In this document: piece after piece, positions 1 through 64,000 of the stretch
How positions within the stretch are numbered: position 1 is the first letter of the stretch
Layout of the letters: each line of letters starts with the position of its first letter
Assembly: GCA_034440615.1 (NCBI GenBank)
Contig: JAOTOM010002905.1
Coordinates: 59,481-123,480 of the forward strand
DNA: 64,000 bases
Direction: 5' to 3'
Source: Ashinkailepas kermadecensis
Lineage: Eukaryota > Arthropoda > Thecostraca > Neolepadidae
Translations under genes and position numbers: made by a program
Notes under the pieces: model-generated
Databases searched by the model: none
What the model was told of the DNA's origin: nothing
The model's input: the letters and a program-made list of their open reading frames with translations, nothing else

Positions 1-511
1 CAGTCGGCGCCAGCCGCTCGGTGGGCTGGTCGGCTGGCGGGTCCGCGTGCGGTGCCCCGGATTGGCGCGGAATCTCCGCTGGGGAGATCGGTTGGAGGTG
101 GCATGATTGATGTATGTTATTAATGTATGATGGTATTGTGGCATTGGTAGTAAGTTCAGTTAACACTGTGGCTAGTGTTAGGCTGTGACGATGGTATGGA
201 GTTGATGGTGCTGCAGGGATGTGACGGCGACATTAGCCTCCTAGGTGGTGTGTCGGGGCGTCGAAATGTGACGGGGATGTCGAGTTGACGGTGGTGTGGG
301 GCTGTGGCGGTGGTGTCTGCTTGTGATAACGGTGTGGGGCTGACGATGCCGCAGGCCGTGACGGTGGTGTTGGAGCGTGACCTCCAGACGGTATGTTGGG
401 ATGTGGAAATGTGACGGGGATGTCGATTTGACGGTGCTGTAGGGTTGTGACGAGAGTGCCGGACCGTGACGGGAGGTGGGGCCGCGACAGTCACGCTGCC
501 CCTGCCCGCAG
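1..511 (+). other. Intron segment upstream of first visible exon
   Basis: Most likely intron. From about 180 to 480 it contains a degenerate tandem pattern of GTGACGG(T/G)G(G/A)TGT units about 25-40 bases apart. No convincing exon or start codon is seen. The first 60 bases are GC-rich and could hold the tail of an upstream exon, but I could not match them to the family. Confidence 0.4.
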
Positions 512-652
512 GTGGTGGCGGACGGCGCCGATGAGCCGGCCGAGGTACCGCTAGAGCAGCGCTGGCCCGTGCTGCAGTCAGTCAGCGGCCAGTTCGGGCC
601 CGATCACACTGACCTTGTCGAGGTCCACTTCTCCAAACCGACCCCGATCAAG
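512..652 (+). CDS. hiw: hiw exon 1 in window: PHR2 domain, inner part
   Basis: Acceptor CCTGCCCGCAG precedes 512; donor AAG|GTACC follows 652; 47 codons, phase 0 at both ends. It encodes [16 protein letters not shown] near its end, the beta-strand and linker that lead into the last part of a PHR domain. The phase fits the next exon. This exon is less conserved than the next one, so its 5' edge is slightly less certain. Confidence 0.75.
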
Positions 653-3600
653 GTACCACCCCACTGGTGTCCGTTCACGTGCCACTCGGCGCAGCCGGCT
701 GTAGACCGACACACTGGTCTGTTGACCCTGTCTGACCTGTCGCCGGGCCTGAGGCGAGCAGATGGCAGTCTGGCTGGCCTGCCACGCACATCGAACTGTT
801 CTTATCAGGCGATGCCTGATCAGAGTCATACTGAGGCCTGCACAGGGTCGCTAAATCGTATTGACTTTGTTCTCGCAAGAGTGAGACATCGCGATATCTA
901 TTTTTCGCTTCACAAAGCAGCATTTCGTTACTATCTTCCGTGGCCACGGCAGTACCGTTTGATGCGCTGCCTACTGCCCCAAGAGGTCGGTTGGACCTCG
1001 CTGTACGTGGGTAACCCTGTACTCGGCTGCCACAGGAGGGCGGTCGGTACGCTCTGCGGCTGCGGAACAGCGGCGGCCGCACCAGCAACGGAGACAGCGG
1101 CCAGAGCCGGGTGCGCGGCCCGGACGGCACCACCTTCAACTTCGCCACGTGTCCGCTGAGTCTGAACGGCACGAACCAGACGCGCGGCCAGCTGCCGCAG
1201 TTGCTGTACTACAGCCTGACGCCGGGCCGGCCGGCCAGCGCCGCCGGCCAGCCCGACCAGCGCTCCCGTCGCGCCGCGCTCGGTCTGCTGCGGGCGCTGT
1301 GCCGGGCCGCCGCCGAGCTGGCGGCCGGCGCGCGCGGCGTCGGCACGGCCGCCGCCGTGCGGGCCGTGTCCGACAGCCTGCTCAACACCAGACTGCTGCC
1401 GACCGCTCTGTCGCACGTGGCTTCCATGGTGCCGGCCGACCCACGGGTAAGCTGTTCACACCTGGATACTGTGTACAGCGCGTGAGAGGTGGCGAGCGTC
1501 ATCTTCTGGATGACATCAGCCTGATAGCGCGGAGGTGACAGGTGAACGTGATGTCTAACCCATGCGTTGGTGACGACTGACCTGTGCTGGTGGCACACAG
1601 CCTGTGCCGATGACAACTAACTTGTACCGGTCGGCCTGGTGACATGTGACCTGGTGTGCTCGGCAGACGGCTGTGCAGGTGATGACCCTGATCCAGGAGC
1701 TGCTGCCGCACGTGGCGGCGCTCAACAACCTGTGGCTGGCGCTGCAGCAGCCGGCGCCTGACCCGGCAGACACGCCGCCCACTGTGTCGCTGCACTGCTG
1801 CTGGGTGGAGAGTCGACACCCGTACCCGCCGGCCGCCATCCGCCGGAAACGGTCAGTCCTTCGACAGCCGATGCGTGATGGCTGCATCGGACCCGCTACC
1901 TCGCGGCTGCTGCGTCCGAAAATATTGCGCCGTTGCCGTGCGAACTGCATATGGCCCAGCTGCGGTGTCGGTACGAGTGTGAAAGATGTGCTACATAATG
2001 CTCCGTAGTGTACCTAGGTCACCAACTTGTGCGTTTTGTGTGTTGCGGTGTAGTCTAGATACCCGTTGGTCCACATGAGACGTCAGCTCAGCCGTACTGT
2101 AAGGTCCCGCCGAATTGCCATGAGCGAGCCTGTCTTGTAACAGTATTGTAATGTTCGTGTGCTTTGGCTGATCGGCTCGCTGCGGACCGTGACCCATCGG
2201 TGAGGTCGACAAATTAGTGCTTATGTCCCTCGGTGGTCCAGCTGGCTGCGGACCGTGACACATCGATGAGGTCGACAGGGTGGTGTTTATGTCCCTCGAT
2301 GGTCTAGCTGGTCGTGAAACGTGTGTTATGTCTACAGAGCGGTGTTCCCGGCGTCGGTACTCTGGCTGAGTGTCGAGTTTGAGACTCACTGCTGTGTCTG
2401 CAGGGTGGTGTTCCCGGTGTCGGTACTCTGGATGAGTGAGTTTGACGTTCGCTGCTGTGTCTGCAGGGTGGTGTTCCCGGCGTCGGTACTCTGGATGAGT
2501 GTCGAGTTTGAGACTCGCTGCTGTGTCTGCAGGGTAGTGTTCCCGGCGTCGGTGCTCTGGATGAGTGTGAGTTTGAGACTCGCTGCTGTGTCTGCAGGGT
2601 GGTGTTCCCGGTGTCGGTACCCTGGATGAGTGTCGAGTTTGAGACTCGCTGCTGTGTCTGCAGGGTGGTGTTCCCGGCGTCGGTACTCTGGATGAGCGTC
2701 GAGTTTGAGACTCGCTGCTGTGTCTGCAGGGTGGTGTTCCCGGCGTCGGTGCTCTGGATGAGTGTCGAGTTTGAGACTCGCTGCTGTGTCCGCAGGGTGG
2801 TGTTCCCGGTGTCGGTACTCTGGATGAGTGTCGAGTTTGAGACTCGCTGCTGTGTCCGCAGGGTGGTGTTCCCGACGTCGGTGCTCTGGATGAGTGTCGA
2901 GTTTGACGTTCGCTGCTGTACGGCGCAGCCGGAGGACCGGCTGCTGGTGGGCCTTCCTGCTGAGGACGGCCACACCGTCACCGTGCTGACTCTGAGTGGT
3001 CAGCACGGCTGGCCGCGCTCGGCCGTCATCCTGCCAGGTGAGGCCGACACGGGACACCTGCGGTCAGCACGGCTGGTCATCACCCTGTCAGGTGAGGCCG
3101 ACACCGGACACCTGCGGTCAGCACGGCTGGTCATCACCCTGTCAGGTGAGGCCGACACTGGACACCTGCGGTCAGCACGGCTGGTCATCACCCTGTCAGG
3201 TGAGGCCGACACTGGACACCTGCGGTCAGCACGGCTGGTCATCACCCTGTCAGGTGAGGCCGACACTGGACACCTGCGGTCAGCACGGCTGGTCATCATC
3301 CTGCCAGGTGAGGCTGACGCCGAGCACCTGTGGTCAGCACGGCTGGTCATCATCCTGTCAGGTGAGGCCGACACTGGACACCTGCGGTCAGCACGGCTGG
3401 TCATCACCCTGCCAGGTGAGGCCGACACTGGACACCTGCGGTCAGCACGGCTGGTCATTATCCTGCCAGGTGAGGCCGACACGGGACACCTGCGGTCAGC
3501 ACGGCTGGTCATCACCCTGTCAGGTGAGGCCGACAATGGACACCTGCGGTCAGCACGGCTGGTCATCATCCTGCCAGGTTAGGCTGACACCGAGCACCTG

Positions 3601-6600
3601 TTTGGGAACTGTCACTTCAGGTCCGTCAGCGAGTGCCAGTGATGGTCCTGGCGAGATATAGCGGGGGAGACTGGTCATAGTTGTTTGTTTCTTCATTGCT
3701 TGGTATGATACGAAACAATCGTCCGGCTTGGAGTTTTGCAACCACTGATTTTCTTCTGGGATGCATGTGGTAGGTTGATGACACTGCATGACCTTATGGC
3801 CATTGCAGTTGAATGATGCAAATGAAGTGTCTATTTCGAGGAATGGTGAGACTTAACCTGAAACAAAAATATAGTTTCGTATTTGTGCATTCGCGCTGCC
3901 CTGGTATTTGTGTGTAACAGAACGGAACTTTTTATCTTGTATGTCATCGAGATTATCACGGCGAATGGAACTGAAGTCAAACTATTGGCGATATTCGATA
4001 GCAAAGATGAAGTGAAATGTGTCCTCTTCTGGTCTGATTGCGTGTGCTTGAGCATATTTTGTAGTTCTGTATGACGGCTCACCTCCCAAGGTCTCTCCAT
4101 GGCAGCCAAAAAAGTACTTGCAACTTGAAGCAAGGTTCAGTGTAAGCGTTGCGAGAAAGTTAATGCTATCCTAGGCCAAATAATGCCTTTAATTTCGTAT
4201 TAACGTCACCGCTGCCGCCCCTGAACAGGTGATGATCGGTGATACCGTCCTGGCGGCTGTCGAGACCATTGCACCCGGATGACGCGGTGACCTGTTGCCC
4301 AGGCAACGAGGTGATCTTCTCACTGGAGACGGCGTCCAACTACGTGCGTGAGGACGGCTCCGACACGTTCGGCTACCGTTGTCTGGTGACGGGCCACCAG
4401 CCGACGGCCGTGCACGGCGTCCAGCACCTGGAGCACGAGCTGGCCCACCTGGGCGGCATGTGCGCCTCTGCACTGATGCGGCGCAACATGCCGTTGCCGG
4501 CCGTCACAGGTCAGTGGTGCAGTCGGCTATGGTCACGACTGGAATCTGACCTGAGGTCAGGCGTGTGGTGATGACTGTGACTGGCCTCCAGAGGACGACC
4601 TTCTGGAGCCTGGTCTGAGACTACCTGTGACTTGAGGTCAGGTGTGAAGTGACCATGCGACTGATCCCCAGAGAACCGCCGTCTGGAGCCGGGTGTGAAG
4701 TGACTATGTGACTGGTCCCCAGAGGAGGACCGTCGTCTGGAGCCGGATGTGAGGCCCGGTGTGAAGTGACTATGTGACTGGTCCCCCCCAGAGGAGGACC
4801 GTCGTCTGGAGCCGGGTGTGAGGCCAGGTGTGAAGTGACTATGCGACTGGTCCCCAGAGGAGGACCGCCGTCTGGAGCCGGGTGTGAGGCCCGGTGTGAG
4901 GTGACTATGTGACTGGTCCCCTCAGAGGAGGACCGCCGTCTGGAGCCGGACCTGCTGGACGAGGTCGGCCGCGACACCGTGTCGGTTCACTCGACACTGC
5001 TGCGCGGGGGTCTGGCGCTCTCTCAGCAGCCCACCGTGAACCAGGCGCTGGACGGGGTCATCCCTTTCAGGTGAGGCGACCCGTCACTCCATCCCACCAT
5101 CCCTGGCTGAGACGCCAGAAGTAGTGTGAAGTATCATGGGCCACCTTTACTGGCGTATGTGTCCGCTAAGCCTGTCACCGAGCGACGTATCCTGCCGGTT
5201 GGCACAGTCCCCCCTGTCCAAGTCATATTGTATTGTTGAGTGCAAGAATTAAGTATAAATTGCTAGGTATGAGTATCAGGTATTGTTGTCATTGCCTGTA
5301 ATTTCATTTCTATGCGAGATAATCTCACGTTAACGAAATAATGCAATTAGTATCTCATTCTGGCATCTATAATTTAATTTAAGATGCTTATGTTTGTCTT
5401 TGTTAGCCTACGAACTGTGGTGATAGGACGCTGAGCTGCCCTTGCACTATTACAGTTCGTTAATACACGATCCACTGAATGATGATCACACGCGCCTTGG
5501 CTGAGCTGTGACGGCGGTGTGTGTTCCGTTGCAGCTGCCACAGTAACGAGCGTGTGTTCCTGCGTGACCTGGTGACGGCGCGGCCAGGCACCAGCGGCGC
5601 CCGACTGGCCGCCTGGCTACAGCCGGAGGCGCGACTCGAGCCGGCGCACACCGAAACAGAGTGTGCCAGCGACCAGCTGCGCTGTGGCTGGCCGGTCACG
5701 GTCACCGTCACCACCCGAGACCAGCACGGTCAGCAGGCCTACACTGCCGGCCTGAAGGTGAGGTCACGGTCACTGTCACCACCCGAGACCAGCACGGTCA
5801 GCAGGCCTACACTGCCGGCCTGAAGGTGAGGTCACCATCACCGTCACCACCCGAGACCAGCACGGTCAGCAGGCCTACACTGCCGGCCTGAAGGTGAGGT
5901 CACGGTCACCGTCACCACCCGAGACCAGCACGGTCAGCAGGCCTACACTGCCGGCCTGAAGGTGAGGTCACCGTCACGGTCACCACCCGAGACCAGCACG
6001 GTCAGCAGGCCTGCACTGCCGGCCTGAAGGTGAGGTCACCGTCACCGTCACGGTCACCACCCGAGACCAGCACGGTCAGCAGGCCTGCACGGACTCCACG
6101 TTTGGAGTCGACATTTCAAGTGATACAATTGTATCCATGTATTGAATTCGTTATTTCTCAACATCTCTACCTCACTCACGGGTAATATTGCACCCTGCTG
6201 TTGTTCCTTATGTTGTTACTTCCGGAAGTTATGGAGAAGCTGAGCTGTACACCGTTTCCCTGTCGGCTTCTTCTATTGTCCTTGTCTGTCTCATTTTTTC
6301 TCTTGGGGTGGATTTTCTTCTTGGAGATATATCTAGGGCGGGGCGGCAGGGCATACCTCGGGTGAAAGTGTGGTAGGATCCGGCCGTGACGGTGGAATAT
6401 ACCACATGCGTAGGTGTAAGGATGAATCTATGGCGTGACGGGATGGTATTCCACAGGCCGAGGTGTTGAGACGATCTGGACCGTGATTGTAGGGTATGCC
6501 ACAACTGGAGGTACGGGAGGATCTAGGGCGTGATGGCAGGGCATACCACAGGTGGAGGTGTGGGGGATGCGTGACAACAGGGCGTGCCACAGGTGGAAGT

Positions 6601-9600
6601 GTGGGGGGATACGTGACAACAGGGCATGCCACAGGTGGAGGTGTGGGCTGAGCCCATCTCTGCGGCCGAGGACGCCACCGCCGCCAGCTGTAAGATGCGC
6701 CGCATCAGTCAGGTGGACAACAGGTCTTTCGGAGGCCACCCGGTACCGTCCCTGGACACGCCGTACGAGGTCACAGTCAAGGATAAGATGTGCTACCAGG
6801 CCATCAGTCTCATGCCGGTGAGTTCGTGACCTCTCTTGCTGCGTGTCCGATATCTCTGCCTACGTGCGCCGAGTTTACGCCAAGATTATTGGGTAGATGA
6901 TGACTAATTGTCTACCTTGCTGGGAACTGAAATCGACATGGCAAGAATATACTTCATCCCCTGTACCAAGGTTTGAGGTCAAAATTTGGGCGTCCTTTGG
7001 ATCAAAGTGAATTCCGATTTTGTTATTCACGGACAAACATAAATTGTTCACTTGGAAAATGTGAAGTATTCTCTTTGCTTCCCTTCTTTCTACTGCATTC
7101 ATGTAATTTTCAATTGCCTCTAAGATTGGCATACGTACGGTTCAACCAAGCCAGGTACTAACATCTCTGTGCACTGGTGTACGTCGACAATTGTTCTGTC
7201 GGTTCCCGGACGTACAACATCTCCCCAGGTGCACAGGTATGCTTTCTATCCCCAGATGCACAGGTGTGCTGTCCGTCCCCAGGTGTACAGGTGTGCTGTC
7301 CATCCCCAGATGTACAGGTGTGCTGTCCGTCCCCAGGTGTACAGGTGTGCTGTCCGTCCCCAGATGTACAGGTGTGCTGTCCGTCCACAGGTGTACAGAT
7401 GTGCTGTCCGTCCCCAGGTGTACAGATGTGCTGTCCGTCACCAGGTGTACAGGTGTGCTGTCCGTCCCCAGGTGTACAGGTGTGCTGTCCGTCCCCAGGT
7501 GTACAGGTGTGCTGTCCGTCCCCAGGTGTACAGATGTGCTGTCCGTCCCCAGGTGTACAGGTGTGCTGTCCGTCCCCAGGTGTACAGGTGTGCTGTCCGT
7601 CCCCAGATGCACAGGTGTGCTGTCCGTCCCCAGGTGTACAGGTGTGCTGTCCGTCCCCAGGTGTACAGGTGTGCTGTCCGTCCCCAGATGTACAGGTGTG
7701 CTGTCCGTCCCCAGATGTACAGGTGTGCTGTCCGTCCCCAGGTGTACAGGTGTGCTGTCCGTCCCCAGGTATACAGGTGTACTGTCCGTCCCCAGGTGTA
7801 CAGGTGTGCTGTCCGTCCCCAGATGTACAGATGTGCTGTCCGTCCCCAGGTGTACAGATGTGCTGTCCGTCCCCAGGTGTACAGGTGTGCTGTCCGTCCC
7901 CAGGTGTACAGATGTGCTGTCCGTCCCCAGGTGTACAGATGTGCTGTCCGTCCCCAGGTGTACAGGTGTGCTGTCCGTCCCCAGGTGTACAGGTGTGCTG
8001 TCCGTCCCCAGGTGTACAGGTGTGCTGTCCGTCCCCAGGTGTACAACACGTACTCGTTCGAGGAGTTGCGGTTCATGGCGCCGGCGGTGCGGCGGCCGGC
8101 CGAGTCGATGATGGTGCGCTCCAACGGCGACGGCACCTACAGCGCCACCTGGAGTCCGGCCGGTGCCGGCTGGTACGGCGTGCATGTCTCCATCGACGGC
8201 GCCGCGCTGGACGCCGTGAGTCTGTCTCGGCTGTGACGTCACTGCCGGCCGGCGGGTGACGTCACTGGCCGGGTGGTGACGCGCATCGGCGGTGTTCCGC
8301 TGGGGCACTGTGTCGCCGAGCCGCCGGGTCGGTGTGGGTCTGTCTGCGGCGTTGTGTTGTGACTTGCTGTGTTCCCGACTCAATGTTAGTTACAATATTC
8401 CCCACTGGTATGCTGGATTTTTACATTGTACGCATTTTACTGGGATGGTCCAGGTATATAGTTCTTGTGGTGGGGTGTGCTTCATGGAACTGCCACTGGA
8501 CTAAATTTGATCAACTAGGGGTAACATTATTAAATCATCTAATATATGTCATTTGTTCGTGCGATCGTATGCGTATTAGGAATTTCGCCAATTCTGCGGA
8601 TTGTGATTGGACTTCATGTGGGTTTTGTTCATGTCCAAATTTGCTACTTTGTTGACATTGTCTTACCTCATTATATGTCCACTCACTTCTTCATGTAATC
8701 CAACCTCTGGCAGATATCGCCATCACCTGCTTCGATCTTCATTACCTTGCATTTTAACTTGCCCACATATATTATGACGTCATGCATGACCTGACCCAAT
8801 AAGCATTTTTGATGAGCTCGTGACCCTATCAGTTGTATATAAAGGCCTCAGTGCTGACAGCTGTCGTACTCCCCATTGAGCAGCCGGCGTCGCCACAGCC
8901 GTCGAATGGCTGTGGCGGTCGGCCTGTTCCTGGTGGCCAGGCTGTCTGACGTGACCTGATCCGGGTCACCAGGTGAAGCGGGTGCAGGTGCGGGAGCCGC
9001 CGCAGGGCTTCCTGCCGCCGCCCAGCAACCAGCGCGGCAGGTCGACACCGCCGGCGCGCCGCCACCGCCGCTTCTGCGCGCTCAACTCGGCCGGCCTGCG
9101 GATCCGCTCGCACCCGAGTCTGCAGTCGGAGCAGGTCGGGGTGGTGCCCGTCGGCGGCCACCTGACGCTGGTGGACGAGGTCAGTGTCACGTCACACTGG
9201 TGGACAACATGGGGATGGTGCCAATGTGGGGTAGGTGGTGGTCAGTGCTAGAGTAGAGGCATGATCTGGATATGCATTGGTTGTATGACACGGACTTGGG
9301 TACAATTGGTCCAGATTCGCTGTTAGGCGTCAGGATGTAAAGTAAGCACATTTTCCTTGGATAATCTGTGATAGACAATGGAATTGCATTCAGCTGATTC
9401 CCGACCTCGAGTTAGGCCCACATTCTGATTTTGATGATTGTATCCCTCAGGATTTGAAATATATCTAAGTTTGAAATGGTATTTGTATCCTTTTCTCAAC
9501 GCCTATCATCGCGAATTTGGACACATTGCGTAGGCAGATGTACAGACGTCGGTATTGCGGCGTTGTGTCTTTTTAACATTTTGCCAGACCACCCCTTCCC

Positions 9601-12600
9601 CATATTGTTTTTCCTCTACCTCTATTGTTCGCGTAATATTGTACTGAAATGTTACTGCTAATGCTTGTGTGAAGTTATCACGCCGTCGTCCCACTGATCT
9701 GCTGATCTGTGCACCCAAGGAGTCATGCGACAATCGGCCGAGGTCCTTTGGCTGACCATTGTTGCTGTTTGTTTATTGGGTGGTTCTCGACACAATTTAT
9801 GCACCATCACGGCAAATAGCGCCGCCAACACTTTCGCCGGTGGGCCGCGGGATTGGGAAATGTTCCGAGTGGTGCGCGTGTTGAACCCGGGACCCTTGGT
9901 ACCCAGAGCTCAACACCTTAACCACTCGGCCATCCCCGCACCTATTTGGCTGACCAGGCCACAACGAGTAGGAAGTGCGTATGTGTTGACCCGTCCCCTT
10001 CGGAGCCTAAGCCCAGAATGGCGGGGTATTGCCAGTGCTGCTCTGCGCATGTCTGCACGCGACCTCGTGTCTCAGCACAAGCACACCGTGACCCCGCGCG
10101 CCACACAGGTACACACCGTAACCCCGCGCGTCACACACAGGTACACACCGTGACCCCGCGCGTCACACAGATACACACCGTGACCCGGCGCGTTACACAC
10201 AGGTACACACCGTGAACCCGCGCGTCACACAGGTACACACCGTGAACGCGCGCGTCACACACAGGTACACACCGTGACCCCGCGCGTCACACACAGGTAC
10301 ACACCGTGACCCCGCGCGTCACACACAGGTACACACCGTGACCGCGCGCGTCACACACAGGTACACACCGTGACCCCGCGCGTCACACACAGGTACACAC
10401 CGTGACCGCGCGCGCCACACACAGGTACACAACGACGACGGTGTGTGGGTGCGGCTGTCTCTGGACTCGCTGACTGAGCTGTGCGGTCGCCGTCGTCCCG
10501 CCGAGGGCTGGTGTCTCCAGTACAACCAGCACCTCGGCAAGACGCTGCTGGTACCGCCCGACGAGCCGCCCGTCAAGACTGACCACGCCCTCAGGCAGGA
10601 CGCCTGCACCGAACCGCGCCGCAACAGGTCAGTCCGGCAACGGCTCGCACCCCAAATGACTGGCTGTTAGCTTCGCATTCGCTGTCCGTACCGGCTGGTT
10701 GCATGGTCAGTGACGTCAGTGTATGTGGTCGACTGTGTGGTTGGATGGACTGGACACTGGACAGCCAGTTATGCCTCTCGCTCAGCTGCCGTCAACTCCA
10801 TATGGTCGACTGTATGGTTGGATAGAATGGAAAGCTTGTTGCGCTTCATCACCAAGGCTGGATAAACAGCACTGTCCTAAATTTTTGCTACCCAGAACTT
10901 AGTCCTCTTCAGGAAGTTGTTCCCTTATGTTATTGCCAAAGATTGAATGGTGCTGTTTGGAGTGGCTGCGAGGTTTTTATGTCTGGGACTCTCCGAAAAA
11001 AAAAATGTTCTGCTGTTAGAAATTAAAAATATTATCCTCCGAATTTGATGACACCGAATTTTGTCTGCAAATCCAACACTCCAAAGCATCAATGCAGCCT
11101 GTTTTCGTGATCGGCTGCCGTCGGCTTGACTTGACCCAAGACGCGTGTGCCGGCAGCAGCGGCAGCGCTGGCAGCGGCTCGACAGGCTCGCCGGGCGCCT
11201 CCCAGCTGACGGTCGGCCCGGCACAGTATGAGGTGGTGCGCTGCGGCCTGCACGGCCACAACCTGCGCGTGGCGCCCAGCAGGAGCAGCATCAGTCTGGC
11301 GACCGTGCAGCACGCCTGCCTGCTGACCACCGTCGGAGAGGTAGGCCCGACACCCTCCCCACCCTCTCCCTCACCACCACGGTCCAACACGTCTATCTGT
11401 TGACCAGCGTCGGAGAGGTGGGCCCGACATCCCTCCCACACACCACCACGGTTCAGGTCGCCTGTCTGTTAACCTGCGTCGAGGAGGTGGGTCCGACATC
11501 CATCCCACACACCACCACGGTTCAGGTCGCCTGTCTGTTAACCACCGTCGGGGAGGTGGGCCCGGAATCCCTCCCACACACCACCACGGTTCAGCTCGCC
11601 TGTGTTGTTCAGAATCGGAGAGGTGGGCCCGACCCCCCCCAGCCCCATCATCATGGTTCAGCTCGCATATGTATTAACCAGCATCGGATAAATGACCGCC
11701 CCTTCCACCCACGAGACTGAACCCTTGTGTGACTCAGTAGGTGTGTTGAAGTTGTCGCTGGTTGACCGTGCGGTCGTGGTCTGGTGTGACACGGTCTATG
11801 TGCTTCAGTTTACGGACGGGGCGGACCGCTGGGCCAAGCTGTCCAACGAGTCTGTGTCGCGGTACTGCGCCGAGGCGTCAGAGGCGTGGGCGCTCGTGTC
11901 CGACTCCAGTATGGTGTATCTGCGCCGCAGGCGTCAGCCAGGTGTGTACACCCCGACCCTGTGCGACCGAGCCCACACCTCACCGGCTGCGGCCTCAGCA
12001 GAGAGCGCCGCAGGTGTCAGCCAGGTGTGTACACCCCGACCCTGTGCGACCGAGCCCACACCTCACCGGCTGCGGCCTCAGCAGAGAGCGCCGCAGGTGT
12101 CAGCCAGGTGTGTACACCTCGACCCTGTGCGACCGAGCCCACACCTCACCGGCTGCGGCCTCAGCAGAGAGCGCCGCAGGTGTCAGCCAGGTGTGTACAC
12201 CCCGACCCTATGCGACCGAGCCCACACCTCACCGGCTGCGGCCTCAGCAGAGAGCGCCGCAGGCGTCAGCCAGGTGTGTACACCCCGACCCTGTGCGACC
12301 GAGCCCACACCTCACCGGCTGCGGCCTCAGCAGAGAGCGCCGCAGGCGTCAGCCAGGTGTGTACACCTCGACCCTGTGCGACCGAGCCCACACCTCACCG
12401 GCTGCGGCCTCAGCAGAGAGCGCCGCAGGTGTCAGCCAGGTGTGTACACCCCGACCCTGTGCGACCGAGCCCACACCTCACCGGCTGCGGCCTCAGCAGA
12501 GAGCGCCGCAGGTGTCAGCCAGGTGTGTACACTCTGACCCTGTGCGACCGAGCCCACACCTCACCGGCTGCGGCCTCAGCAGAGAGCGCCGCAGGCGTCA

Positions 12601-15600
12601 GCCAGGTGTGTACACCCCGACCCTGTGCGACCGAGCCCACACCTCACCGGCTGCGGCCTCAGCAGAGAGCGCCGCAGGTGTCAGCCAGGTGTGTACACCC
12701 CGACCCTGTGCGACCGAGCCCACACCTCACCGGCTGTGGCCTCAGCAGAGAGCGCCGCAGGTGTCAGCCAGGTGTGTACACCCCGACCCTGTGCGACCGA
12801 GCCCACACCTCACCGGCTGCGGCCTCAGCTGAGAGCGCCGCAGGCGTCAGCCAGGTGTGTACACCCCGACCCTGTGCGACCGAGCCCACACCTCACCGGC
12901 TGCGGCCTCAGCAGAGAGCGCCGCAGGTGTCAGCCAGGTGTGTACACCCCGACCCTGTGCGACCGAGCCCACACCTCACCGGCTGCGGCCTCAGCAGAGA
13001 GCGCCGCAGGTGTCAGCCAGGTGTGTACACCTCGACCCTGTGCGACCGAGCCCACACCTCACCGGCTGTGGCCTCAGCAGAGAGCGCCGCAGGTGTCAGC
13101 CAGGTGTGTACACCCCGACCCTGTGCGACCGAGCCCACACCTCACCGGCTGTGGCCTCAGCAGAGAGCGCCGCAGGTGTCAGCCAGGTGTGTACACCCCG
13201 ACCCTGTGCGACCGAGCCCACACCTCACCGGCTGCGGCCTCAGCAGAGAGCGCCGCAGGTGTCAGCCAGGTGTGTACACTCTGACCCTGTGCGACCGAGC
13301 CCACACCTCACCGGCTGCGGCCTCAGCACAGAGCGATGCCTGTGAGAAGTGGGGAATGCTTGACAGATTGATCGGTACTCCATGCATCGTACATGTTCTT
13401 CTGGATCCCCTGTTCAGCGACTGAACGCCATGATTGGTGGTCATTTTGGGCTCAGCTGGATAGTCTTGCGATTCAATTCAGGCTCGTTATCGGCTTGTGT
13501 AATTAGTGTACCAATCGTGTTTCACCTACAGTGGGGAACACGTCCGGGCCATATGGTGGTTTTCGGATGTTCACAGTTGCTGGCAGTATAATGTACGTGT
13601 GACTCGTCTGCCCTATGCGATAGTTCCGTCGGGCCGGTCACTACTTAGCCGACTAACCCTCCCTCTCCACCCCAGCGGCGACGGTGAACGGCCACTGCAA
13701 CATGTCCACCTCGCTGCCGTCGACGGCGGCCTTCGCGCCCAGCACCAGCCTCAGCAAGAGCTTCAGCTTCGGCTGGCGGTCTCCGGGCGGCGGCTCTCCG
13801 TCGGCCGCGCCCGCCACCGGCTCTCAACCATTTGTCTTCAGCGGGGCCAACCAGGGTAGGTGTGGCGCCGAACAGCGCGAGTATGGCGCCAAACGGCGCG
13901 AGTGTGGTGGCGAACAGCATGAGCACAGCGCCCACCAGTGTGAGTGTGGTGCAGAACAGTGCAGTGTGGCTCCAAACAGCGTGCGGTCCAGACAGCATGA
14001 GTCGGCGCCAAACAACGTGGTGTGACGCTGGACCGAGTGAGTGTCGCTGCAGCGCAGGTGGGTATGGCCACTGGGTACTGGTCCGTACTGTCGAGTGTGT
14101 CGTGGAAGGCAGCTGATGGCGGTGACCTCTGCCAGTTCCCCTCTGGCAGTGACAGGTTCGACGGATGTGTTTCAGTGCCGCCCGTGCCGCCGCGTACTGA
14201 CCTGGGCAAGGAGCGTGATACGACCCGGTCCGGCTCCTCGGACCACCACAAGCCGTCAGTGCTGGACCGCTGGCTGGGTCAGGCTGCCAGCAATGACCAC
14301 CCTCCGGCCAGGTATGCACATGCCCGTCTGTCACGGGCGGGAGGCGGCGGTGCTGTAGTGTCGTGTGGACGGTGGCAACACGGACAGTATCATGCATGTC
14401 GTGTTCTGCAGCGTGATGTGTGTACCGATGTCAGTAGGGAGTGTCTCAGTGTGTTCGTATGCCATGGCGTGATGTGTTCCGGTGCCAGTAGGGAGCGTCT
14501 CGTTAGTTAGTTATTTGGGCTTTAGGGCGCTTCGACCAGAATTGATCATTCGCGTCCAAGTAGGGAGCTTCTCAGAGTGTTGGTATGCCATAGCGTGATG
14601 TGTGCCGGTGTCAGTAGGGAGCGTCTCAGTGTGTTGGTATGCTGTAGCGTGGTGTATGCCGGTGTCAGTAGGGAGCGTCTCGGTGTGTTGGTATGCCATA
14701 GCGTGGAGTGTGCCGGTGTCAGTAGGGAGCGTCTCAGTGTGTTGGTATGCCATAGCGTGGTGTGTGCCGGTGCCAGTAGGGAGCGTCTCAGTGTGTTGGT
14801 ATGCCATAGCGTGGAGTGTGCCGGTGTCAGTAGGGAGCGTCTCAGTGTGTTGGTATGCCATATCGTGGTGTGTGCCGGTGCCAGTAGGGAGCGGGGTGGG
14901 CGTCTCAGTGTGTTGGTATGCCATAGCGTGGTGTGTGCCGGTAAAGGCCAGTGTGTTGGTATGCCATAGCGTTGGTGTGTGCCGGTGAGTAGGGAGCGTC
15001 TCGGTGTGTTGGTATGCCATAGCGTGGTGTGTGCCGGTACCAGTAGGGAGCGTCTCAGTGTGTTGGTATGCCATAGCGTGGTGTGTGCCGGTGCCAGTAG
15101 GGAGCGTCTCAGTGTGTTGGTATGCCATAGCGTGGTGTGTGCCGGTGCCAGTAGGGAGCGTCTCAGTGTGTTGGTATGCCATAGCGTGGTGTGTGCCGGT
15201 GCCAGTAGGGAGCGTCTCGGTGTGTTGGTATGCCATAGCGTGGTGTGTGCCGGTACCAGTAGGGAGCGTCTCAGTGTGTTGGTATGCCATAGCGTGGTGT
15301 GTGCCGGTGTTAGTAGGGAGCGTCTCAGTGTGTTGGTATGCCATAGCGTTGTGTGTGCCGGTACCAGTAGGGAGAGTCTGCCGCTGCCGTCTGGCGGCGT
15401 GTCGGTGCGCGAGCTAGTCAAGGCACTCAGCGAGTCGCGGTACAACGGCAACGGCGACACTCCGCCGCGCACGCCGCCCGGCACTCCCAAACGAGCCGCG
15501 CCGGCCGGCCGCCGGCTCAGTCCCAGGCCGTCGCTGAGTCCGCGGCCACCCGGCCGCAGCTCCAGCCCTGTCGTCACACCTGGTGAGTGCCGTGTCCATA

Positions 15601-18600
15601 CATCAGCCCTGTCGTCACACCTGGTGAGTGCCGTGTCCATACATCAGCCCTGTCGTCACACCTGGTGGGTGCCGTGTCCATACATCAGCCCTGTCGTCAC
15701 ACCTGGTGAGTGCCGTGTCCATACATCAGCCCTGTCGTCACACATGGTGAGTGCCGTGTCCATACATCAACCCTGTCGCCACACCTTGTGAGTGCCGTGT
15801 CCATGCACCAGCCCTGTCGTCACACCTGGTGAGTGCCGTGTCCATACATCAGCCCTGTCGTCACACCTGGTGAGTGCCGTGTCCATGCACCAGCCCTGTC
15901 GTCACACCTGGTGAGTGGCGTGTCCATACATCAACCCTGTCGCCACACCTTGTGAGTGCCGTGTCCATGCACCAGCTCTGTTTCCACACCTGGTGAGTGC
16001 CGTGTCCATACATCAGCCCTGTCGTCACACATGGTGAGTGCCGTGTCCATGCACCAGCCCTGTCGTCACACCTGGTGAGTGGCGTGTCCATACATCAACC
16101 CTGTCGCCACACCTTGTGAGTGCCGTGTCCATGTACCAGCTCTGTTTCCACACCTGGTGAGTGCCGTGTCCATACATCAGCCCTGTCGTCACACCTGGTG
16201 AGTGCCGTGTCCATGCACCAGCCCTGTCATCACACCTGGTGAGTGGCGTGTCCATACATCAGCCCTACCGCCACACCTGGTGAGTGGCAACACCAGCTCT
16301 GTCTCCATACATCAACCCTGTCGCCATACCTGGTGAGTGCCGTGTCCATACATCAACCTGTCTCCACACCTGGTGAGTGCCGTGTCCATACATCAGCCCT
16401 GCCGCCACACCTGGTGAGTGGCAACACCAGCTCTGTCTCCATACATCAACCCTGTCGCCATACCTGGTGAGTGCCGTGTCCATACATCAACCTGTCTCCA
16501 CACCTGGTGAGTGCCGTGTCCATACATCAGCCCTGCCGCCACACCTGGTGAGTGGCAACACCAGCTCTGTCTCCATACATCAGCCCTGAAGCCATACCTT
16601 CTGGGTGGTTTCGCCTTTGTGCCATTCACAGTTTCCGACCTCAGGTACTGTTCCACGTTGATTGCCTGACCTTGATTTCGCTGATGATGCTGGCACGACT
16701 TCAGGTCTGCATGATCCTGACATAAGTTTTCTTGTAGAGTAAAGGACTTGGCTATGGCCTGAAATCTTCAATGAAGGAAACATTATGCACCGGTACTTTG
16801 AGAGTATCAGTATTATGTTCCTTCCACACTTGCTGACAATAGTCATAGTCCTTGTCTTAGCCTATAGGCCATCAGTTATCATGTGGTTTTGTTGAGCTGT
16901 GTTATGCGCAACTTTTCAAGCACATATAGTACTTGTCATAAAGCCTGAAGATGGCAAATCCGAACTTCCTTAGGGGTCAAAACACTCATTATGTGTTGTC
17001 TTCCACATAGGTTTATGTTTAGAACAAGGTGGGGAAGGTTAGTTAGTTAGTTATTTGGGGTTTTGGGGGGACCCGGGAAGGTTAACCCGGCACGTCCGGG
17101 GGGGGATATCTGCCCCCCCTGCGGTTTTTCCTACTTTGCCGCCATACTAATCGGGTTAGCAAGGCCAAACCTTGCATGGCTGCTCAGTGCTCTTTTCCGC
17201 ATATCCTCAGAAATTTTTGACCCTGGGTCATCTCAAGTCAGGTCACCAGGTCAGGCGAAGTGACCTAACGTCCCTCCGAGTTCTAGGTGGCATCACTCCC
17301 ACAATAATTGGGCGATTGATTTCAAACTTATATCACGTCATGATCTTATCAGGGTCTATAATATGTATATCACGGTTTTTTCGTAGCGTTGACCTGAGGT
17401 CAGGTCGTGGCCATGGCTTACCCATTACAGGCCTATGGAGAAATATACAAATGTTTCCTGGTTACATATTTGCTCTCGGAATGACCTCCAACCGTTATGG
17501 CGTGTAGTTGGAAGCTATTCGCAATGCTATCGCTGACATTTTTGCTCAGTGGCCCCACCAAGGTCAGCTGAGGTCACCTGAAATCACTAGCACATTTCTG
17601 CGCATTATATCGCAATACATTGAGCTAGAAGGCTGAAATTACCGTCATTGTGCTTGTATCGCCAAGACGTGTCGATTGATATATTACATGACCTCCCTAC
17701 TCTACCCCATGACCTTGACCTGAGGTCATTGTTTCGGTGACCCATCTGTTGACCTGACCTTAAATTACACAGCGTATGTCGATAGCACATTTCAAGGGCT
17801 GTCGAATAGCATTTGCAGTTTGTTTCTATCTGGTACAGGTCCTGAGATATGTGCCAATATCTGAGGGTCTCACCCGATCTGGTCGAATTTGACATATGAT
17901 GACCCAGCGACCTAAATATTGACCTGAGCGAGAAAATGACCGAAATACTTGCGATAGAGCTTGTCACCAGCTATCCAAAGCCGTTTTCCGTTTGTCGCTA
18001 CCTAGCATAGTTCTCGAGATCTTAGGGGGGGGGCAGACATCTGCCCCCCCGGACATGCGAAGTTGGCGCGGACCGCCGGACGTGCGAGTGTTAAGGTGTG
18101 AACCACACTGACTGTGCCAGACCTGACCTGACCTCAGGTGTGGAACCGCATTGACTTCTTGACCTCTGTGACCGAAGTCTCTGTTTTAGCTGAGTTGATC
18201 ACACTGACTACCTGATCTGACCTCACTCAAATTCTCGCCTGACCTCACCTACTGTGTGGCCTGACCTGACCAGACTGACTGTGCCTGACCTGACCTGACC
18301 TCAGGTGTGGCGGTCAGCGGCTCGGACAGCTCCACGGGATCACCACTGGCTCTGCTGGGATCCAGCCGCAGTCGGAGCGCCAGCCCCTTGTCGGTTCGGA
18401 TGAAACCGGCGTCTGCAGAGGTAGGCAGCAGCGGCTGTTCCGCCCGCGTTGGCACCGATTTCGGCCACAGTTATCAGTCACACACTGGTGTTCACTTCTG
18501 ATGTTTGAGCTCAGAAACCACTTTTCTGTTGACCACTCGGTGATTTTGACGGTACAGATTCAGTAACTATGGTGGCAAGTGTCAGCTGAGTTTGGTAGTC

Positions 18601-21600
18601 CTTTCTCAATCACAGAACACGCTGAGTCATGCTCTGCTTCGAATGACGGGGTTGTCACGACTAGTAGCAATCGAAACTTGCGTTCGTATTTTCTTGATCA
18701 CGCACTTGTTCTAATTCTGCGGTGATTTGATCCGTTATTCCCTGTGTTATCTGTTGTCATTCTCTGGGAGCCAACCAGTCGGCTACCCGGATTCTCTTCA
18801 GGGGTGGAGCATGCAGATGAGGGAGGGGTGCACTGATTTCACGGACTTCTGTCGAGGCGACAGAACGTCTGCTGTTTGCTGGCTCCACTCCTCGGAATGT
18901 TCGCTGCTCTCACCTGACAGCTGTGGTTGACTGTGTATGGGCCACTTTGATTGGGTGCCACTACCTTCACCTGGTCTCGTTCTCATTCGAGCACCAAGAT
19001 ACGTGTCGCGGTGGCCGTACGCTCTCGTGTGCTATGTACTGTCATTTGGGAGCAGAGTTGCGGCATTTTAGCGCATACTAGCGTTTATGTTTGCGGGCAG
19101 GGTTTTGTGGTTGACAATGGAGGTGTTCTGTCACTGGAGGTATACAATGCAAGACCGTGTTGGCCGTGTGTCACAACTCAATTCACTTGATCTACATATT
19201 CTCCATGATCGTGGGAAACTGGCGGCGGACGAGGAAAGACTACCTCACAAGAGGAGAGCGTAGCGGGTGGACAGTCAATCACATCACGATGTGGGCTTTG
19301 TGGTACAGCTGACGAGTCGCTCAGACACGGGGCTGACATGGGGACATGCCAGCGCGGGGCACAGTGTGAGATGACGTCACGTGTTGGGTGCGCGCAGGCG
19401 GGAGCCAGTGCAGCCGTGGCCGGCCGCACCATGGCTCAGACGGGTACCCAGACGTCGCCAGATGCGGCCGCTGCGCCGTCAACCTTCACCATCGGTGCCG
19501 ACGCCGCCCGGCGGTCGTCGCCAAAACTGGCGCGCCGTGACGGCCGCGCCGCGCGCACCAAACGGGAGCGCACCAGCAGTCCGACGGCGCTGCTGCGCGA
19601 CAGGCACACCGTCGAGTCGCCCGGCTCACTGTCCCCGCAGCAGCCGCGCCAGCCACCAAAGGTGAGCCGGCAGCCGCTCCAGCCGCCAAAGGTAACAGCC
19701 ACGCCAGCCGCCAAAAGGCGAGGAAACAGCCCCGCCAGCCGCCGAAAGTAAGGCAACAGCCATGCAAACTGCTGTGGGTGATATAACAGCCTGCGCCAGT
19801 CCCCAAGAATGAGACCTTATCCTCGCCAGCCGCCAAAGGTGAGGGAACAGCCACGCCAGTCCCCAACCATGGGACCTTATCCTCGCTAGCCGCCAAAGGT
19901 GAGGGAACAGCCACGCCAGTCCCCAACAATGGGACCTTATCCTCGTCAGCCGTCAGAGGTGAGAACCGTTGTATGCTGTCTCGACGTCATCCCATCGGTA
20001 GGCTCAGCCAATGCTCATTCTTACGAAACAGTACAATGAGCCATTTGTTTTGATAACAGGTTACATAAGTCATGCGTATCAAATTGCGTTGATCTGCCTG
20101 CTCTATGTCGAAGATCCTCATTTGTGTTAAGTTGTGATGAGTTACCGCGTAGTACCAGCGACACATATTCCAGGATAGAGGTAATACAGATCACGTGACC
20201 ATACAACTTTTGGTTTCTAATTTGCCACAGCTTGTGCCGGCCACCATTCAAGCCACGCTGTTGATTCCATCCTAAAAAGCCAACGAGCATTAACTTCTGG
20301 TTTAATTACGAAACTTAACCATAGCCGATCAACCACGAGGTTCTATTTCATGTCTGCTTCGAACGACATAACCCCAATGCTATTCAACTACGCTGTGGTG
20401 ACGGTATTGCTACACGGCGACTGAGCTCCTGGTCGCCGTGACTGACTGCACGCTACCTCCTGGTCGCCGTGACAGCGCGGTACGTTTGCCGCCCTCCAGA
20501 CGGCGCTCAGCCCGTCGGTGGCCGAGTGTGAGCGCGCCGTGTTCGCCGCGTTCCTGTGGCACGAGGGCGTGGTGCACGACGCGATGGCGTGCGCCACCTA
20601 CCTCAAGTTCCACCCGGGCGGCGGCGGCTGGCCGACCCGGCCTGACCGCCGGCCGCAGCGGCACTCGCTGGCCGTGTCTGGTGGACGGTACCTGCGGCCG
20701 GCTAGCGACGACGACGACGACGAGGGCTGCAGCGCCGGTTCTGTTCACCAGCCACGGCAACGGTGAGGCCGACCTGAGACTGTATTGGTGGGTGTGGGAC
20801 GTCAAGGAGGCGGTACTGGCGGGGATGAGGCTGCTCCGGGGCGGAACTGACGGAGGTGAGGCGGTCCCGAGACCACTGACGGGGGTGAGGCGGTCCCGAG
20901 ACTGTACGTATGGGTGTGAGACGTCAAGGAGGCGGTACTTACGGAGGTCAGGCGGTCCCGAGACCACTGACGGGGTGAGGCGGTCCCGAGACTGTACGGA
21001 TGGGTGTGAGACGGCCTCTGGACGGTACTGACGGGGGTGAGGCGGTCCCGAGACTGTACTGACGGATGTGAGAAGGTGTCGTGGCGGTACTGACGGGGGT
21101 GGGGCTGCCACAGGACGGTACTGACGGGGATGCTACCTGGGGCCGTACTGACGCTGGTGAAGCGGTACCGAGACTGTACTGATGGGTGTGAGACGGCCTG
21201 GGGGCGGTACTGACTGGAGTGAGGCGGCACTGACGGAGCTGAGGTTGTCCCAGGGCGGTACTGACGGGGGTGAGGCAGTCCCGAGACTGTACTGATGGGT
21301 GTGAGACGGCCTGGGGGCGGTACTGACGGGAGTGAGGCGGCACTGACAGAGGTGAGGTTGTCCCGGGGCGGTACTGACGGGGTGAGGCGGTCCCGGGGCG
21401 GTACTGACGGGGTGAGGCGGTCCCGAGGCGGTACTGACGGGGTGAGGCGGTCCCGGGGCGGTACTGACGGGGTGAGGCGGTCCCTGGGCGGTACTGACGG
21501 GGGTGAGGCAGTCCCAAGACTGTACTGATGGGTGTGAGACGGCCTGGGGGCGGTACTGACGGGAGTGAGGCGGCACTGACGGAGGTGAGGTTGTCCCGGG

Positions 21601-24600
21601 GCGGTACTGACGGGGTGAGGCGGTCCCGGGCGGTACTGACGGAGGTGAGGCGGTCCCGAGGCGGTACTGACGGGGTGAGGCGGTCCCGAGGCGGTACTGA
21701 CGGGGTGAGGCGGTCCCGAGGCGGTACTGACGGGGTGAGGCGGTACTGACGGGGGTGAGGCGGTCCCGAGGCGGTACTGACGGGGTGAGGCGGTCCCGAG
21801 ACGGTACTGACGGGGGTGAGGCGGCACTGACGGAGGTAAGGTTGTCCCGGGGCGGCACTGACGGGGTGAGGCGGTCCCGAGGCGGTACTGACGGGGTGAG
21901 GCGGTCCCGGGGCGGTACTGACGGGGGTGAGGCGGTCCCGGGGCGGTACGGTCGGGGTGAGGCGGTCCCTGGGCGGTACTGACGGGGGTGAGGCAGTCCC
22001 AAGACTGTACTGATGGGTGTGAGACGGCCTGGGGGCGGTACTGACGGGAGTGAGGCTGCTCCGGGGCGGTACTGACGGGGTGAGGTGGTCCCGAGGCGGT
22101 GCATGGAATGATGAGGCGATATCAACAGGAGGTTTGGGCTAATCATTAAGTGACGAGGACGGCGGAGCAGAATGACTGGATGAACTGAGTGGAGCATGGG
22201 CGAGTGAACTCGTGGTGTGGGTCACACGATAGAACAGATAGGTGAATTAAGGAGATCTACTGTGTTTTAGAGCTGTTGTGGATGGTATGGAATGAGGTGA
22301 CATGCAAACGCCGGGACGGTGAAAGGGAATATACATGAATTTGGAGTATAGCAACTGCAGTTAGCTATCGTGATGCGCTTTGTGATGGATAACAGCTGCT
22401 GCAATTCGGAGCAGCATGGAGTTCCACCTGGCCCAGTATGTAGGATAATGACGGAATGTTTTGCCCAACCGTATGGATTGAGAGTGTCCTTTGTCCCAGT
22501 ATGTGGGAGTATGACGTTATCCCCTTCCTCAGGCTGCAGCAGGTGGCGGATAGTAACAGAGACTCTTCTGGAGAGCGGAGGGACCAATCCGGAAACCAGA
22601 AGGACTTACTTGGAAACCGGAAACATATATGCGAAGATAAGAGTGACCCATCTAGAGTACCGAGGGATCGGTCCGGAGACCGGAGGGACTTACTTGAAAA
22701 CCGGAAAGATATATCTGAAGATAAGAGTGACTCATCTAGAGGAGCGAGAGATCGGTCCGGAGACCGTAAGGACGTATCCGGTAACCGGAGGGATATGTCC
22801 GAAGACCGGAAGGACATGTCCGGAGACCGAAGGGACCCGTCTGGGGACAGGTTGGACCAGTCTGGAGACAGGCTGAACCCGTTGCCGGAGAGCGAGGCGT
22901 CTGAGCCGGAGCCGATGCCTTCTCTGCAGTATCTGGCAGCCATCTGGGACGGTCTCCGTGCCGTCTCGGCGGGCCTTATTGCCCAGCAGGTCAGTGCAAG
23001 GCAGTGACTTATTGTCCAGCCGGTCAGTACTGGGCTGGCACTTATTGCCAGATAGTAGTTCAGTGCAAAGCAGGGACTTATTGCCCAGCAGGTCAGTACG
23101 GGGCCGGCACTTATTGCCAGATAGTAGTTCAGTGCAAAGCAGGGACTTATTGCCCCGCAGGTCAGTACGGGGCCGGCACATATTACCCAGCAGATCATTA
23201 CAGATCCGAGGCTTATTGTCCAGCAGGTCAGTGAAAGCAGGGACTTATTGCCCAGTAGATCAGTGAAAAGCAGGGACTTACTACCCTGCAGATCAGTACG
23301 GTTACGAGGCTTATTGTCCAGCAAGCCAATGCAGGTTCGGAGACATGTATCAGTAGGTTGGTACAGGCGGGGAAAGCGCTTTCTGCTGAGTGTACCCAAT
23401 AATTCAGCGGCTGGTCGGGCGGGACCGCCGGACTGACAGTATCGGCCTGGCTGTCAGGTCGGCCGGCCCAAGGCTGGCCAGTCTAGGCAGACATCCTCCG
23501 CACAGATCGCGCGGCCACTGGGCTGGCTGGTTACGCCTGTTGGGGTACACGTTCTGCTGGGTGTGTTGTCCGGCTGTTGAGAAGCTAGGCTATGTTCTCT
23601 GTTGGGCTGGCTGGTTATTGTAGTGAAGTCTAGTCTCGTTGGCGATGTGATGAGTCTAGGAGGTTCGCGTAGCGATAACGCCCGTTCAAAGCACGGCGGA
23701 ACTTTTGGCTTTATATTTGCCGGTTAAGTCAAGTAAGAGGCCGAAAAGTGACAGGTGCCGACAGCAATTTGGTACCTTCTGTCGACACCACAACAACGAT
23801 TTACAGCAGCAGGTACAGCCTGACCGCTAAGGCCGCCCGGTCAGCTCACCCTGCAGTACATGTCCAGTACCCGCAGCCGTGAGGTGGCTCCACCCTGCGC
23901 CAGCCGTAATTGGCTGCCGCGTTCGTTACGTGCATTTTAGCCCGCCGGCTATTGGTTGAACATTCACTGGCACACCTCCGGCCAACATGGCCGCTCGACA
24001 TCGACGTCACCTCGCACGGAAACTAACACATTCTTGGGGCGTAGTCCGGTATGTAACGCTTATAGAAAACGGATGCCTGGCCGGTACCAAGGCGTTTGGG
24101 TTTCATGGTCCAGTCACAATATCCCGATAACAGTCGCCACCACCTGTGGGCTGACTAACTAGTCACATTCTTGTTGGCTGAGGGCCACATAACATAAGTA
24201 AAAATGAACAATGTTACATTATGCTTGCTGGGGTGCATGCTCTGCCGGGTGTGTTATCCGGCTGTTGAGTGGTTAGAATATGTTCTCTGTTGGCTGGGTG
24301 TGACTGGGGCGTCCACCCTTCCTCGTTTGGTGTTTCTTTTTCCAGCATGTGGATAGGTTTAGAATGTACATCGCCACTGTATTAAAGTTTCGGATGAGTG
24401 TCCTAGGGGATAAGTACTCGACCACCGAGGGAAATGCCACTCTGTCCAGTTGTAGGGTTACCTAACGGTGGGCAGTTGTGACTCAGAGTGGGCAAACCGG
24501 GCCTGATGAGACCCCGTGTCTGGTGCCGGCAGGCGGTCCTGCCCAGTCCCAGCACGCCGCGGCCACGCCGACCCGACCGGCCGCGACACACGCCCGACAA

Positions 24601-27600
24601 ACGCGCCAAGAAACAACGCTCCGACCTGGACGCCGACCAGGAGCTGCTGGGGCGGTCGGTCCGCCAGCCGCAAGACGATGTCGACCAGCAGCCGTCCTCT
24701 CAGGTGTGACGGCGCTCCGGGGCGGTACATCAGTGTCCGGGGGAGGCGAGACCCGGGGACACCGGGCGGACTTCTCAGGTACGGTGGCGGCATATCAGTG
24801 TCCGGGGGAGGCGAGACCCGGGGACACCGAGCGGACTTCTCAGGTGCGGCGGCGGTACATTAGTGTCCGGGGGAGGCGAGACCCGGGGACACCGGGCGGA
24901 CCTCTCAGGTGCGGCAGCGGTACATCAGTGTCCGGGGGAGGCGAGACCCGGGGACACCGGGCGGACTTCTCAGGTGCGGCGGCGGTACATCAGTGTCCGG
25001 GGGAGGCGAGACCCGGGGACACCGGGCGGACTTCTCAGGTGCAGCGGCGGTACATCTGTCCGGGGGGGGGCGAAACCCGGGGACACCGGGCGGACTTCTC
25101 AGGTGCGGTGCTGCTCCGGAGTTACATCAGTGTCCGGGGTAGGCGTGATGTGAAGACACCGGGCGGCCTGTACCTGAAGCATGAGGCGGCTTGGAGAAAA
25201 CAAAACTATTTGGTTCAATACATCATTCATTTGTCTCCCATAGCGCAATTGTTTATCCATAGGCTTCTGGGCGCAATAAATCCGGGAGAAAAAACTTTAA
25301 ATCGTATGTGCGTTCAGTGCGTACAAAGGAACGATACGTTTTCTCTTTCGGTTTTGTGATCGCCCAGAGTGGCACGCAAATTGTCAGTTGTTTAGCGGCC
25401 GCAATGTTCTGAGAAGTGTGTAATGTGGGTGTCGCAATGCCCCGAGAGGTATATTAGGGTCACGATGTGGCGACCTGTGGTGTGTGGCACTGTCACAGGG
25501 ACATGGTGTGATGACTTGAAGTGTGTTACAGGGACTCGGTGTGGTGACCTGAGGTGTGTTGCAGGGACACGGCATGGTCGGCTGTGACCTGTGTGACTGG
25601 CCGCTGACGCCCGGTCTGCAGCTGGACCATCTGCAGCAGCAGCACCCCGGCTGCGGTGGCGCCAGCGGCGGCCACGCCTACCTCCAGTCGGGAGTGTACG
25701 GAGAGGCGGCGTCGTCACTGGACCCGTGCGGCGCCGCCCCTGGCCAGCAGTACCCGCTCTGTACCGGCTGTAGAGAGCGGTACCTGAGTACCGTAGGACA
25801 GAGGTGGGTCTGGCCAGCAGTACCCGCTCTGTACCGGCTGTAGAGAGCGGTACCTGAGTACCGTAGGACAGAGGTGGGTCTGGCCAGCAGTACCCGCTCT
25901 GTACCGGCTGTAGAGAGCGGTACCTGAGTGCTGTAGGACAGAGGTGGGTCTGGTCAGCAGTACCCGCTCTGTACCGCTGCTGTACGGGCAGAGGTGGGTC
26001 TGGCCAGCAGTACCCGCTCTGTAGAGAGCGGTACCTGAGTACCGTAGGATAGAGGTGGGTCTGGCCAGCAGTACCCGCTATGTACCGGTTGTAGAGAGCG
26101 GTACCTGAGTGCTGTAGGACAGAGGTGGGTCTGGCCAGCAGTACCCGCTCTGTACCGGCTGTAGAGAGCGGTACCTGAGTGCTGTAGGACAGAGATGGGT
26201 CTGACCAGCAGTATCCGCTCTGTACCGGCTGTAGAGAGCGGTACCTGAGTACCGTGGGACGGAGGTGGGTCTGGCCAGCAGTACCCGCTCTGTACCGGCT
26301 GTAGAGAGTGGTACCTGGGTGCTGTCGGACAGAGGTGGGTCTGGCCAGCAGTACCCACTTAGCACTTGTCGAAGGGGCAGCATCCAACGTCTGTGATGAG
26401 AATGTTGCAGAAATATTATGGATAGGTCACACGTGAGGCATTCAAACCGAATTAACTTCGCAGTTTGCAGTACAGTGCTTCCGAACAGTGGAACCGATTG
26501 TGCCCAGCTTTTCAGACATCGTGCATCCAGTCGGGGCCGGGTGACATGTGATTATGGTGATTCCGGTCGCGTGGTACGTGGCACGTACCGTCAAGTGGGT
26601 AACGCCGAGACGTTGATGTGAGGGGTATAGTCCAAACAACAGCTGAAGCTCCCCACTTGTTGACATAATGACTTCGGTGGTGATTTATGATTTGTTTGGG
26701 TTCAGAGCCGGTTGGGGTGCATATGCTTTAATGGAGCCTATCCGAGTGTCGAATGGTGCGGATGCAGACACAAAATTTGGTGAGCAGGTAGCTCATCACA
26801 AGTTACTATCGGAGCAAGTGCTATATATAAGGGTGGATGCCATCGGGACTAATCCTCTGTTATCTCTCTGTTGAGCACGCCGGCAGGTAAAAGATTTCTC
26901 CTCGCCTTCTTGGACGCACAACACAAAATTATACTATACTAAAACCGATGTCACTTGGGGTGATGTAGTAGCTGTTCTCACGACAAGCTGTGCTTATGAC
27001 AACGCCGATTCAAATTTCACCCAAGCACCAGATTGAAAGCGGGTTTCTGACGCACAACCAAGTGCGTCATGAACTGCCACGATCTTCTCACAATATACAA
27101 TTTTAATAGACAAATCACGGCGCCGTACTTCGCTTACAACTGTGACATTATTTCATCAGAAAGTTATCACCTGGCCGTCAGGCAACGTCGAACGACTCCG
27201 TTATAATTGATTAAATATAACGTAGAGATGCATAGGGCCCATTTAGCGTTCAACTCCAAGCCCTTGGCGACGTATTCATCGCAGCCCTAATGCACGAACG
27301 GAGGAAGAACATGGGTCTTTCGTCAAGTGCATCACTGTTTGTGGTGCAATGTGACGAACTGAATGAGAGCAAGCATGCAGCAGTACATTGGGAGCCTTGG
27401 TATATATTATTAGCAGGTCAAGATTCATAATTCATTACAAACGTGGTAATAAATTATGGGAATTTGACATTGTGTCACATGAGACGAGTGGTCTAGGGGT
27501 AAGATGCTCGTCTCACAATCGAAAGGTTGTTGGTTCGAGTCTCACCTGTCGCTACTCTTCGCTCGCGACCAATCGGCGTGAGAGATTGGCGACGCTACAT

Positions 27601-30600
27601 GACTCAACGGTCGACGTGTCGTAAAACCAATAACAGACATTGCGTCACAAACTTCATTCAACGATCGTTAACCAGATTGTATTGTATACGCATTCCATAA
27701 CTTATTTCGGTATATCGTGATAAATGCATTGCATTGTATATGCTGCGTACAATATGACGCTGGTAACGATGATAAGACTACTGCTTACCCACAACATATT
27801 ATTTGTTGTGTTTTTGCCATCTGTTGCCGGTTGAAGCTGGTTAAAGTAGGTCAACCAAATGGTTGAAGAAAAAGTTCCGGCTGGAATTCCAGCCATTCGT
27901 CGTATTTCAAACACCAGATCTATGTGTATGACACTAACCTCGGTACCGTGATCTATGCCATCGTGCTCCAGGAGGCATGCCTGGGGCGCCTCGGTTGCAA
28001 TGTCTTCATCACCTCGTCAGTGTGGTAGCTGTGCCTGGTGTCTCTGCCCCTGCCGCCTCTGTAACTGGCGGCCGTTCACAGGCCAGCCGACGTGTGTCGG
28101 CGCAAGAAGAGCAAGAAGCGCGCGGCGCCGCTGCGGTCGCCGGCCGAGTGCGAGACACACCGCGTGATCCACCAGAACGCCGTGTTCCTGCTGGACCTGG
28201 CCACCGACGACGCCGCGGCTCGCGCGGCCGAGCAGCGCGCCTCGCAGCCGGCCGCCGCCACCGCCGGCGGCGGCGGCCCGTTTCCGGCCGTCTCCTTCCA
28301 GTGTCTGCACACGCTGGGTGGCCAGCAGACCCACCTGCGCCGGCTCAAGGAGGAGGAGCTGTCTGCCGAGCTGCGTCGCCAGAGCGATGCCGAGCAGCTG
28401 CAGCCACCGCGCCGGCAGCCGCGCCGCTCCGCCGCCAGACCCGTCTCCGCCTGTGTGAGTGGTCTGTCTCCGCCTGTGTTAGTGGCCCATCTGGCCCAGT
28501 GTGAGTGGTCTGTCTCTGTCTGTGTGAGTGGTCCGTTTCCATCTGTGTGAGTGGTCCGTCTCCGTCTGTGTGAGTGGCCCATCTGGCCCCGTGTGAGTGG
28601 TCTGTCTCCGTCTGTGCGAGTGATCCGTTTCCGTCTGTATGAGTGGTCCGTTTCCGCCGGTGTGAGTGGTCCGTCTCCGCCTGTGTGAGTGGTCCGTCTC
28701 CCGCGTGAGTGGTCCGTCTCCGCCTGTGTGAGTGATCCGCCTCCGCCTATGTGAGTGGTCCGTCTCCGCCTGAGTGAGTGGTCCGTCTGCCCCCGTGTGA
28801 GTGGTCCGTCTCCGTCTGTGTGAGTGGTCCGTCTCAGTCTGTGTGAGTAGCCCATCTCCATATGTGTGAGTGGTCCGTCTCCGTCCGTGTGAGTGGCCCC
28901 TCTGTCCGTGTGGGTGACTTTTCGTCTGTGTAAGTGGCTTTTATACCATTCCATCCCATACACGCTAGCGACGCGTATGTTTGGGCATTGTCTAAACTGG
29001 CCAAGTAACAAGTGCGCATGTTCTATTACCTTTGATGCCATTCTTTGCATTACTGAATGTTCGCTGGCTCTGCAAGATGTTGCAAACAACATCGTTGGAA
29101 TAATACACGCGGGTGTGGCGAGCGCCGGTAACCTAGTGAGCTGGCGATGACTCGGGGACGCGCGCCATGTCTCCCGTGGCGACACGCCGTGTCTCCCGTG
29201 ATGATGCGGCAGTGGTGAGTGATGTCACTGGCGGTGTCACGGCAGTGGTGAGTGATGTCACTGACAGTGTCACGGCAGTGGTGAGTGATGTCACTGGCAG
29301 TGTCACGGCAGTGGTGAGTGATGTCACTGGCAGTGTCACGGCAGTGGTGAGTGATGTCACTGACAGTGTCACGGCAGTGGTGGGTGATGTCACTAGCAGT
29401 GTCACGGCAGTGGTGAGTGATGTCACTGACAGTGTCACGGCAGTGGTGAGTGATGCCACTGACAGTGTCGCGGCAGTGGTGAGTGATGTCACTGGCGGTG
29501 TCACGGTAGTGGTGAGTGATGTCACTGACGGTGTCACGGCAGCGGTGAGTGATGTCACGGCAGTGGTGAGTGATGTCACTGGCAGTGACGTGGCAGTGGT
29601 GAGTGATGTCACTGGCAGTGGTGAGTGATGTCACTGGCAGTGACGTGGCAGTGGTGAGTGATGTCACGCCAGTGGTGGGTGATGTCACTGGCAGTGACGT
29701 GGCAGTGGTGAGTGATGTCACGCCAGTGGTGGGTGATGTCACGGCAGTGGTGAGTGATGTCACGGCAGTGGTGGGTGATGTCACGGCAGTGGTGGGTGAT
29801 GTCACTGGCAGTGACGTGGCAGTGGTGAGTGATGTCACTGGCAGTGGTGAGTGATGTCACGGCAGTGGTGAGTGATGTCACGGCAGTGGTGGGTGATGTC
29901 GGCCGTGCTCCTGTCGTCAGATCCCCGACACGGCAGCGGTGGGTGATGTCACGGCAGTGGTGAGTGATGTCACTGGCAGTGGTGGGTGATGTCACGGCAG
30001 TGGTGAGTGATGTCGGCCGTGCTCCTGTCGTCAGATCCCCGACACGGCAGCGGTGGGTGATGTCACGGCAGTGGTGAGTGATGTCGGCCGTGCTCCTGTC
30101 GTCAGATCCCCGACACGGCAGTGGTGGGTGATGTCACGGCAGTGGTGGGTGATGTCACGGCAGCGGTGAGTGATGTCGGCCGTGCTCCTGTCGTCAGATC
30201 CCCGACACGGCAGTGGTGGGTGATGTCACGGCAGTGGTGGGTGATGTCACGGCAGCGGTGAGTGATGTCACGGGTGGTGGGTGAGTGTGCTCCTGTCCTG
30301 TCGTCAGATCCCCGACACGGCAGTGGTGGGTGATGTCACGGCAGCGGTGAGTGATGTCACGGCAGTGGTGAGTGATGTCACTGGCAGTGACGTGGCAGTG
30401 GTGAGTGATGTCACTGGCAGTGGTGAGTGATGTCGGCCGTGCTCCTGTCGTCAGATCCCCGACACAAGCCACTCGGAGCCGGTGGACGACGGACCGCCGC
30501 ACGAGCCGGCCTCGTGCTCGGCCAGCCCGGCCGGCGGGCGCGCCTACCACCGCTCTGTGTCGGTGGGCACGTCGCCCGGCTGGGACGGCCGCGTCATCAT

Positions 30601-33600
30601 GATGCGGCGCCGACGCACGCCCAGCGCCACCGACCGACCACCGGACGGCGCCGCCGCGCCGGCTGGCTTCCTGGGCCGGCCGTCGGCGCGTCTGCAGCAG
30701 CTGCGCACGGCGCTGAACCTGGCGGCCGGGCAGCCCGACCTGCAGGTCAGGAGCGCCGCAGAATCTTTACAAAACCCCCAGCCCGGTCTGCAGGTAGGGT
30801 GGGCACCGCAGAATCTTTGACAGACCCAACAGCCCGACCTGCAGGTCAGGTGGGCACCGCAGAACCTTTACAGGCCCCACAGCCCGATTCGTAGGTCAGG
30901 AACACTGCATAACGTTTGTAGAACTCTACAGATCGACTTGAAGGTCAGAGGACCACTGCAGTTCGACCTGCAACTCATAGGAACCAGTAGAACCTCCAAA
31001 ATGCTCCCTCTCACTAACCATTGAGTCAGCACTCCATAGATCCCCATAGCCCGATCCTCATTTTAGAGGGTCCTTCAGAACACCTACAGTTTGACCTGGG
31101 GGTCAGAGTACCTCAGTACGAACTTCAGGTCAGAAGATTGCAGCGAAGCCATATCTCGTCTGAAGCGCTGGTTGTTTCGGATGTGGTCTAGTGGATCCTG
31201 TGACTAAAATACCTGACTCACCCAAAAGCGCCGGATTCGATTTCTGGCATAGGAGATAGTTCGTTGAGTTGTTGGCTTCGCGGACCTTGGACAGATCGTG
31301 AGTTTTTTTTCTTCAAGAAAATAAACCAAATTATGAAAATTGCTGCGGTAAAAATATTGTACATGTTGGCATGTAAACTATGTGCAGCGAAATGAAGGTT
31401 CCAAATTGTGGATTTGAAAAATATGAAATATTTTGTTAGTAACTGAGCTGGGTAAGCGGTATGTAGTCGGTGACAAACTGCATGACTTTTGATCGTTTGT
31501 ATTAACAGTATAAGGCGTCGTTAGGAACGTTGGACGAGGTAGGATAAGGGGTGTGCTATGGGACTCCTTGCTGCGGGCAAAAGTTCGGGCACCACCCATG
31601 ACGGAACTCGTGGACCATCACAGCTGGGTGCTCTTGGCAGCCTGCGAAGACATGCACTGTATTTTGTCTAATTTTATCGGAAGCTCAGGCAGATGACCAG
31701 CCCTGACTGCCCACATGTGACCCTAACCGTTCGAGTATAGCCATCAACTGCACACTAGTGACTCTCACCTGTGACCTGTGATGACCCGCCAGGCGCTGAC
31801 GTCCCGGCCAGTGGTGGCGTTTGTGCTGCAGCAGCACGAGCTTAGTGCCATACAGCGGGCCCTGCGGCGGTCCATCCGGCGCGCCGCCTGCCGCATCTAC
31901 GCCCTGCAGGTGACGACTGCCGCTAGAGCGGAGCTGGCTGCGCCCTCCGCGGCCACAGCACGTGTCCGCCGTGACGTAGCGTAGGCACTGCACCTGGGCT
32001 GTACTTCATGTGGCCGTGATTCAAAGCTTCTCTAGCCGTCATTTGTGGTGGCCAAGACCAGGTTGTGCAGTAGCGCAGTATTTGTTGCACTCAAACATTA
32101 TTGTCAAATGACCGTGAGCCAACCTGTTACTGATGGGCTTAAAATGACCAATGCAGTCGACGCGCCCTAAAATACAAATCCACCACCACCACCACCAACC
32201 TGTTACTGTGTGACGCGATCAGCAAGCCCTCACCTGGTTGCTTCAGATTGTACCATGTGGTCGTAATGCGGCATACGATATAGTTCTCAAGCATTAGCCT
32301 GGCTGTCCCGGACCATTACAAGCAACGGTTATATGGCATGTGACATAGTTCTCAGAGTTAACAGGCACCGGCCTGAATGTCCAGACCATCACATGTGACA
32401 TGCGACATGGTCCTCAGGCGCTCACCTGGCTGTCCCGGACATCACACGTGGCCATGCTGCAACATGTGACGGTGATGTGACATGTGACATGGTCATCAGG
32501 CGCTGACCTGGCTGTCCCGGACCATCACACGTGGCCATGCTGCAACATGTGACGGTGATGTGACATGTGACATGGTCCTCAGGCGCTGACCTGGCTGCTC
32601 CGGAGTGTCACCCAGCCGACGTGTTTGCACGATCTGCTGTGGTTCTTCATCCAGGCGCTGTCTGTAGAGCCGACCGTGGTCGACGTGCCGCCACAGCCCG
32701 TCGACGAGGTTAGACTGCTACCAGGGGCGGGGTGTCGTGTCACGTGGTGCCTCTTGATTCGCCTCTAGCCGCACGTCGCAAAATTGTCCATGTTATACGT
32801 GTGCTATGGTGTGTTAAATAAATAAACAAACAAACAAACAAGCGTCGCGACACGCTACCTTCCCGCCTCGCGGCGGGAAGGTAGCGTTCTAGGTTCTGCT
32901 AGGTTTACTGTAGCAGCCGTTTGGCGTTATTTGTGTCATAGTTGTCTTCTGCAGATTTTCGCATGAGCAGCCATCATCGCCCACCGGTCTAAATCCGCCT
33001 GAATCATGCGGTGCCACCCAGCTGTGTATGAGGGGAGGGTGGCCCCGTCTGGGTGAGTGTGTATGGGGTGGGGTGGGGACTCCATCTGGTTCTGTGTGTG
33101 GTGGAGAGAGGACTCCGTCCTGCTGTGTGTATGGGTAGGTGTGAATCCGTCTGACTATGTGTGTGTGGAGAGGTATGACTCCATCTGGCTGCAGGGGTGC
33201 AAAGCAATACTGTCTGCGTCGACGCACCCTGTAATCCAAATTACCAGCTGTCTGGCCATGTGTATGGGGAGGTGTGACTCCATCTGGATGTGTGTACACA
33301 GGTGTGGTGACTCGGTCTGGCTGTGTGGCGGTCGCCAGGTGGTGTCACTTGAGCTGTGTTGTAGCGCCTCCATTGGCGTCCCTGAGTTAGCTGCACACAG
33401 CGTCACTACAATTGAACCGGCTGGTTTCGAGCAGCCGAACATGGACGCTGGTCAGTCACCAGCAATGGGAATCAGCTGGCTGGGGCCACTCGGCCACTTC
33501 ACCAACACACTAAATGACAGCGACAGCGATGGTAGGCTGTTAGTTGGTGGTGGACAGACCAGATGTGAAGAGCGCCCTGCATTGTGCCGTGCCGATGTCG

Positions 33601-36600
33601 GGGCCGTTTCCGTGCTGTGCAGGGGGACCCGACGGTGCTGGAGCACCCGCAGGCCGACGTGCCGCTGGCGGGCAGCACGCCGCTGCCGGCCGCCTTCCAC
33701 AACCTGCTGCAGACCATCTCCGACCTGATGCCGCTGCTGCCGGCCGGCTCCAGTCTGCAGCTGATGGCCGTCAGGTGAGGCTCCCACCTCACCCCACCCC
33801 ACCCCCGCTACTGTCAGACCATCTCCGACCTGATGCCGCTGCTGCCGGCCGGCTCCAGTCTGCAGCTGATGGCCGTCAGATGAGGCTCCCACCTCACCCC
33901 ACCCCACCCCCGCTACTGTCAGACCATCTCCGACCTGATGCCGCTGCTGCCGGCCGGCTCCAGTCTGCAGCTGATGGCCGTCAGATGAGGCTCCCACCTC
34001 ACCCCACCCCACCCCCGCTACTGTCAGATGGTCTTCGACGTTCCTCTACAAGGTGGTCCTCTGGCACCCACCATTCCCCATTTTCCCTGTCAGATCGATA
34101 TCGGACGCTCATCTGAGTGGTGGTCCTCCAGCACCCCTTTCCACTGTAAGATGGACCTCCGCACCCTCCTCTTTCAGGTGATCCTCCCACACCACAACCC
34201 TCACACACCCACACATTCACCCATTCTGTCGCAGGGAAAATTGCTCAACAACAACAGATCCTGTCACCAATTGAAAAAGATGTGAAGGGCACGTGCTACC
34301 AAGCTATTTGATCTCTTCCAAGGGAAGCCAGCATTTAAGTTTTCATGTTGCAGTGCTCTACAGTTGATACAATATCAAGACACCAACGTACTTACTTCTG
34401 CGTATAGTGTGACATGGATCACTGTAGGTCACAAGGGATCGCCTGTAATCGATGAGTTGTATAGCCCAAATGGTATCCTAGGTTTTCGCTCGTCAAACCA
34501 AGCACCTAACAACAAAATGAGCTCATATCCTAGTTCGTTGGTACGAAAATATCACGGAACACGCGATCCACCAGTCACCCCTCCAGCGTATTCCTGAAGT
34601 CAGTTACTTGAAGGTCAGTAATCAGCACTGCCGCAACGCGGCAAAAATATGTGCCCCTACTGATTGCTGATTAAAACAAATCGTCCGAAACCTCGACTAC
34701 ATCATTATAAGAATATCCGACGGTTGTGACCTCGTCACCGCTACTGTAGGACTTGTAACTTGACCAGCGCTACTGTGTGATCAGTAGCCTGACCAACGCT
34801 ACTGTGTGACCTGCGACCTGACTTACGTCACTGTGTGATCTGTGGCCTGACCAACGCTACTGTGTGATCTGTGACTTGGCCGACGCTACTGTGTGATCTA
34901 TGACCTGACCTACGTCACTGTATGATCTGTGGCCTGACCGACTCTACTGTGTGATATGCGGCCTGATATGTGGCATGTGTGACATATGACCTGATCTGCG
35001 CTACTGTGTGACCTGTGATCTGACCGACGCTACTGCGGCCCGTCGCCAGGTGCTGGGGCCTGCGGTTTGTGCCGGCCGACCACGGCTTTCTACACCGCAG
35101 TCATGTGTTTACCAACATCAGCAGCATCCTGGCCGGCTCCGACGAGGCCGCGCCCGAGGACGCTCTCACTGCGTCACAGCAGCCGACGCTGAGCGGCGAC
35201 CCGCTGGTGAGGATCGGGGTGTGGTGGGGACCCGCTGGTGAGGATCAGGGTGTAGTGGAGACCAGCTGGTGAGGATCAGGGTGTGGTGGAGACTCGCTGG
35301 TGAGGATCAGGGTGTAGTGGAGACCCGCTGATGATGATCAGGGTGTGGTGGGGACTCGCTGGTGAGGATCAGGGTGTAGTGGAGACCCGCTGGTGAGGAT
35401 CAGGGTGTGGTGGGGACCCGCTGGCGAGGATCAGGGTGTGGTGGGGACCCGCTGGTGAGGATCAGGGTGTGGTGGGGACCCGCTGGTGAGGATCAGGGTG
35501 TGGTGTGGACCCGCTGGTGAGGATCAGGGTTTTAGTGGAGACCCGCTGGCGATGACCAGGGTGTAATGGAGACCCGCTGTTGAGGATCAGGGTGTAGTGG
35601 AGACCCACTGGTGAGGATCAGGGTGTAGTGGAGACCCGCTGGTGAGGATCAGGGTGTGGTGCGGACTCGCTGGTGAGGATCAGGGTGTAGTGGAGACCCG
35701 CTGGTGAGGATCAGAGTGTGGTGGGAACCCGCTGGTGAGGATCAGGGTGTAGTGAAGACCTGCTGGTGAGGATCAGGGTGTGGTGGAGACCCGCTGGTGA
35801 GGATCAGGGTTTTAGTGGATACCCGCTGGTGAGGATCAGGGTGTAGTGGAGACCCGCTGGTGAGGATCGGGGTGTGGTGGGGACCCGCTGGTGAGGATCA
35901 GGGTGTAGTAAAGACCCGCTGGTGAGGATCAGGGTGTAGTGGAGACCCGTTGGTGAGGATCAGGGTGTAGTGGAGACCCGCTGGTGAGGATCAGGGTGTG
36001 GTGATGACCAGGGTGTGGTGGGGATCCGCTGGTGAGGATCAGGGTGTGGTGGAGACCTGCTGGTGAGGATCAGGGTGTAGTGGAGACCTGCTGGTGAGGA
36101 TCAGGGTGTAGTGGAGACCCACTGGTGAGGATCAGGGTGTAGTGGAGACCCGCTGGTGAGGATCAGGGTGTGGTGGGGACCCGCTGGTGAGGATCAGGGT
36201 GTGGTGGGGACCCGCTGGTGAGGATCAGGGTGTGGTGGGGACCCGCTGGTGAGGATCAGGGTGTAGTGAAGACCCGCTGGTGAGAATCAGGGTGTAGTGA
36301 AGACCTGCTGGTGAGCATCAGGGTGTAGTGGAGACCCGCTGGTGAGGATTAGGGTGTGGTGGGGACCCGCTGGTGAGGATCAGGGTGTAGTGGACACCCT
36401 CTGGTGAGGATCAGGGTGTGGTGTAGACCTGCTGGTGAGGATCATGGTGTGGTGGAGACCCGCTGGTGAGGATCAGGGTGTAGTGGAGACCCTCTGGTGA
36501 GGATCAGGGTGTGGTGGAGACCCACTGGTGAGGATCAGGGTGTGGTGGAGACCCGCTGGTGAGGATCAGGGTGTAGTGGAGACCCGCTGGTGAGGATCAG

Positions 36601-39600
36601 GGTGTGGTGGGGACTCGCTGGTGAGGATCAGGGTGTAGTGGAGACCCGCTGGTGAGGATCAGGGTGTGGTAGAGACCCGCTGGTGAGGATCAGGGTGTGG
36701 TGGAGACCCGCTGGTGAGGATCAGTGTGTGGTGGGGACCCGCTGGTGAGGATCAGGGTGTAGTGGAGACCCTCTGGTGAGGATCAGGGTGTGGTGGAGAC
36801 CCGCTGGTGAGGATCGGGGTGTGGTGGAGACCCGCTGTTGAGGATCAGGGTGTAGTGGAGACCCGCTGGTGAGGATCAGGGTGTGGTGGGGACCCGCTGG
36901 TGAGGATCAGGGTGTGGTGGGGACCTACTGGTGAGGATCAGGGTGTGGTGGAGACCCGCTGGTGAGATTGTGGAGACCCGCTGATGGGACTAAAGTTGTT
37001 GTGGGACAGGATGTAGTGGAAACCCACTGGTGACGCTGACGATGCAGTGAGGACCCGCTGGTCAAGACCAGGGTATAGTGGAGACCCGTTGGTGGGGATG
37101 AGGGTGTAGTGGAGACCCACTGGTTAGGCTTGGGTGTAGTGGGGACCCATTGATGATGATAGGATGTGGTGGGGGACCTGCTGGTGATGGTGGGTGTGGT
37201 GGGGACCTGCTGCTGATAATGATGGGGTGTGGTGGGGACTCTCTAATAATGATGGGGTGTGGTGGAAGCTTGCTGGTGAGGCTGAGTGTGTAGTGGCGAT
37301 CCGCTGGTTTTGATATGGATGTAGTGAGAACCTGTTGATTGGGCTGATGGTATAATGGGGACCTGCTGAGCGTACAGTGAGGATGGACTCCCTGGTAAGC
37401 CTAAGTAAGGATGCAATTTTGACCATTTGTTCGTGAGGCGTAGCTACGTTGGAGATCCGTTTATGGGACTGGGGACTAGGCAGGGAAGCTGGCAAGAGTA
37501 AGGGACAGCACTCCACCGTGATCACTTCCTCCTGTTAAACAGAGGCCGACAGCTGAACTCTGTCCGGTAGGCAGCGGTACAGGTGACCTCTTCCTGTGTC
37601 TGTCACTGACAGGCATTGGTACAGGTGACCTCTCCCTGTGTTTTGCAAGCAGTGGTACAGGTGACCTCTCCGTGTCTGGCAGGCAGCGGTACAGGTGCCT
37701 CCCCCTCCCCATGTATCTCTTGCAGGCAGCGGTACGGGTGATCTCTGGTGACCTCTTCCCGTGTCTGCATCTGGCAGGCAGCAGTATAGGTGACCTCTCA
37801 CTGTGTCTGTCACTGGCAGGCAGTGATACAGGTAACCTCTCCCTGTGTCGTCTGTCACTGGCAGGCAGCAGTACAGGTAACCTCCCCCGTGTCTGTCACT
37901 GCCAGGCAGCAGTACAGGTAACCTCCCCCGTGTCTGTGTCTGGCAGGCGACGGTGCAGGTGACCTCTCTGGTGGACGTGACGGCGCAGGCGGTTCTGGAG
38001 ACGTCGTCTCGGCCGGCGCTGCTCGAGTCACTCACGGACGGTAGCACGGAGACGTTCTGGGAGAGCGGCGACGAGGACCGCAACCGCAGCAAGGTGGTGA
38101 CGGCCGCGCTGCCGGCGGTCGCCCTGTGCGCCGTCGGCGTGCACGTGGACAACGTGCGCGACCTGCAGACCAAGGTGTCGTCGGTGACGTTCCGCGCCGG
38201 CCGGTCCGCCGACGAGGCGGTGCGGCTGCGCGCGGCGGCGGTGGAGGCGCGCCACGCCGGCTGGGTGGTGGCCGCCGTGCCGGCCGACACCCGACACGTC
38301 CGGCTGGAGCTGAAGGGCCCCGACAACAGCCTGCGCGTGCGCCAGGTGGTGCTGCTGGCCGGCGGCGACGGGCCGCGGCCGGCGCCGCCCGCCCAGCTGC
38401 TGCGACACCGCGCCTGCGAGGCCGAGACGCTCCGCGTGTTCCGACTGGTGGCGGCTCAGGTGAGCTGGGTCATGACGGGTGGTGGCTCAGGTGAGCTGGG
38501 TCACGTCTGGTGGCGTCAGGTGAGCTGGGTCGTCTGGTGGGGCTCAGGTGAGCTGGGTCACGTCTGGTGGCGGCTCAGGTGAGCTGGGTCATGACGGGTG
38601 CTGGCTCAGGTGAGCTGGGTCACGTCTGGTGGCGGCTCAGGTGAGCTGGGTCACGTCTGGTGGCGGCTCAGGTGAGCTGGGTCATGACGGGTGGTGGCTG
38701 AGGTGAGCTGGGTCACGTCTGGTGGCGGCTCAGGTGAGCTGGGTCACGTCTGGTGGCGGCTCAGGTGAGCTGGGTCACGTCTGGTGGCGGCTCAGGTGAG
38801 CTGGGTCACGTCTGGTGGCGGCTCAGGTGAGCTGGGTCACGTCTGGTGGCGGCTCAGGTGAGCTGGGTCACGTCTGGTGGCGGCTCAGGTGAGCTGGGTC
38901 ACGTCTGGTGGCGGCTCAGGTGAGCTGGGTCACGTCTGGTGGCGGCTCAGGTGAGCTGAGCCAGGTCGGGTGGTGGCTGAGGTGAGCTGGGTACGTCTGG
39001 TGGCGGCTCAGGTGAGCTGGGTCACGTCTGGTGGCGGCTCAGGTGAGCTGGGTCACGTCTGGTGGCGGCTCAGGTGAGCTGGGTCATGTCTGGTGGCGGC
39101 TCAGGTGAGCTGGGTCACGTCTGGTGGCGGCTCAGGTGAGCTGGGTCACGTCTGGTGGCGGTCAGGGGCGGGTGGGCTCAGGTGAGCTGGGTCACGTCTG
39201 GTGGCGGCTCAGGTGAGCTGGGTCACGTCTGGTGGCGGCTCAGGTGAGCTGGGTCGTGTCTTGTGGTGGTCCAGGTGAGCTGAGCCAGGTCGGATGGCGC
39301 GTGTTGAGTCATCTCGTCAGCCTGGCACGGTGGTCAGTCTTCCTCTGAGCGTGCGACGTTCTCGCTCTCCCAGCTCGCCTCCACTTAGCAGCACAATACC
39401 ACTAAAATATTACTATCGTATAAAGGAAGAAAGCGTAATCACCAAGTCTATAATTTTCAGGAAGCCTGTCTACTTTTTGACCGATGCTCGTATCATGTCA
39501 TCGTATCGATAATTTCATGTTAACTCTGAAGTAATTCGGTTTTTCAGTAACTTCGGAATATACAACTTTGAAAATTGAAAACGCATGCAACACACTGCAC

Positions 39601-42600
39601 ACCTGGCCATCAGCATACATTTCCACCTCTCATAACCTTGACATACTACTTTTCGTCTCACACTGCAATGTGATATGCCATGCTTGGATAGTTGGATATG
39701 CGCGTTTAGCCGCACGTGCCTGAGTATGTGCAATATGCGGGACATATATTGCCGTTCTAGGACATCAGCAGGCAGACACTACTACTCACAGCAGTTCGCC
39801 ACTGGTCCCAGCGACCGGCGCCGCTGGTGCCATCCTGAAACTCGCTCTTATTATATAGTTGTTGTTTGTTCAAGGCTAACGTCCACACGTGAAGGGAATA
39901 TCCGCTCACAAAGCCATGACATCATACTGGTGACAAAGTTATAGTCGTACATAAGCATGAGGTTTTATCATCCTTGAGATGGAACAGCTGACGTGAGGCC
40001 ACTGGTATTTTTTAAATAAAATCAGCTGTAGGTGTCTCCAACTGTAGGTGATGGCAGGGGTCACATTTATAGCCACATCCTGTCTTCAGAACTGTTTAGA
40101 GTAATGAATGCAGCCCAGCAGTTTGCAAGGGACAAAGCCTTGCGGAATGTTAATATGTTTAGATACGTGTAACATATTAGTCAATGCTCATGAATAAAAA
40201 AGTGTCGTATTTCAATGCATTATTTTTGATAATATTTCCTGGCCATCATATGGATATAAGTTGAGAATTTGTAAGTTCGTTGTTCACATCTCCAAAAGTT
40301 TCCGAATAAAATGTTCATCTCCATGCTTCGTGGAATCTGCCATTGCGGTAACTGTTGATGCTGTTGCAGTCACTGTTGATATTGTTGCGTTCACTGTTGA
40401 TAATGTTGCTGTCACTGATGATACTGTTACTGTTTCGTAATTTGTGGCGTTATTGATGCTATTTATACAGCGGTATCGAGAGCTGATCGTCGCCCATGGT
40501 CACAGTGATGACTATTCTCCTCGGTGGTTTATAATCGTCCGGTTGTGTGCAGCCTGTCCGGTGTCGCCAGGCGGTGTACAGCCTGCCCTGGCATCGCTAG
40601 GTGATTTGTGGCATGTCCCATTACTGTCAGGTGTCGCCAGGCGGTGTACAGCCTGCCCTGGCATCGCCAGGTGATTTGTGGCATGTCCCATTACTGTCAG
40701 GTAGTATACAACCTGTTCCGATGGCGTCGGATGGTATATAACCTGTCCCAGTGTCGTCAGGTAGTGCACGACCTGCCCTGGTATCGTCAGGTAGTATATG
40801 ATCTACCTGTCCCAGTGTCGTCAGGTGGTATATAGCCTGTCCCAGTGACGTCAGATTTTATATAGCCTGTCCCAGTGTCGTCAGGTGGTATATAAACTGC
40901 CCGGGTGTCGTCGGGTGGTATATAGCAGTATAACGGACAACCTGTCCCAGTGTTGTCAGGCGGTGTATGACCAGTTCCGGTATCGCCAGGTGTTCGGAAA
41001 GCTTCTGTCGACGGACGAGGGCGAGACACCGAGCGGGTCGCTGACACCGCACCAAGTACCGCCGGCCGCCGACCCCGACACTGAGGAGGACACTGACCTG
41101 AGACAGCACATGGTCTCCATCTTGTTCTCGCGCTGCAAACTCACCCACCTGCAGACACAGGTGTGGGGAGGGGGCTGAGGGGTCGCAAGACACGGCCGTC
41201 TTCCCGCTGCCACCGGGCCAACACACACACACTCAGTGCGGCTCCGTCGCCGTGGTTCTCAGTTCTTTGGAACTAAAGTATTTTGGCCGCAATTCGTTGT
41301 TGTTCTCAACGTGGCAAGCGCTATTCCTTCAATTGCTAGTCCCTTAGCGTGTTCCTTTCATGGGTTCTCCCTGAAATATGTCAATGTTTAGCCAGATTTT
41401 CCGCTCCGGAGGACTAATGTGACTGGGTCAACCGGCGTCCTCTTGCTCTCCATTCACGCCACGTGTTGAAATGGTCCATGGTGTTCGGTTTCGACAATCT
41501 GATTGTTGGTGCCGTTCGTTGTTCGTACTGCAAGCTAGTGACCTCCAGCAACCCTGCTCGGCTCATGATCTCCCTGTCTCCTGGCTGGTAGCCTGCACTA
41601 TTTCCCGGCTGGTGGCGTCCCCTGTGTCCCCATCGGTGACCTCCCCTGTCCCCCAGCTGGTGACTCATGCTGGTGACATCCACTGTATCCCAGCTGATGA
41701 TCTCCCTGTCTCCCAGCTGATAGCCTCACCGATATCCCAGCTAGCGACCTACCCTGTCTAGCAACTGATGACCTCTCCTGTCGCCATGCTGATGACCTCG
41801 GCTGTGCCGCAGATCTGTGACCACATTATGGCGGCACTGGGTCGGGAGGCGGCCCGACTGCGGGACGAACCGGAGCCGGCGCCGGACACACACTGTTTTC
41901 AGATGCTGGCCATGCTGCTGGCGCTGAGCGGCAGCGGCGTGGGCCGGCAGCACCTATCCGGCCAGCACCCGCTGGTGGCCGATCTGCTCACGCTGCTGCA
42001 CACGGCGTCGGCCCGCTGCCAGCGACAGGTACACCGGCACAGCGGCATCTGGGGCAGCGACAGGTACACCGGCACAGAGGCATCTGGGGCAGCGACAGGT
42101 ACACCGGCACAGCGGCATCTGGGGCAGCGACAGGTACACCGGCACAGTGGCGTCTGGGGAAGCGACAGGTACACCGGCACAGTGGCATCTGGGGCAGCGA
42201 CAGGTACACCGGCACATCGGCATCTGGGGCAGCGGCAGGTACACCGGCACAACGGCGTCTGGGGCAGCGACAGGTACACCGGCACAGAGGCATCTGGGGC
42301 AGCGACAGGTACACCGGCACAGTGGCATCTGGGGCAGCGACAGGTACACCGGCACAGAGGCATCTGGGGCAGCGACAGGTACACCGGCACAGAGGCATCT
42401 GGGGCAGCGACAGGTACACCGGCACAGAGGCATCTGGGGCAGCGACAGGTACACCGGCACAGCGGCGTCTGGGGAAGCGACAGGTACACCGGCACAGAGG
42501 CATCTGGGGCAGCGACAGGTACACGGGCACGGAGGCATCTGGGGCAGCGACAGGTACATCGGCACAGAGGCATCTGGGGCAGCGACAGGTACACCGGCAC

Positions 42601-45600
42601 AGAGGCATCTGGGGCAGCGACAGGTACACCGGCACAGCGGCATCTGGGGCAGCGACAGGTACACCGGCACATATGAATATGGGGAAGCGACAGGTACCAA
42701 GGTTGGCAGTTTTTACCATCAATCTTTTTTTCTGGTTTTACTACTGGTATTAACTGGCACGTCAAAAACTGCTTTTACAGGTTTTTACTGGCATGCAAAA
42801 ATTTTGCTTAATTTTTTTCTCAGATATATAAGATATACTATTTGTATGTCTAGTAAAGAGTCACGAATCGTACAGCGTGTATAATACAAAGAAATTCGCA
42901 AAATTGGAGCTGAAAATGTCAGCAAGTGTAAACATGGCACCTTTTTGACATGTATTAACCAATTTATACCAGCTTTTACCGGTAAAACTTGGTTGTCATG
43001 ACAAGAATAAGTTTCCGGACAACAGCCCCATCCGTGACAGGTTTACGGACTGTGGTATGTGCTGGCAGGTGGTGAGTCTGCTGCGCCGGGTGTTGCCCGA
43101 GATGACGCCGGCGGCGCTGGCGCGGCTGCAGGGACCCGACTGCCGCCTGCCCGACACCGAGTACAGGGTCGGTGGAGACGACGACGAGGACCAGCCCGAG
43201 CACCAGCCCAACAGGTGGGCGTGCTCCAGGCACCGGCACACAGTCTGCTGACCAGCTCAGTGGCTAATCTGAGCATTCAACATGTTTCCTAAGCGGCTAA
43301 CGTCATGGGAACCGAAAAAGACAATGTTTATGGGAACTAGATGGCCAGCGTGATCGGTGCGCCCTAAAGCCCTGATTACCAACCAGTCTGCCCGAGATTG
43401 GCTCGTCACTTAGGGTTGGCTCCAGTGGCTGTCAGTAGGTGCGCGATGTGCCATATCCTGAGCTTTTAATGCGAGGTTTGTTTGTATTCCATCCACCATC
43501 GCCCGTCCCGCAGCCTAAGTGGTGCCGGTCAGTTTTGTTGTCTGTCCCGCACTTTGGATGGTGCCTCTCAGTCCTGTTGTCTGTTCCAGTCTGTGTGGTG
43601 CCTCTCAGTCCTGTTGTCTGTTCCAGCCTGTGTGGTGCCTCTCAGTCCTGCTTTCTGTTCCAGTCTGTGTGGTGCCTCTCAGTCCTGCTGTCTGTCCGAC
43701 AGTTTGGGTGTGCTGGACGTGCTGCTGGCCTGTGTCGCCAAGTGTGTCCAGGTACAGGTCAAGTATAAGGAAGGCTGCGCCAAGGTGATGCGCTCAGTGC
43801 GGCTGTGCGAGGTTCAGCCGGCCGGGGTGGTCGGCGGCGCGCGCTGGTGGCTGAAGGGCCAAATGACACCCAGCGTGGCCGAGCGTGTGCTGCGTCTGCT
43901 GCACGACATGAGCGAGGTGAGTCGACACTTGCCGGCGTCCTACACCACAGCCCGGCACCGGGACTCAATACCCGGCACGACAGCCTGACAACCGGCACCA
44001 CTACCCAACACCTGGCACCACGACCCAACATCCGGCACAACAACCTAACAACCGGCACCACGACCCAACACCCGGCACAACCTGATGAAGGGCCAACATG
44101 TAGGTTTGAAAGTTTGCACTCCGTAATTTGTGTCGATGAAGAGTGTGTAAAACATTTACATCACTAAAGGCATACCTATAAGCATCCCCTGATTATACAA
44201 TTAGTTTTCCTGAAAACAATACCTATGCCTACCATCTGATGGTCCCCATGTACTTCGTCACGTCGACTGACTTTAGTGTGTAGTTCATTGCTTGACTGAC
44301 GATGTTATGGGCGCCGTATGGCCGACGCAGTTGATGCGCCCGGCGTCCCTAAGCTCCAAAAACCAACCAGCCAATGCCCCCGGACCGTCTGACGTTCCCC
44401 ACCTGTTTGACTCTCCCCAGCCTATCTGACCTCCCCCAGCTATTTGACCTCCCCCAGCTATCTGACTTCCCCTGACCGTCTGACCTGCCCCAGTTGTGTG
44501 GCTCTCCCCTCATCGTCAGACCTTCCCCGACCAGCTGACCTATCCCGTCTATCTGACCTTCCCCGTTTATCTGACCCTCCCCGTCTATCTGACCCTCCCC
44601 GGCCGTCTGACTTCCCCTGACTGTCTGACTTCCCCGTCTACCTGTGCCTCAGCCGTCTGACCGAGTCCCGGTCGTCGTCAGGGCAAGCTGTCGGAGCCGT
44701 GGTCTGCAGTGACGCGGGCAGCCGTGGCGGCCGCCCTGCTCACCCTCAGCCGTGTGCCGGCCCACGACCGACTGCCCGACGTGTGCCTCGGCTCCAGCAC
44801 GCTCTGGATGGCGCTGGTGGCGCTGTGCGTGCTGCGGCCAGAACACGCCGACCGACTGACGTCCGGACGGTGGCGGCCGGCCGGCGGCGCCGCCTCCGCC
44901 TCCCGGGTCAGTGGCGCGTCGGAGCCGTGTGTACTGCCCACCTGCCCGGGGCATGCCAGCCAGTGGTGGTCCCCAGCTTACACAGCGGCTGGTAGATAGC
45001 TGGTGTGTTCGAATACTTTCTCAGTTCCTGACACATTCCGTCGTTGCTGTTCTATGGATTGCACGTCATGGCATTGACGCGGTGATTGTGTTTGCAAAGC
45101 GTCTGTTTTTACGAGGCTTGTCATTCTTTCAGTCGCAATGTAGCCAGTGTCCGCTTGTGGTTGATTATTTATGGCTTCTAAACCTCGGCGATATGGATGC
45201 AGTGCATGTTTTATATGGATGCAGAGCCTTTTTTAAATTTATTGTAGCAACCTGGATGTGGTTATTGTGACGCAACGGGAAAGACAGTATCGCTGAATGC
45301 TGGTGGGGGCCGAGCTGAACAATTCCTATTTCAGCCAGAAGATGATGCCACAACTTTAATTGTGTTGGATTGGAGCGCAAAGTTGTCAACCATATGTTGG
45401 ATAGGTGTGAACCCATGCCCTTCTCCTGAATGATGGCTTTATGACTGGTTTATTGCGACAGAACCCACTGGACCAGAATCATCCGAAAGAGTGGGCGAAA
45501 CGGTCTAAAGCCCAAGTAGCGAACAAACAAGTGACATTAACCATTTCTCCCATGCCGTATTTCATGTCTCAGTTCTTAGCGCTTTTCACGTTGCATGTGG

Positions 45601-48600
45601 TCATCAAAATATGACATATATCTTATAATTATTGTCATGTAGCGCATGCTCAGTTTCTCGCCCTCAAGCGTGCACAATCCGTGAACCAATGAATATTCCG
45701 CCATAGCTGCGCACCTCCGGCGGCCGCTGTCTACTGACTTCTGTGTTTGCTGTCCGCAGCCAACGTGCAACAACCATGACGACGGCGAGACAGTGGCCAT
45801 CATCATGTGCACGGAGTGTGGCAGTCTGTGTGCCGACTGTGACCGCGTGCTGCACCTGCCGCGCAGGGCGCGACCTCACCACAGACAGGTAAGGGGACCT
45901 CATCACAGACAGGTGAGCAGACCTCACCACAGACAGGTGAGGGGACCTCACCATAGACAGGTGAGGGGACCTCGCAATGTGAGGATAATAATCCTTCATA
46001 GACAGGAGAGGGAGCCTCGCAGTGTGAGGATAATAGTACTCGGTAGACAGGTGGCTGACTTCACCATGGACGGGTGAAGGGACCTCGCAATATGATAACA
46101 ATAACCCTCCATAGACAGGCAAGGGGCCGCAACATGGACATGCGAGGATGGTCTCCATTGATGAGGAGACACCAATGTACACGGGCAAGGAGACCCCATC
46201 ATAGGCAGCTGAGGAAACCTCGTGTGCGGGTGGGGACCCTCCCTCTCCCCCTCCAATAGACAGGTGGAGAGATTCCACCAAATGCAGCTGAGGGAACCCT
46301 GTCATGGGCGGGTTAGGACCCTCCTCCCTCTCCAATAGACGGGTGGAGGGGGATCGTACTATGAAGAAGTCGGGAGAGCCCATCATAGATGGGATCTCCC
46401 GGATGCTCCAACCGGTTGATGTAGCCCGGATGATGTAAGGATGCTCCAACATGTACATATGGGAAGACACAAGCCACGGACAGGTGAGGAGGCACCACCA
46501 TATACAGGTGGAGACATCACACAATGGATATATGACTGTATAGATATTGGCATGTGAATACATGTTAAGGGCACATAGATGGGTGCTCTTACGCGATGTA
46601 TGCCAATCCTGGAAGAGACCACCCGGGCTTCCTATCGTCTGGTGCCGCCGCGTTGTCGGCATAAAGGGTCGGCTGGTGGCAAGTGTGAACCAGTTTGTCG
46701 TCAGGCGTCCTCTCTACCGACTTCTCAGTCCGTGTGACTAGCGCCACCGCCCGGCGGCAGGTGTTCAAGGAGGAGGAGGAGGCGATCCGTGTGGACCTGC
46801 ACGAGGGCTGCGGCCGCCTGAAGCTGTTCTGGCTGATGGCACTGTCTGACGCGGCCAGCCTCAAGTCGATGGTGGAGTTCCGGTCGCGCGCCGAGCCGCG
46901 GCCCACCGGCGGCAGCGTGTGCCGCTTCTGCGGCGGTCCGGCGGCGGCCGGCCGCGGCGCGCTCAATGGGCCGGCGCCCGTGTGCGGCGAGCCCGAGTGC
47001 GCGGCGCACGCGCTCGCCGCCTGCCAACGCGTGCACGAGTGCGGCCACGCGTGCGGCGGCGTGCGCGACGAGGCGGCGTGTCTGGCGTGTCTGCACGGCT
47101 GCGGCCAGACGCGGCTGCGGCAGGACGCCGACGACATGTGCATGATCTGCTTCACGGACCCGCTGAGCGCGGCGCCGGTGGTGCGGCTGCGCTGCGGCCA
47201 CCTGTTCCACCTGCACTGCTGCCGGCACGTGCTCACCAACCGCTGGCTGGGGCCGCGCATCACGTTCGGCTTCTCGCTCTGTCCCATCTGCAAGGTGAGC
47301 GGCGGTGTGGCCTCTCGTCGCCGGTATGTGAGTGTGCTCTGTCGATGTTGTCGGTGGTGGTCTGTCTGTCCGTAAAGCGTCGGTTTTATACAGGGCTTCT
47401 TATTTATTAGCGTTGCGGTGAAATAAAAAAATGCCGTATGTGACATGAAAAGTTGGTCTTGCTTTCTTCAGATGCTAAAGTATTTTTGTGCGCTTAAGTC
47501 CACAATAGCAAAGATTATCTCCGACAAGCTGCTCCCTGCCTGGGTCGACGATGGCTTGGTGTCTCCCAGGTTTGCGACCTGCCCTCCCCGACTGTCGCTG
47601 ACTCCGTGTGTCCCAAAGTTATGCCCCCCCCCCCTGCGGCAGGATTCTCAAATTTGTCCACTTAGATGTCGGTCGGCCCGATCAGGGATGTAACTATTCA
47701 GCTCATGATTGGCCGAACAGTGTGCCTTGCTGACCGTATTGCCCCGCCACACAGTCAGGGGCGCCGTACTTGGGTTCAATTCTTCACGTGAAAATGCCGT
47801 ATTTCAGGAGTGTGCAGAATTGCCGATTGCGGTCAAAGTAATTTCCCCGGAGAAAATATATTGGTACCGTGGGCGTCACAAAGCCCGGGGTTAAATGTTC
47901 CTGCAATTTGTGCGGCTCTATTCTGTCTTATGTCGCTATCGCTGTTGGAAGAATGACCAAATACGATCGCGACGTGTAGCCCATGTCACGATGAGAGGCT
48001 GCACGCGCACGCCACATCTTGTTGACCAATATTGAAAAAATGTAGCCGGTGCACGGACCCGGTGAATACAAACAACCCCGTCTTATCCGTGTTGGCCATT
48101 TTCGAAAACGAAACCCAATCGTGAAAAACTGAAAAGACCGTTTTTTATTTGCACCCATCCCTTGGGCGCACGTGTCACGTGCAGCAAACATGCTTGCACT
48201 GGTGAGCTTTGTCGTTGTCTTAGCTACACATTCGTGTTGGTTCGATGTCGATCCGTCCATGGATTGGCGCGCTATGTCGCCAACATTGGAGCTGTGTCAA
48301 CGCACTAAAATTAGTCTAAATCCGACCGAACAAGGGACCGTTTGCCATGTTAATCCGATGAGCGACGGTCGATTTCGGTCAAACTCTGATCACCCCTGTG
48401 TCCCTCACGTGCAGCATGTCCATCCGATCGTGCCGGAACCTTGCCGAGTGGATGGCCAACACCGGAAGCTTTCGTGTGCTACGAACCCCGGCTCAATGGC
48501 GTCCACGTCAGCCCAGCCGAGCTTCAATATGTGCAACACGCGTTTTTCGTTGAAAATGTCCGAACTCAATGCTAAGCAAATGGGTGTGTCGGCACCCTTG

Positions 48601-51600
48601 CAGCACGTACCAAGCATTGGCCACCGGCACTGGTGCGGCGAAATCGGCATGAGATAGTGGTCCTGTGTGTCCCCAGCCGATCCCGGAAACAACCACCGTC
48701 GTACCTGTCACCGTTCAGGCTGTACTTGTGACCGAAAAATGTCTTCAAAAATCATTCGAGTGATAATGCATACGAGAATATAATAATGATTGGTTATGGG
48801 GTGGAGCAATGTGGTCAGGGAAACACATTTATCGGCCAATCGTAGGCTGACTAGTTACATCCCTGATTGAGCCGACACCTAACTGAACGAATTCGAAAAC
48901 ACTGCTCCTGCCTGACCATCGCTTACTCGGCGTGTCCCAGAATTGTCACCTCCCCTCTCTGACTCGTTGACTCGGTGTTCCCCAGAGCTGTCACCCTCGT
49001 CCCCCTGCCTGACAACCACTTGCTCGGCGTGTCCCAGGATTGCCACCTCCTCTCCTGACTGTCGCTGACTCGGTGTGACCGAGGCTTGTCACCCCTCCCT
49101 GACTGTCGCTGACTCGGTGTGTCCCAGAGGTGTTAACTCCCATCCCTGATTGTCGCTGACTATGTGTGTTCCAGGGTTGTCACCTCCCCCGTCTGACTGT
49201 CGCTGGCCCGGCGTAACCCAGGGTTGCCACCTCCCCCGTCGGACTATCGCTGACTCGGTATGTGCCTCAGGCGTCGATCGAGCACGCTACCCTGGCCGAT
49301 CTACTGTCGCCAATCGCCGCGCTGCGCGAGGACGTGCGCAAGAAGGCGCTGATCCGGTGCCAGTACGAGGGCCTCAAGTTGGCGGAGACGGACGGTCTGA
49401 CCGGCACGGACCCTAGTGACAAACTGGCCGCTCTCGCCATGGACCGCTACGCTTACTATGTGTGCAGCAAATGCGAAAAGGTCAGCCGGCAAAGCGTCAT
49501 CTGCCGGTGCCGGTCAGGTTTGGTGATGTGACGAGTCATCAAGCGCACCATCGGTGTCGGCTACTGGCTTCTCTGGCCACTTTTGCCCTAATCACCTATT
49601 GTCACATCTCATCTATCTAGTGTATATTTACGATTAATGCCACCTGAGCAAATAGTAGAGCGTGGCAAAGGTGGATAAGGATTTGTCGTGTTAAATGCCA
49701 ACCATCAGACGTAAGCTGTGGCAAATAGTAGGTATGCGGCCATATGCGGCCACGTGTTCTGTGCGGGTGTAACGCTGCCGGCGGCCGGCAGGCGTACTAC
49801 GGCGGGGAGGTGCGCTGCGACGCGGCTCTGGAAGGCGCCGACGACTACGACCCGGCCGAGCTGGTGTGCGGAGGCTGCAGTGACGTCACACGCGCCCAGC
49901 TCTGCCCGAAACACGGCACCGACTTCCTCGAATACAAGTGCCGCTACTGCTGCTCCGTGGCCGTCTTCTTCTGCTTCGGCAAGACGCACTTCTGCAACGC
50001 CTGTCACGACGACTTCCAACGGCTCACCGGCATCCCCGTGGCGCAGCTGCCGGCGTGCCCGGCCGGTCAGTACTGTCCCCAGCGTCTGCCCTACTGTCCG
50101 ACATGTCAGTACTGTCCCCAGCGTCTGCCCTACTGTCGGTACTGTCCCCGGCGTCTGCCCTACTGTCAGTACTGTCCCCGGCATCTGCCCTACTGTCAGT
50201 ACTGTCCCCGGCGTCTGCCCTACTGTCAGTACTGTCCCCGGCGTCTGCCCTACTGGCCGACATGTCAGTACTGTCCCCAGCGTCTGCCCTACTGTCCGGC
50301 CGGTCAGTACTGTCCCCGGCATCTGCCCTACTGTCAGTACTGTCCCCGGCGTCTGCCCTACTGTCAGTACTGTGCCCGGCATCTGCCCTACTGTCAGTAC
50401 TGTCCCCGGCATCTGCCCTACTGTCAGTACTGTCCCCGGCGTCTGCCCTACTGTCAGTACTGTCCCCGGCATCTGCCCTACTGTCAGTACTGTCCCCGGC
50501 ATCTGCCCTACTGTCAGTACTGTCCCCGGCATCTGCCCTACTGTCAGTACTGTCCCCGGCATCTGCCCTACTGTCAGTACTGTCCCCGGCGTCTGCCCTA
50601 CTGTCAGTACTGTCCCCGGCATCTGCCCTACTGTCAGTACTGTCCCCGGCGTCTGCCCTACTGTCAGTACTGTCCCCGGCATCTGCCCTACTGTCAGTAC
50701 TGTCCCCGGCATCTGCCCTACTGTCAGTACTGTCCCCGGCGTCTGCCCCACTGTCAGTACTGTCCCCGGCGTCTGCCCTACTGTCAGTACTGTCCCCGGC
50801 GTCTGCCCTACTGTCAGTACTGTCCCCGGCGTCTGCCCTACTCTCCGGCCGGTCAGTACTGTCCCCGGCGTCTGTCCTACTGTCCGGCTTGTCAGTACTG
50901 TCCCCGGCGTCTGCCCTACTGTTCGACCGGTCAGTACTGTCCCCAGCGTCTGTCCTACTGCCCGACTGGTCAGTACTGTCCCCAGCGTCTGCCCTACTGT
51001 CCGGCCGGCAAGTACTGTCCCCAGCGTATGCCCTACTGTCCGGCCGGTCAGTACTGTCCCCAGCGTCTGCCCTACTGTCCGACCTGTCAGTACTGTCCCG
51101 TCTGATGCTGTTCGGTCGGTCAATACTGTCCCCGGCATCTACCCTAGTGTCCGGTCGGTCAATACTGTCCCCAGCGTCTGCCCTACTGTCCGGCCGGTCA
51201 GTACTGTCCCCGGCGTCTGCCCTACTGTCCGACCTGTCGGTGGATTTCCCCAGTGGCTGCCCTCAGTGGCGCCACCTGTCCTACGGGTTCGGCCGGCCAG
51301 TACTGTTCCCAACATCTGTTCTCTGGGCCCCCACCTACCCCACTGCCGGTTGTTTAGCAATGTAATATATGATTTCCGTTTGCTGCTTGTCGGTCATTCC
51401 TCATCAGAAGCAATACTAGCCATTGCAGGATCAATAAATCAGCTTTCTTTGGTGTCCGTATGTAGGGTGTAGACAGTGGCACTCGAAGGCAGTGGCAGTG
51501 AAGCTGGCGCAGCATCATGGCTCGCGTATCAGTTTGGGAGTCAGATTTTTAGCGTCACATCAGGGCTCTTCGCCCATCCCCCTGTGATCAGCTGGATGGA

Positions 51601-51788
51601 CAGCATCAGTAGACGAGTGGATTGAGACATGTTTGATGCCTGTCTGAATCGTGCTGTTTGTGCGCCGTCCAGGTCCGCGCGCCACCCAGCTCGAGGGCTC
51701 CGAATGTCCCCTGCACGTGCAGCACCCGGCCACCGGCGAGGAGTTCGCGCTGGGCTGCGGCGTCTGTCGCAACGCGCACACCTTCTGA
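512..51788 (+). CDS. hiw: highwire/MYCBP2 (PHR-family E3 ubiquitin ligase), 3' portion, 39 spliced exons
   Basis: The 39 exons listed below join to 2858 codons plus TGA with all phases consistent. Order and content match the C-terminal ~2830 residues of human MYCBP2 (about 4680 residues): PHR2 end, filamin repeat, SH3-like repeats, DOC domain, B-box-like zinc region, RING and tandem-cysteine domain. Known family role: a giant neuronal E3 that pairs with the F-box protein FSN-1/FBXO45, limits synapse growth and axon degeneration signalling by degrading DLK/Wallenda kinase and NMNAT, and transfers ubiquitin by a RING-Cys-relay that esterifies threonine or serine. The 5' half lies outside the window, so no start codon or promoter is visible. 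Introns are unusually rich in minisatellites that repeat exon edges. Minor uncertainty: one or more low-conservation exons could be missed between 28455 and 30454 or in the Ser-rich linker. Confidence 0.95.
1036..1446 (+). CDS. hiw: hiw exon 2: end of PHR2 domain and following helical region
   Basis: Acceptor GGCTGCCACAG, donor CGG|GTAAGC, 137 codons, phase 0. Encodes [16 protein letters not shown] and [19 protein letters not shown], the PHR-domain C-terminal signature, then an Ala-rich helical stretch ending MVPADPR. PHR domains are beta-sandwich protein-interaction modules unique to this family. Very GC-rich, with long Ala/Arg/Gly runs absent from vertebrate orthologues. Confidence 0.95.
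1667..1851 (+). CDS. hiw: hiw exon 3: post-PHR2 linker
   Basis: Acceptor TGTGCTCGGCAG, donor CG|GTCAGT, ends in phase 2. Encodes [12 protein letters not shown] followed by [10 protein letters not shown], matching the conserved QQLLPSVAILN and IESEHPYKPA segments of vertebrate MYCBP2. The split Arg codon is completed by the first base of exon 4. Confidence 0.93.
2330..2861 (+). repeat. hiw: Acceptor-type minisatellite before exon 4 (66 bp, 8 copies)
   Basis: Eight imperfect 63-66-bp units, each with TGTCTGCAG|GGTGGTG and the following ~50 bases of exon 4. The ninth copy is the real exon start. The 66-bp period keeps the exon frame, and there is no stop from 2599 onward. Confidence 0.95.
2862..3037 (+). 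CDS. hiw: hiw exon 4: conserved FP..VLWM..EFD..C.TAQ segment
   Basis: I chose the last copy of the repeated acceptor (TGTCCGCAG|GGTGGTG) because only this copy runs on into [15 protein letters not shown] and [14 protein letters not shown], both conserved in the family. Ends phase 1 at CCAG|GTGAGG. Eight upstream partial copies of the acceptor plus the first ~50 exon bases exist from about 2330; using any 66-bp-spaced copy would add in-frame sequence. The array after the exon repeats its 3' edge. Confidence 0.92.
3038..3585 (+). repeat. hiw: Donor-type minisatellite after exon 4 (54 bp, about 10 copies)
   Basis: Units repeat the last ~30 bases of exon 4 (GTCAGCACGGCTGG...CTG(C/T)CAG) and the donor GTGAGGCCGACAC. 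The period is a multiple of three and the exon frame stays open to 3582. Confidence 0.95.
3590..4302 (+). other. Unique intron segment
   Basis: AT-richer, non-repetitive intron sequence between the exon 4 donor array and exon 5. I see no gene or element in it. Confidence 0.5.
4303..4509 (+). CDS. hiw: hiw exon 5: [14 protein letters not shown] segment
   Basis: Acceptor GTTGCCCAG, donor ACAG|GTCAGT, phase 1 at both ends. Encodes [14 protein letters not shown] and [18 protein letters not shown], near-identical to the vertebrate NEALFSLETASDYV and LEKELANLGGVCAAALM segments. Function of this conserved block is not well defined. Confidence 0.95.
4640..4925 (+). repeat. hiw: Acceptor-type minisatellite before exon 6 (about 66 bp, 4-5 copies)
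   Basis: Units contain GACTGGTCCCCAG followed by AGGAGGACCG(C/T)CGTCTGGAG, which is the start of exon 6; the final copy is the exon itself. Confidence 0.9.
4926..5070 (+). CDS. hiw: hiw exon 6: linker before filamin repeat
   Basis: Acceptor GGTCCCCTCAG, donor TTCAG|GTGAGG, starts phase 1, ends phase 2. Encodes [13 protein letters not shown] and [18 protein letters not shown], matching ILGKGLALSHSPTILEAL in vertebrates. Four to five upstream copies of its acceptor and first ~25 bases lie in the preceding intron. Confidence 0.92.
5535..5757 (+). CDS. hiw: hiw exon 7: start of filamin-type Ig repeat
   Basis: Acceptor CGTTGCAG, donor CTGAAG|GTGAGG, starts phase 2, ends phase 0. Encodes [20 protein letters not shown], then [18 protein letters not shown], the first strands of the filamin repeat (vertebrate DIRCGWPTTITVQTKDQYG). 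The 3' end is duplicated about five times in the intron. Confidence 0.95.
5758..6090 (+). repeat. hiw: Donor-type minisatellite after exon 7 (68 bp, about 5 copies)
   Basis: Each unit starts with the donor GTGAGGTCACGGTCACCGTC and ends with the last ~50 bases of exon 7, including CCTACACTGCCGGCCTGAAG. Confidence 0.95.
6340..6634 (+). repeat. hiw: Acceptor-type repeats before exon 8 (about 36-40 bp)
   Basis: Units contain GGGCATGCCACAG|GTGGAGGTGTGGG with growing divergence upstream. This intron therefore has different arrays at its two ends. Confidence 0.8.
6635..6817 (+). CDS. hiw: hiw exon 8: filamin-repeat loop region
   Basis: Acceptor GCATGCCACAG, donor CCG|GTGAGT, phase 0 at both ends. 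Starts VEVWAEPI directly after the Lys of exon 7, matching the vertebrate MKVEVKAVPV junction. Ends [18 protein letters not shown], matching the strand before [11 protein letters not shown]. The middle is poorly conserved. Short repeats upstream carry its acceptor plus GTGGAGGTGTGGG. Confidence 0.88.
7222..8038 (+). repeat. hiw: Acceptor-type minisatellite before exon 9 (27 bp, about 30 copies)
   Basis: Unit GTGTACAGGTGTGCTGTCCG + TCCCCAG. Every copy carries a pyrimidine-rich tract, CCCCAG and GTGTAC as at the real exon 9 acceptor. 27 bp keeps frame; the exon frame is open back to 7169. Confidence 0.97.
8039..8215 (+). CDS. hiw: hiw exon 9: end of filamin-type repeat
   Basis: Acceptor CCGTCCCCAG, donor GCC|GTGAGT, phase 0. 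Encodes [12 protein letters not shown] and [20 protein letters not shown], the diagnostic C-terminal half of the filamin Ig repeat. About 30 copies of a 27-bp unit containing the acceptor and GTGTAC lie immediately upstream, in frame with this exon and without stops. Confidence 0.96.
8216..8972 (+). other. Unique intron, exon 9 to exon 10
   Basis: Mostly non-repetitive, AT-richer sequence. No gene, RNA or clear mobile element seen. Confidence 0.5.
8973..9179 (+). CDS. hiw: hiw exon 10: SH3-like repeat, first half
   Basis: Acceptor GGGTCACCAG, donor GAG|GTCAGT, phase 0, 69 codons. Encodes [11 protein letters not shown] and [20 protein letters not shown], almost identical to the vertebrate [20 protein letters not shown] stretch. 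This begins the paired SH3-like region that follows the filamin domain. Confidence 0.97.
9846..9941 (-). repeat. tRNA-derived SINE or tRNA pseudogene (Ser/Leu-like)
   Basis: On the minus strand the segment reads GCGGGGATGGCCGAGTGG then TTAAGG, a good class II tRNA A box, and 40-50 bases later GGGTTCAAC, a degraded B box, with CCCGC near the 3' end. The 5' and 3' ends can pair only partly, so a working tRNA is unlikely. It sits in the exon 10-11 intron. Confidence 0.55.
10085..10424 (+). repeat. hiw: Acceptor-type minisatellite before exon 11 (30-32 bp, about 10 copies)
   Basis: Units of ACACACAG|GTACACACCG plus TGACCCCGCGCGTC. The last copy becomes the real acceptor followed by GTACACAACGACGAC. 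Confidence 0.95.
10425..10627 (+). CDS. hiw: hiw exon 11: SH3-like repeat, second half
   Basis: Acceptor CACACACAG, donor AACAG|GTCAGT, phase 0 to phase 2. Encodes [16 protein letters not shown] and [20 protein letters not shown], matching IHNDDGVWLRLND and AWCLSFNQHLGKSLLVPVDE. A 30-32-bp array upstream repeats the acceptor and GTACACA. Confidence 0.96.
10628..11156 (+). other. Unique intron, exon 11 to exon 12
   Basis: No array or gene seen. There is a short local duplication around ATGGTCGACTGTRTGGTTGG (10720 and 10801). Confidence 0.5.
11157..11340 (+). CDS. hiw: hiw exon 12: second SH3-like repeat, first half
   Basis: Starts phase 2, ends phase 0 at GGAGAG|GTAGGC. Encodes [18 protein letters not shown] and ACLLTTVGE, matching YKVVKTGPSGHNIRSCPN and KVKAVGE. 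The acceptor is one of two adjacent CAG triplets (start 11157 or 11160, same frame), and its upstream tract is purine-mixed and weak, so the first Ser/Gly residues are uncertain. Confidence 0.88.
11341..11660 (+). repeat. hiw: Donor-type minisatellite after exon 12 (69-77 bp, about 4-5 copies)
   Basis: Units repeat the exon 12 end (GCCTGTCTGTTAACC...GTCGG(A/G)GAG) with the donor GTGGGCCCGAC. Confidence 0.9.
11809..11941 (+). CDS. hiw: hiw exon 13: second SH3-like repeat, second half
   Basis: Acceptor TATGTGCTTCAG, donor CCAG|GTGTGT, phase 0 to phase 1. Encodes [14 protein letters not shown] and [11 protein letters not shown], matching TWVQLDQNSMVEFC and EGEAWSLARD. The donor and the last ~17 exon bases begin an 83-bp array of about 17 copies. 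Confidence 0.92.
11942..13333 (+). repeat. hiw: Donor-type minisatellite after exon 13 (83 bp, about 17 copies)
   Basis: Very homogeneous units starting at the donor GTGTGTACACC and ending with CGCCGCAGG(T/C)GTCAGCCAG, the exon 13 end. 83 bp is not a multiple of three, yet all three plus-strand frames stay open over most of the array, producing long artefactual ORFs. Confidence 0.97.
13676..13855 (+). CDS. hiw: hiw exon 14: Ser-rich linker
   Basis: Acceptor CCACCCCAG, donor CCAGG|GTAGGT, phase 1 at both ends. Encodes a Ser/Pro/Gly-rich linker with [10 protein letters not shown] and [10 protein letters not shown]. Only loosely similar to the vertebrate linker; supported mainly by splice sites, phase and coding-like composition. 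Confidence 0.8.
13856..14060 (+). repeat. hiw: Degenerate repeat after exon 14
   Basis: Loose repetition of GGCGCCRAACRGCGYGAGT-like words about 20-30 bases apart directly behind the exon 14 donor. Too diverged to give a clear unit. Confidence 0.5.
14176..14311 (+). CDS. hiw: hiw exon 15: Ser/Arg-rich linker
   Basis: Acceptor TGTGTTTCAG, donor GCCAG|GTATGC, starts phase 1, ends phase 2. Encodes [20 protein letters not shown] and [17 protein letters not shown]. Low conservation; the call rests on good splice sites, matching phases with both neighbours and absence of stops. Confidence 0.75.
14400..15370 (+). repeat. hiw: Acceptor-type minisatellite before exon 16 (54 bp, about 18 copies)
   Basis: Units end with GCCGGT(G/A)(C/T)CAGTAG and start with GGAGCGTCTC, matching the real acceptor CAGTAG|GGAGAGTCT. 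Interrupted at 14502-14558 by a short dispersed repeat. Confidence 0.96.
14502..14558 (-). repeat. Short dispersed repeat with GCGCCCTAAA core
   Basis: Plus strand reads TTAGTTAGTTATTTGGGC then TTTAGGGCGCTTCGACC. It is related in inverted orientation to segments at 32128, 43335 and 44308, and its GTTAGTTAGTTATTTGGG start recurs at 17040. Inserted in the 54-bp array. Confidence 0.6.
15371..15582 (+). CDS. hiw: hiw exon 16: Pro/Arg-rich linker
   Basis: Acceptor GGTACCAGTAG, donor CCTG|GTGAGT, starts phase 2, ends phase 1. Encodes [19 protein letters not shown] then a Pro/Arg/Ser stretch with TPPGTPKR and [12 protein letters not shown]. Arrays touch both edges: 54-bp units repeat its acceptor upstream and 41-bp units repeat its last ~20 bases and donor downstream. 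Confidence 0.85.
15583..16600 (+). repeat. hiw: Donor-type minisatellite after exon 16 (41 bp, about 24 copies)
   Basis: Unit starts with the donor GTGAGTGCCGTGTCCATACA and ends TGTCGTCACACCTG, the last exon 16 bases. Distal copies carry deletions and a higher-order pattern near 16265-16580. Confidence 0.97.
17082..18094. mobile_element. piggyBac-like nonautonomous element with TTAA flanks
   Basis: Left end TTAACCCGGCACGTCCGG and right end, read in reverse, TTAACACTCGCACGTCCGG. Both are followed by a palindromic G-run motif GGGGGGATATCTGCCCCCC or close. TTAA on both sides is the piggyBac target signature. The 1.0-kb interior has repeated GACCTGAGGTCA words and no transposase, so it would be a MITE. 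Confidence 0.7.
18305..18420 (+). CDS. hiw: hiw exon 17: Ser-rich linker
   Basis: Acceptor CTGACCTCAG, donor GCAGAG|GTAGGC, starts phase 1, ends phase 0. Encodes [20 protein letters not shown] and [13 protein letters not shown], a Ser/Arg linker typical of the poorly conserved middle of the protein. Confidence 0.78.
18421..19397 (+). other. Unique intron, exon 17 to exon 18
   Basis: No array, RNA or mobile element recognised. Confidence 0.5.
19398..19661 (+). CDS. hiw: hiw exon 18: linker with [12 protein letters not shown] motif
   Basis: Acceptor GTGCGCGCAG, donor CCAAAG|GTGAGC, phase 0, 88 codons. [20 protein letters not shown] resembles the vertebrate VHFSIG..ASPKISRK motif just before the conserved [12 protein letters not shown] block. 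Its last ~15 bases plus the donor are repeated in a 60-bp array. Confidence 0.88.
19662..19965 (+). repeat. hiw: Donor-type minisatellite after exon 18 (60 bp, about 5 copies)
   Basis: Units start GTGAGGGAACAGCCACGCCA and end CCAGCCGCCAAAG, copying the exon 18 end and donor. Confidence 0.92.
20500..20762 (+). CDS. hiw: hiw exon 19: conserved [10 protein letters not shown] block
   Basis: Acceptor GCCGCCCTCCAG, donor CAACG|GTGAGG, phase 0 to phase 2. Encodes [18 protein letters not shown] and [19 protein letters not shown], almost identical to vertebrate [36 protein letters not shown], then RHSLAVS and an Asp run. This is a hallmark block of the family. Confidence 0.97.
20763..22100 (+). repeat. 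hiw: Donor-side minisatellite after exon 19 (mostly 23-48 bp, several dozen copies)
   Basis: Dense units of GGTGAGGCGGTCCCGAGGCG and GTACTGACGGG with higher-order patterns. Each unit keeps GGTGAGG like the exon 19 donor, but similarity to the exon body is limited. Confidence 0.9.
22533..22989 (+). CDS. hiw: hiw exon 20: expanded 7-residue repeat and [11 protein letters not shown] block
   Basis: Acceptor CCCCTTCCTCAG, donor GCAG|GTCAGT, phase 2 to phase 0. The C-terminal part [20 protein letters not shown] matches LTLQHLVAFWEDISLATIKAA of vertebrates. Before it, 22573-22887 codes for 15 tandem heptads of the form DR(R/K)D-x-S-(G/E), highly charged, with a 28-residue higher-order unit. No equivalent is known to me in vertebrate orthologues. 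An internal acceptor at 22929 would skip the repeat but breaks the phase with exon 19. Confidence 0.85.
22573..22887 (+). repeat. hiw: Coding minisatellite within exon 20 (21 bp, 15 units)
   Basis: Encodes 15 heptads such as [28 protein letters not shown] and DRRDPSG. Codons differ between units (CGG/AGG/AAG, GAC/GAT), so it is older or less homogenised than the intron arrays. Confidence 0.85.
22990..23340 (+). repeat. hiw: Donor-type minisatellite after exon 20 (69 bp and shorter, about 5-6 copies)
   Basis: Units contain GGACTTATTGCCCAGCAG|GT, the end of exon 20 (GGGCCTTATTGCCCAGCAG) plus GTCAGT. Distal copies are diverged. Confidence 0.92.
23550..24310 (+). repeat. Direct repeats of ~75 bp flanking a unique 0.6-kb segment
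   Basis: GGGTGTGTTGTCCGGCTGTT at 23558 and GGGTGTGTTATCCGGCTGTT near 24247 begin two diverged ~75-bp copies sharing also ATGTTCTCTGTTGG. The sequence between shows no recognised gene or element ends. Confidence 0.6.
24533..24703 (+). CDS. hiw: hiw exon 21: basic linker
   Basis: Acceptor GGTGCCGGCAG, donor TCAG|GTGTGA, phase 0. Starts AVLPSPST, matching vertebrate MIFPSPGS right after the AIWDGL/AFWEDI helix, then a Lys/Arg-rich stretch [19 protein letters not shown]. The donor is weak (GTGTGA). Confidence 0.85.
24704..25140 (+). repeat. hiw: Donor-type minisatellite after exon 21 (about 60-65 bp, 7 copies)
   Basis: Units run from TCTCAG|GTGCGGCGGCGG through TACATCAGTGTCCGGG to GGCGGACTTCTCAG. 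Exon similarity is limited to the last few bases, TCTCAG|GTG. Confidence 0.85.
25440..25564 (+). repeat. hiw: Acceptor-type repeats before exon 22 (about 37-45 bp, 3 copies)
   Basis: CACAGGGACATGGTG, TACAGGGACTCGGTG and the real GCAG|GGACACGGCATGG follow each other with GTGACCTG-type spacers. Confidence 0.8.
25565..25803 (+). CDS. hiw: hiw exon 22: zinc finger (C-x2-C...H...HPGCG...C-x2-C)
   Basis: Acceptor GTGTTGCAG, donor GACAGAG|GTGGGT, phase 0 to phase 2. Encodes [34 protein letters not shown] and [10 protein letters not shown], matching vertebrate ICELCGE...HMRQAHPGCGRYAGGQGY...CDRCREKYL. All putative zinc ligands are retained. The last ~65 bases plus donor are repeated eight times downstream as a 70-bp unit. 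Confidence 0.96.
25804..26355 (+). repeat. hiw: Donor-type minisatellite after exon 22 (70 bp, 8 copies)
   Basis: Each unit starts GTGGGTCTGGCCAGCAGTAC and ends CGTAGGACAGAG, an almost exact copy of the last ~65 bases of exon 22 with its donor. Confidence 0.97.
26360..28081 (+). other. Unique intron, exon 22 to exon 23, with one SINE
   Basis: About 1.7 kb of AT-richer sequence without arrays. Contains the tRNA-derived segment at 27481-27640; otherwise nothing recognised. Confidence 0.5.
27481..27640 (+). repeat. tRNA-derived SINE-like element
   Basis: GTGGTCTAGGGGTAAGATGC is an A box and GGTTCGAGTCT a near-perfect B box, about 35 bases apart. The acceptor ends do not pair well and a body continues to about 27640 (CGACGTGTCGTAAAACC), as in SINEs. 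Confidence 0.65.
28082..28454 (+). CDS. hiw: hiw exon 23: [15 protein letters not shown] segment and linker
   Basis: Acceptor GCCGTTCACAG, donor GCCTGT|GTGAGT, phase 2 to phase 0. [33 protein letters not shown] and [10 protein letters not shown] correspond to the vertebrate basic segment, EAHQVIKANALFLLSLS and LYLQTLARH. It then continues in a basic Gln/Arg-rich tail. The exact donor is uncertain because the first intron repeat unit copies it. Confidence 0.9.
28455..28935 (+). repeat. hiw: Donor-type minisatellite after exon 23 (about 23-24 bp, about 20 copies)
   Basis: Unit GTGAGTGGTCCGTCTCCGCC + TGT copies the last bases of exon 23 (CCGTCTCCGCCTGT) and its donor. Confidence 0.95.
29190..30454 (+). 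repeat. hiw: Acceptor-side composite array before exon 24
   Basis: Mixed units of GTGAGTGATGTCAC(T/G)GGCAG and, more distally, CCTGTCGTCAG|ATCCCCGACAC, the latter carrying the exon 24 acceptor and first 11 bases in at least five copies. Confidence 0.93.
30455..30745 (+). CDS. hiw: hiw exon 24: RSVSVG...MRRRR linker
   Basis: Acceptor CCTGTCGTCAG, donor CTGCAG|GTCAGG, phase 0, 97 codons. Encodes [20 protein letters not shown] and [17 protein letters not shown], resembling vertebrate QRSYSVVASE...PRRR and SPELSRLISAH. Acceptor-type copies with ATCCCCGACAC occur several times upstream. Confidence 0.88.
30746..30900 (+). repeat. hiw: Donor-type repeat after exon 24 (about 50 bp, 3 copies)
   Basis: Units end CAGCCCGACCTGCAG and continue GTCAGG, copying the exon 24 end and donor. 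Divergence increases downstream. Confidence 0.88.
31175..31252 (+). repeat. tRNA-derived SINE-like segment
   Basis: ATGTGGTCTAGTGGATCC resembles an A box and GGATTCGATTTC a B box about 45 bases on. Poor end pairing argues for a SINE remnant rather than a tRNA gene. Confidence 0.5.
31793..31909 (+). CDS. hiw: hiw exon 25: [11 protein letters not shown] segment
   Basis: Acceptor GACCCGCCAG, donor CTGCAG|GTGACG, phase 0, 39 codons. [20 protein letters not shown] and [11 protein letters not shown] match WPVLAFVIQHHDLEGLEIAM and RKSACRVFAME. Well conserved helical region preceding the DOC domain. Confidence 0.96.
32128..32186 (+). repeat. Dispersed GCGCCCTAAA repeat with (CCA)n tail
   Basis: AATGACCAATGCAGTCGACG followed by CGCCCTAAAATAC and a short CAC/CCA run. 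Related to 43335, 44308 and, inverted, 14502. Confidence 0.6.
32360..32582 (+). repeat. hiw: Acceptor-type repeats before exon 26
   Basis: Three units of about 80-120 bp contain ACATGGTC(C/A)TCAG|GCGCT followed by (G/C)ACCTGGCTG. The last is the real acceptor. Confidence 0.88.
32583..32708 (+). CDS. hiw: hiw exon 26: LTWLLRSV...LHDLLWFF segment
   Basis: Short exon of 42 codons between acceptor GGTCCTCAG and donor GACGAG|GTTAGA, phase 0. Encodes [20 protein letters not shown], matching FNWLLCNVIQTTSLHDILWHF. Repeats upstream contain several copies of its acceptor followed by GCGCTGACCTGGCTG. Confidence 0.94.
33040..33330 (+). repeat. hiw: Internal intron repeat, exon 26 to exon 27
   Basis: Loose 36-45-bp units of GACTCCRTCTGGYTGTGTG. 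They do not touch an exon edge, unlike most arrays in this gene. Confidence 0.6.
33623..33774 (+). CDS. hiw: hiw exon 27: [19 protein letters not shown] segment
   Basis: Acceptor CGTGCTGTGCAG, donor GTCAG|GTGAGG, phase 0 to phase 2. [20 protein letters not shown] matches [21 protein letters not shown]. The last 63 bases are duplicated twice more downstream as part of a 105-bp unit, in which the donor GT has become AT. Confidence 0.97.
33775..34030 (+). repeat. hiw: Donor-type repeat after exon 27 (105 bp, 2 extra copies): duplicated exon end
   Basis: Each unit holds a C-rich tract ending CTACTGTCAG, then 63 bases of exon 27 (21 codons, [20 protein letters not shown]) and GTCAG. In the copies the donor reads CAG|ATGAGG instead of GTGAGG. 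Confidence 0.95.
34730..35037 (+). repeat. hiw: Internal repeats upstream of exon 28
   Basis: Units of CGCTACTGTGTGATCTGTG with GACCTGACC spacers, 31-62 bp. The acceptor of exon 28 itself is not repeated. Confidence 0.75.
35050..35206 (+). CDS. hiw: hiw exon 28: [20 protein letters not shown] segment
   Basis: Acceptor CCCGTCGCCAG, donor CCGCTG|GTGAGG, phase 2 to phase 0. [20 protein letters not shown] matches CWSLKFKQSDHQFLHQSNVF. It precedes the largest array of the window, 31-bp units that repeat CCCGCTG|GTGAGG. Confidence 0.96.
35207..37290 (+). repeat. hiw: Donor-type minisatellite after exon 28 (31 bp, about 57 copies)
   Basis: Unit starts with the donor GTGAGGATCAGGGTGTGGTG and ends GGGACCCGCTG, the last exon 28 bases (GGCGACCCGCTG). 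Regular from 35207 to about 36965, then decaying to 37290. The largest array in the window. Confidence 0.97.
37560..37946 (+). repeat. hiw: Acceptor-type minisatellite before exon 29 (about 41-50 bp, 9-10 copies)
   Basis: Units contain CTGGCAG|GCAGCGGTACAGGTGACCTC; the real exon start is GGCAG|GCGACGGTGCAGGTGACC. Confidence 0.93.
37947..38459 (+). CDS. hiw: hiw exon 29: DOC/APC10-type domain
   Basis: 171 codons, phase 0, acceptor GTGTCTGGCAG, donor GCTCAG|GTGAGC. Contains [64 protein letters not shown] and [15 protein letters not shown], the signature of the DOC domain shared with APC10 and implicated in substrate or partner recognition. An alternative acceptor 12 bases downstream (after GTGCAG) would remove four codons. 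Confidence 0.98.
38460..39290 (+). repeat. hiw: Donor-type minisatellite after exon 29 (31 bp, about 26 copies)
   Basis: Unit starts GTGAGCTGGGTCACGTCTGG and ends TGGCGGCTCAG, the end of exon 29 (GTGGCGGCTCAG) plus donor. Confidence 0.97.
39300..40530 (+). other. Unique intron core, exon 29 to exon 30
   Basis: AT-rich, with a small TGTTGC(A/T)(G/T)TCACTGTTGAT repeat near 40350-40430. Nothing else recognised. Confidence 0.5.
40540..40989 (+). repeat. hiw: Acceptor-type repeats before exon 30 (30-60 bp)
   Basis: Units contain TG(T/G)(C/T)GTCAGGTGGTATAT or GTGTCGCCAGGCGGTGTACA, resembling the real ATCGCCAG|GTGTTC acceptor. Confidence 0.85.
40990..41160 (+). CDS. hiw: hiw exon 30: VFGKL...[12 protein letters not shown] segment
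   Basis: Acceptor GTATCGCCAG, donor ACACAG|GTGTGG, phase 0, 57 codons. Starts [11 protein letters not shown] (vertebrate VFGKLISGDAE) and ends [20 protein letters not shown] (DLKEHMVGIIFSRSKLTNLQ). Acidic, poorly conserved middle. Confidence 0.96.
41560..41812 (+). repeat. hiw: Degenerate acceptor-like repeats before exon 31
   Basis: 27-30-bp words such as CCCTGTCTCCCAGCTGATGA recur up to the real acceptor. Similarity with the exon itself is not clear, so I do not count this intron among the exon-edge arrays. Confidence 0.6.
41813..42028 (+). CDS. hiw: hiw exon 31: [13 protein letters not shown] segment
   Basis: Acceptor GCTGTGCCGCAG, donor CGACAG|GTACAC, phase 0, 72 codons. [20 protein letters not shown] and [15 protein letters not shown] match CFELLSMVLALSGSNVGRQ and LFSLLHTASPRVQRQ. 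The last ~17 bases plus donor are repeated about 19 times downstream. Confidence 0.97.
42029..42695 (+). repeat. hiw: Donor-type minisatellite after exon 31 (35 bp, about 19 copies)
   Basis: Unit starts GTACACCGGCACAG and ends CTGGGGCAGCGACAG, the end of exon 31 (CCAGCGACAG) plus donor. Confidence 0.96.
43069..43214 (+). CDS. hiw: hiw exon 32: [12 protein letters not shown] segment
   Basis: Acceptor TGTGCTGGCAG, donor CAACAG|GTGGGC, phase 0 to phase 2. [20 protein letters not shown] matches [20 protein letters not shown], followed by an acidic tail. Confidence 0.96.
43335..43395 (+). repeat. Dispersed GCGCCCTAAA repeat
   Basis: ATGGCCAGCGTGATCGGTGC followed by GCCCTAAAGCC and ATTACCAACCA; same family as 32128. 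Confidence 0.55.
43550..43702 (+). repeat. hiw: Acceptor-type repeats before exon 33 (about 37 bp, 4 copies)
   Basis: Units contain CTGTCTGTTCCAG|TCTGTGTGGTG; the real acceptor is CTGTCTGTCCGACAG|TTTGGGTGTG. Confidence 0.88.
43703..43916 (+). CDS. hiw: hiw exon 33: [13 protein letters not shown]...RWWLKG segment
   Basis: Acceptor GTCTGTCCGACAG, donor GCGAG|GTGAGT, phase 2 to phase 0. [20 protein letters not shown] and [20 protein letters not shown] match KLGILDMFLGCIAKALTVQL and HWWMKGSTPTQISEIIIKL. Upstream repeats carry its CCAG acceptor. Confidence 0.95.
43960..44085 (+). repeat. hiw: Short tandem repeat after exon 33
   Basis: About 20-26-bp units of CCGGCACCACGACCCAACA, beginning ~45 bases behind the donor. 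Confidence 0.75.
44308..44372 (+). repeat. Dispersed GCGCCC..CCTAA repeat
   Basis: GGCCGACGCAGTTGATGCGC then CCGGCGTCCCTAAGCTCC and AAAAACCAACCAGCC; same family as 32128 with a short insertion in the core. Confidence 0.55.
44390..44660 (+). repeat. hiw: Pyrimidine-rich short repeats before exon 34
   Basis: About 16-22-bp words CTGACCTCCCC(G/C)(T/A)G and TATCTGACC that form an unusually long C/T-rich tract before the exon 34 acceptor. Confidence 0.7.
44682..44906 (+). CDS. hiw: hiw exon 34: WLALASLCVL-type segment
   Basis: Acceptor GGTCGTCGTCAG, donor TCCCGG|GTCAGT, phase 0, 75 codons. [20 protein letters not shown] and [19 protein letters not shown] then TSGRW match vertebrate GHLSEAWSRVTKNA and LWLALASLCVLDQDHVDRLSSGRW. 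Confidence 0.96.
44907..45759 (+). other. Unique intron, exon 34 to exon 35
   Basis: Non-repetitive AT-richer sequence; no gene, RNA or element seen. Confidence 0.5.
45760..45888 (+). CDS. hiw: hiw exon 35: B-box-like zinc region
   Basis: Acceptor TTGCTGTCCGCAG, donor GACAG|GTAAGG, phase 0, 43 codons. [20 protein letters not shown] and [11 protein letters not shown] with HH near the end reproduce the C/H spacing of the B-box-like zinc region upstream of the RING (vertebrate CDNHDDGETAAIILCNVCGNLCTDCDRFLHL). Confidence 0.97.
45889..46530 (+). repeat. hiw: Donor-type minisatellite after exon 35 (24 bp core)
   Basis: Unit GTGAGGGGACCTCACCACAG + ACAG copies the exon 35 end (CGACCTCACCACAGACAG) plus donor. 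About four clean copies, then increasingly diverged ones with ATAGACAGGTG(A/G)(A/G)GG to about 46530. Confidence 0.92.
46761..47294 (+). CDS. hiw: hiw exon 36: Cys-rich region and RING finger
   Basis: 178 codons, phase 0, acceptor CCGGCGGCAG, donor TGCAAG|GTGAGC. Starts [20 protein letters not shown] (vertebrate [19 protein letters not shown]), continues through a Cys/His-rich zinc segment, and ends with the RING at exon residues 127-177 (47139-47291): C-x2-C-x14-C-x-H-x2-H-x2-C-x20-C-x2-C, with [11 protein letters not shown] between the last pairs. The RING recruits the charged E2, which hands ubiquitin to the relay domain encoded by the next exons. All eight zinc ligands are present. Confidence 0.99.
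47555..49270 (+). repeat. hiw: Acceptor-type repeats before exon 37, split by a TIR element
   Basis: Units of about 45-60 bp contain CTGACTGTCGCTGACTCGGT and TGTCCCAGG(G/T)TTGT. They occur once or twice at 47555-47630 and again at 48911-49270, up to the real acceptor GCTGACTCGGTATGTGCCTC + AG. Confidence 0.85.
47640..48910. mobile_element. Nonautonomous TIR element (about 1.27 kb)
   Basis: Left end (from CAGGATTCTCAAATTTGTCC) and reverse complement of the right end align over about 70 bases, strongest in TCAGGGATGTAACTA and GATTGGCCGA (47682-47725 against 48830-48866). It interrupts the acceptor-type array, which marks its boundaries independently. No transposase recognised inside; open frames at 48172-48657 and on the minus strand at 47928-48260 have no known match. 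No clean target duplication; CCTG on both sides is only suggestive. Confidence 0.7.
49271..49480 (+). CDS. hiw: hiw exon 37: RING to tandem-cysteine linker helix
   Basis: Acceptor TGTGCCTCAG, donor GAAAAG|GTCAGC, phase 0, 70 codons. [20 protein letters not shown] and [14 protein letters not shown] match vertebrate LKDLLDPIKELYEDVRRKAL and MNRYAYYVCYKCRK, the linker helix and first zinc ligands of the tandem-cysteine domain. Confidence 0.98.
49481..49791 (+). other. Short unique intron, exon 37 to exon 38
   Basis: 311 bases without repeats; one of the few array-free introns. Confidence 0.6.
49792..50065 (+). CDS. hiw: hiw exon 38: tandem-cysteine RING-Cys-relay catalytic domain
   Basis: Acceptor GCGGCCGGCAG, donor GCCG|GTCAGT, phase 0 to phase 1. 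AYYGGEVRC holds the upstream (mediator-loop) cysteine at 49816-49818, equivalent to human C4520; SVAVFFC holds the downstream esterification cysteine at 49972-49974, equivalent to human C4572. The following [15 protein letters not shown] keeps the three aromatic residues and the histidine (50005-50007, human H4583) reported for threonine esterification. The array behind the exon repeats 30-bp units starting at its donor. Confidence 0.99.
50066..51240 (+). repeat. hiw: Donor-type minisatellite after exon 38 (30 bp, about 38 copies)
   Basis: Unit GTCAGTACTGTCCCCGGCGT + CTGCCCTACT, with CCGGCC(G)GTCAGTACTG variants copying the exon 38 end GCCCGGCCG|GTCAGT. The exon 38 frame remains open to 51105, reading Cys/Tyr-rich decapeptides ([10 protein letters not shown]). 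Confidence 0.96.
51673..51788 (+). CDS. hiw: hiw exon 39: C-terminal exon with stop
   Basis: Acceptor GCCGTCCAG, phase 1 start joined to CCG of exon 38 to give [14 protein letters not shown]. Encodes [20 protein letters not shown] and CRNAHTF, then TGA at 51786-51788. The final residues [11 protein letters not shown] are identical to the vertebrate C-terminus, so the stop is authentic. Confidence 0.99.
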
Positions 51789-51819
51789 GCGGACCGCCGA
51801 AAGTCCGGTCTGACACCGA

Positions 51820-53170
51820 GGATGGCGTGCACTCGTCTGTGCTGTGGAGCTGCTGAGGTCTGCTCTGAAGCTGCTGAGGCCAGTCCTGAGGCTGCTGAGG
51901 TCTGCTCTGAAGCTGCTGAGGTCTACCCTGTGGGGATGCTGAGGTCTGTCCTGATGCTGCTGAGGCCAGTCCTGAGACTGCTGAGGTCTACCCTGTGGGG
52001 ATGCTGAGGTCTGTCCTGATGCTGCTGAGGCCAGTCCTGAGGCTGCTGAGGTCTGCTCTGAAGCTGCTGAGGTATACCCTGTGGGGATGCTGAGGTCTGT
52101 CCTGATGCTGCTGAGGCCAGTCCTGAGACTGCTGGGGTCTACCCTGTGGGGATGCTGAGGTCTGTCCTGATGCTGCTGAGGTCTGTCCTGATGCTGCTGA
52201 GGCCAGTCCTGAGGCTGCTGAGGTCTGCTCTGAAGCTGCTGAGGTATACCCTGTGGGGATGCTGAGGCCAGTCCTGAGGCTGCTGAGGTCTGTCCTGATG
52301 CTGCTGAGGTCTGTCCTGATGCTGCTGAGGCCAGTCCTGAGGCTGCTGAGGTCTGCTCTGAAGCTGCTGAGGTATACCCTGTGGGGATGCTGAGGTCTGT
52401 CCTGATGCTGCTGAGGCCAGTCCTGAGACTGCTGGGGTCTACCCTGTGGGGATGCTGAGGTCTGTCCTGATGCTGCTGAGGCCAGTCCTGAGGCTGCTGA
52501 GGTCTGCTCTGAAGCTGCTGAGGTATACCCTGTGGGGATGCTGAGGCCAGTCCTGAGGCTGCTGAGGTCTGTTTGCTGCTGAGGTCTGTCCTGATGCTGC
52601 TGAGGCCAGTCCTGAGACTGCTGAGGTCTGCTCTGAAGCTGCTGAGGTATACCCTGTGGGGATGCTGAGGTCTGTCCTGATGCTGCTGAGGCCAGTCCTG
52701 AGACTGCTGGGGTCTACCCTGTGGGGATGCTGAGGTCTGTCCTGATGCTGCTGAGGTCTGTCCTGATGCTGCTGAGGCCAGTCCTGAGGCTGCTGAGGTC
52801 TGCTCTGAAGCTGCTGAGGTATACCCTGTGGGGATGCTGAGGCCAGTCCTGAGGCTGCTGAGGTCTGTCCTGATGCTGCTGAGGCCAGTCCTGAGACTGC
52901 TGAGGTCTACCCTGTGGGGATGCTGAGGTCTGTCCTGATGCTGCTGAGGTCTGTCCTGATGCTGCTGAGGCCAGTCCTGAGACTGCTGAGGTCTACCCTG
53001 TGGGGATGCTGAGGTCTGTCCCGATACTGCCGAGGTCTGCTCTGAAGCTGCTGAGGTCTACCCTGCAGGGATGCCGAGGTCTGCCCCGATGCTGCTAAGA
53101 CCAGTCCCGAGGATGTTGAGGTCTGCCCGGTCACCCGTGAAATTGCTGAGATCTGCTGTGCTGTGCTGCT
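51820..53170 (+). repeat. Tandem array downstream of the stop codon (3' UTR or flank)
   Basis: About 1.35 kb of nested units built from GCTGCTGAGG(T/C)C, TCTGCTCTGAAGCTGCTGAG and ACCCTGTGGGGATGCTGAGG in higher-order combinations. It begins ~30 bases after the TGA. No AATAAA was seen by eye between the stop and about 54 kb, so the transcript end is unknown. Confidence 0.93.
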
Positions 53171-54490
53171 GAGACATGCCACATGAGGATATGCTGAGGC
53201 GGGCAGCGGTCATCACCGCAAACACGACTGGTCAGCAATGGCCGTCTCTTCCAGCAGCTCCACTCTTTTCCAGCGTTCCTACTCACGCTGTGATGACTGT
53301 TAGCCATACCATATCTTCCTTAGGTCCCGGCTTTGTACCCCCTCCTCGGGGAGATTCCGGATTATACTGAGCAGGTGATGACGTCTTACCTCGACCTGTC
53401 GGCCAAAACCGCGTGCCGTGGCCGTTCTCAGAACTGCTCTGGTCTCCCATACTGGGAGCTGGCATCTGCGGGCTCGGTGGCGACTGTATCAGTTCCGTTC
53501 CACCGTGGCCGTTCTCAGAACTGCTCTGGTCTCCCATCTGCGGGCTCGGTGGCGACTGTATCAGTTCCGCTCCACCGTGCGTCGGGTCGCCTGCATGTAT
53601 CTTGCCATATTAACTGTAACGTTCCGGCGACTTGCGCCGGGCTCGCCAGTGCAGCCGTACGCTGCGCCCAGTGTTTCGTTCTGCTCGGTCTGTATAGTTG
53701 CGATCGCGCGGTGCCAACCAGCGGGCCGGCCGTGCAGCGGCCGCTCGGAAACTGCATTCGGCAGACATTATTCTGTGTAGATATTCATTTTGTTTTGGAT
53801 GTCATTTCTTTTAACTGTTCTGGACGTGTCGCTTATTTTGACCGTTGCTACGTGACGTGGCGACTCGCCCCGAACGACGCAGCTGTGCTACTGTTGTGTG
53901 CTCGCTGTGGTGTAAATGAGTTGTGTGTTGTGTTGGGTGCAAGTCACCATCGGGGGAGGTGCGGATGCATGCTGGCCCGGCAACATGTCGCGTATTTGAC
54001 GTTCGAAAAACCGCCAACGAATAGACACATTTTAAAAGAAATATAATGGGTATTGCGCTGATCATGCAGTGTTCTGACGTTCGCAAAAGCTGGGCTCCCA
54101 GTGTTATTTCGGAAATAGCTTGTTCGATAATATACATTTATTCTTCGTGAATAGCGACGAACCGAATAATGACACGATTAAGCCACAATCATAACAGAGT
54201 AATCATAATGCATTTGAAAGACACCGTAACAAGAAATATAAATACGCGCACATCCGCATACATAGACTACGCAAATACACTATGGTGAAAATGTGAACAC
54301 AATGCGTTCACTCTGAGTTATAAACACTAGCGGTACTGGAACATTCCACCGCTCTAACATCTGACTGGTTAGAGTGATCGAATCAACAGTACGGTGTGAA
54401 GATTTACAGCCTCATCCAGGTGACCGTGATGGCTCGCCACTCGCCTCCCGTTGTGGCGTAACGCCGCTGGCAGGAGAGTACAGCCAGGGA
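53170..54490. other. Downstream unique region
   Basis: Contains an 85-bp direct duplication (CGTTCTCAGAACTGCTCTGG at 53422 and 53510) and otherwise unique, AT-rich sequence toward 54.3 kb. No exon recognised. Confidence 0.5.
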
Positions 54491-54689
54491 CAGGGGGCGT
54501 CGCCACCGGGGGGGCAGGGGGGCAGTCGCCCCCCTGCCGTGAAACTGGGGGGGCGCCGCCCCCCCTGAAATTTGAGGAGGCCCCTATCCGCAAATGCACA
54601 GCAAAAAAAGGTGAGCAAGGAGGCCGACGGGACAGAATATCATGCTGTCAATGAGGCCTCAAGACTGACGAGGCCACCAGGAAATATAA

Positions 54690-57420
54690 TCAGGTCTCTA
54701 TAAGAGCGTAGAACAGAGATTGGGAGGAGGCCCCCAGGACGAAAAGGAGGCCCCATGACGAAAAGGAGGCCCCAAGACGTAGAACAGAGATTGGAAGGAG
54801 GCCTCCAGGACGAAAAGGAGGCCCCCGGGACGAAAAGGAGGCCCCCAGGACGAAAAGGAGGCCCAAAGACGTAGAACGGAGATTGGGAGGAGGCCCCCGG
54901 ACGAAAAGGAGGCCCCCAGGACGAAAAGGAGACCACATGACGAAAAGGATGCACCCAAGGACGAAAAGGAGGCCCCAAGACGTAGAACAGAGATTGGGAG
55001 GAGGCCCCCCAGGACGAAAAGGAGGCCCCCCGGGACGAAAAGGAGGCCCCAGGACGAAAGGGAGGCACCAAGACGTAGAACAGAGATTGGGAGGAGGCCC
55101 CCAGGACGAAAAGGAGACCCCAGGACGAAAAGGATGCACCCAAGGACGAAAAGGAGGCCCCAAGACGTAGAACAGAGATTGGGAGGAGGCCCCCAGGACG
55201 AAAAGGAGGCCCCCGGGACGAAAAGGAGGCCCCAGGACGAAAAGGAAGGCACCAAGACGTAGAACAGAGATTGGGAGGAGGCCCCCAGGACGAAAAGGAG
55301 GCCCCCAGGACGAAAAGGAGGCCCCCAGGACGAAAAGGAGGCTCCCAGGACGAAAAGGAGGCCCCCAGGACGAAAAACGCAGTCCATGCGCCCCTACCTC
55401 CAACAATCAACCAGCCAACCCCAGGACGAAAAGGATGCACCAAAGGACGAAAAGGATGCCCCCAAGACGTAGAACAGAGATTTGGATGAGGTCCCCAGGA
55501 CGAAAATGAGGCCCCCAGGGCGAAAAGCAGGCCCCTAAGACGTAGAACAGAGATTGTGAGGTGGCCCCCACGACGAAAAGGAGGCCCCCAGGACGAAAAG
55601 GATGCCCCAGAACGCAAAGGAATCCCCCAAGACGTAGAACAGAGATTGGGATGAGGTCCCCAGGACGAAAAGGAGGCCCCCAGGACGAAAAGGAGGCCAC
55701 CAGGACGAAAAGGAGGCCCCTAAGACGTAGAACAGAGATTGTGAGGTGGCCCCCAGGACGAAAAGGAGGCCCCCAGGACGAAAAGGATGCCCCCAGGACG
55801 AAAAGGATGCCCCAGAACGCAAAGGAAGCCCCCCAATACGTAGAACAGAGATTGGGAGGAGGCCCCCAGGACTAAAAGGAGGCCCCAGGACGAAAAGGAG
55901 GCACCTAGAACGAAAAGGATGCACCCAAGGACGAAAAGGAGGCCCCAAGACGTAGAACAGAGATTGGGAGGAGGCCCCCAGGACGAAAAGGAGGCCCCCG
56001 GGACGAAAAGGAGGCCCCAGGACGAAAGGGAGGCACCAAGACGTAGAACACAGATTGGGAGGATGCCCCCAGGACGAAAAGGAGACCCCAGGACGAAAAG
56101 GATGCACCCAAGAACGAAAAGGAGGCCCCAAGACGTAGAACAGAGATTGGGAGGAGGCCCCCAGGACGAAAAGGAGGCCCCCGGGACGAAAAGGAGGCCC
56201 CAGGACGAAAAGGAAGGCACCAAGACGTAGAACAGAGATTGGGAGGAGGCCCCCAGGACGAAAAGGAGGCCCCCAGGACGAAAAGGAGGCCCCTAGAACG
56301 AAAAGGATGCACCCAAGGACGAAAAGGAGGCCCCAAGACGTAGAACAGAGATTGGGAGGAGGCCCCCCAGGACGAAAAGGAGGCCCCCGGGACGAAAAGG
56401 AGGCCCCAGGACGAAAGGGAGGCACCAAGACGTAGAACACAGATTGGGAGGATGCCCCCCAGGACGAAAAGGAGACCCCAGGACGAAAAGGATGCACCCA
56501 AGAACGAAAAGGAGGCCCCAAGACGTAGAACAGAGATTGGGAGGAGGCCCCCAGGACGAAAAGGAGGCCCCCGGGACGAAAAGGAGGCCCCAGGACGAAA
56601 AGGAAGGCACCAAGACGTAGAACAGAGATTGGGAGGAGGCCCCCAGGACGAAAAGGAGGCCCCCAGGACGAAAAGGAGGCCCCCAGGACGAAAAAAGGAG
56701 GCTCCCAGGACGAAAAGGAGGCCCCCAGGACGAAAGACGCAGTCCATGCGCCCCTACACTCCAACAATCAACCAACCAACCCCAGGACGAAAAGGATGCA
56801 CCAAAGGACGAAAAGGATGCCCCCAAGACGTAGAACAGAGATTTGGATGAGGTCCCCCAGGACGAAAAGGAGGCCCCCAGGACGAAAAGGAGGCCCCTAA
56901 GACGTAGAACAGAGATTGTGAGGTGGCCCCCACGACGAAAAGGAGGCCCCCAGGACGAAAAGGATGCCCCAGAACGCAAAGGAATCCCCCAAGACGTAGA
57001 ACAGAGATTGGGATGAGGTCCCCAGGACGAAAAGGAGGCCCCCAGGACGAAAAGGAGGCCACCAGGACGAAAAGGAGGCCCCTAAGACGTAGAACAGAGA
57101 TTGTGAGGTGGCCCCCAGGACGAAAAGGAGGCCCCCAGGACGAAAAGGATGCCCCCAGGACGAAAAGGATGCCCCAGAACGCAAAGGAAGCCCCCAATAC
57201 GTAGAACAGAGATTGGGAGGAGGCCCCCAGGACTAAAAAGTAGGCCCCAGGACGAAAAGGAGGCATCTAGAACGAAAAGGATGCAGCCAAGGACGAAAAG
57301 GAGGCCCCTAAGACGTAGAACAGAGATAGGAAGGTAGCCCCCAGGACGAAAAGGAGGCCCCAGGACGAGAAGGAGACCCCAGCACGAAAAGGAGGCCCTC
57401 AGGACGGAAAGGATGCCACC
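54690..57420. repeat. Satellite-like array of AGGAGGCCCCCAGGACGAAA units with higher-order structure
   Basis: About 21-bp core units AGGAGGCCCCCAGGACGAAA plus A are grouped between copies of AAGACGTAGAACAGAGATTG. About 54950-55960 and 56310-57320 are copies of each other, 1360 bases apart. Long minus-strand ORFs here (e.g. 55535-56767) are repeat artefacts. Confidence 0.95.
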
Positions 57421-58030
57421 GAGACGGGCAAGAAGCCACCCAGGTTAGACGAAAAGGCTTCCGATGGGTGGCAGGATATTCTTAAGTTGGATATTCTTAA
57501 GTTGGAAAACGAGGCCCCCAAGACGGAAGAGGATGCCCCTGCAATATAAAATTAAGACCTGATAGGGGAGACTTCTCCGGACGCAATAGGGGCCCCAAGA
57601 CGGATAAGAAGGTCTCCGCAGGAATGAGAGAAGGCCACCGAGACCAGCCAGATGAGGCCCATATTTTGGAAGAGGAGGAACCTGGAAGAGAAAATCTAGG
57701 ACTAGGACGCAAAAGCACCCTGCTCAGGACGGAAAGGATGCCACCGAGACGGGCAAGAAGCCACCCAGGTTAGACGAAAAGGCTTCCGATGGGCGGCAGG
57801 ATATTCTTAAGTTGGAAAACGAGGCCCCCAAGACGGAAGAGGATGCCCCTGCAATATAAAATTAAGACCTGATAGGGGAGACTTCTCCGGACGCAATAGG
57901 GGCCCCAAGACGGATAAGAAGGTCTCCGCAGGAATGAGAGAAGGCCACCGAGACCAACCAGATGAGGCCCATATTTTGGAAGAGGAGGAACCTGGAAGAG
58001 AAAATCTAGGACTAGGACGCAAAAGCGCCC
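57401..58030. repeat. Tandem duplication, 325-bp period
   Basis: AGGACGGAAAGGATGCCACC starts near-identical copies at 57401 and 57726, including GGCTTCCGATGGG(T/C)GGCAGG and TTCTCCGGACGCAATAGGGG. Confidence 0.92.
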
Positions 58031-59985
58031 TGCTAAGAGGATAATGAGGCTCCAGACACAGATAAGGAGGCCCCCATGACGTGAGAGGAGGCCCCTAATT
58101 TGAAAAAGGAGTCACCTAGGAGAGGGTAGGAGTCCCCAGAAATCAAGAGAGTGTCAAAAGTGGCACGGAGGCAACCAGGATTGCAAAAGAGGCTCCAACA
58201 CCGGAAAGGAGGCCCCAGAATATGAGAGGAGGCCCTAAGACGGAAAAGGAAGCCATTGGATATGAGATGAGGTTTCGGAGACGCAAAAGCAGGCCCCAAA
58301 CGGGTGAGGTTCCACCGAGATAGAAAATGATGATCCAGAGACGTGGCAGGAGGCACCTAATTCGGAAGAGAACGGCACAAGATTGGAAATGAGACCCCAT
58401 GATGAACGAGGAGGCCCCTAAAATAGGAGAGAAAGGCCATTGGATACGAGAGATGGCTCCCAAGCGGAAAAGAAGGCTCGAAGACGGATAAGAAGGTCCC
58501 CGGGAAATAACAAGGCCACTAAGATAGGAAAGGTTGCCAGTAATTTGGCAGAGGAGGCGCCTGGGAGAGAAGAGGAGTCCACCAGAAGATAAGAGACCAC
58601 CCCTAAGATGGGTAAAGATCGAATCCAGAGCGCAGAGCAGGAGAACGCAGAGCAGGAGGCCCCCAAGACGTGAGAGGAGGCCCCTAATTTGAAAAAGAAG
58701 GCCTCTAGAAGAGAAATGAGGAACCTGCCGGACTCGAGAAGGAGTAGGTCTCCAGGACCAAATGAGGACCCGAAGACTGGAAAGAGTTCCCAGGGAATGA
58801 GAGGAGGCCCTTAGGATGGGAGTGATAGCAGGTATGGAAGGAGGTGAGGTTTCCAAAATTGAAGATCCCTCAAGACGGGTAAGGCTTTGCCAGGATAAAG
58901 GAGGAGGCACACGAGGCGTGGCAAGAGGCCCCTAATTTGGCAGAGAATGCCCCTCGAAGATGAGAGGAAGCCCCATGCCATGTTAAAGGGGCCCCAGAAT
59001 GCAAGAGGAGGCCCTCCAAGACGGGAGAGGAGGGTAGGACACACAAGGAGACATCGAAAACCGGTAAAAAGGCTCTAGGAAATGAGACGACGCGACAGGA
59101 GGCCTAAAATTTGCAAGAAGAACCCCCTAAGAAGTAGTAAGAGTCGAGTCTGGGTATTTTAAAATCAAGATATGGGTCCCAAAAGATCCGGCCGGGGCCC
59201 CCGCAAATTACGCTGAGCCTGGGGTACCAAAAATTCACGCCCGGACCACGAAAATCATGCCAGGGGCACAACAGGTCGTACCGTGCCCCAACAGTCTCAT
59301 TGGGACCAAAACAAATGAAGCCGGAGCAACGAAGAACAATCCGGACATGGATAATCACTCTGGGGGCCCAACAATGACGCCAAAAGCCTCCAAAACGCAT
59401 TGGACCCCCAAAAAGTGTCGAGGCCGCTATAGCTCGCGCTAGGGATCCAAGAAAATAACGTCGGGGCCCAAAAGATCACATTGGACCCAAAAAGGTCGCG
59501 TCGCAGCCCTTGAAAATCACACTGGAGGCCCAGAAGGTCGCGCCGGGGCCCCAAAAGTTGCAGCTGCCCTCAAAATCAATTTTAACCGGAATGTCACTCT
59601 GGGACAAAAAAAAACTCCTTCAGTGGCCGCAGTGCTATATCAAAGGGGCAAATGCCCCCTCCATCCTGAGAGGGATAAGCTCCCAAGAATCATGTCGGGG
59701 CCTCAAAAATCGCGCTGGTGCCACCAAAATTCGCGTCGGTCCACCAGAATTCGCGTATGGGTCTCCAAATAAATACGGCGAGCCCCGGAAAACTCGCTCC
59801 GAGGCCCGAAAAATTGCGACAGGAACCGCCAAAATCGCGTTGGGGCCACAGCTAAATACAACGCATCGCACAAACTCGAACCGGGCTCCCCAAATATCGC
59901 GCTTGGGACCCACAATTCCCATCGGTAGTCCCGTCGAGGCTCTAAAAAATTGCCCTCTAGGGCCACACGTAAGCACAGTGTGACC
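58030..59985. repeat. Degenerate continuation of the 20-35-bp repeat field
   Basis: Words such as AGGAGGCCCC, GGGGCCC and AAAATCGCG recur every 25-35 bases with strong divergence, suggesting an old, decayed version of the neighbouring satellite. No gene seen. Confidence 0.7.
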
Positions 59986-62000
59986 ACAAACACAAACACA
60001 AATCAAGCTGGAGCCCTCCAAAATAAGGATGGATTCCAACAACTAAATGCCCAGGTAAAAAAATGGCTCTGGAGCACCGAACATATTATCAGATGCCTTC
60101 ACAAATTGCGTACGGCACCGAAAAACAAACCGGATCTCGAACAATCGAGGTGGGATACAAAAACATGGCGCCAAGGGCTCGAGAAATCAGGCCGGGATTC
60201 GGACTTTAAAAAAAATCAGAAAAGTTTCACAAAATCATATTGAGCCCAGAAAACTGGGGTTGGGTCTCCGGAACCACGCGCCTGGGTGCGATAAGCCACT
60301 CTGGGACCTAGAAACATCGTACCGAAGCCCCAAAATTGTACTTGGGCCCCACAAGTGTGCGTCAGAAGCCCAAAATAAACACATCGGGACCCTAAGAGCA
60401 CAACGGGGGCCGAAAAATACAACTGACCCTCCAAAGCGCACAGTCTCACAAAAAGCGACAGGGCCTTAACACATGCGTTGCAGCCATAGATATACATACC
60501 GGGAGGTCTAAAAATACACCGGAAGCTCTCAAGGCACACAGGGGTCATGATAACGCACAATAGCCTGAAAAGATGGCTGGGGCCGCAAAAGGCAACATGG
60601 TTCCAAAGCAAACAAAAAGACCGGCGCTAAATAAACACATCGGGATCTTCGAAAACGCCGACACGTCAAAAAATTACTCGGTGCACAAAAATTCAACAAA
60701 CCCTAAAACGAGCAGGGGGTTCGAAAATGCTTTAGGCCCCTAACAAAAATGGATTGGAGCCATAATACACAATCATAGACCAAGAAAGACGCAACGAGTC
60801 CAAAAAGAACGCCAAGGCTTGGCCTCGGTTCGGTATCCAATCTGGGAGGATAGCAGCAAAGATATGAAGTGCATCAAAGCTCAGCGGAAACCGCATTTCA
60901 TAACTACCAGAAAATGTGGGAAGTAGGAAACTAATGATCGAATTTAATCAATCGACTTTTCGAAGCGAACGCCCATGCGAATCATTCCATCACGCCAAAT
61001 ATGGCGCAAGTCTATCATGTGGCAGCAATTAGCAAAACGCAGAAGGCCTAGCAGAAACCATAGCATCGCACGAAGTGTGGCGAATGCACCGAATACGAAA
61101 ATGGGTGTGCACTGACGTTGCCGTCGTGGCGACCGGGTGTTATGAACTGGAATGCCTGAAATTGTAAAATTTTGTATTTTAAAGTGGTGGGTAATACATT
61201 TTACTTTGAAGTTATGGGCCTAATACATCTTCTAAACCCTGCTCGTTTTAGGGCCTTGTTGTGTTTTTTTTTGTGCACCGAGTATTTTTTACGTGTCTGG
61301 GCGTTTTCGAAGATCCCGATGTGTTTATCTAGCTCCCGGTCGTTTTGTACGTTTTGGAACCATGTTGCCTTTTGTGGCCCCAGCCTCTTTTCCAGGCCCT
61401 TGTGCGTTCTCATGGCCCCTGTGCGCCTTGCGAGCTTGCAGTGTATTTTTCTTAGAGCTCCCGGTATGTTTATTTAGGGCTGCAACGCATGTTTTAAGGC
61501 CCTATCGCTTTTTGGCAGACTCTGTGCGCTTTGGAGGGCTAGTTGTACTTTCTGGCACCGTTGTACTCTTAGGGTCCCGCTGTGTATATTTGGGGCTTCT
61601 GACGCACATTTGTGGGGCCCCAGTATGATTTTGGGGCTTCGGTGCGATTTTGTCTGGGTCCCAGCGCGACTTATCGCGCCCAGGCGCGTGGTTCCGGAGA
61701 CCCAATGCCAGCTTTCTGGGCTCAACGCGATTTGTGTGGATCTTTTCTGTTTTTTTTTTTAAAGTCCGGATCCCGGCCTGATTTTCGAACCTCTGACGCC
61801 ATGTTTTTGTATCCCACCTCGATTTTTCGAGATCCGGTATGCTTTTCGGTGTCATACGCAATTTTAGAAGGCATCTGGAAAAAAATATTCGGTGAAACAG
61901 AGCCATTTTTGCTGACCCGGACATTTATTTGTTGGAATCTCTCCTTTTCTGGAGGGCTCCAGCTTGATTTTTTGGGATACCGATCCGGGTTTGTGGTATA
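59985..62000. repeat. Large imperfect inverted repeat (arms about 0.77 kb, spacer about 0.47 kb)
   Basis: Left arm 59985-60745 and reverse complement of right arm 61215-62000 share long stretches, e.g. AATCAAGCTGGAGCCCTCC, GAGGTGGGATACAAAAACAT, TCTCCGGAACCACGCGCCTG and TAAACACATCGGGATCTTCG. Mirrored open frames (60216-60611 minus, 61172-61477 plus) are a by-product. The 60745-61215 spacer is unique. Confidence 0.9.
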
Positions 62001-62455
62001 CGTGTAATTTCAGCAGTGTGAGGTAACTTATCAAGGGATACCAAAAGAAAACCTTAGAACTGAGTGGTGGAGTTAGGGTTGAAATCCGACCAATCAGAAA
62101 CCATAGTGGTAGATTAGGCCCCTCCACAGGACAATTTAGTTGATGACTAATTATATTATGTCGAAATGTACCCTTTGACAAAATAGCGGTCGAAATCCAA
62201 GGACTTTTTAATGGTCGTAGGTGCCCCCCCCTCTCCCTGCAAATCCGTTTGCCCCCTCCTGCTTGACGCAAATATAGGCACTCCACTGGTCCCTCAATAA
62301 TTTTCCGAAACATACGCCCATGGGGAAAAGCCAACATTGAGGGGACAAATTACCCCTCATAAGCATACAATACAACATCCATGCCCCATATGAAATGGAA
62401 TGAGTGATGTTTTTAAATGCATTTTCTTCCAAAAACTTCTTTTCTGTTATTACAG

Positions 62456-62568
62456 CCTGCATGATTAGAGCTTCCCAGCTTCCATACCTTCTCAACGTCA
62501 TTTACAAAACGGTACAGCACAGCGAAAACGATGGGCGTGACGGCGTGGAATTTGAAGGCTTGGATTAT
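62456..62568 (+). CDS. Possible unassigned exon (113 bp)
   Basis: Acceptor TTTTCTGTTATTACAG and donor TAT|GTATGT enclose an open segment reading MIRASQLPYLLNVIYKT and GRDGVEFEGLDY, phase 1 to phase 0. It is neither GC-rich nor repetitive, unlike its surroundings. I do not recognise the protein. It could be an exon of a neighbouring gene or a captured fragment inside a mobile element. Confidence 0.3.
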
Positions 62569-62639
62569 GTATGTACTGACATTGTTGCATTGTTGCATTG
62601 TCATTTATGCATTGGTGTTCAATGCTTGTTCTTGCCGTG

Positions 62640-63200
62640 AATTTATTCGCTGAGGATATATTTTAGCTCGTGTGACAGTTGCCTTGCAGCCAGCACCAAA
62701 TGTTATAAAAATAAACAAATTCCTAAGATTACGCTAAAAAACCAATGCAATCCACTTCTCGTTGTCACCTTTACGAAATTGTCGTCCTTGGACTGAGAAA
62801 TGGTCGTTCAAGCTTTGCTTATGACATCAAGCTGGTGGGAATAAATAACAGTAGTGATGAATCTAGCTATATTCAGTTAGACTTGGAGGACTTAAAAGTG
62901 GGTTGATCAATGGGAGATATCTGTAAGATATGCTTAGCACCAGCCCCGCCAGCTCGCTGCAATCTAGAGGCCAGCGGGAAGATTCGAGAAAGCATTGAGA
63001 CGATGGTTTGTTTTGGCACTTATGTATTTATCCAAATATTACTTATTTATACCCTGGTATGGCCCAGTTTTCAGCGAAAATGATTAGTGCTATTACGTTT
63101 TGAGTAAATGATGCACCATGCCAAGAACAAACAAAAACCAATATGAAATCATGTTCCCCATCCTCGAACCATAGTATAAGAGCCTAAAAACAATATGAGA
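62640..63200. other. Unique AT-rich region
   Basis: No gene, RNA or repeat recognised. Confidence 0.5.
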
Positions 63201-63834
63201 CCCTAACACAATGGAGGCCCCTTTCGGGGAACAGGAGGCCCCCTTCCGACCTTGCCCCCCTGGGAGAATTTCGTGGCGACGCCACTGGCCTCCAGTCCTG
63301 GCCTTACATCCTTATGCCTTTATTCTTGCATCAATTTCAATCGGGGTTTCTTATGGGGGCAGTTCCCCACATATTGTTCGCCTAGTTATAATCATACATT
63401 GCGATGGACACACTAATAGCTCCAACATGTGTGGATGAATACAAATATAATTATATATATAATAGAATAGTAATCCCTAGTCAAGTATTTTGCTCGATAA
63501 ATATGCTGGAAACTGAAAGAATTTGTGTCATGAGCATCTAGGACCATTCAGGATACAACGCAGTAGATGAACTGTGCTGGTCCAGGAGTCGTGTAGCAGC
63601 GAAATACCGGCTGGCGTGTCAACGGTCTCGTGAGCTGGAGTCACTGACCGGGTGTGAGCGGCGCATGTCCCACAGGTCCATGATCTGCGTGGTGAAAGCG
63701 TCCCAGATGTAGTTTGCATCAGGCGGCGCGGTCTCGCGGGGTTACTAATGGCGTGGCAAATTTGCTGCACCACGGCCATCATCCAGTTTTGACTCCTCTG
63801 CCCAACATGCACCACGTCAGTCGGTTGCATATAT

Positions 63835-63837
<3 letters not shown>

Positions 63838-63891
<54 letters not shown>
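63838..63891. repeat. (TA)n microsatellite
   Basis: About 27 perfect TA dinucleotides. Confidence 0.99.
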
Positions 63892-63894
<3 letters not shown>

Positions 63895-64000
63895 CTGGAT
63901 GCCAGGGCAGAAAGTTATACATATGTTCGAATAAATGAACTTTTTGCTTTCACCAGCTTCCGTATGATTCGTTCTTCTTTAGTGAACAGTGTTTTTGTCA

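Follow-up and report, generated by a model that had tools for sequence, protein, structure and literature searches.

The window, a 64,000-nucleotide stretch of Ashinkailepas kermadecensis DNA, carries on its + strand the 3' half of a MYCBP2/highwire/RPM-1 (PAM) orthologue, and at 27 exon borders of this gene a tandem array extends from within the exon across the splice site and into the intron. Fifteen of these arrays lie on the donor side and 12 on the acceptor side, in 23 of the 38 introns, whereas random placement of the units in collapsed introns would give 7.3 spanning arrays (P=3e-13). The arrays are the same kind of structure as the 'mirages' of lancelets, a known kind, and their number in this gene is unusual. 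On balance, they are probably minisatellites that arose where segments of 23-105 bp were duplicated locally in tandem, no more than some 50-75 bp away from an exon edge. The variation among their copies also gives a hint that copies losing the splice signal stop being copied.

The gene and its exon model

The gene occupies 512..51788 and comprises 39 exons and 38 introns, with 2,879 codons plus stop. The exon model was built by reading the sequence and then checked with a script. All 38 introns are GT-AG, and the exons join into a single open frame of 2,879 codons whose stop ends at 51,788. The acceptor of exon 12, the donor of exon 14 and the acceptor of exon 15 were picked to preserve the frame, making these boundaries less certain than the others. 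The 38 introns and the interval from 1,852 to 51,672 given by the original prediction hold good, the first position being the first base of intron 3 and the second the last base of intron 38. The C-terminal 261 residues align without gaps to human MYCBP2 (chain 5o6c; E=5e-131), and a Pfam scan of five exons found PHR in one and a RING finger in another. Exon GC is 0.70, and 0.86 at third positions. Rfam, at its gathering threshold, gave no match in the window, nor was any tRNA found in it.

Use of the exon-nearest splice sites at all introns keeps the frame open. At introns 36, 37 and 38 the human chain is aligned without a gap, which suggests that the exon-nearest sites are the ones used.

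Arrays in the introns

Arrays were detected with Tandem Repeats Finder (TRF), by local alignment of junctions to introns and by wraparound alignment. The resulting 42 intron arrays are TRF rows merged by hand, rows with a score below 50 and rows inside exons being excluded; hand entry also supplied some far ends and, for the acceptor arrays of introns 23 and 29, the edges. In each of the 27 border-crossing arrays the unit contains the exon edge and the splice site and the array, as aligned, ends within the exon, so that the exon copy is the terminal unit, as had been predicted for donor and acceptor sides alike. Wraparound alignment supports 25 of the 27. For the other two, on the acceptor side of introns 23 and 29, the evidence is the TRF row and local alignment: in intron 23 a wraparound alignment with a 112-bp consensus ended 60 bp before the exon, and in intron 29 one with a 30-bp consensus ended 35 bp before it. 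By wraparound alignment, identity of copies to their consensus is 0.74-0.99. The 27 units measure 23-105 bp; 13 of them are multiples of three, which does not differ significantly from one third (p=0.11). Altogether, the arrays account for 20,224 of 42,637 intron bases. Six introns, of 220-977 bp, are without any listed array, and in the 23 introns with border-crossing arrays the unique sequence has a median length of 404 bp.

Five exons carry arrays at both ends. Exon 4 lies between an acceptor array of intron 3 (2329..2919; 66-bp unit, 9 copies, 58 bp of exon) and a donor array of intron 4 (3017..3600; 54-bp unit, 10.8 copies, 21 bp of exon). At exon 16 the acceptor array, in intron 15, covers 14356..15379 (54-bp unit, 19 copies, 12 bp of exon) and the donor array, in intron 16, 15563..16599 (41-bp unit, 24 copies, 20 bp of exon; far end from TRF). 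Exon 22 has a short acceptor array in intron 21 (25491..25572; 33-bp unit, 8 bp of exon) and a donor array in intron 22 (25740..26356; 70-bp unit, 64 bp of exon; far end from TRF). The acceptor array of intron 23 at exon 24 (29207..30465) has composite units of 21 to 211 bp and includes 11 bp of exon, and the donor array of the same exon, in intron 24, lies at 30731..30961 (50/51-bp unit, 15 bp of exon). Exon 29 is bordered by an acceptor array in intron 28 (37559..37968; 42-bp unit, 22 bp of exon) and a donor array in intron 29 (38442..39299; 31-bp unit, 27.7 copies, 18 bp of exon).

Ten further donor arrays are found. The largest, at exon 28 and intron 28 (35192..37279), has a 31-bp unit in about 57 intronic copies with 15 bp of exon, its far end being degenerate and taken from TRF. 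The 83-bp unit at exon 13 and intron 13 (11922..13335) occurs in 17 copies with 20 bp of exon, the 23-bp unit at exon 23 and intron 23 (28441..28937) in 21.6 copies with 14 bp, and the 35-bp unit at exon 31 and intron 31 (42020..42697) in 19.4 copies with 9 bp. The remainder are located at exon 7 and intron 7 (5694..6090; 68-bp unit, 64 bp of exon), exon 12 and intron 12 (11302..11688; 69-bp unit, 39 bp), exon 18 and intron 18 (19644..19963; 30/60-bp unit, 18 bp), exon 20 and intron 20 (22971..23333; 33/69-bp unit, 19 bp), exon 27 and intron 27 (33704..34039; 105-bp unit, 71 bp) and exon 35 and intron 35 (45872..45973; 24-bp unit, 17 bp).

Among the seven other acceptor arrays, that of intron 8 and exon 9 (7222..8045) contains 30.5 copies of a 27-bp unit and 7 bp of exon, while that of intron 29 and exon 30 (40554..40990; 30/70-bp units) includes about 32 bp of exon by local alignment. 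The others lie at intron 5 and exon 6 (4633..4949; 66-bp unit, 24 bp of exon), intron 7 and exon 8 (6491..6647; 42-bp unit, 13 bp), intron 10 and exon 11 (10063..10434; 32-bp unit, 10 bp), intron 25 and exon 26 (32393..32604; 82/83-bp unit, 22 bp) and intron 32 and exon 33 (43511..43713; 37-bp unit, 11 bp). All of these features are on the + strand.

Seven weaker arrays, also on the + strand, touch or almost touch a border without a clear alignment to the exon, and were scored as non-spanning in the chance test. Four are on the donor side: in intron 14 (13860..14047; 21-bp unit, beginning at the donor), intron 19 (20762..22100; a 30-bp family in 44.6 copies), intron 21 (24718..25169; 65-bp unit) and intron 38 (50066..51238; 30/39-bp unit, far end from TRF), the last of these introns holding a 19/20 copy of its own junction word. 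Three are on the acceptor side: at intron 16 and exon 17 (18102..18299; about 22-24 bp), in intron 30 (41559..41805; 24-bp unit) and at intron 36 and exon 37 (48912..49271; 47-bp unit). With them, 28 of the 38 introns are affected. The original prediction of at least 26 introns thus falls between the two counts, being too high for strictly border-crossing arrays and exceeded once the weak ones are added.

Clustering at exon borders

The excess of spanning arrays is little changed when the lengths of the six array-free introns are used, in which case 8.1 are expected and the maximum in 5,000 draws is 18. A test on junction words, which is independent of the array calls, agrees with the anchoring seen in the arrays. 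Words of 10+10 bp across the junction recur in their own intron, at 16 or more of 20 positions, for 16 of 38 donors and 12 of 38 acceptors. In resampled own introns, taking the best of 20, the match level was reached at three donors and one acceptor (shuffles here and in the local-alignment tests were first-order resamplings). In other introns such words matched in 2 of 1,406 donor and 1 of 1,406 acceptor comparisons, and these 3 matches in 2,812 bear out the claim that the units are specific to their introns. In this gene, the picture of recurrent, separate and local events clustered at exon borders is therefore upheld, with 27 spanning arrays against 7.3.

A simple model that confines units to the W bp around an exon edge and discards those internal to exons was compared with the 38 near-edge arrays, of which 27 span the border. 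A zone of W=50 predicts 28.4 spanning arrays and one of W=75 predicts 21.9 (P=0.04), whereas W=100 and W=150 predict too few (16.8, P=2.5e-4, and 11.3, respectively), W having been fitted after the fact and not predicted. As the excess persists at 100 bp, the zone must be narrow; one of 50-75 bp around exon edges suffices for the anchoring.

Under the favoured reading, a local tandem duplication of 23-105 bp near an exon edge would start the array. Duplications lying wholly within the exon would be purged by selection, since the protein is changed, while those reaching into the intron would be tolerated, the exon-most donor or exon-nearest acceptor staying in use. Unequal exchange could then extend the arrays, and the statistics described below suggest that growth might proceed mainly through copies with an intact donor signal, and in part outwards, beginning at the exon end. 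Most likely the arrays make introns longer and have no job of their own.

The base composition around the exons was also compared. At array-free sides, GC of the intron flank falls from 0.635 in the first 50 bp to 0.479 at 100-200 bp, and this drop, beside the exon GC of 0.70, marks the exon plus flank as a distinct zone. However, array-bearing flanks are not richer in GC than array-free ones, and those at acceptors are poorer (0.593 versus 0.629 over 50 bp, p=0.03), which speaks against GC-rich flanks as what selects the sites: GC by itself does not determine where arrays occur. Donors with arrays are not clearly stronger than the others either, with 7.3 and 7.1 matches of nine, respectively.

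Repeats are also present outside the introns, as in-frame 84-bp repeats within exon 20 and as another array 60 bp downstream of the stop codon. Both would be expected if exon sequence were generally prone to duplication and selection cleaned most coding exons.

Variation at the splice signals

Variation among copies was analysed in 25 of the 27 spanning arrays; the other two, on the acceptor side of introns 23 and 29, were omitted since their composite units did not align to a single consensus. For tests of shared and private variants, arrays with fewer than five intronic copies were dropped, leaving 13 donor arrays; the analysis of exon parts and similarity, in which units were split differently, had 12 donor arrays in its shared/private part.

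In every one of the 15 donor arrays the eight bases from exon -2 to intron +6, which pair with U1, vary less than the other positions of the unit (0.030 versus 0.073), and none of 20,000 rotations is as low, although this window was chosen after the offset profile had been viewed and the signal is exploratory. The 8-mer carries 44 substitutions in 1,687 positions, where 88.2 are expected from trinucleotide context, and by the same test the effect is absent from the eight bases on each side. The four weak donor arrays, kept separate, point in the same direction (0.033 versus 0.065, p=0.02; the junction copy was retained, and the register in intron 38 is one base off).

When distinct variants are counted in the 13 donor arrays, those private to a copy are at their normal level in the 8-mer (26 versus 27.4 expected), whereas shared variants are depleted (6 versus 20.7, p=1e-4). 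The depletion persists when CpG/TpG transitions are removed (5 versus 16.0, p=0.0006) and, in this filtered set, without intron 20 (3 versus 12.6), without intron 28 (3 versus 13.1) and in arrays of at least 15 copies (3 versus 10.7, p=0.006). It lies mostly at +3 to +6, with one shared variant against 10.4 expected. The zone model does not predict it. The normal private rate makes it unlikely that the signal mutates slowly or that selection acts on individual copies, unless sequence errors inflate that rate, and purifying selection on every intronic copy is disfavoured on the same ground. What is missing is the spread of copies with a damaged donor, which points either to amplification that depends on the signal or to the loss of haplotypes rich in such copies.

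The first of these possibilities, that duplication or spread needs an intact U1-pairing donor and that copies losing it are no longer amplified, is less likely than not, although it is in line with the 15 concordant donor arrays, the contrast of depleted shared with normal private variants, the persistence of that contrast after filtering and the lean of the weak donor arrays. Acceptors add that positions -3 to -1 are without shared variants in 240 cells of six arrays, but rotation does not make this significant (p=0.13). The AG is less variable in eight of ten acceptor arrays (Wilcoxon p=0.02; rotation p=0.07 and 0.16, not significant), and longer acceptor windows have no reduced variation. 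Apart from the post hoc choice of the window, it counts against signal dependence that GT itself is not clearly depleted of shared variants at the event level (4 versus 5.2), and that variation at the junction GT (0.040 versus 0.057, p=0.21) and at the junction AG (0.033 versus 0.058, p=0.22) does not fall significantly below that of the same dinucleotide at other places in the unit (paired p=0.29). The shared-versus-private contingency is itself weak (Fisher p=0.011 for all variants, 0.02-0.05 after filtering), and GC skew has no common sign across the arrays.

Counted by events, shared variants at the signal are depleted about threefold, with private hits at the normal rate. Signal-dependent growth could act by way of nascent RNA, of the splicing machinery or of a motif-bound recombination step; we know of no enzyme that amplifies copies of DNA by their splice signal. 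It is possible, if speculative, that mirage growth reads the splice signal, with recognition of nascent RNA or splicing feeding back on DNA duplication. An intronic copy would then be amplified only as long as its donor, and perhaps its acceptor, stays intact, and introns would grow longer as they copy their own borders. In this respect the splice signals may be relevant to which copies get amplified, which is in favour of the original prediction. Comparison of shared with private variants at the splice signal offers a direct test of the influence of splicing on DNA duplication, an influence that bears on the growth and origin of introns.

The second possibility is that selection removes haplotypes rich in defective donor copies, either because unequal exchange brings the damage to the junction in use or because the splicing of long introns benefits from additional U1 sites. 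The depletion of shared variants fits this too, as does the retention of GT in 194 of 212 intronic donor copies and of AG in 86 of 92 acceptor copies; moreover, instability of mirage length is reported in lancelets (PMC3087553). However, private variants are undepleted, unless sequencing errors among them mask a depletion. In the exon part of the donor arrays, at -10 to -3, shared variants are not depleted either (29 versus 20.7 expected), and of the 70 shared types in the exon part 45 are nonsynonymous, where a fraction of 0.73 is expected, with no clear synonymous bias (p=0.11). Selection on haplotypes is rather unlikely, and the present data do not separate it from signal-dependent amplification.

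A third proposal is that the used copy at the exon end is the sole template, so that newborn copies start with an intact signal. In 14 of 15 arrays, copies resemble the used one less the farther they lie from the exon (sign test p=0.001; individually significant in only three of the 15), and part of the growth therefore seems to start at the exon end. Nevertheless, it is improbable that the 45 shared nonsynonymous types went through the copy in use; they imply that intronic copies were amplified as well, which disfavours the exon-terminal copy as the only template and makes this proposal improbable.

Breakpoints and the origin of the arrays

The favoured reading, in which duplications arise in a narrow zone around exon edges, has to be set against random duplication at a time when introns were still very short, so that most units crossed a border. 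With unique intron sequence halved, 11.5 spanning arrays are expected (P=6e-8), and with it quartered 16.9 (P=5e-4); only at one tenth of today's length is chance enough, 24.7 of 42 then being expected (P=0.27). The array-free introns of 220-977 bp, the median unique sequence in array-bearing ones and the quarter-length test all disfavour such short ancestors, and we regard them as quite improbable.

The original prediction placed the start of duplication at AG|GT junctions, through slippage or break repair primed by AGGT. Indeed, 28 of 38 donors read AG|GT. The arrays, however, extend to varying depths into the exon, from 7 to 71 bp with a median of 18, and the fraction of the unit contributed by the exon does not depart significantly from a uniform distribution (KS p=0.17, n=27, with exon lengths entered by hand from alignment and TRF outputs); thus, the breakpoints are not at the junction. 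Nor is AGGT enriched where arrays occur: with weak arrays included, it is found at 14 of 19 array-bearing donors and 14 of 19 others, and AG|GT at 4 of 15 acceptors with arrays (three weak ones included) and 5 of 23 without, leaving 11 of the 15 lacking it. With breakpoints scattered in the exon and AGGT equally common at other borders, priming by AGGT is very unlikely, and this part of the prediction is not supported. Nor do the arrays lend support to an R-loop-linked mechanism of a single G-rich kind, as GC skew ranges from -0.30 to +0.49 across the 27 arrays with no common sign.

Although tandem arrays are readily misassembled, the differences between copies, the intron-specific units and a frame that stays open across 39 exons leave an assembly artefact scarcely credible.

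Comparison with known systems

Ordinary GC-rich minisatellites have similar unit lengths, copy numbers and homogenisation. The MYCBP2 arrays differ from them in being tied to exon borders and in the depletion of shared donor variants. In base composition, with a GC of 0.70 in exons and 0.86 at third positions, the gene does not resemble lancelet DNA, the lancelet genome having a GC of about 0.41. The original paper on mirages is reportedly that of Canestro et al. in 2002.

In lancelets (Branchiostoma), mirages have been described in Adh3, globin, troponin C and PGBD5 genes, on the donor or the acceptor side, with units of 10-72, 60, 108 and 150-160 bp and with AG/GT kept in many, not all, copies, as far as the accessible text of the reports goes (PMC3087553; PMC3902484). 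Normal splicing and length variation are reported there, and the origin is termed unclear (PMC3087553). The likeness lies in a unit that joins exon bases to the adjoining splice site, 5' and 3' borders both being affected here. The difference is one of number: MYCBP2 has 27-34 arrays, whereas the accessible parts of the lancelet reports give one each in two globin genes and two in PGBD5. Unlike the lancelet mirages described in those parts, the arrays here reach about 57 intronic copies and occur at both ends of five exons. A literature search, with most subscription journals outside its scope, found no report of mirages outside lancelets. With about 30 mirages in one gene, where the reports found give one or two arrays per gene, mirage birth and growth become countable.

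The arrays were also likened to the gain of introns by tandem genomic duplication of exon sequence containing AGGT (PMC3443670). Both involve tandem duplication that includes splice-site sequence, but the parallel does not extend to splice sites supplied by AGGT, given its equal frequency at donors (14/19 versus 14/19) and at acceptors (4/15 versus 5/23). The MYCBP2 arrays argue against a breakpoint at AGGT and confine array birth to a region measuring tens of bases at exon edges. In intron gain by AGGT duplication, a duplicated exon segment becomes a new intron (PMC3443670), whereas in MYCBP2 it is existing introns that grow.

Other repeats in and around the gene

Eight intron arrays in the MYCBP2/highwire/RPM-1 orthologue contain no exon sequence (window positions 2175-2311, 8233-8281, 33058-33172, 34739-35035, 40343-40428, 43943-44081, 44388-44644 and 45191-45235). 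Half of them lie 14-37 bp from an exon-intron border, and these four may be decayed border arrays, that is, tandem repeats whose unit includes the exon edge and the adjoining splice site. By eye, an apparent degenerate repeat of ~60 bp is also seen in the intron preceding the first exon of the window (1-511), ending near the acceptor; as this intron is incomplete in the window, the repeat was left out of the counts.

Two intronic stretches, at 9840-9950 and 27487-27560, resemble tRNA by eye and are possibly pieces of SINEs; ARAGORN, in its bacterial setting, found no tRNA in the window.

Tandem repeats also occur within coding sequence, in exon 20 (22588-22879), where an 84-bp unit, corresponding to 28 codons, grades into units of 42 and 21 bp, every unit length being a multiple of three.

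An array with a 21-bp core and a 65/86-bp higher-order structure (51849-53128) starts 60 bp 3' of the stop codon, and is possibly located in the 3' UTR. Downstream of the gene lies a long array of 20/92/112-bp units (54702-57417), which is strongly skewed towards A over T (AT skew 0.51-0.63).
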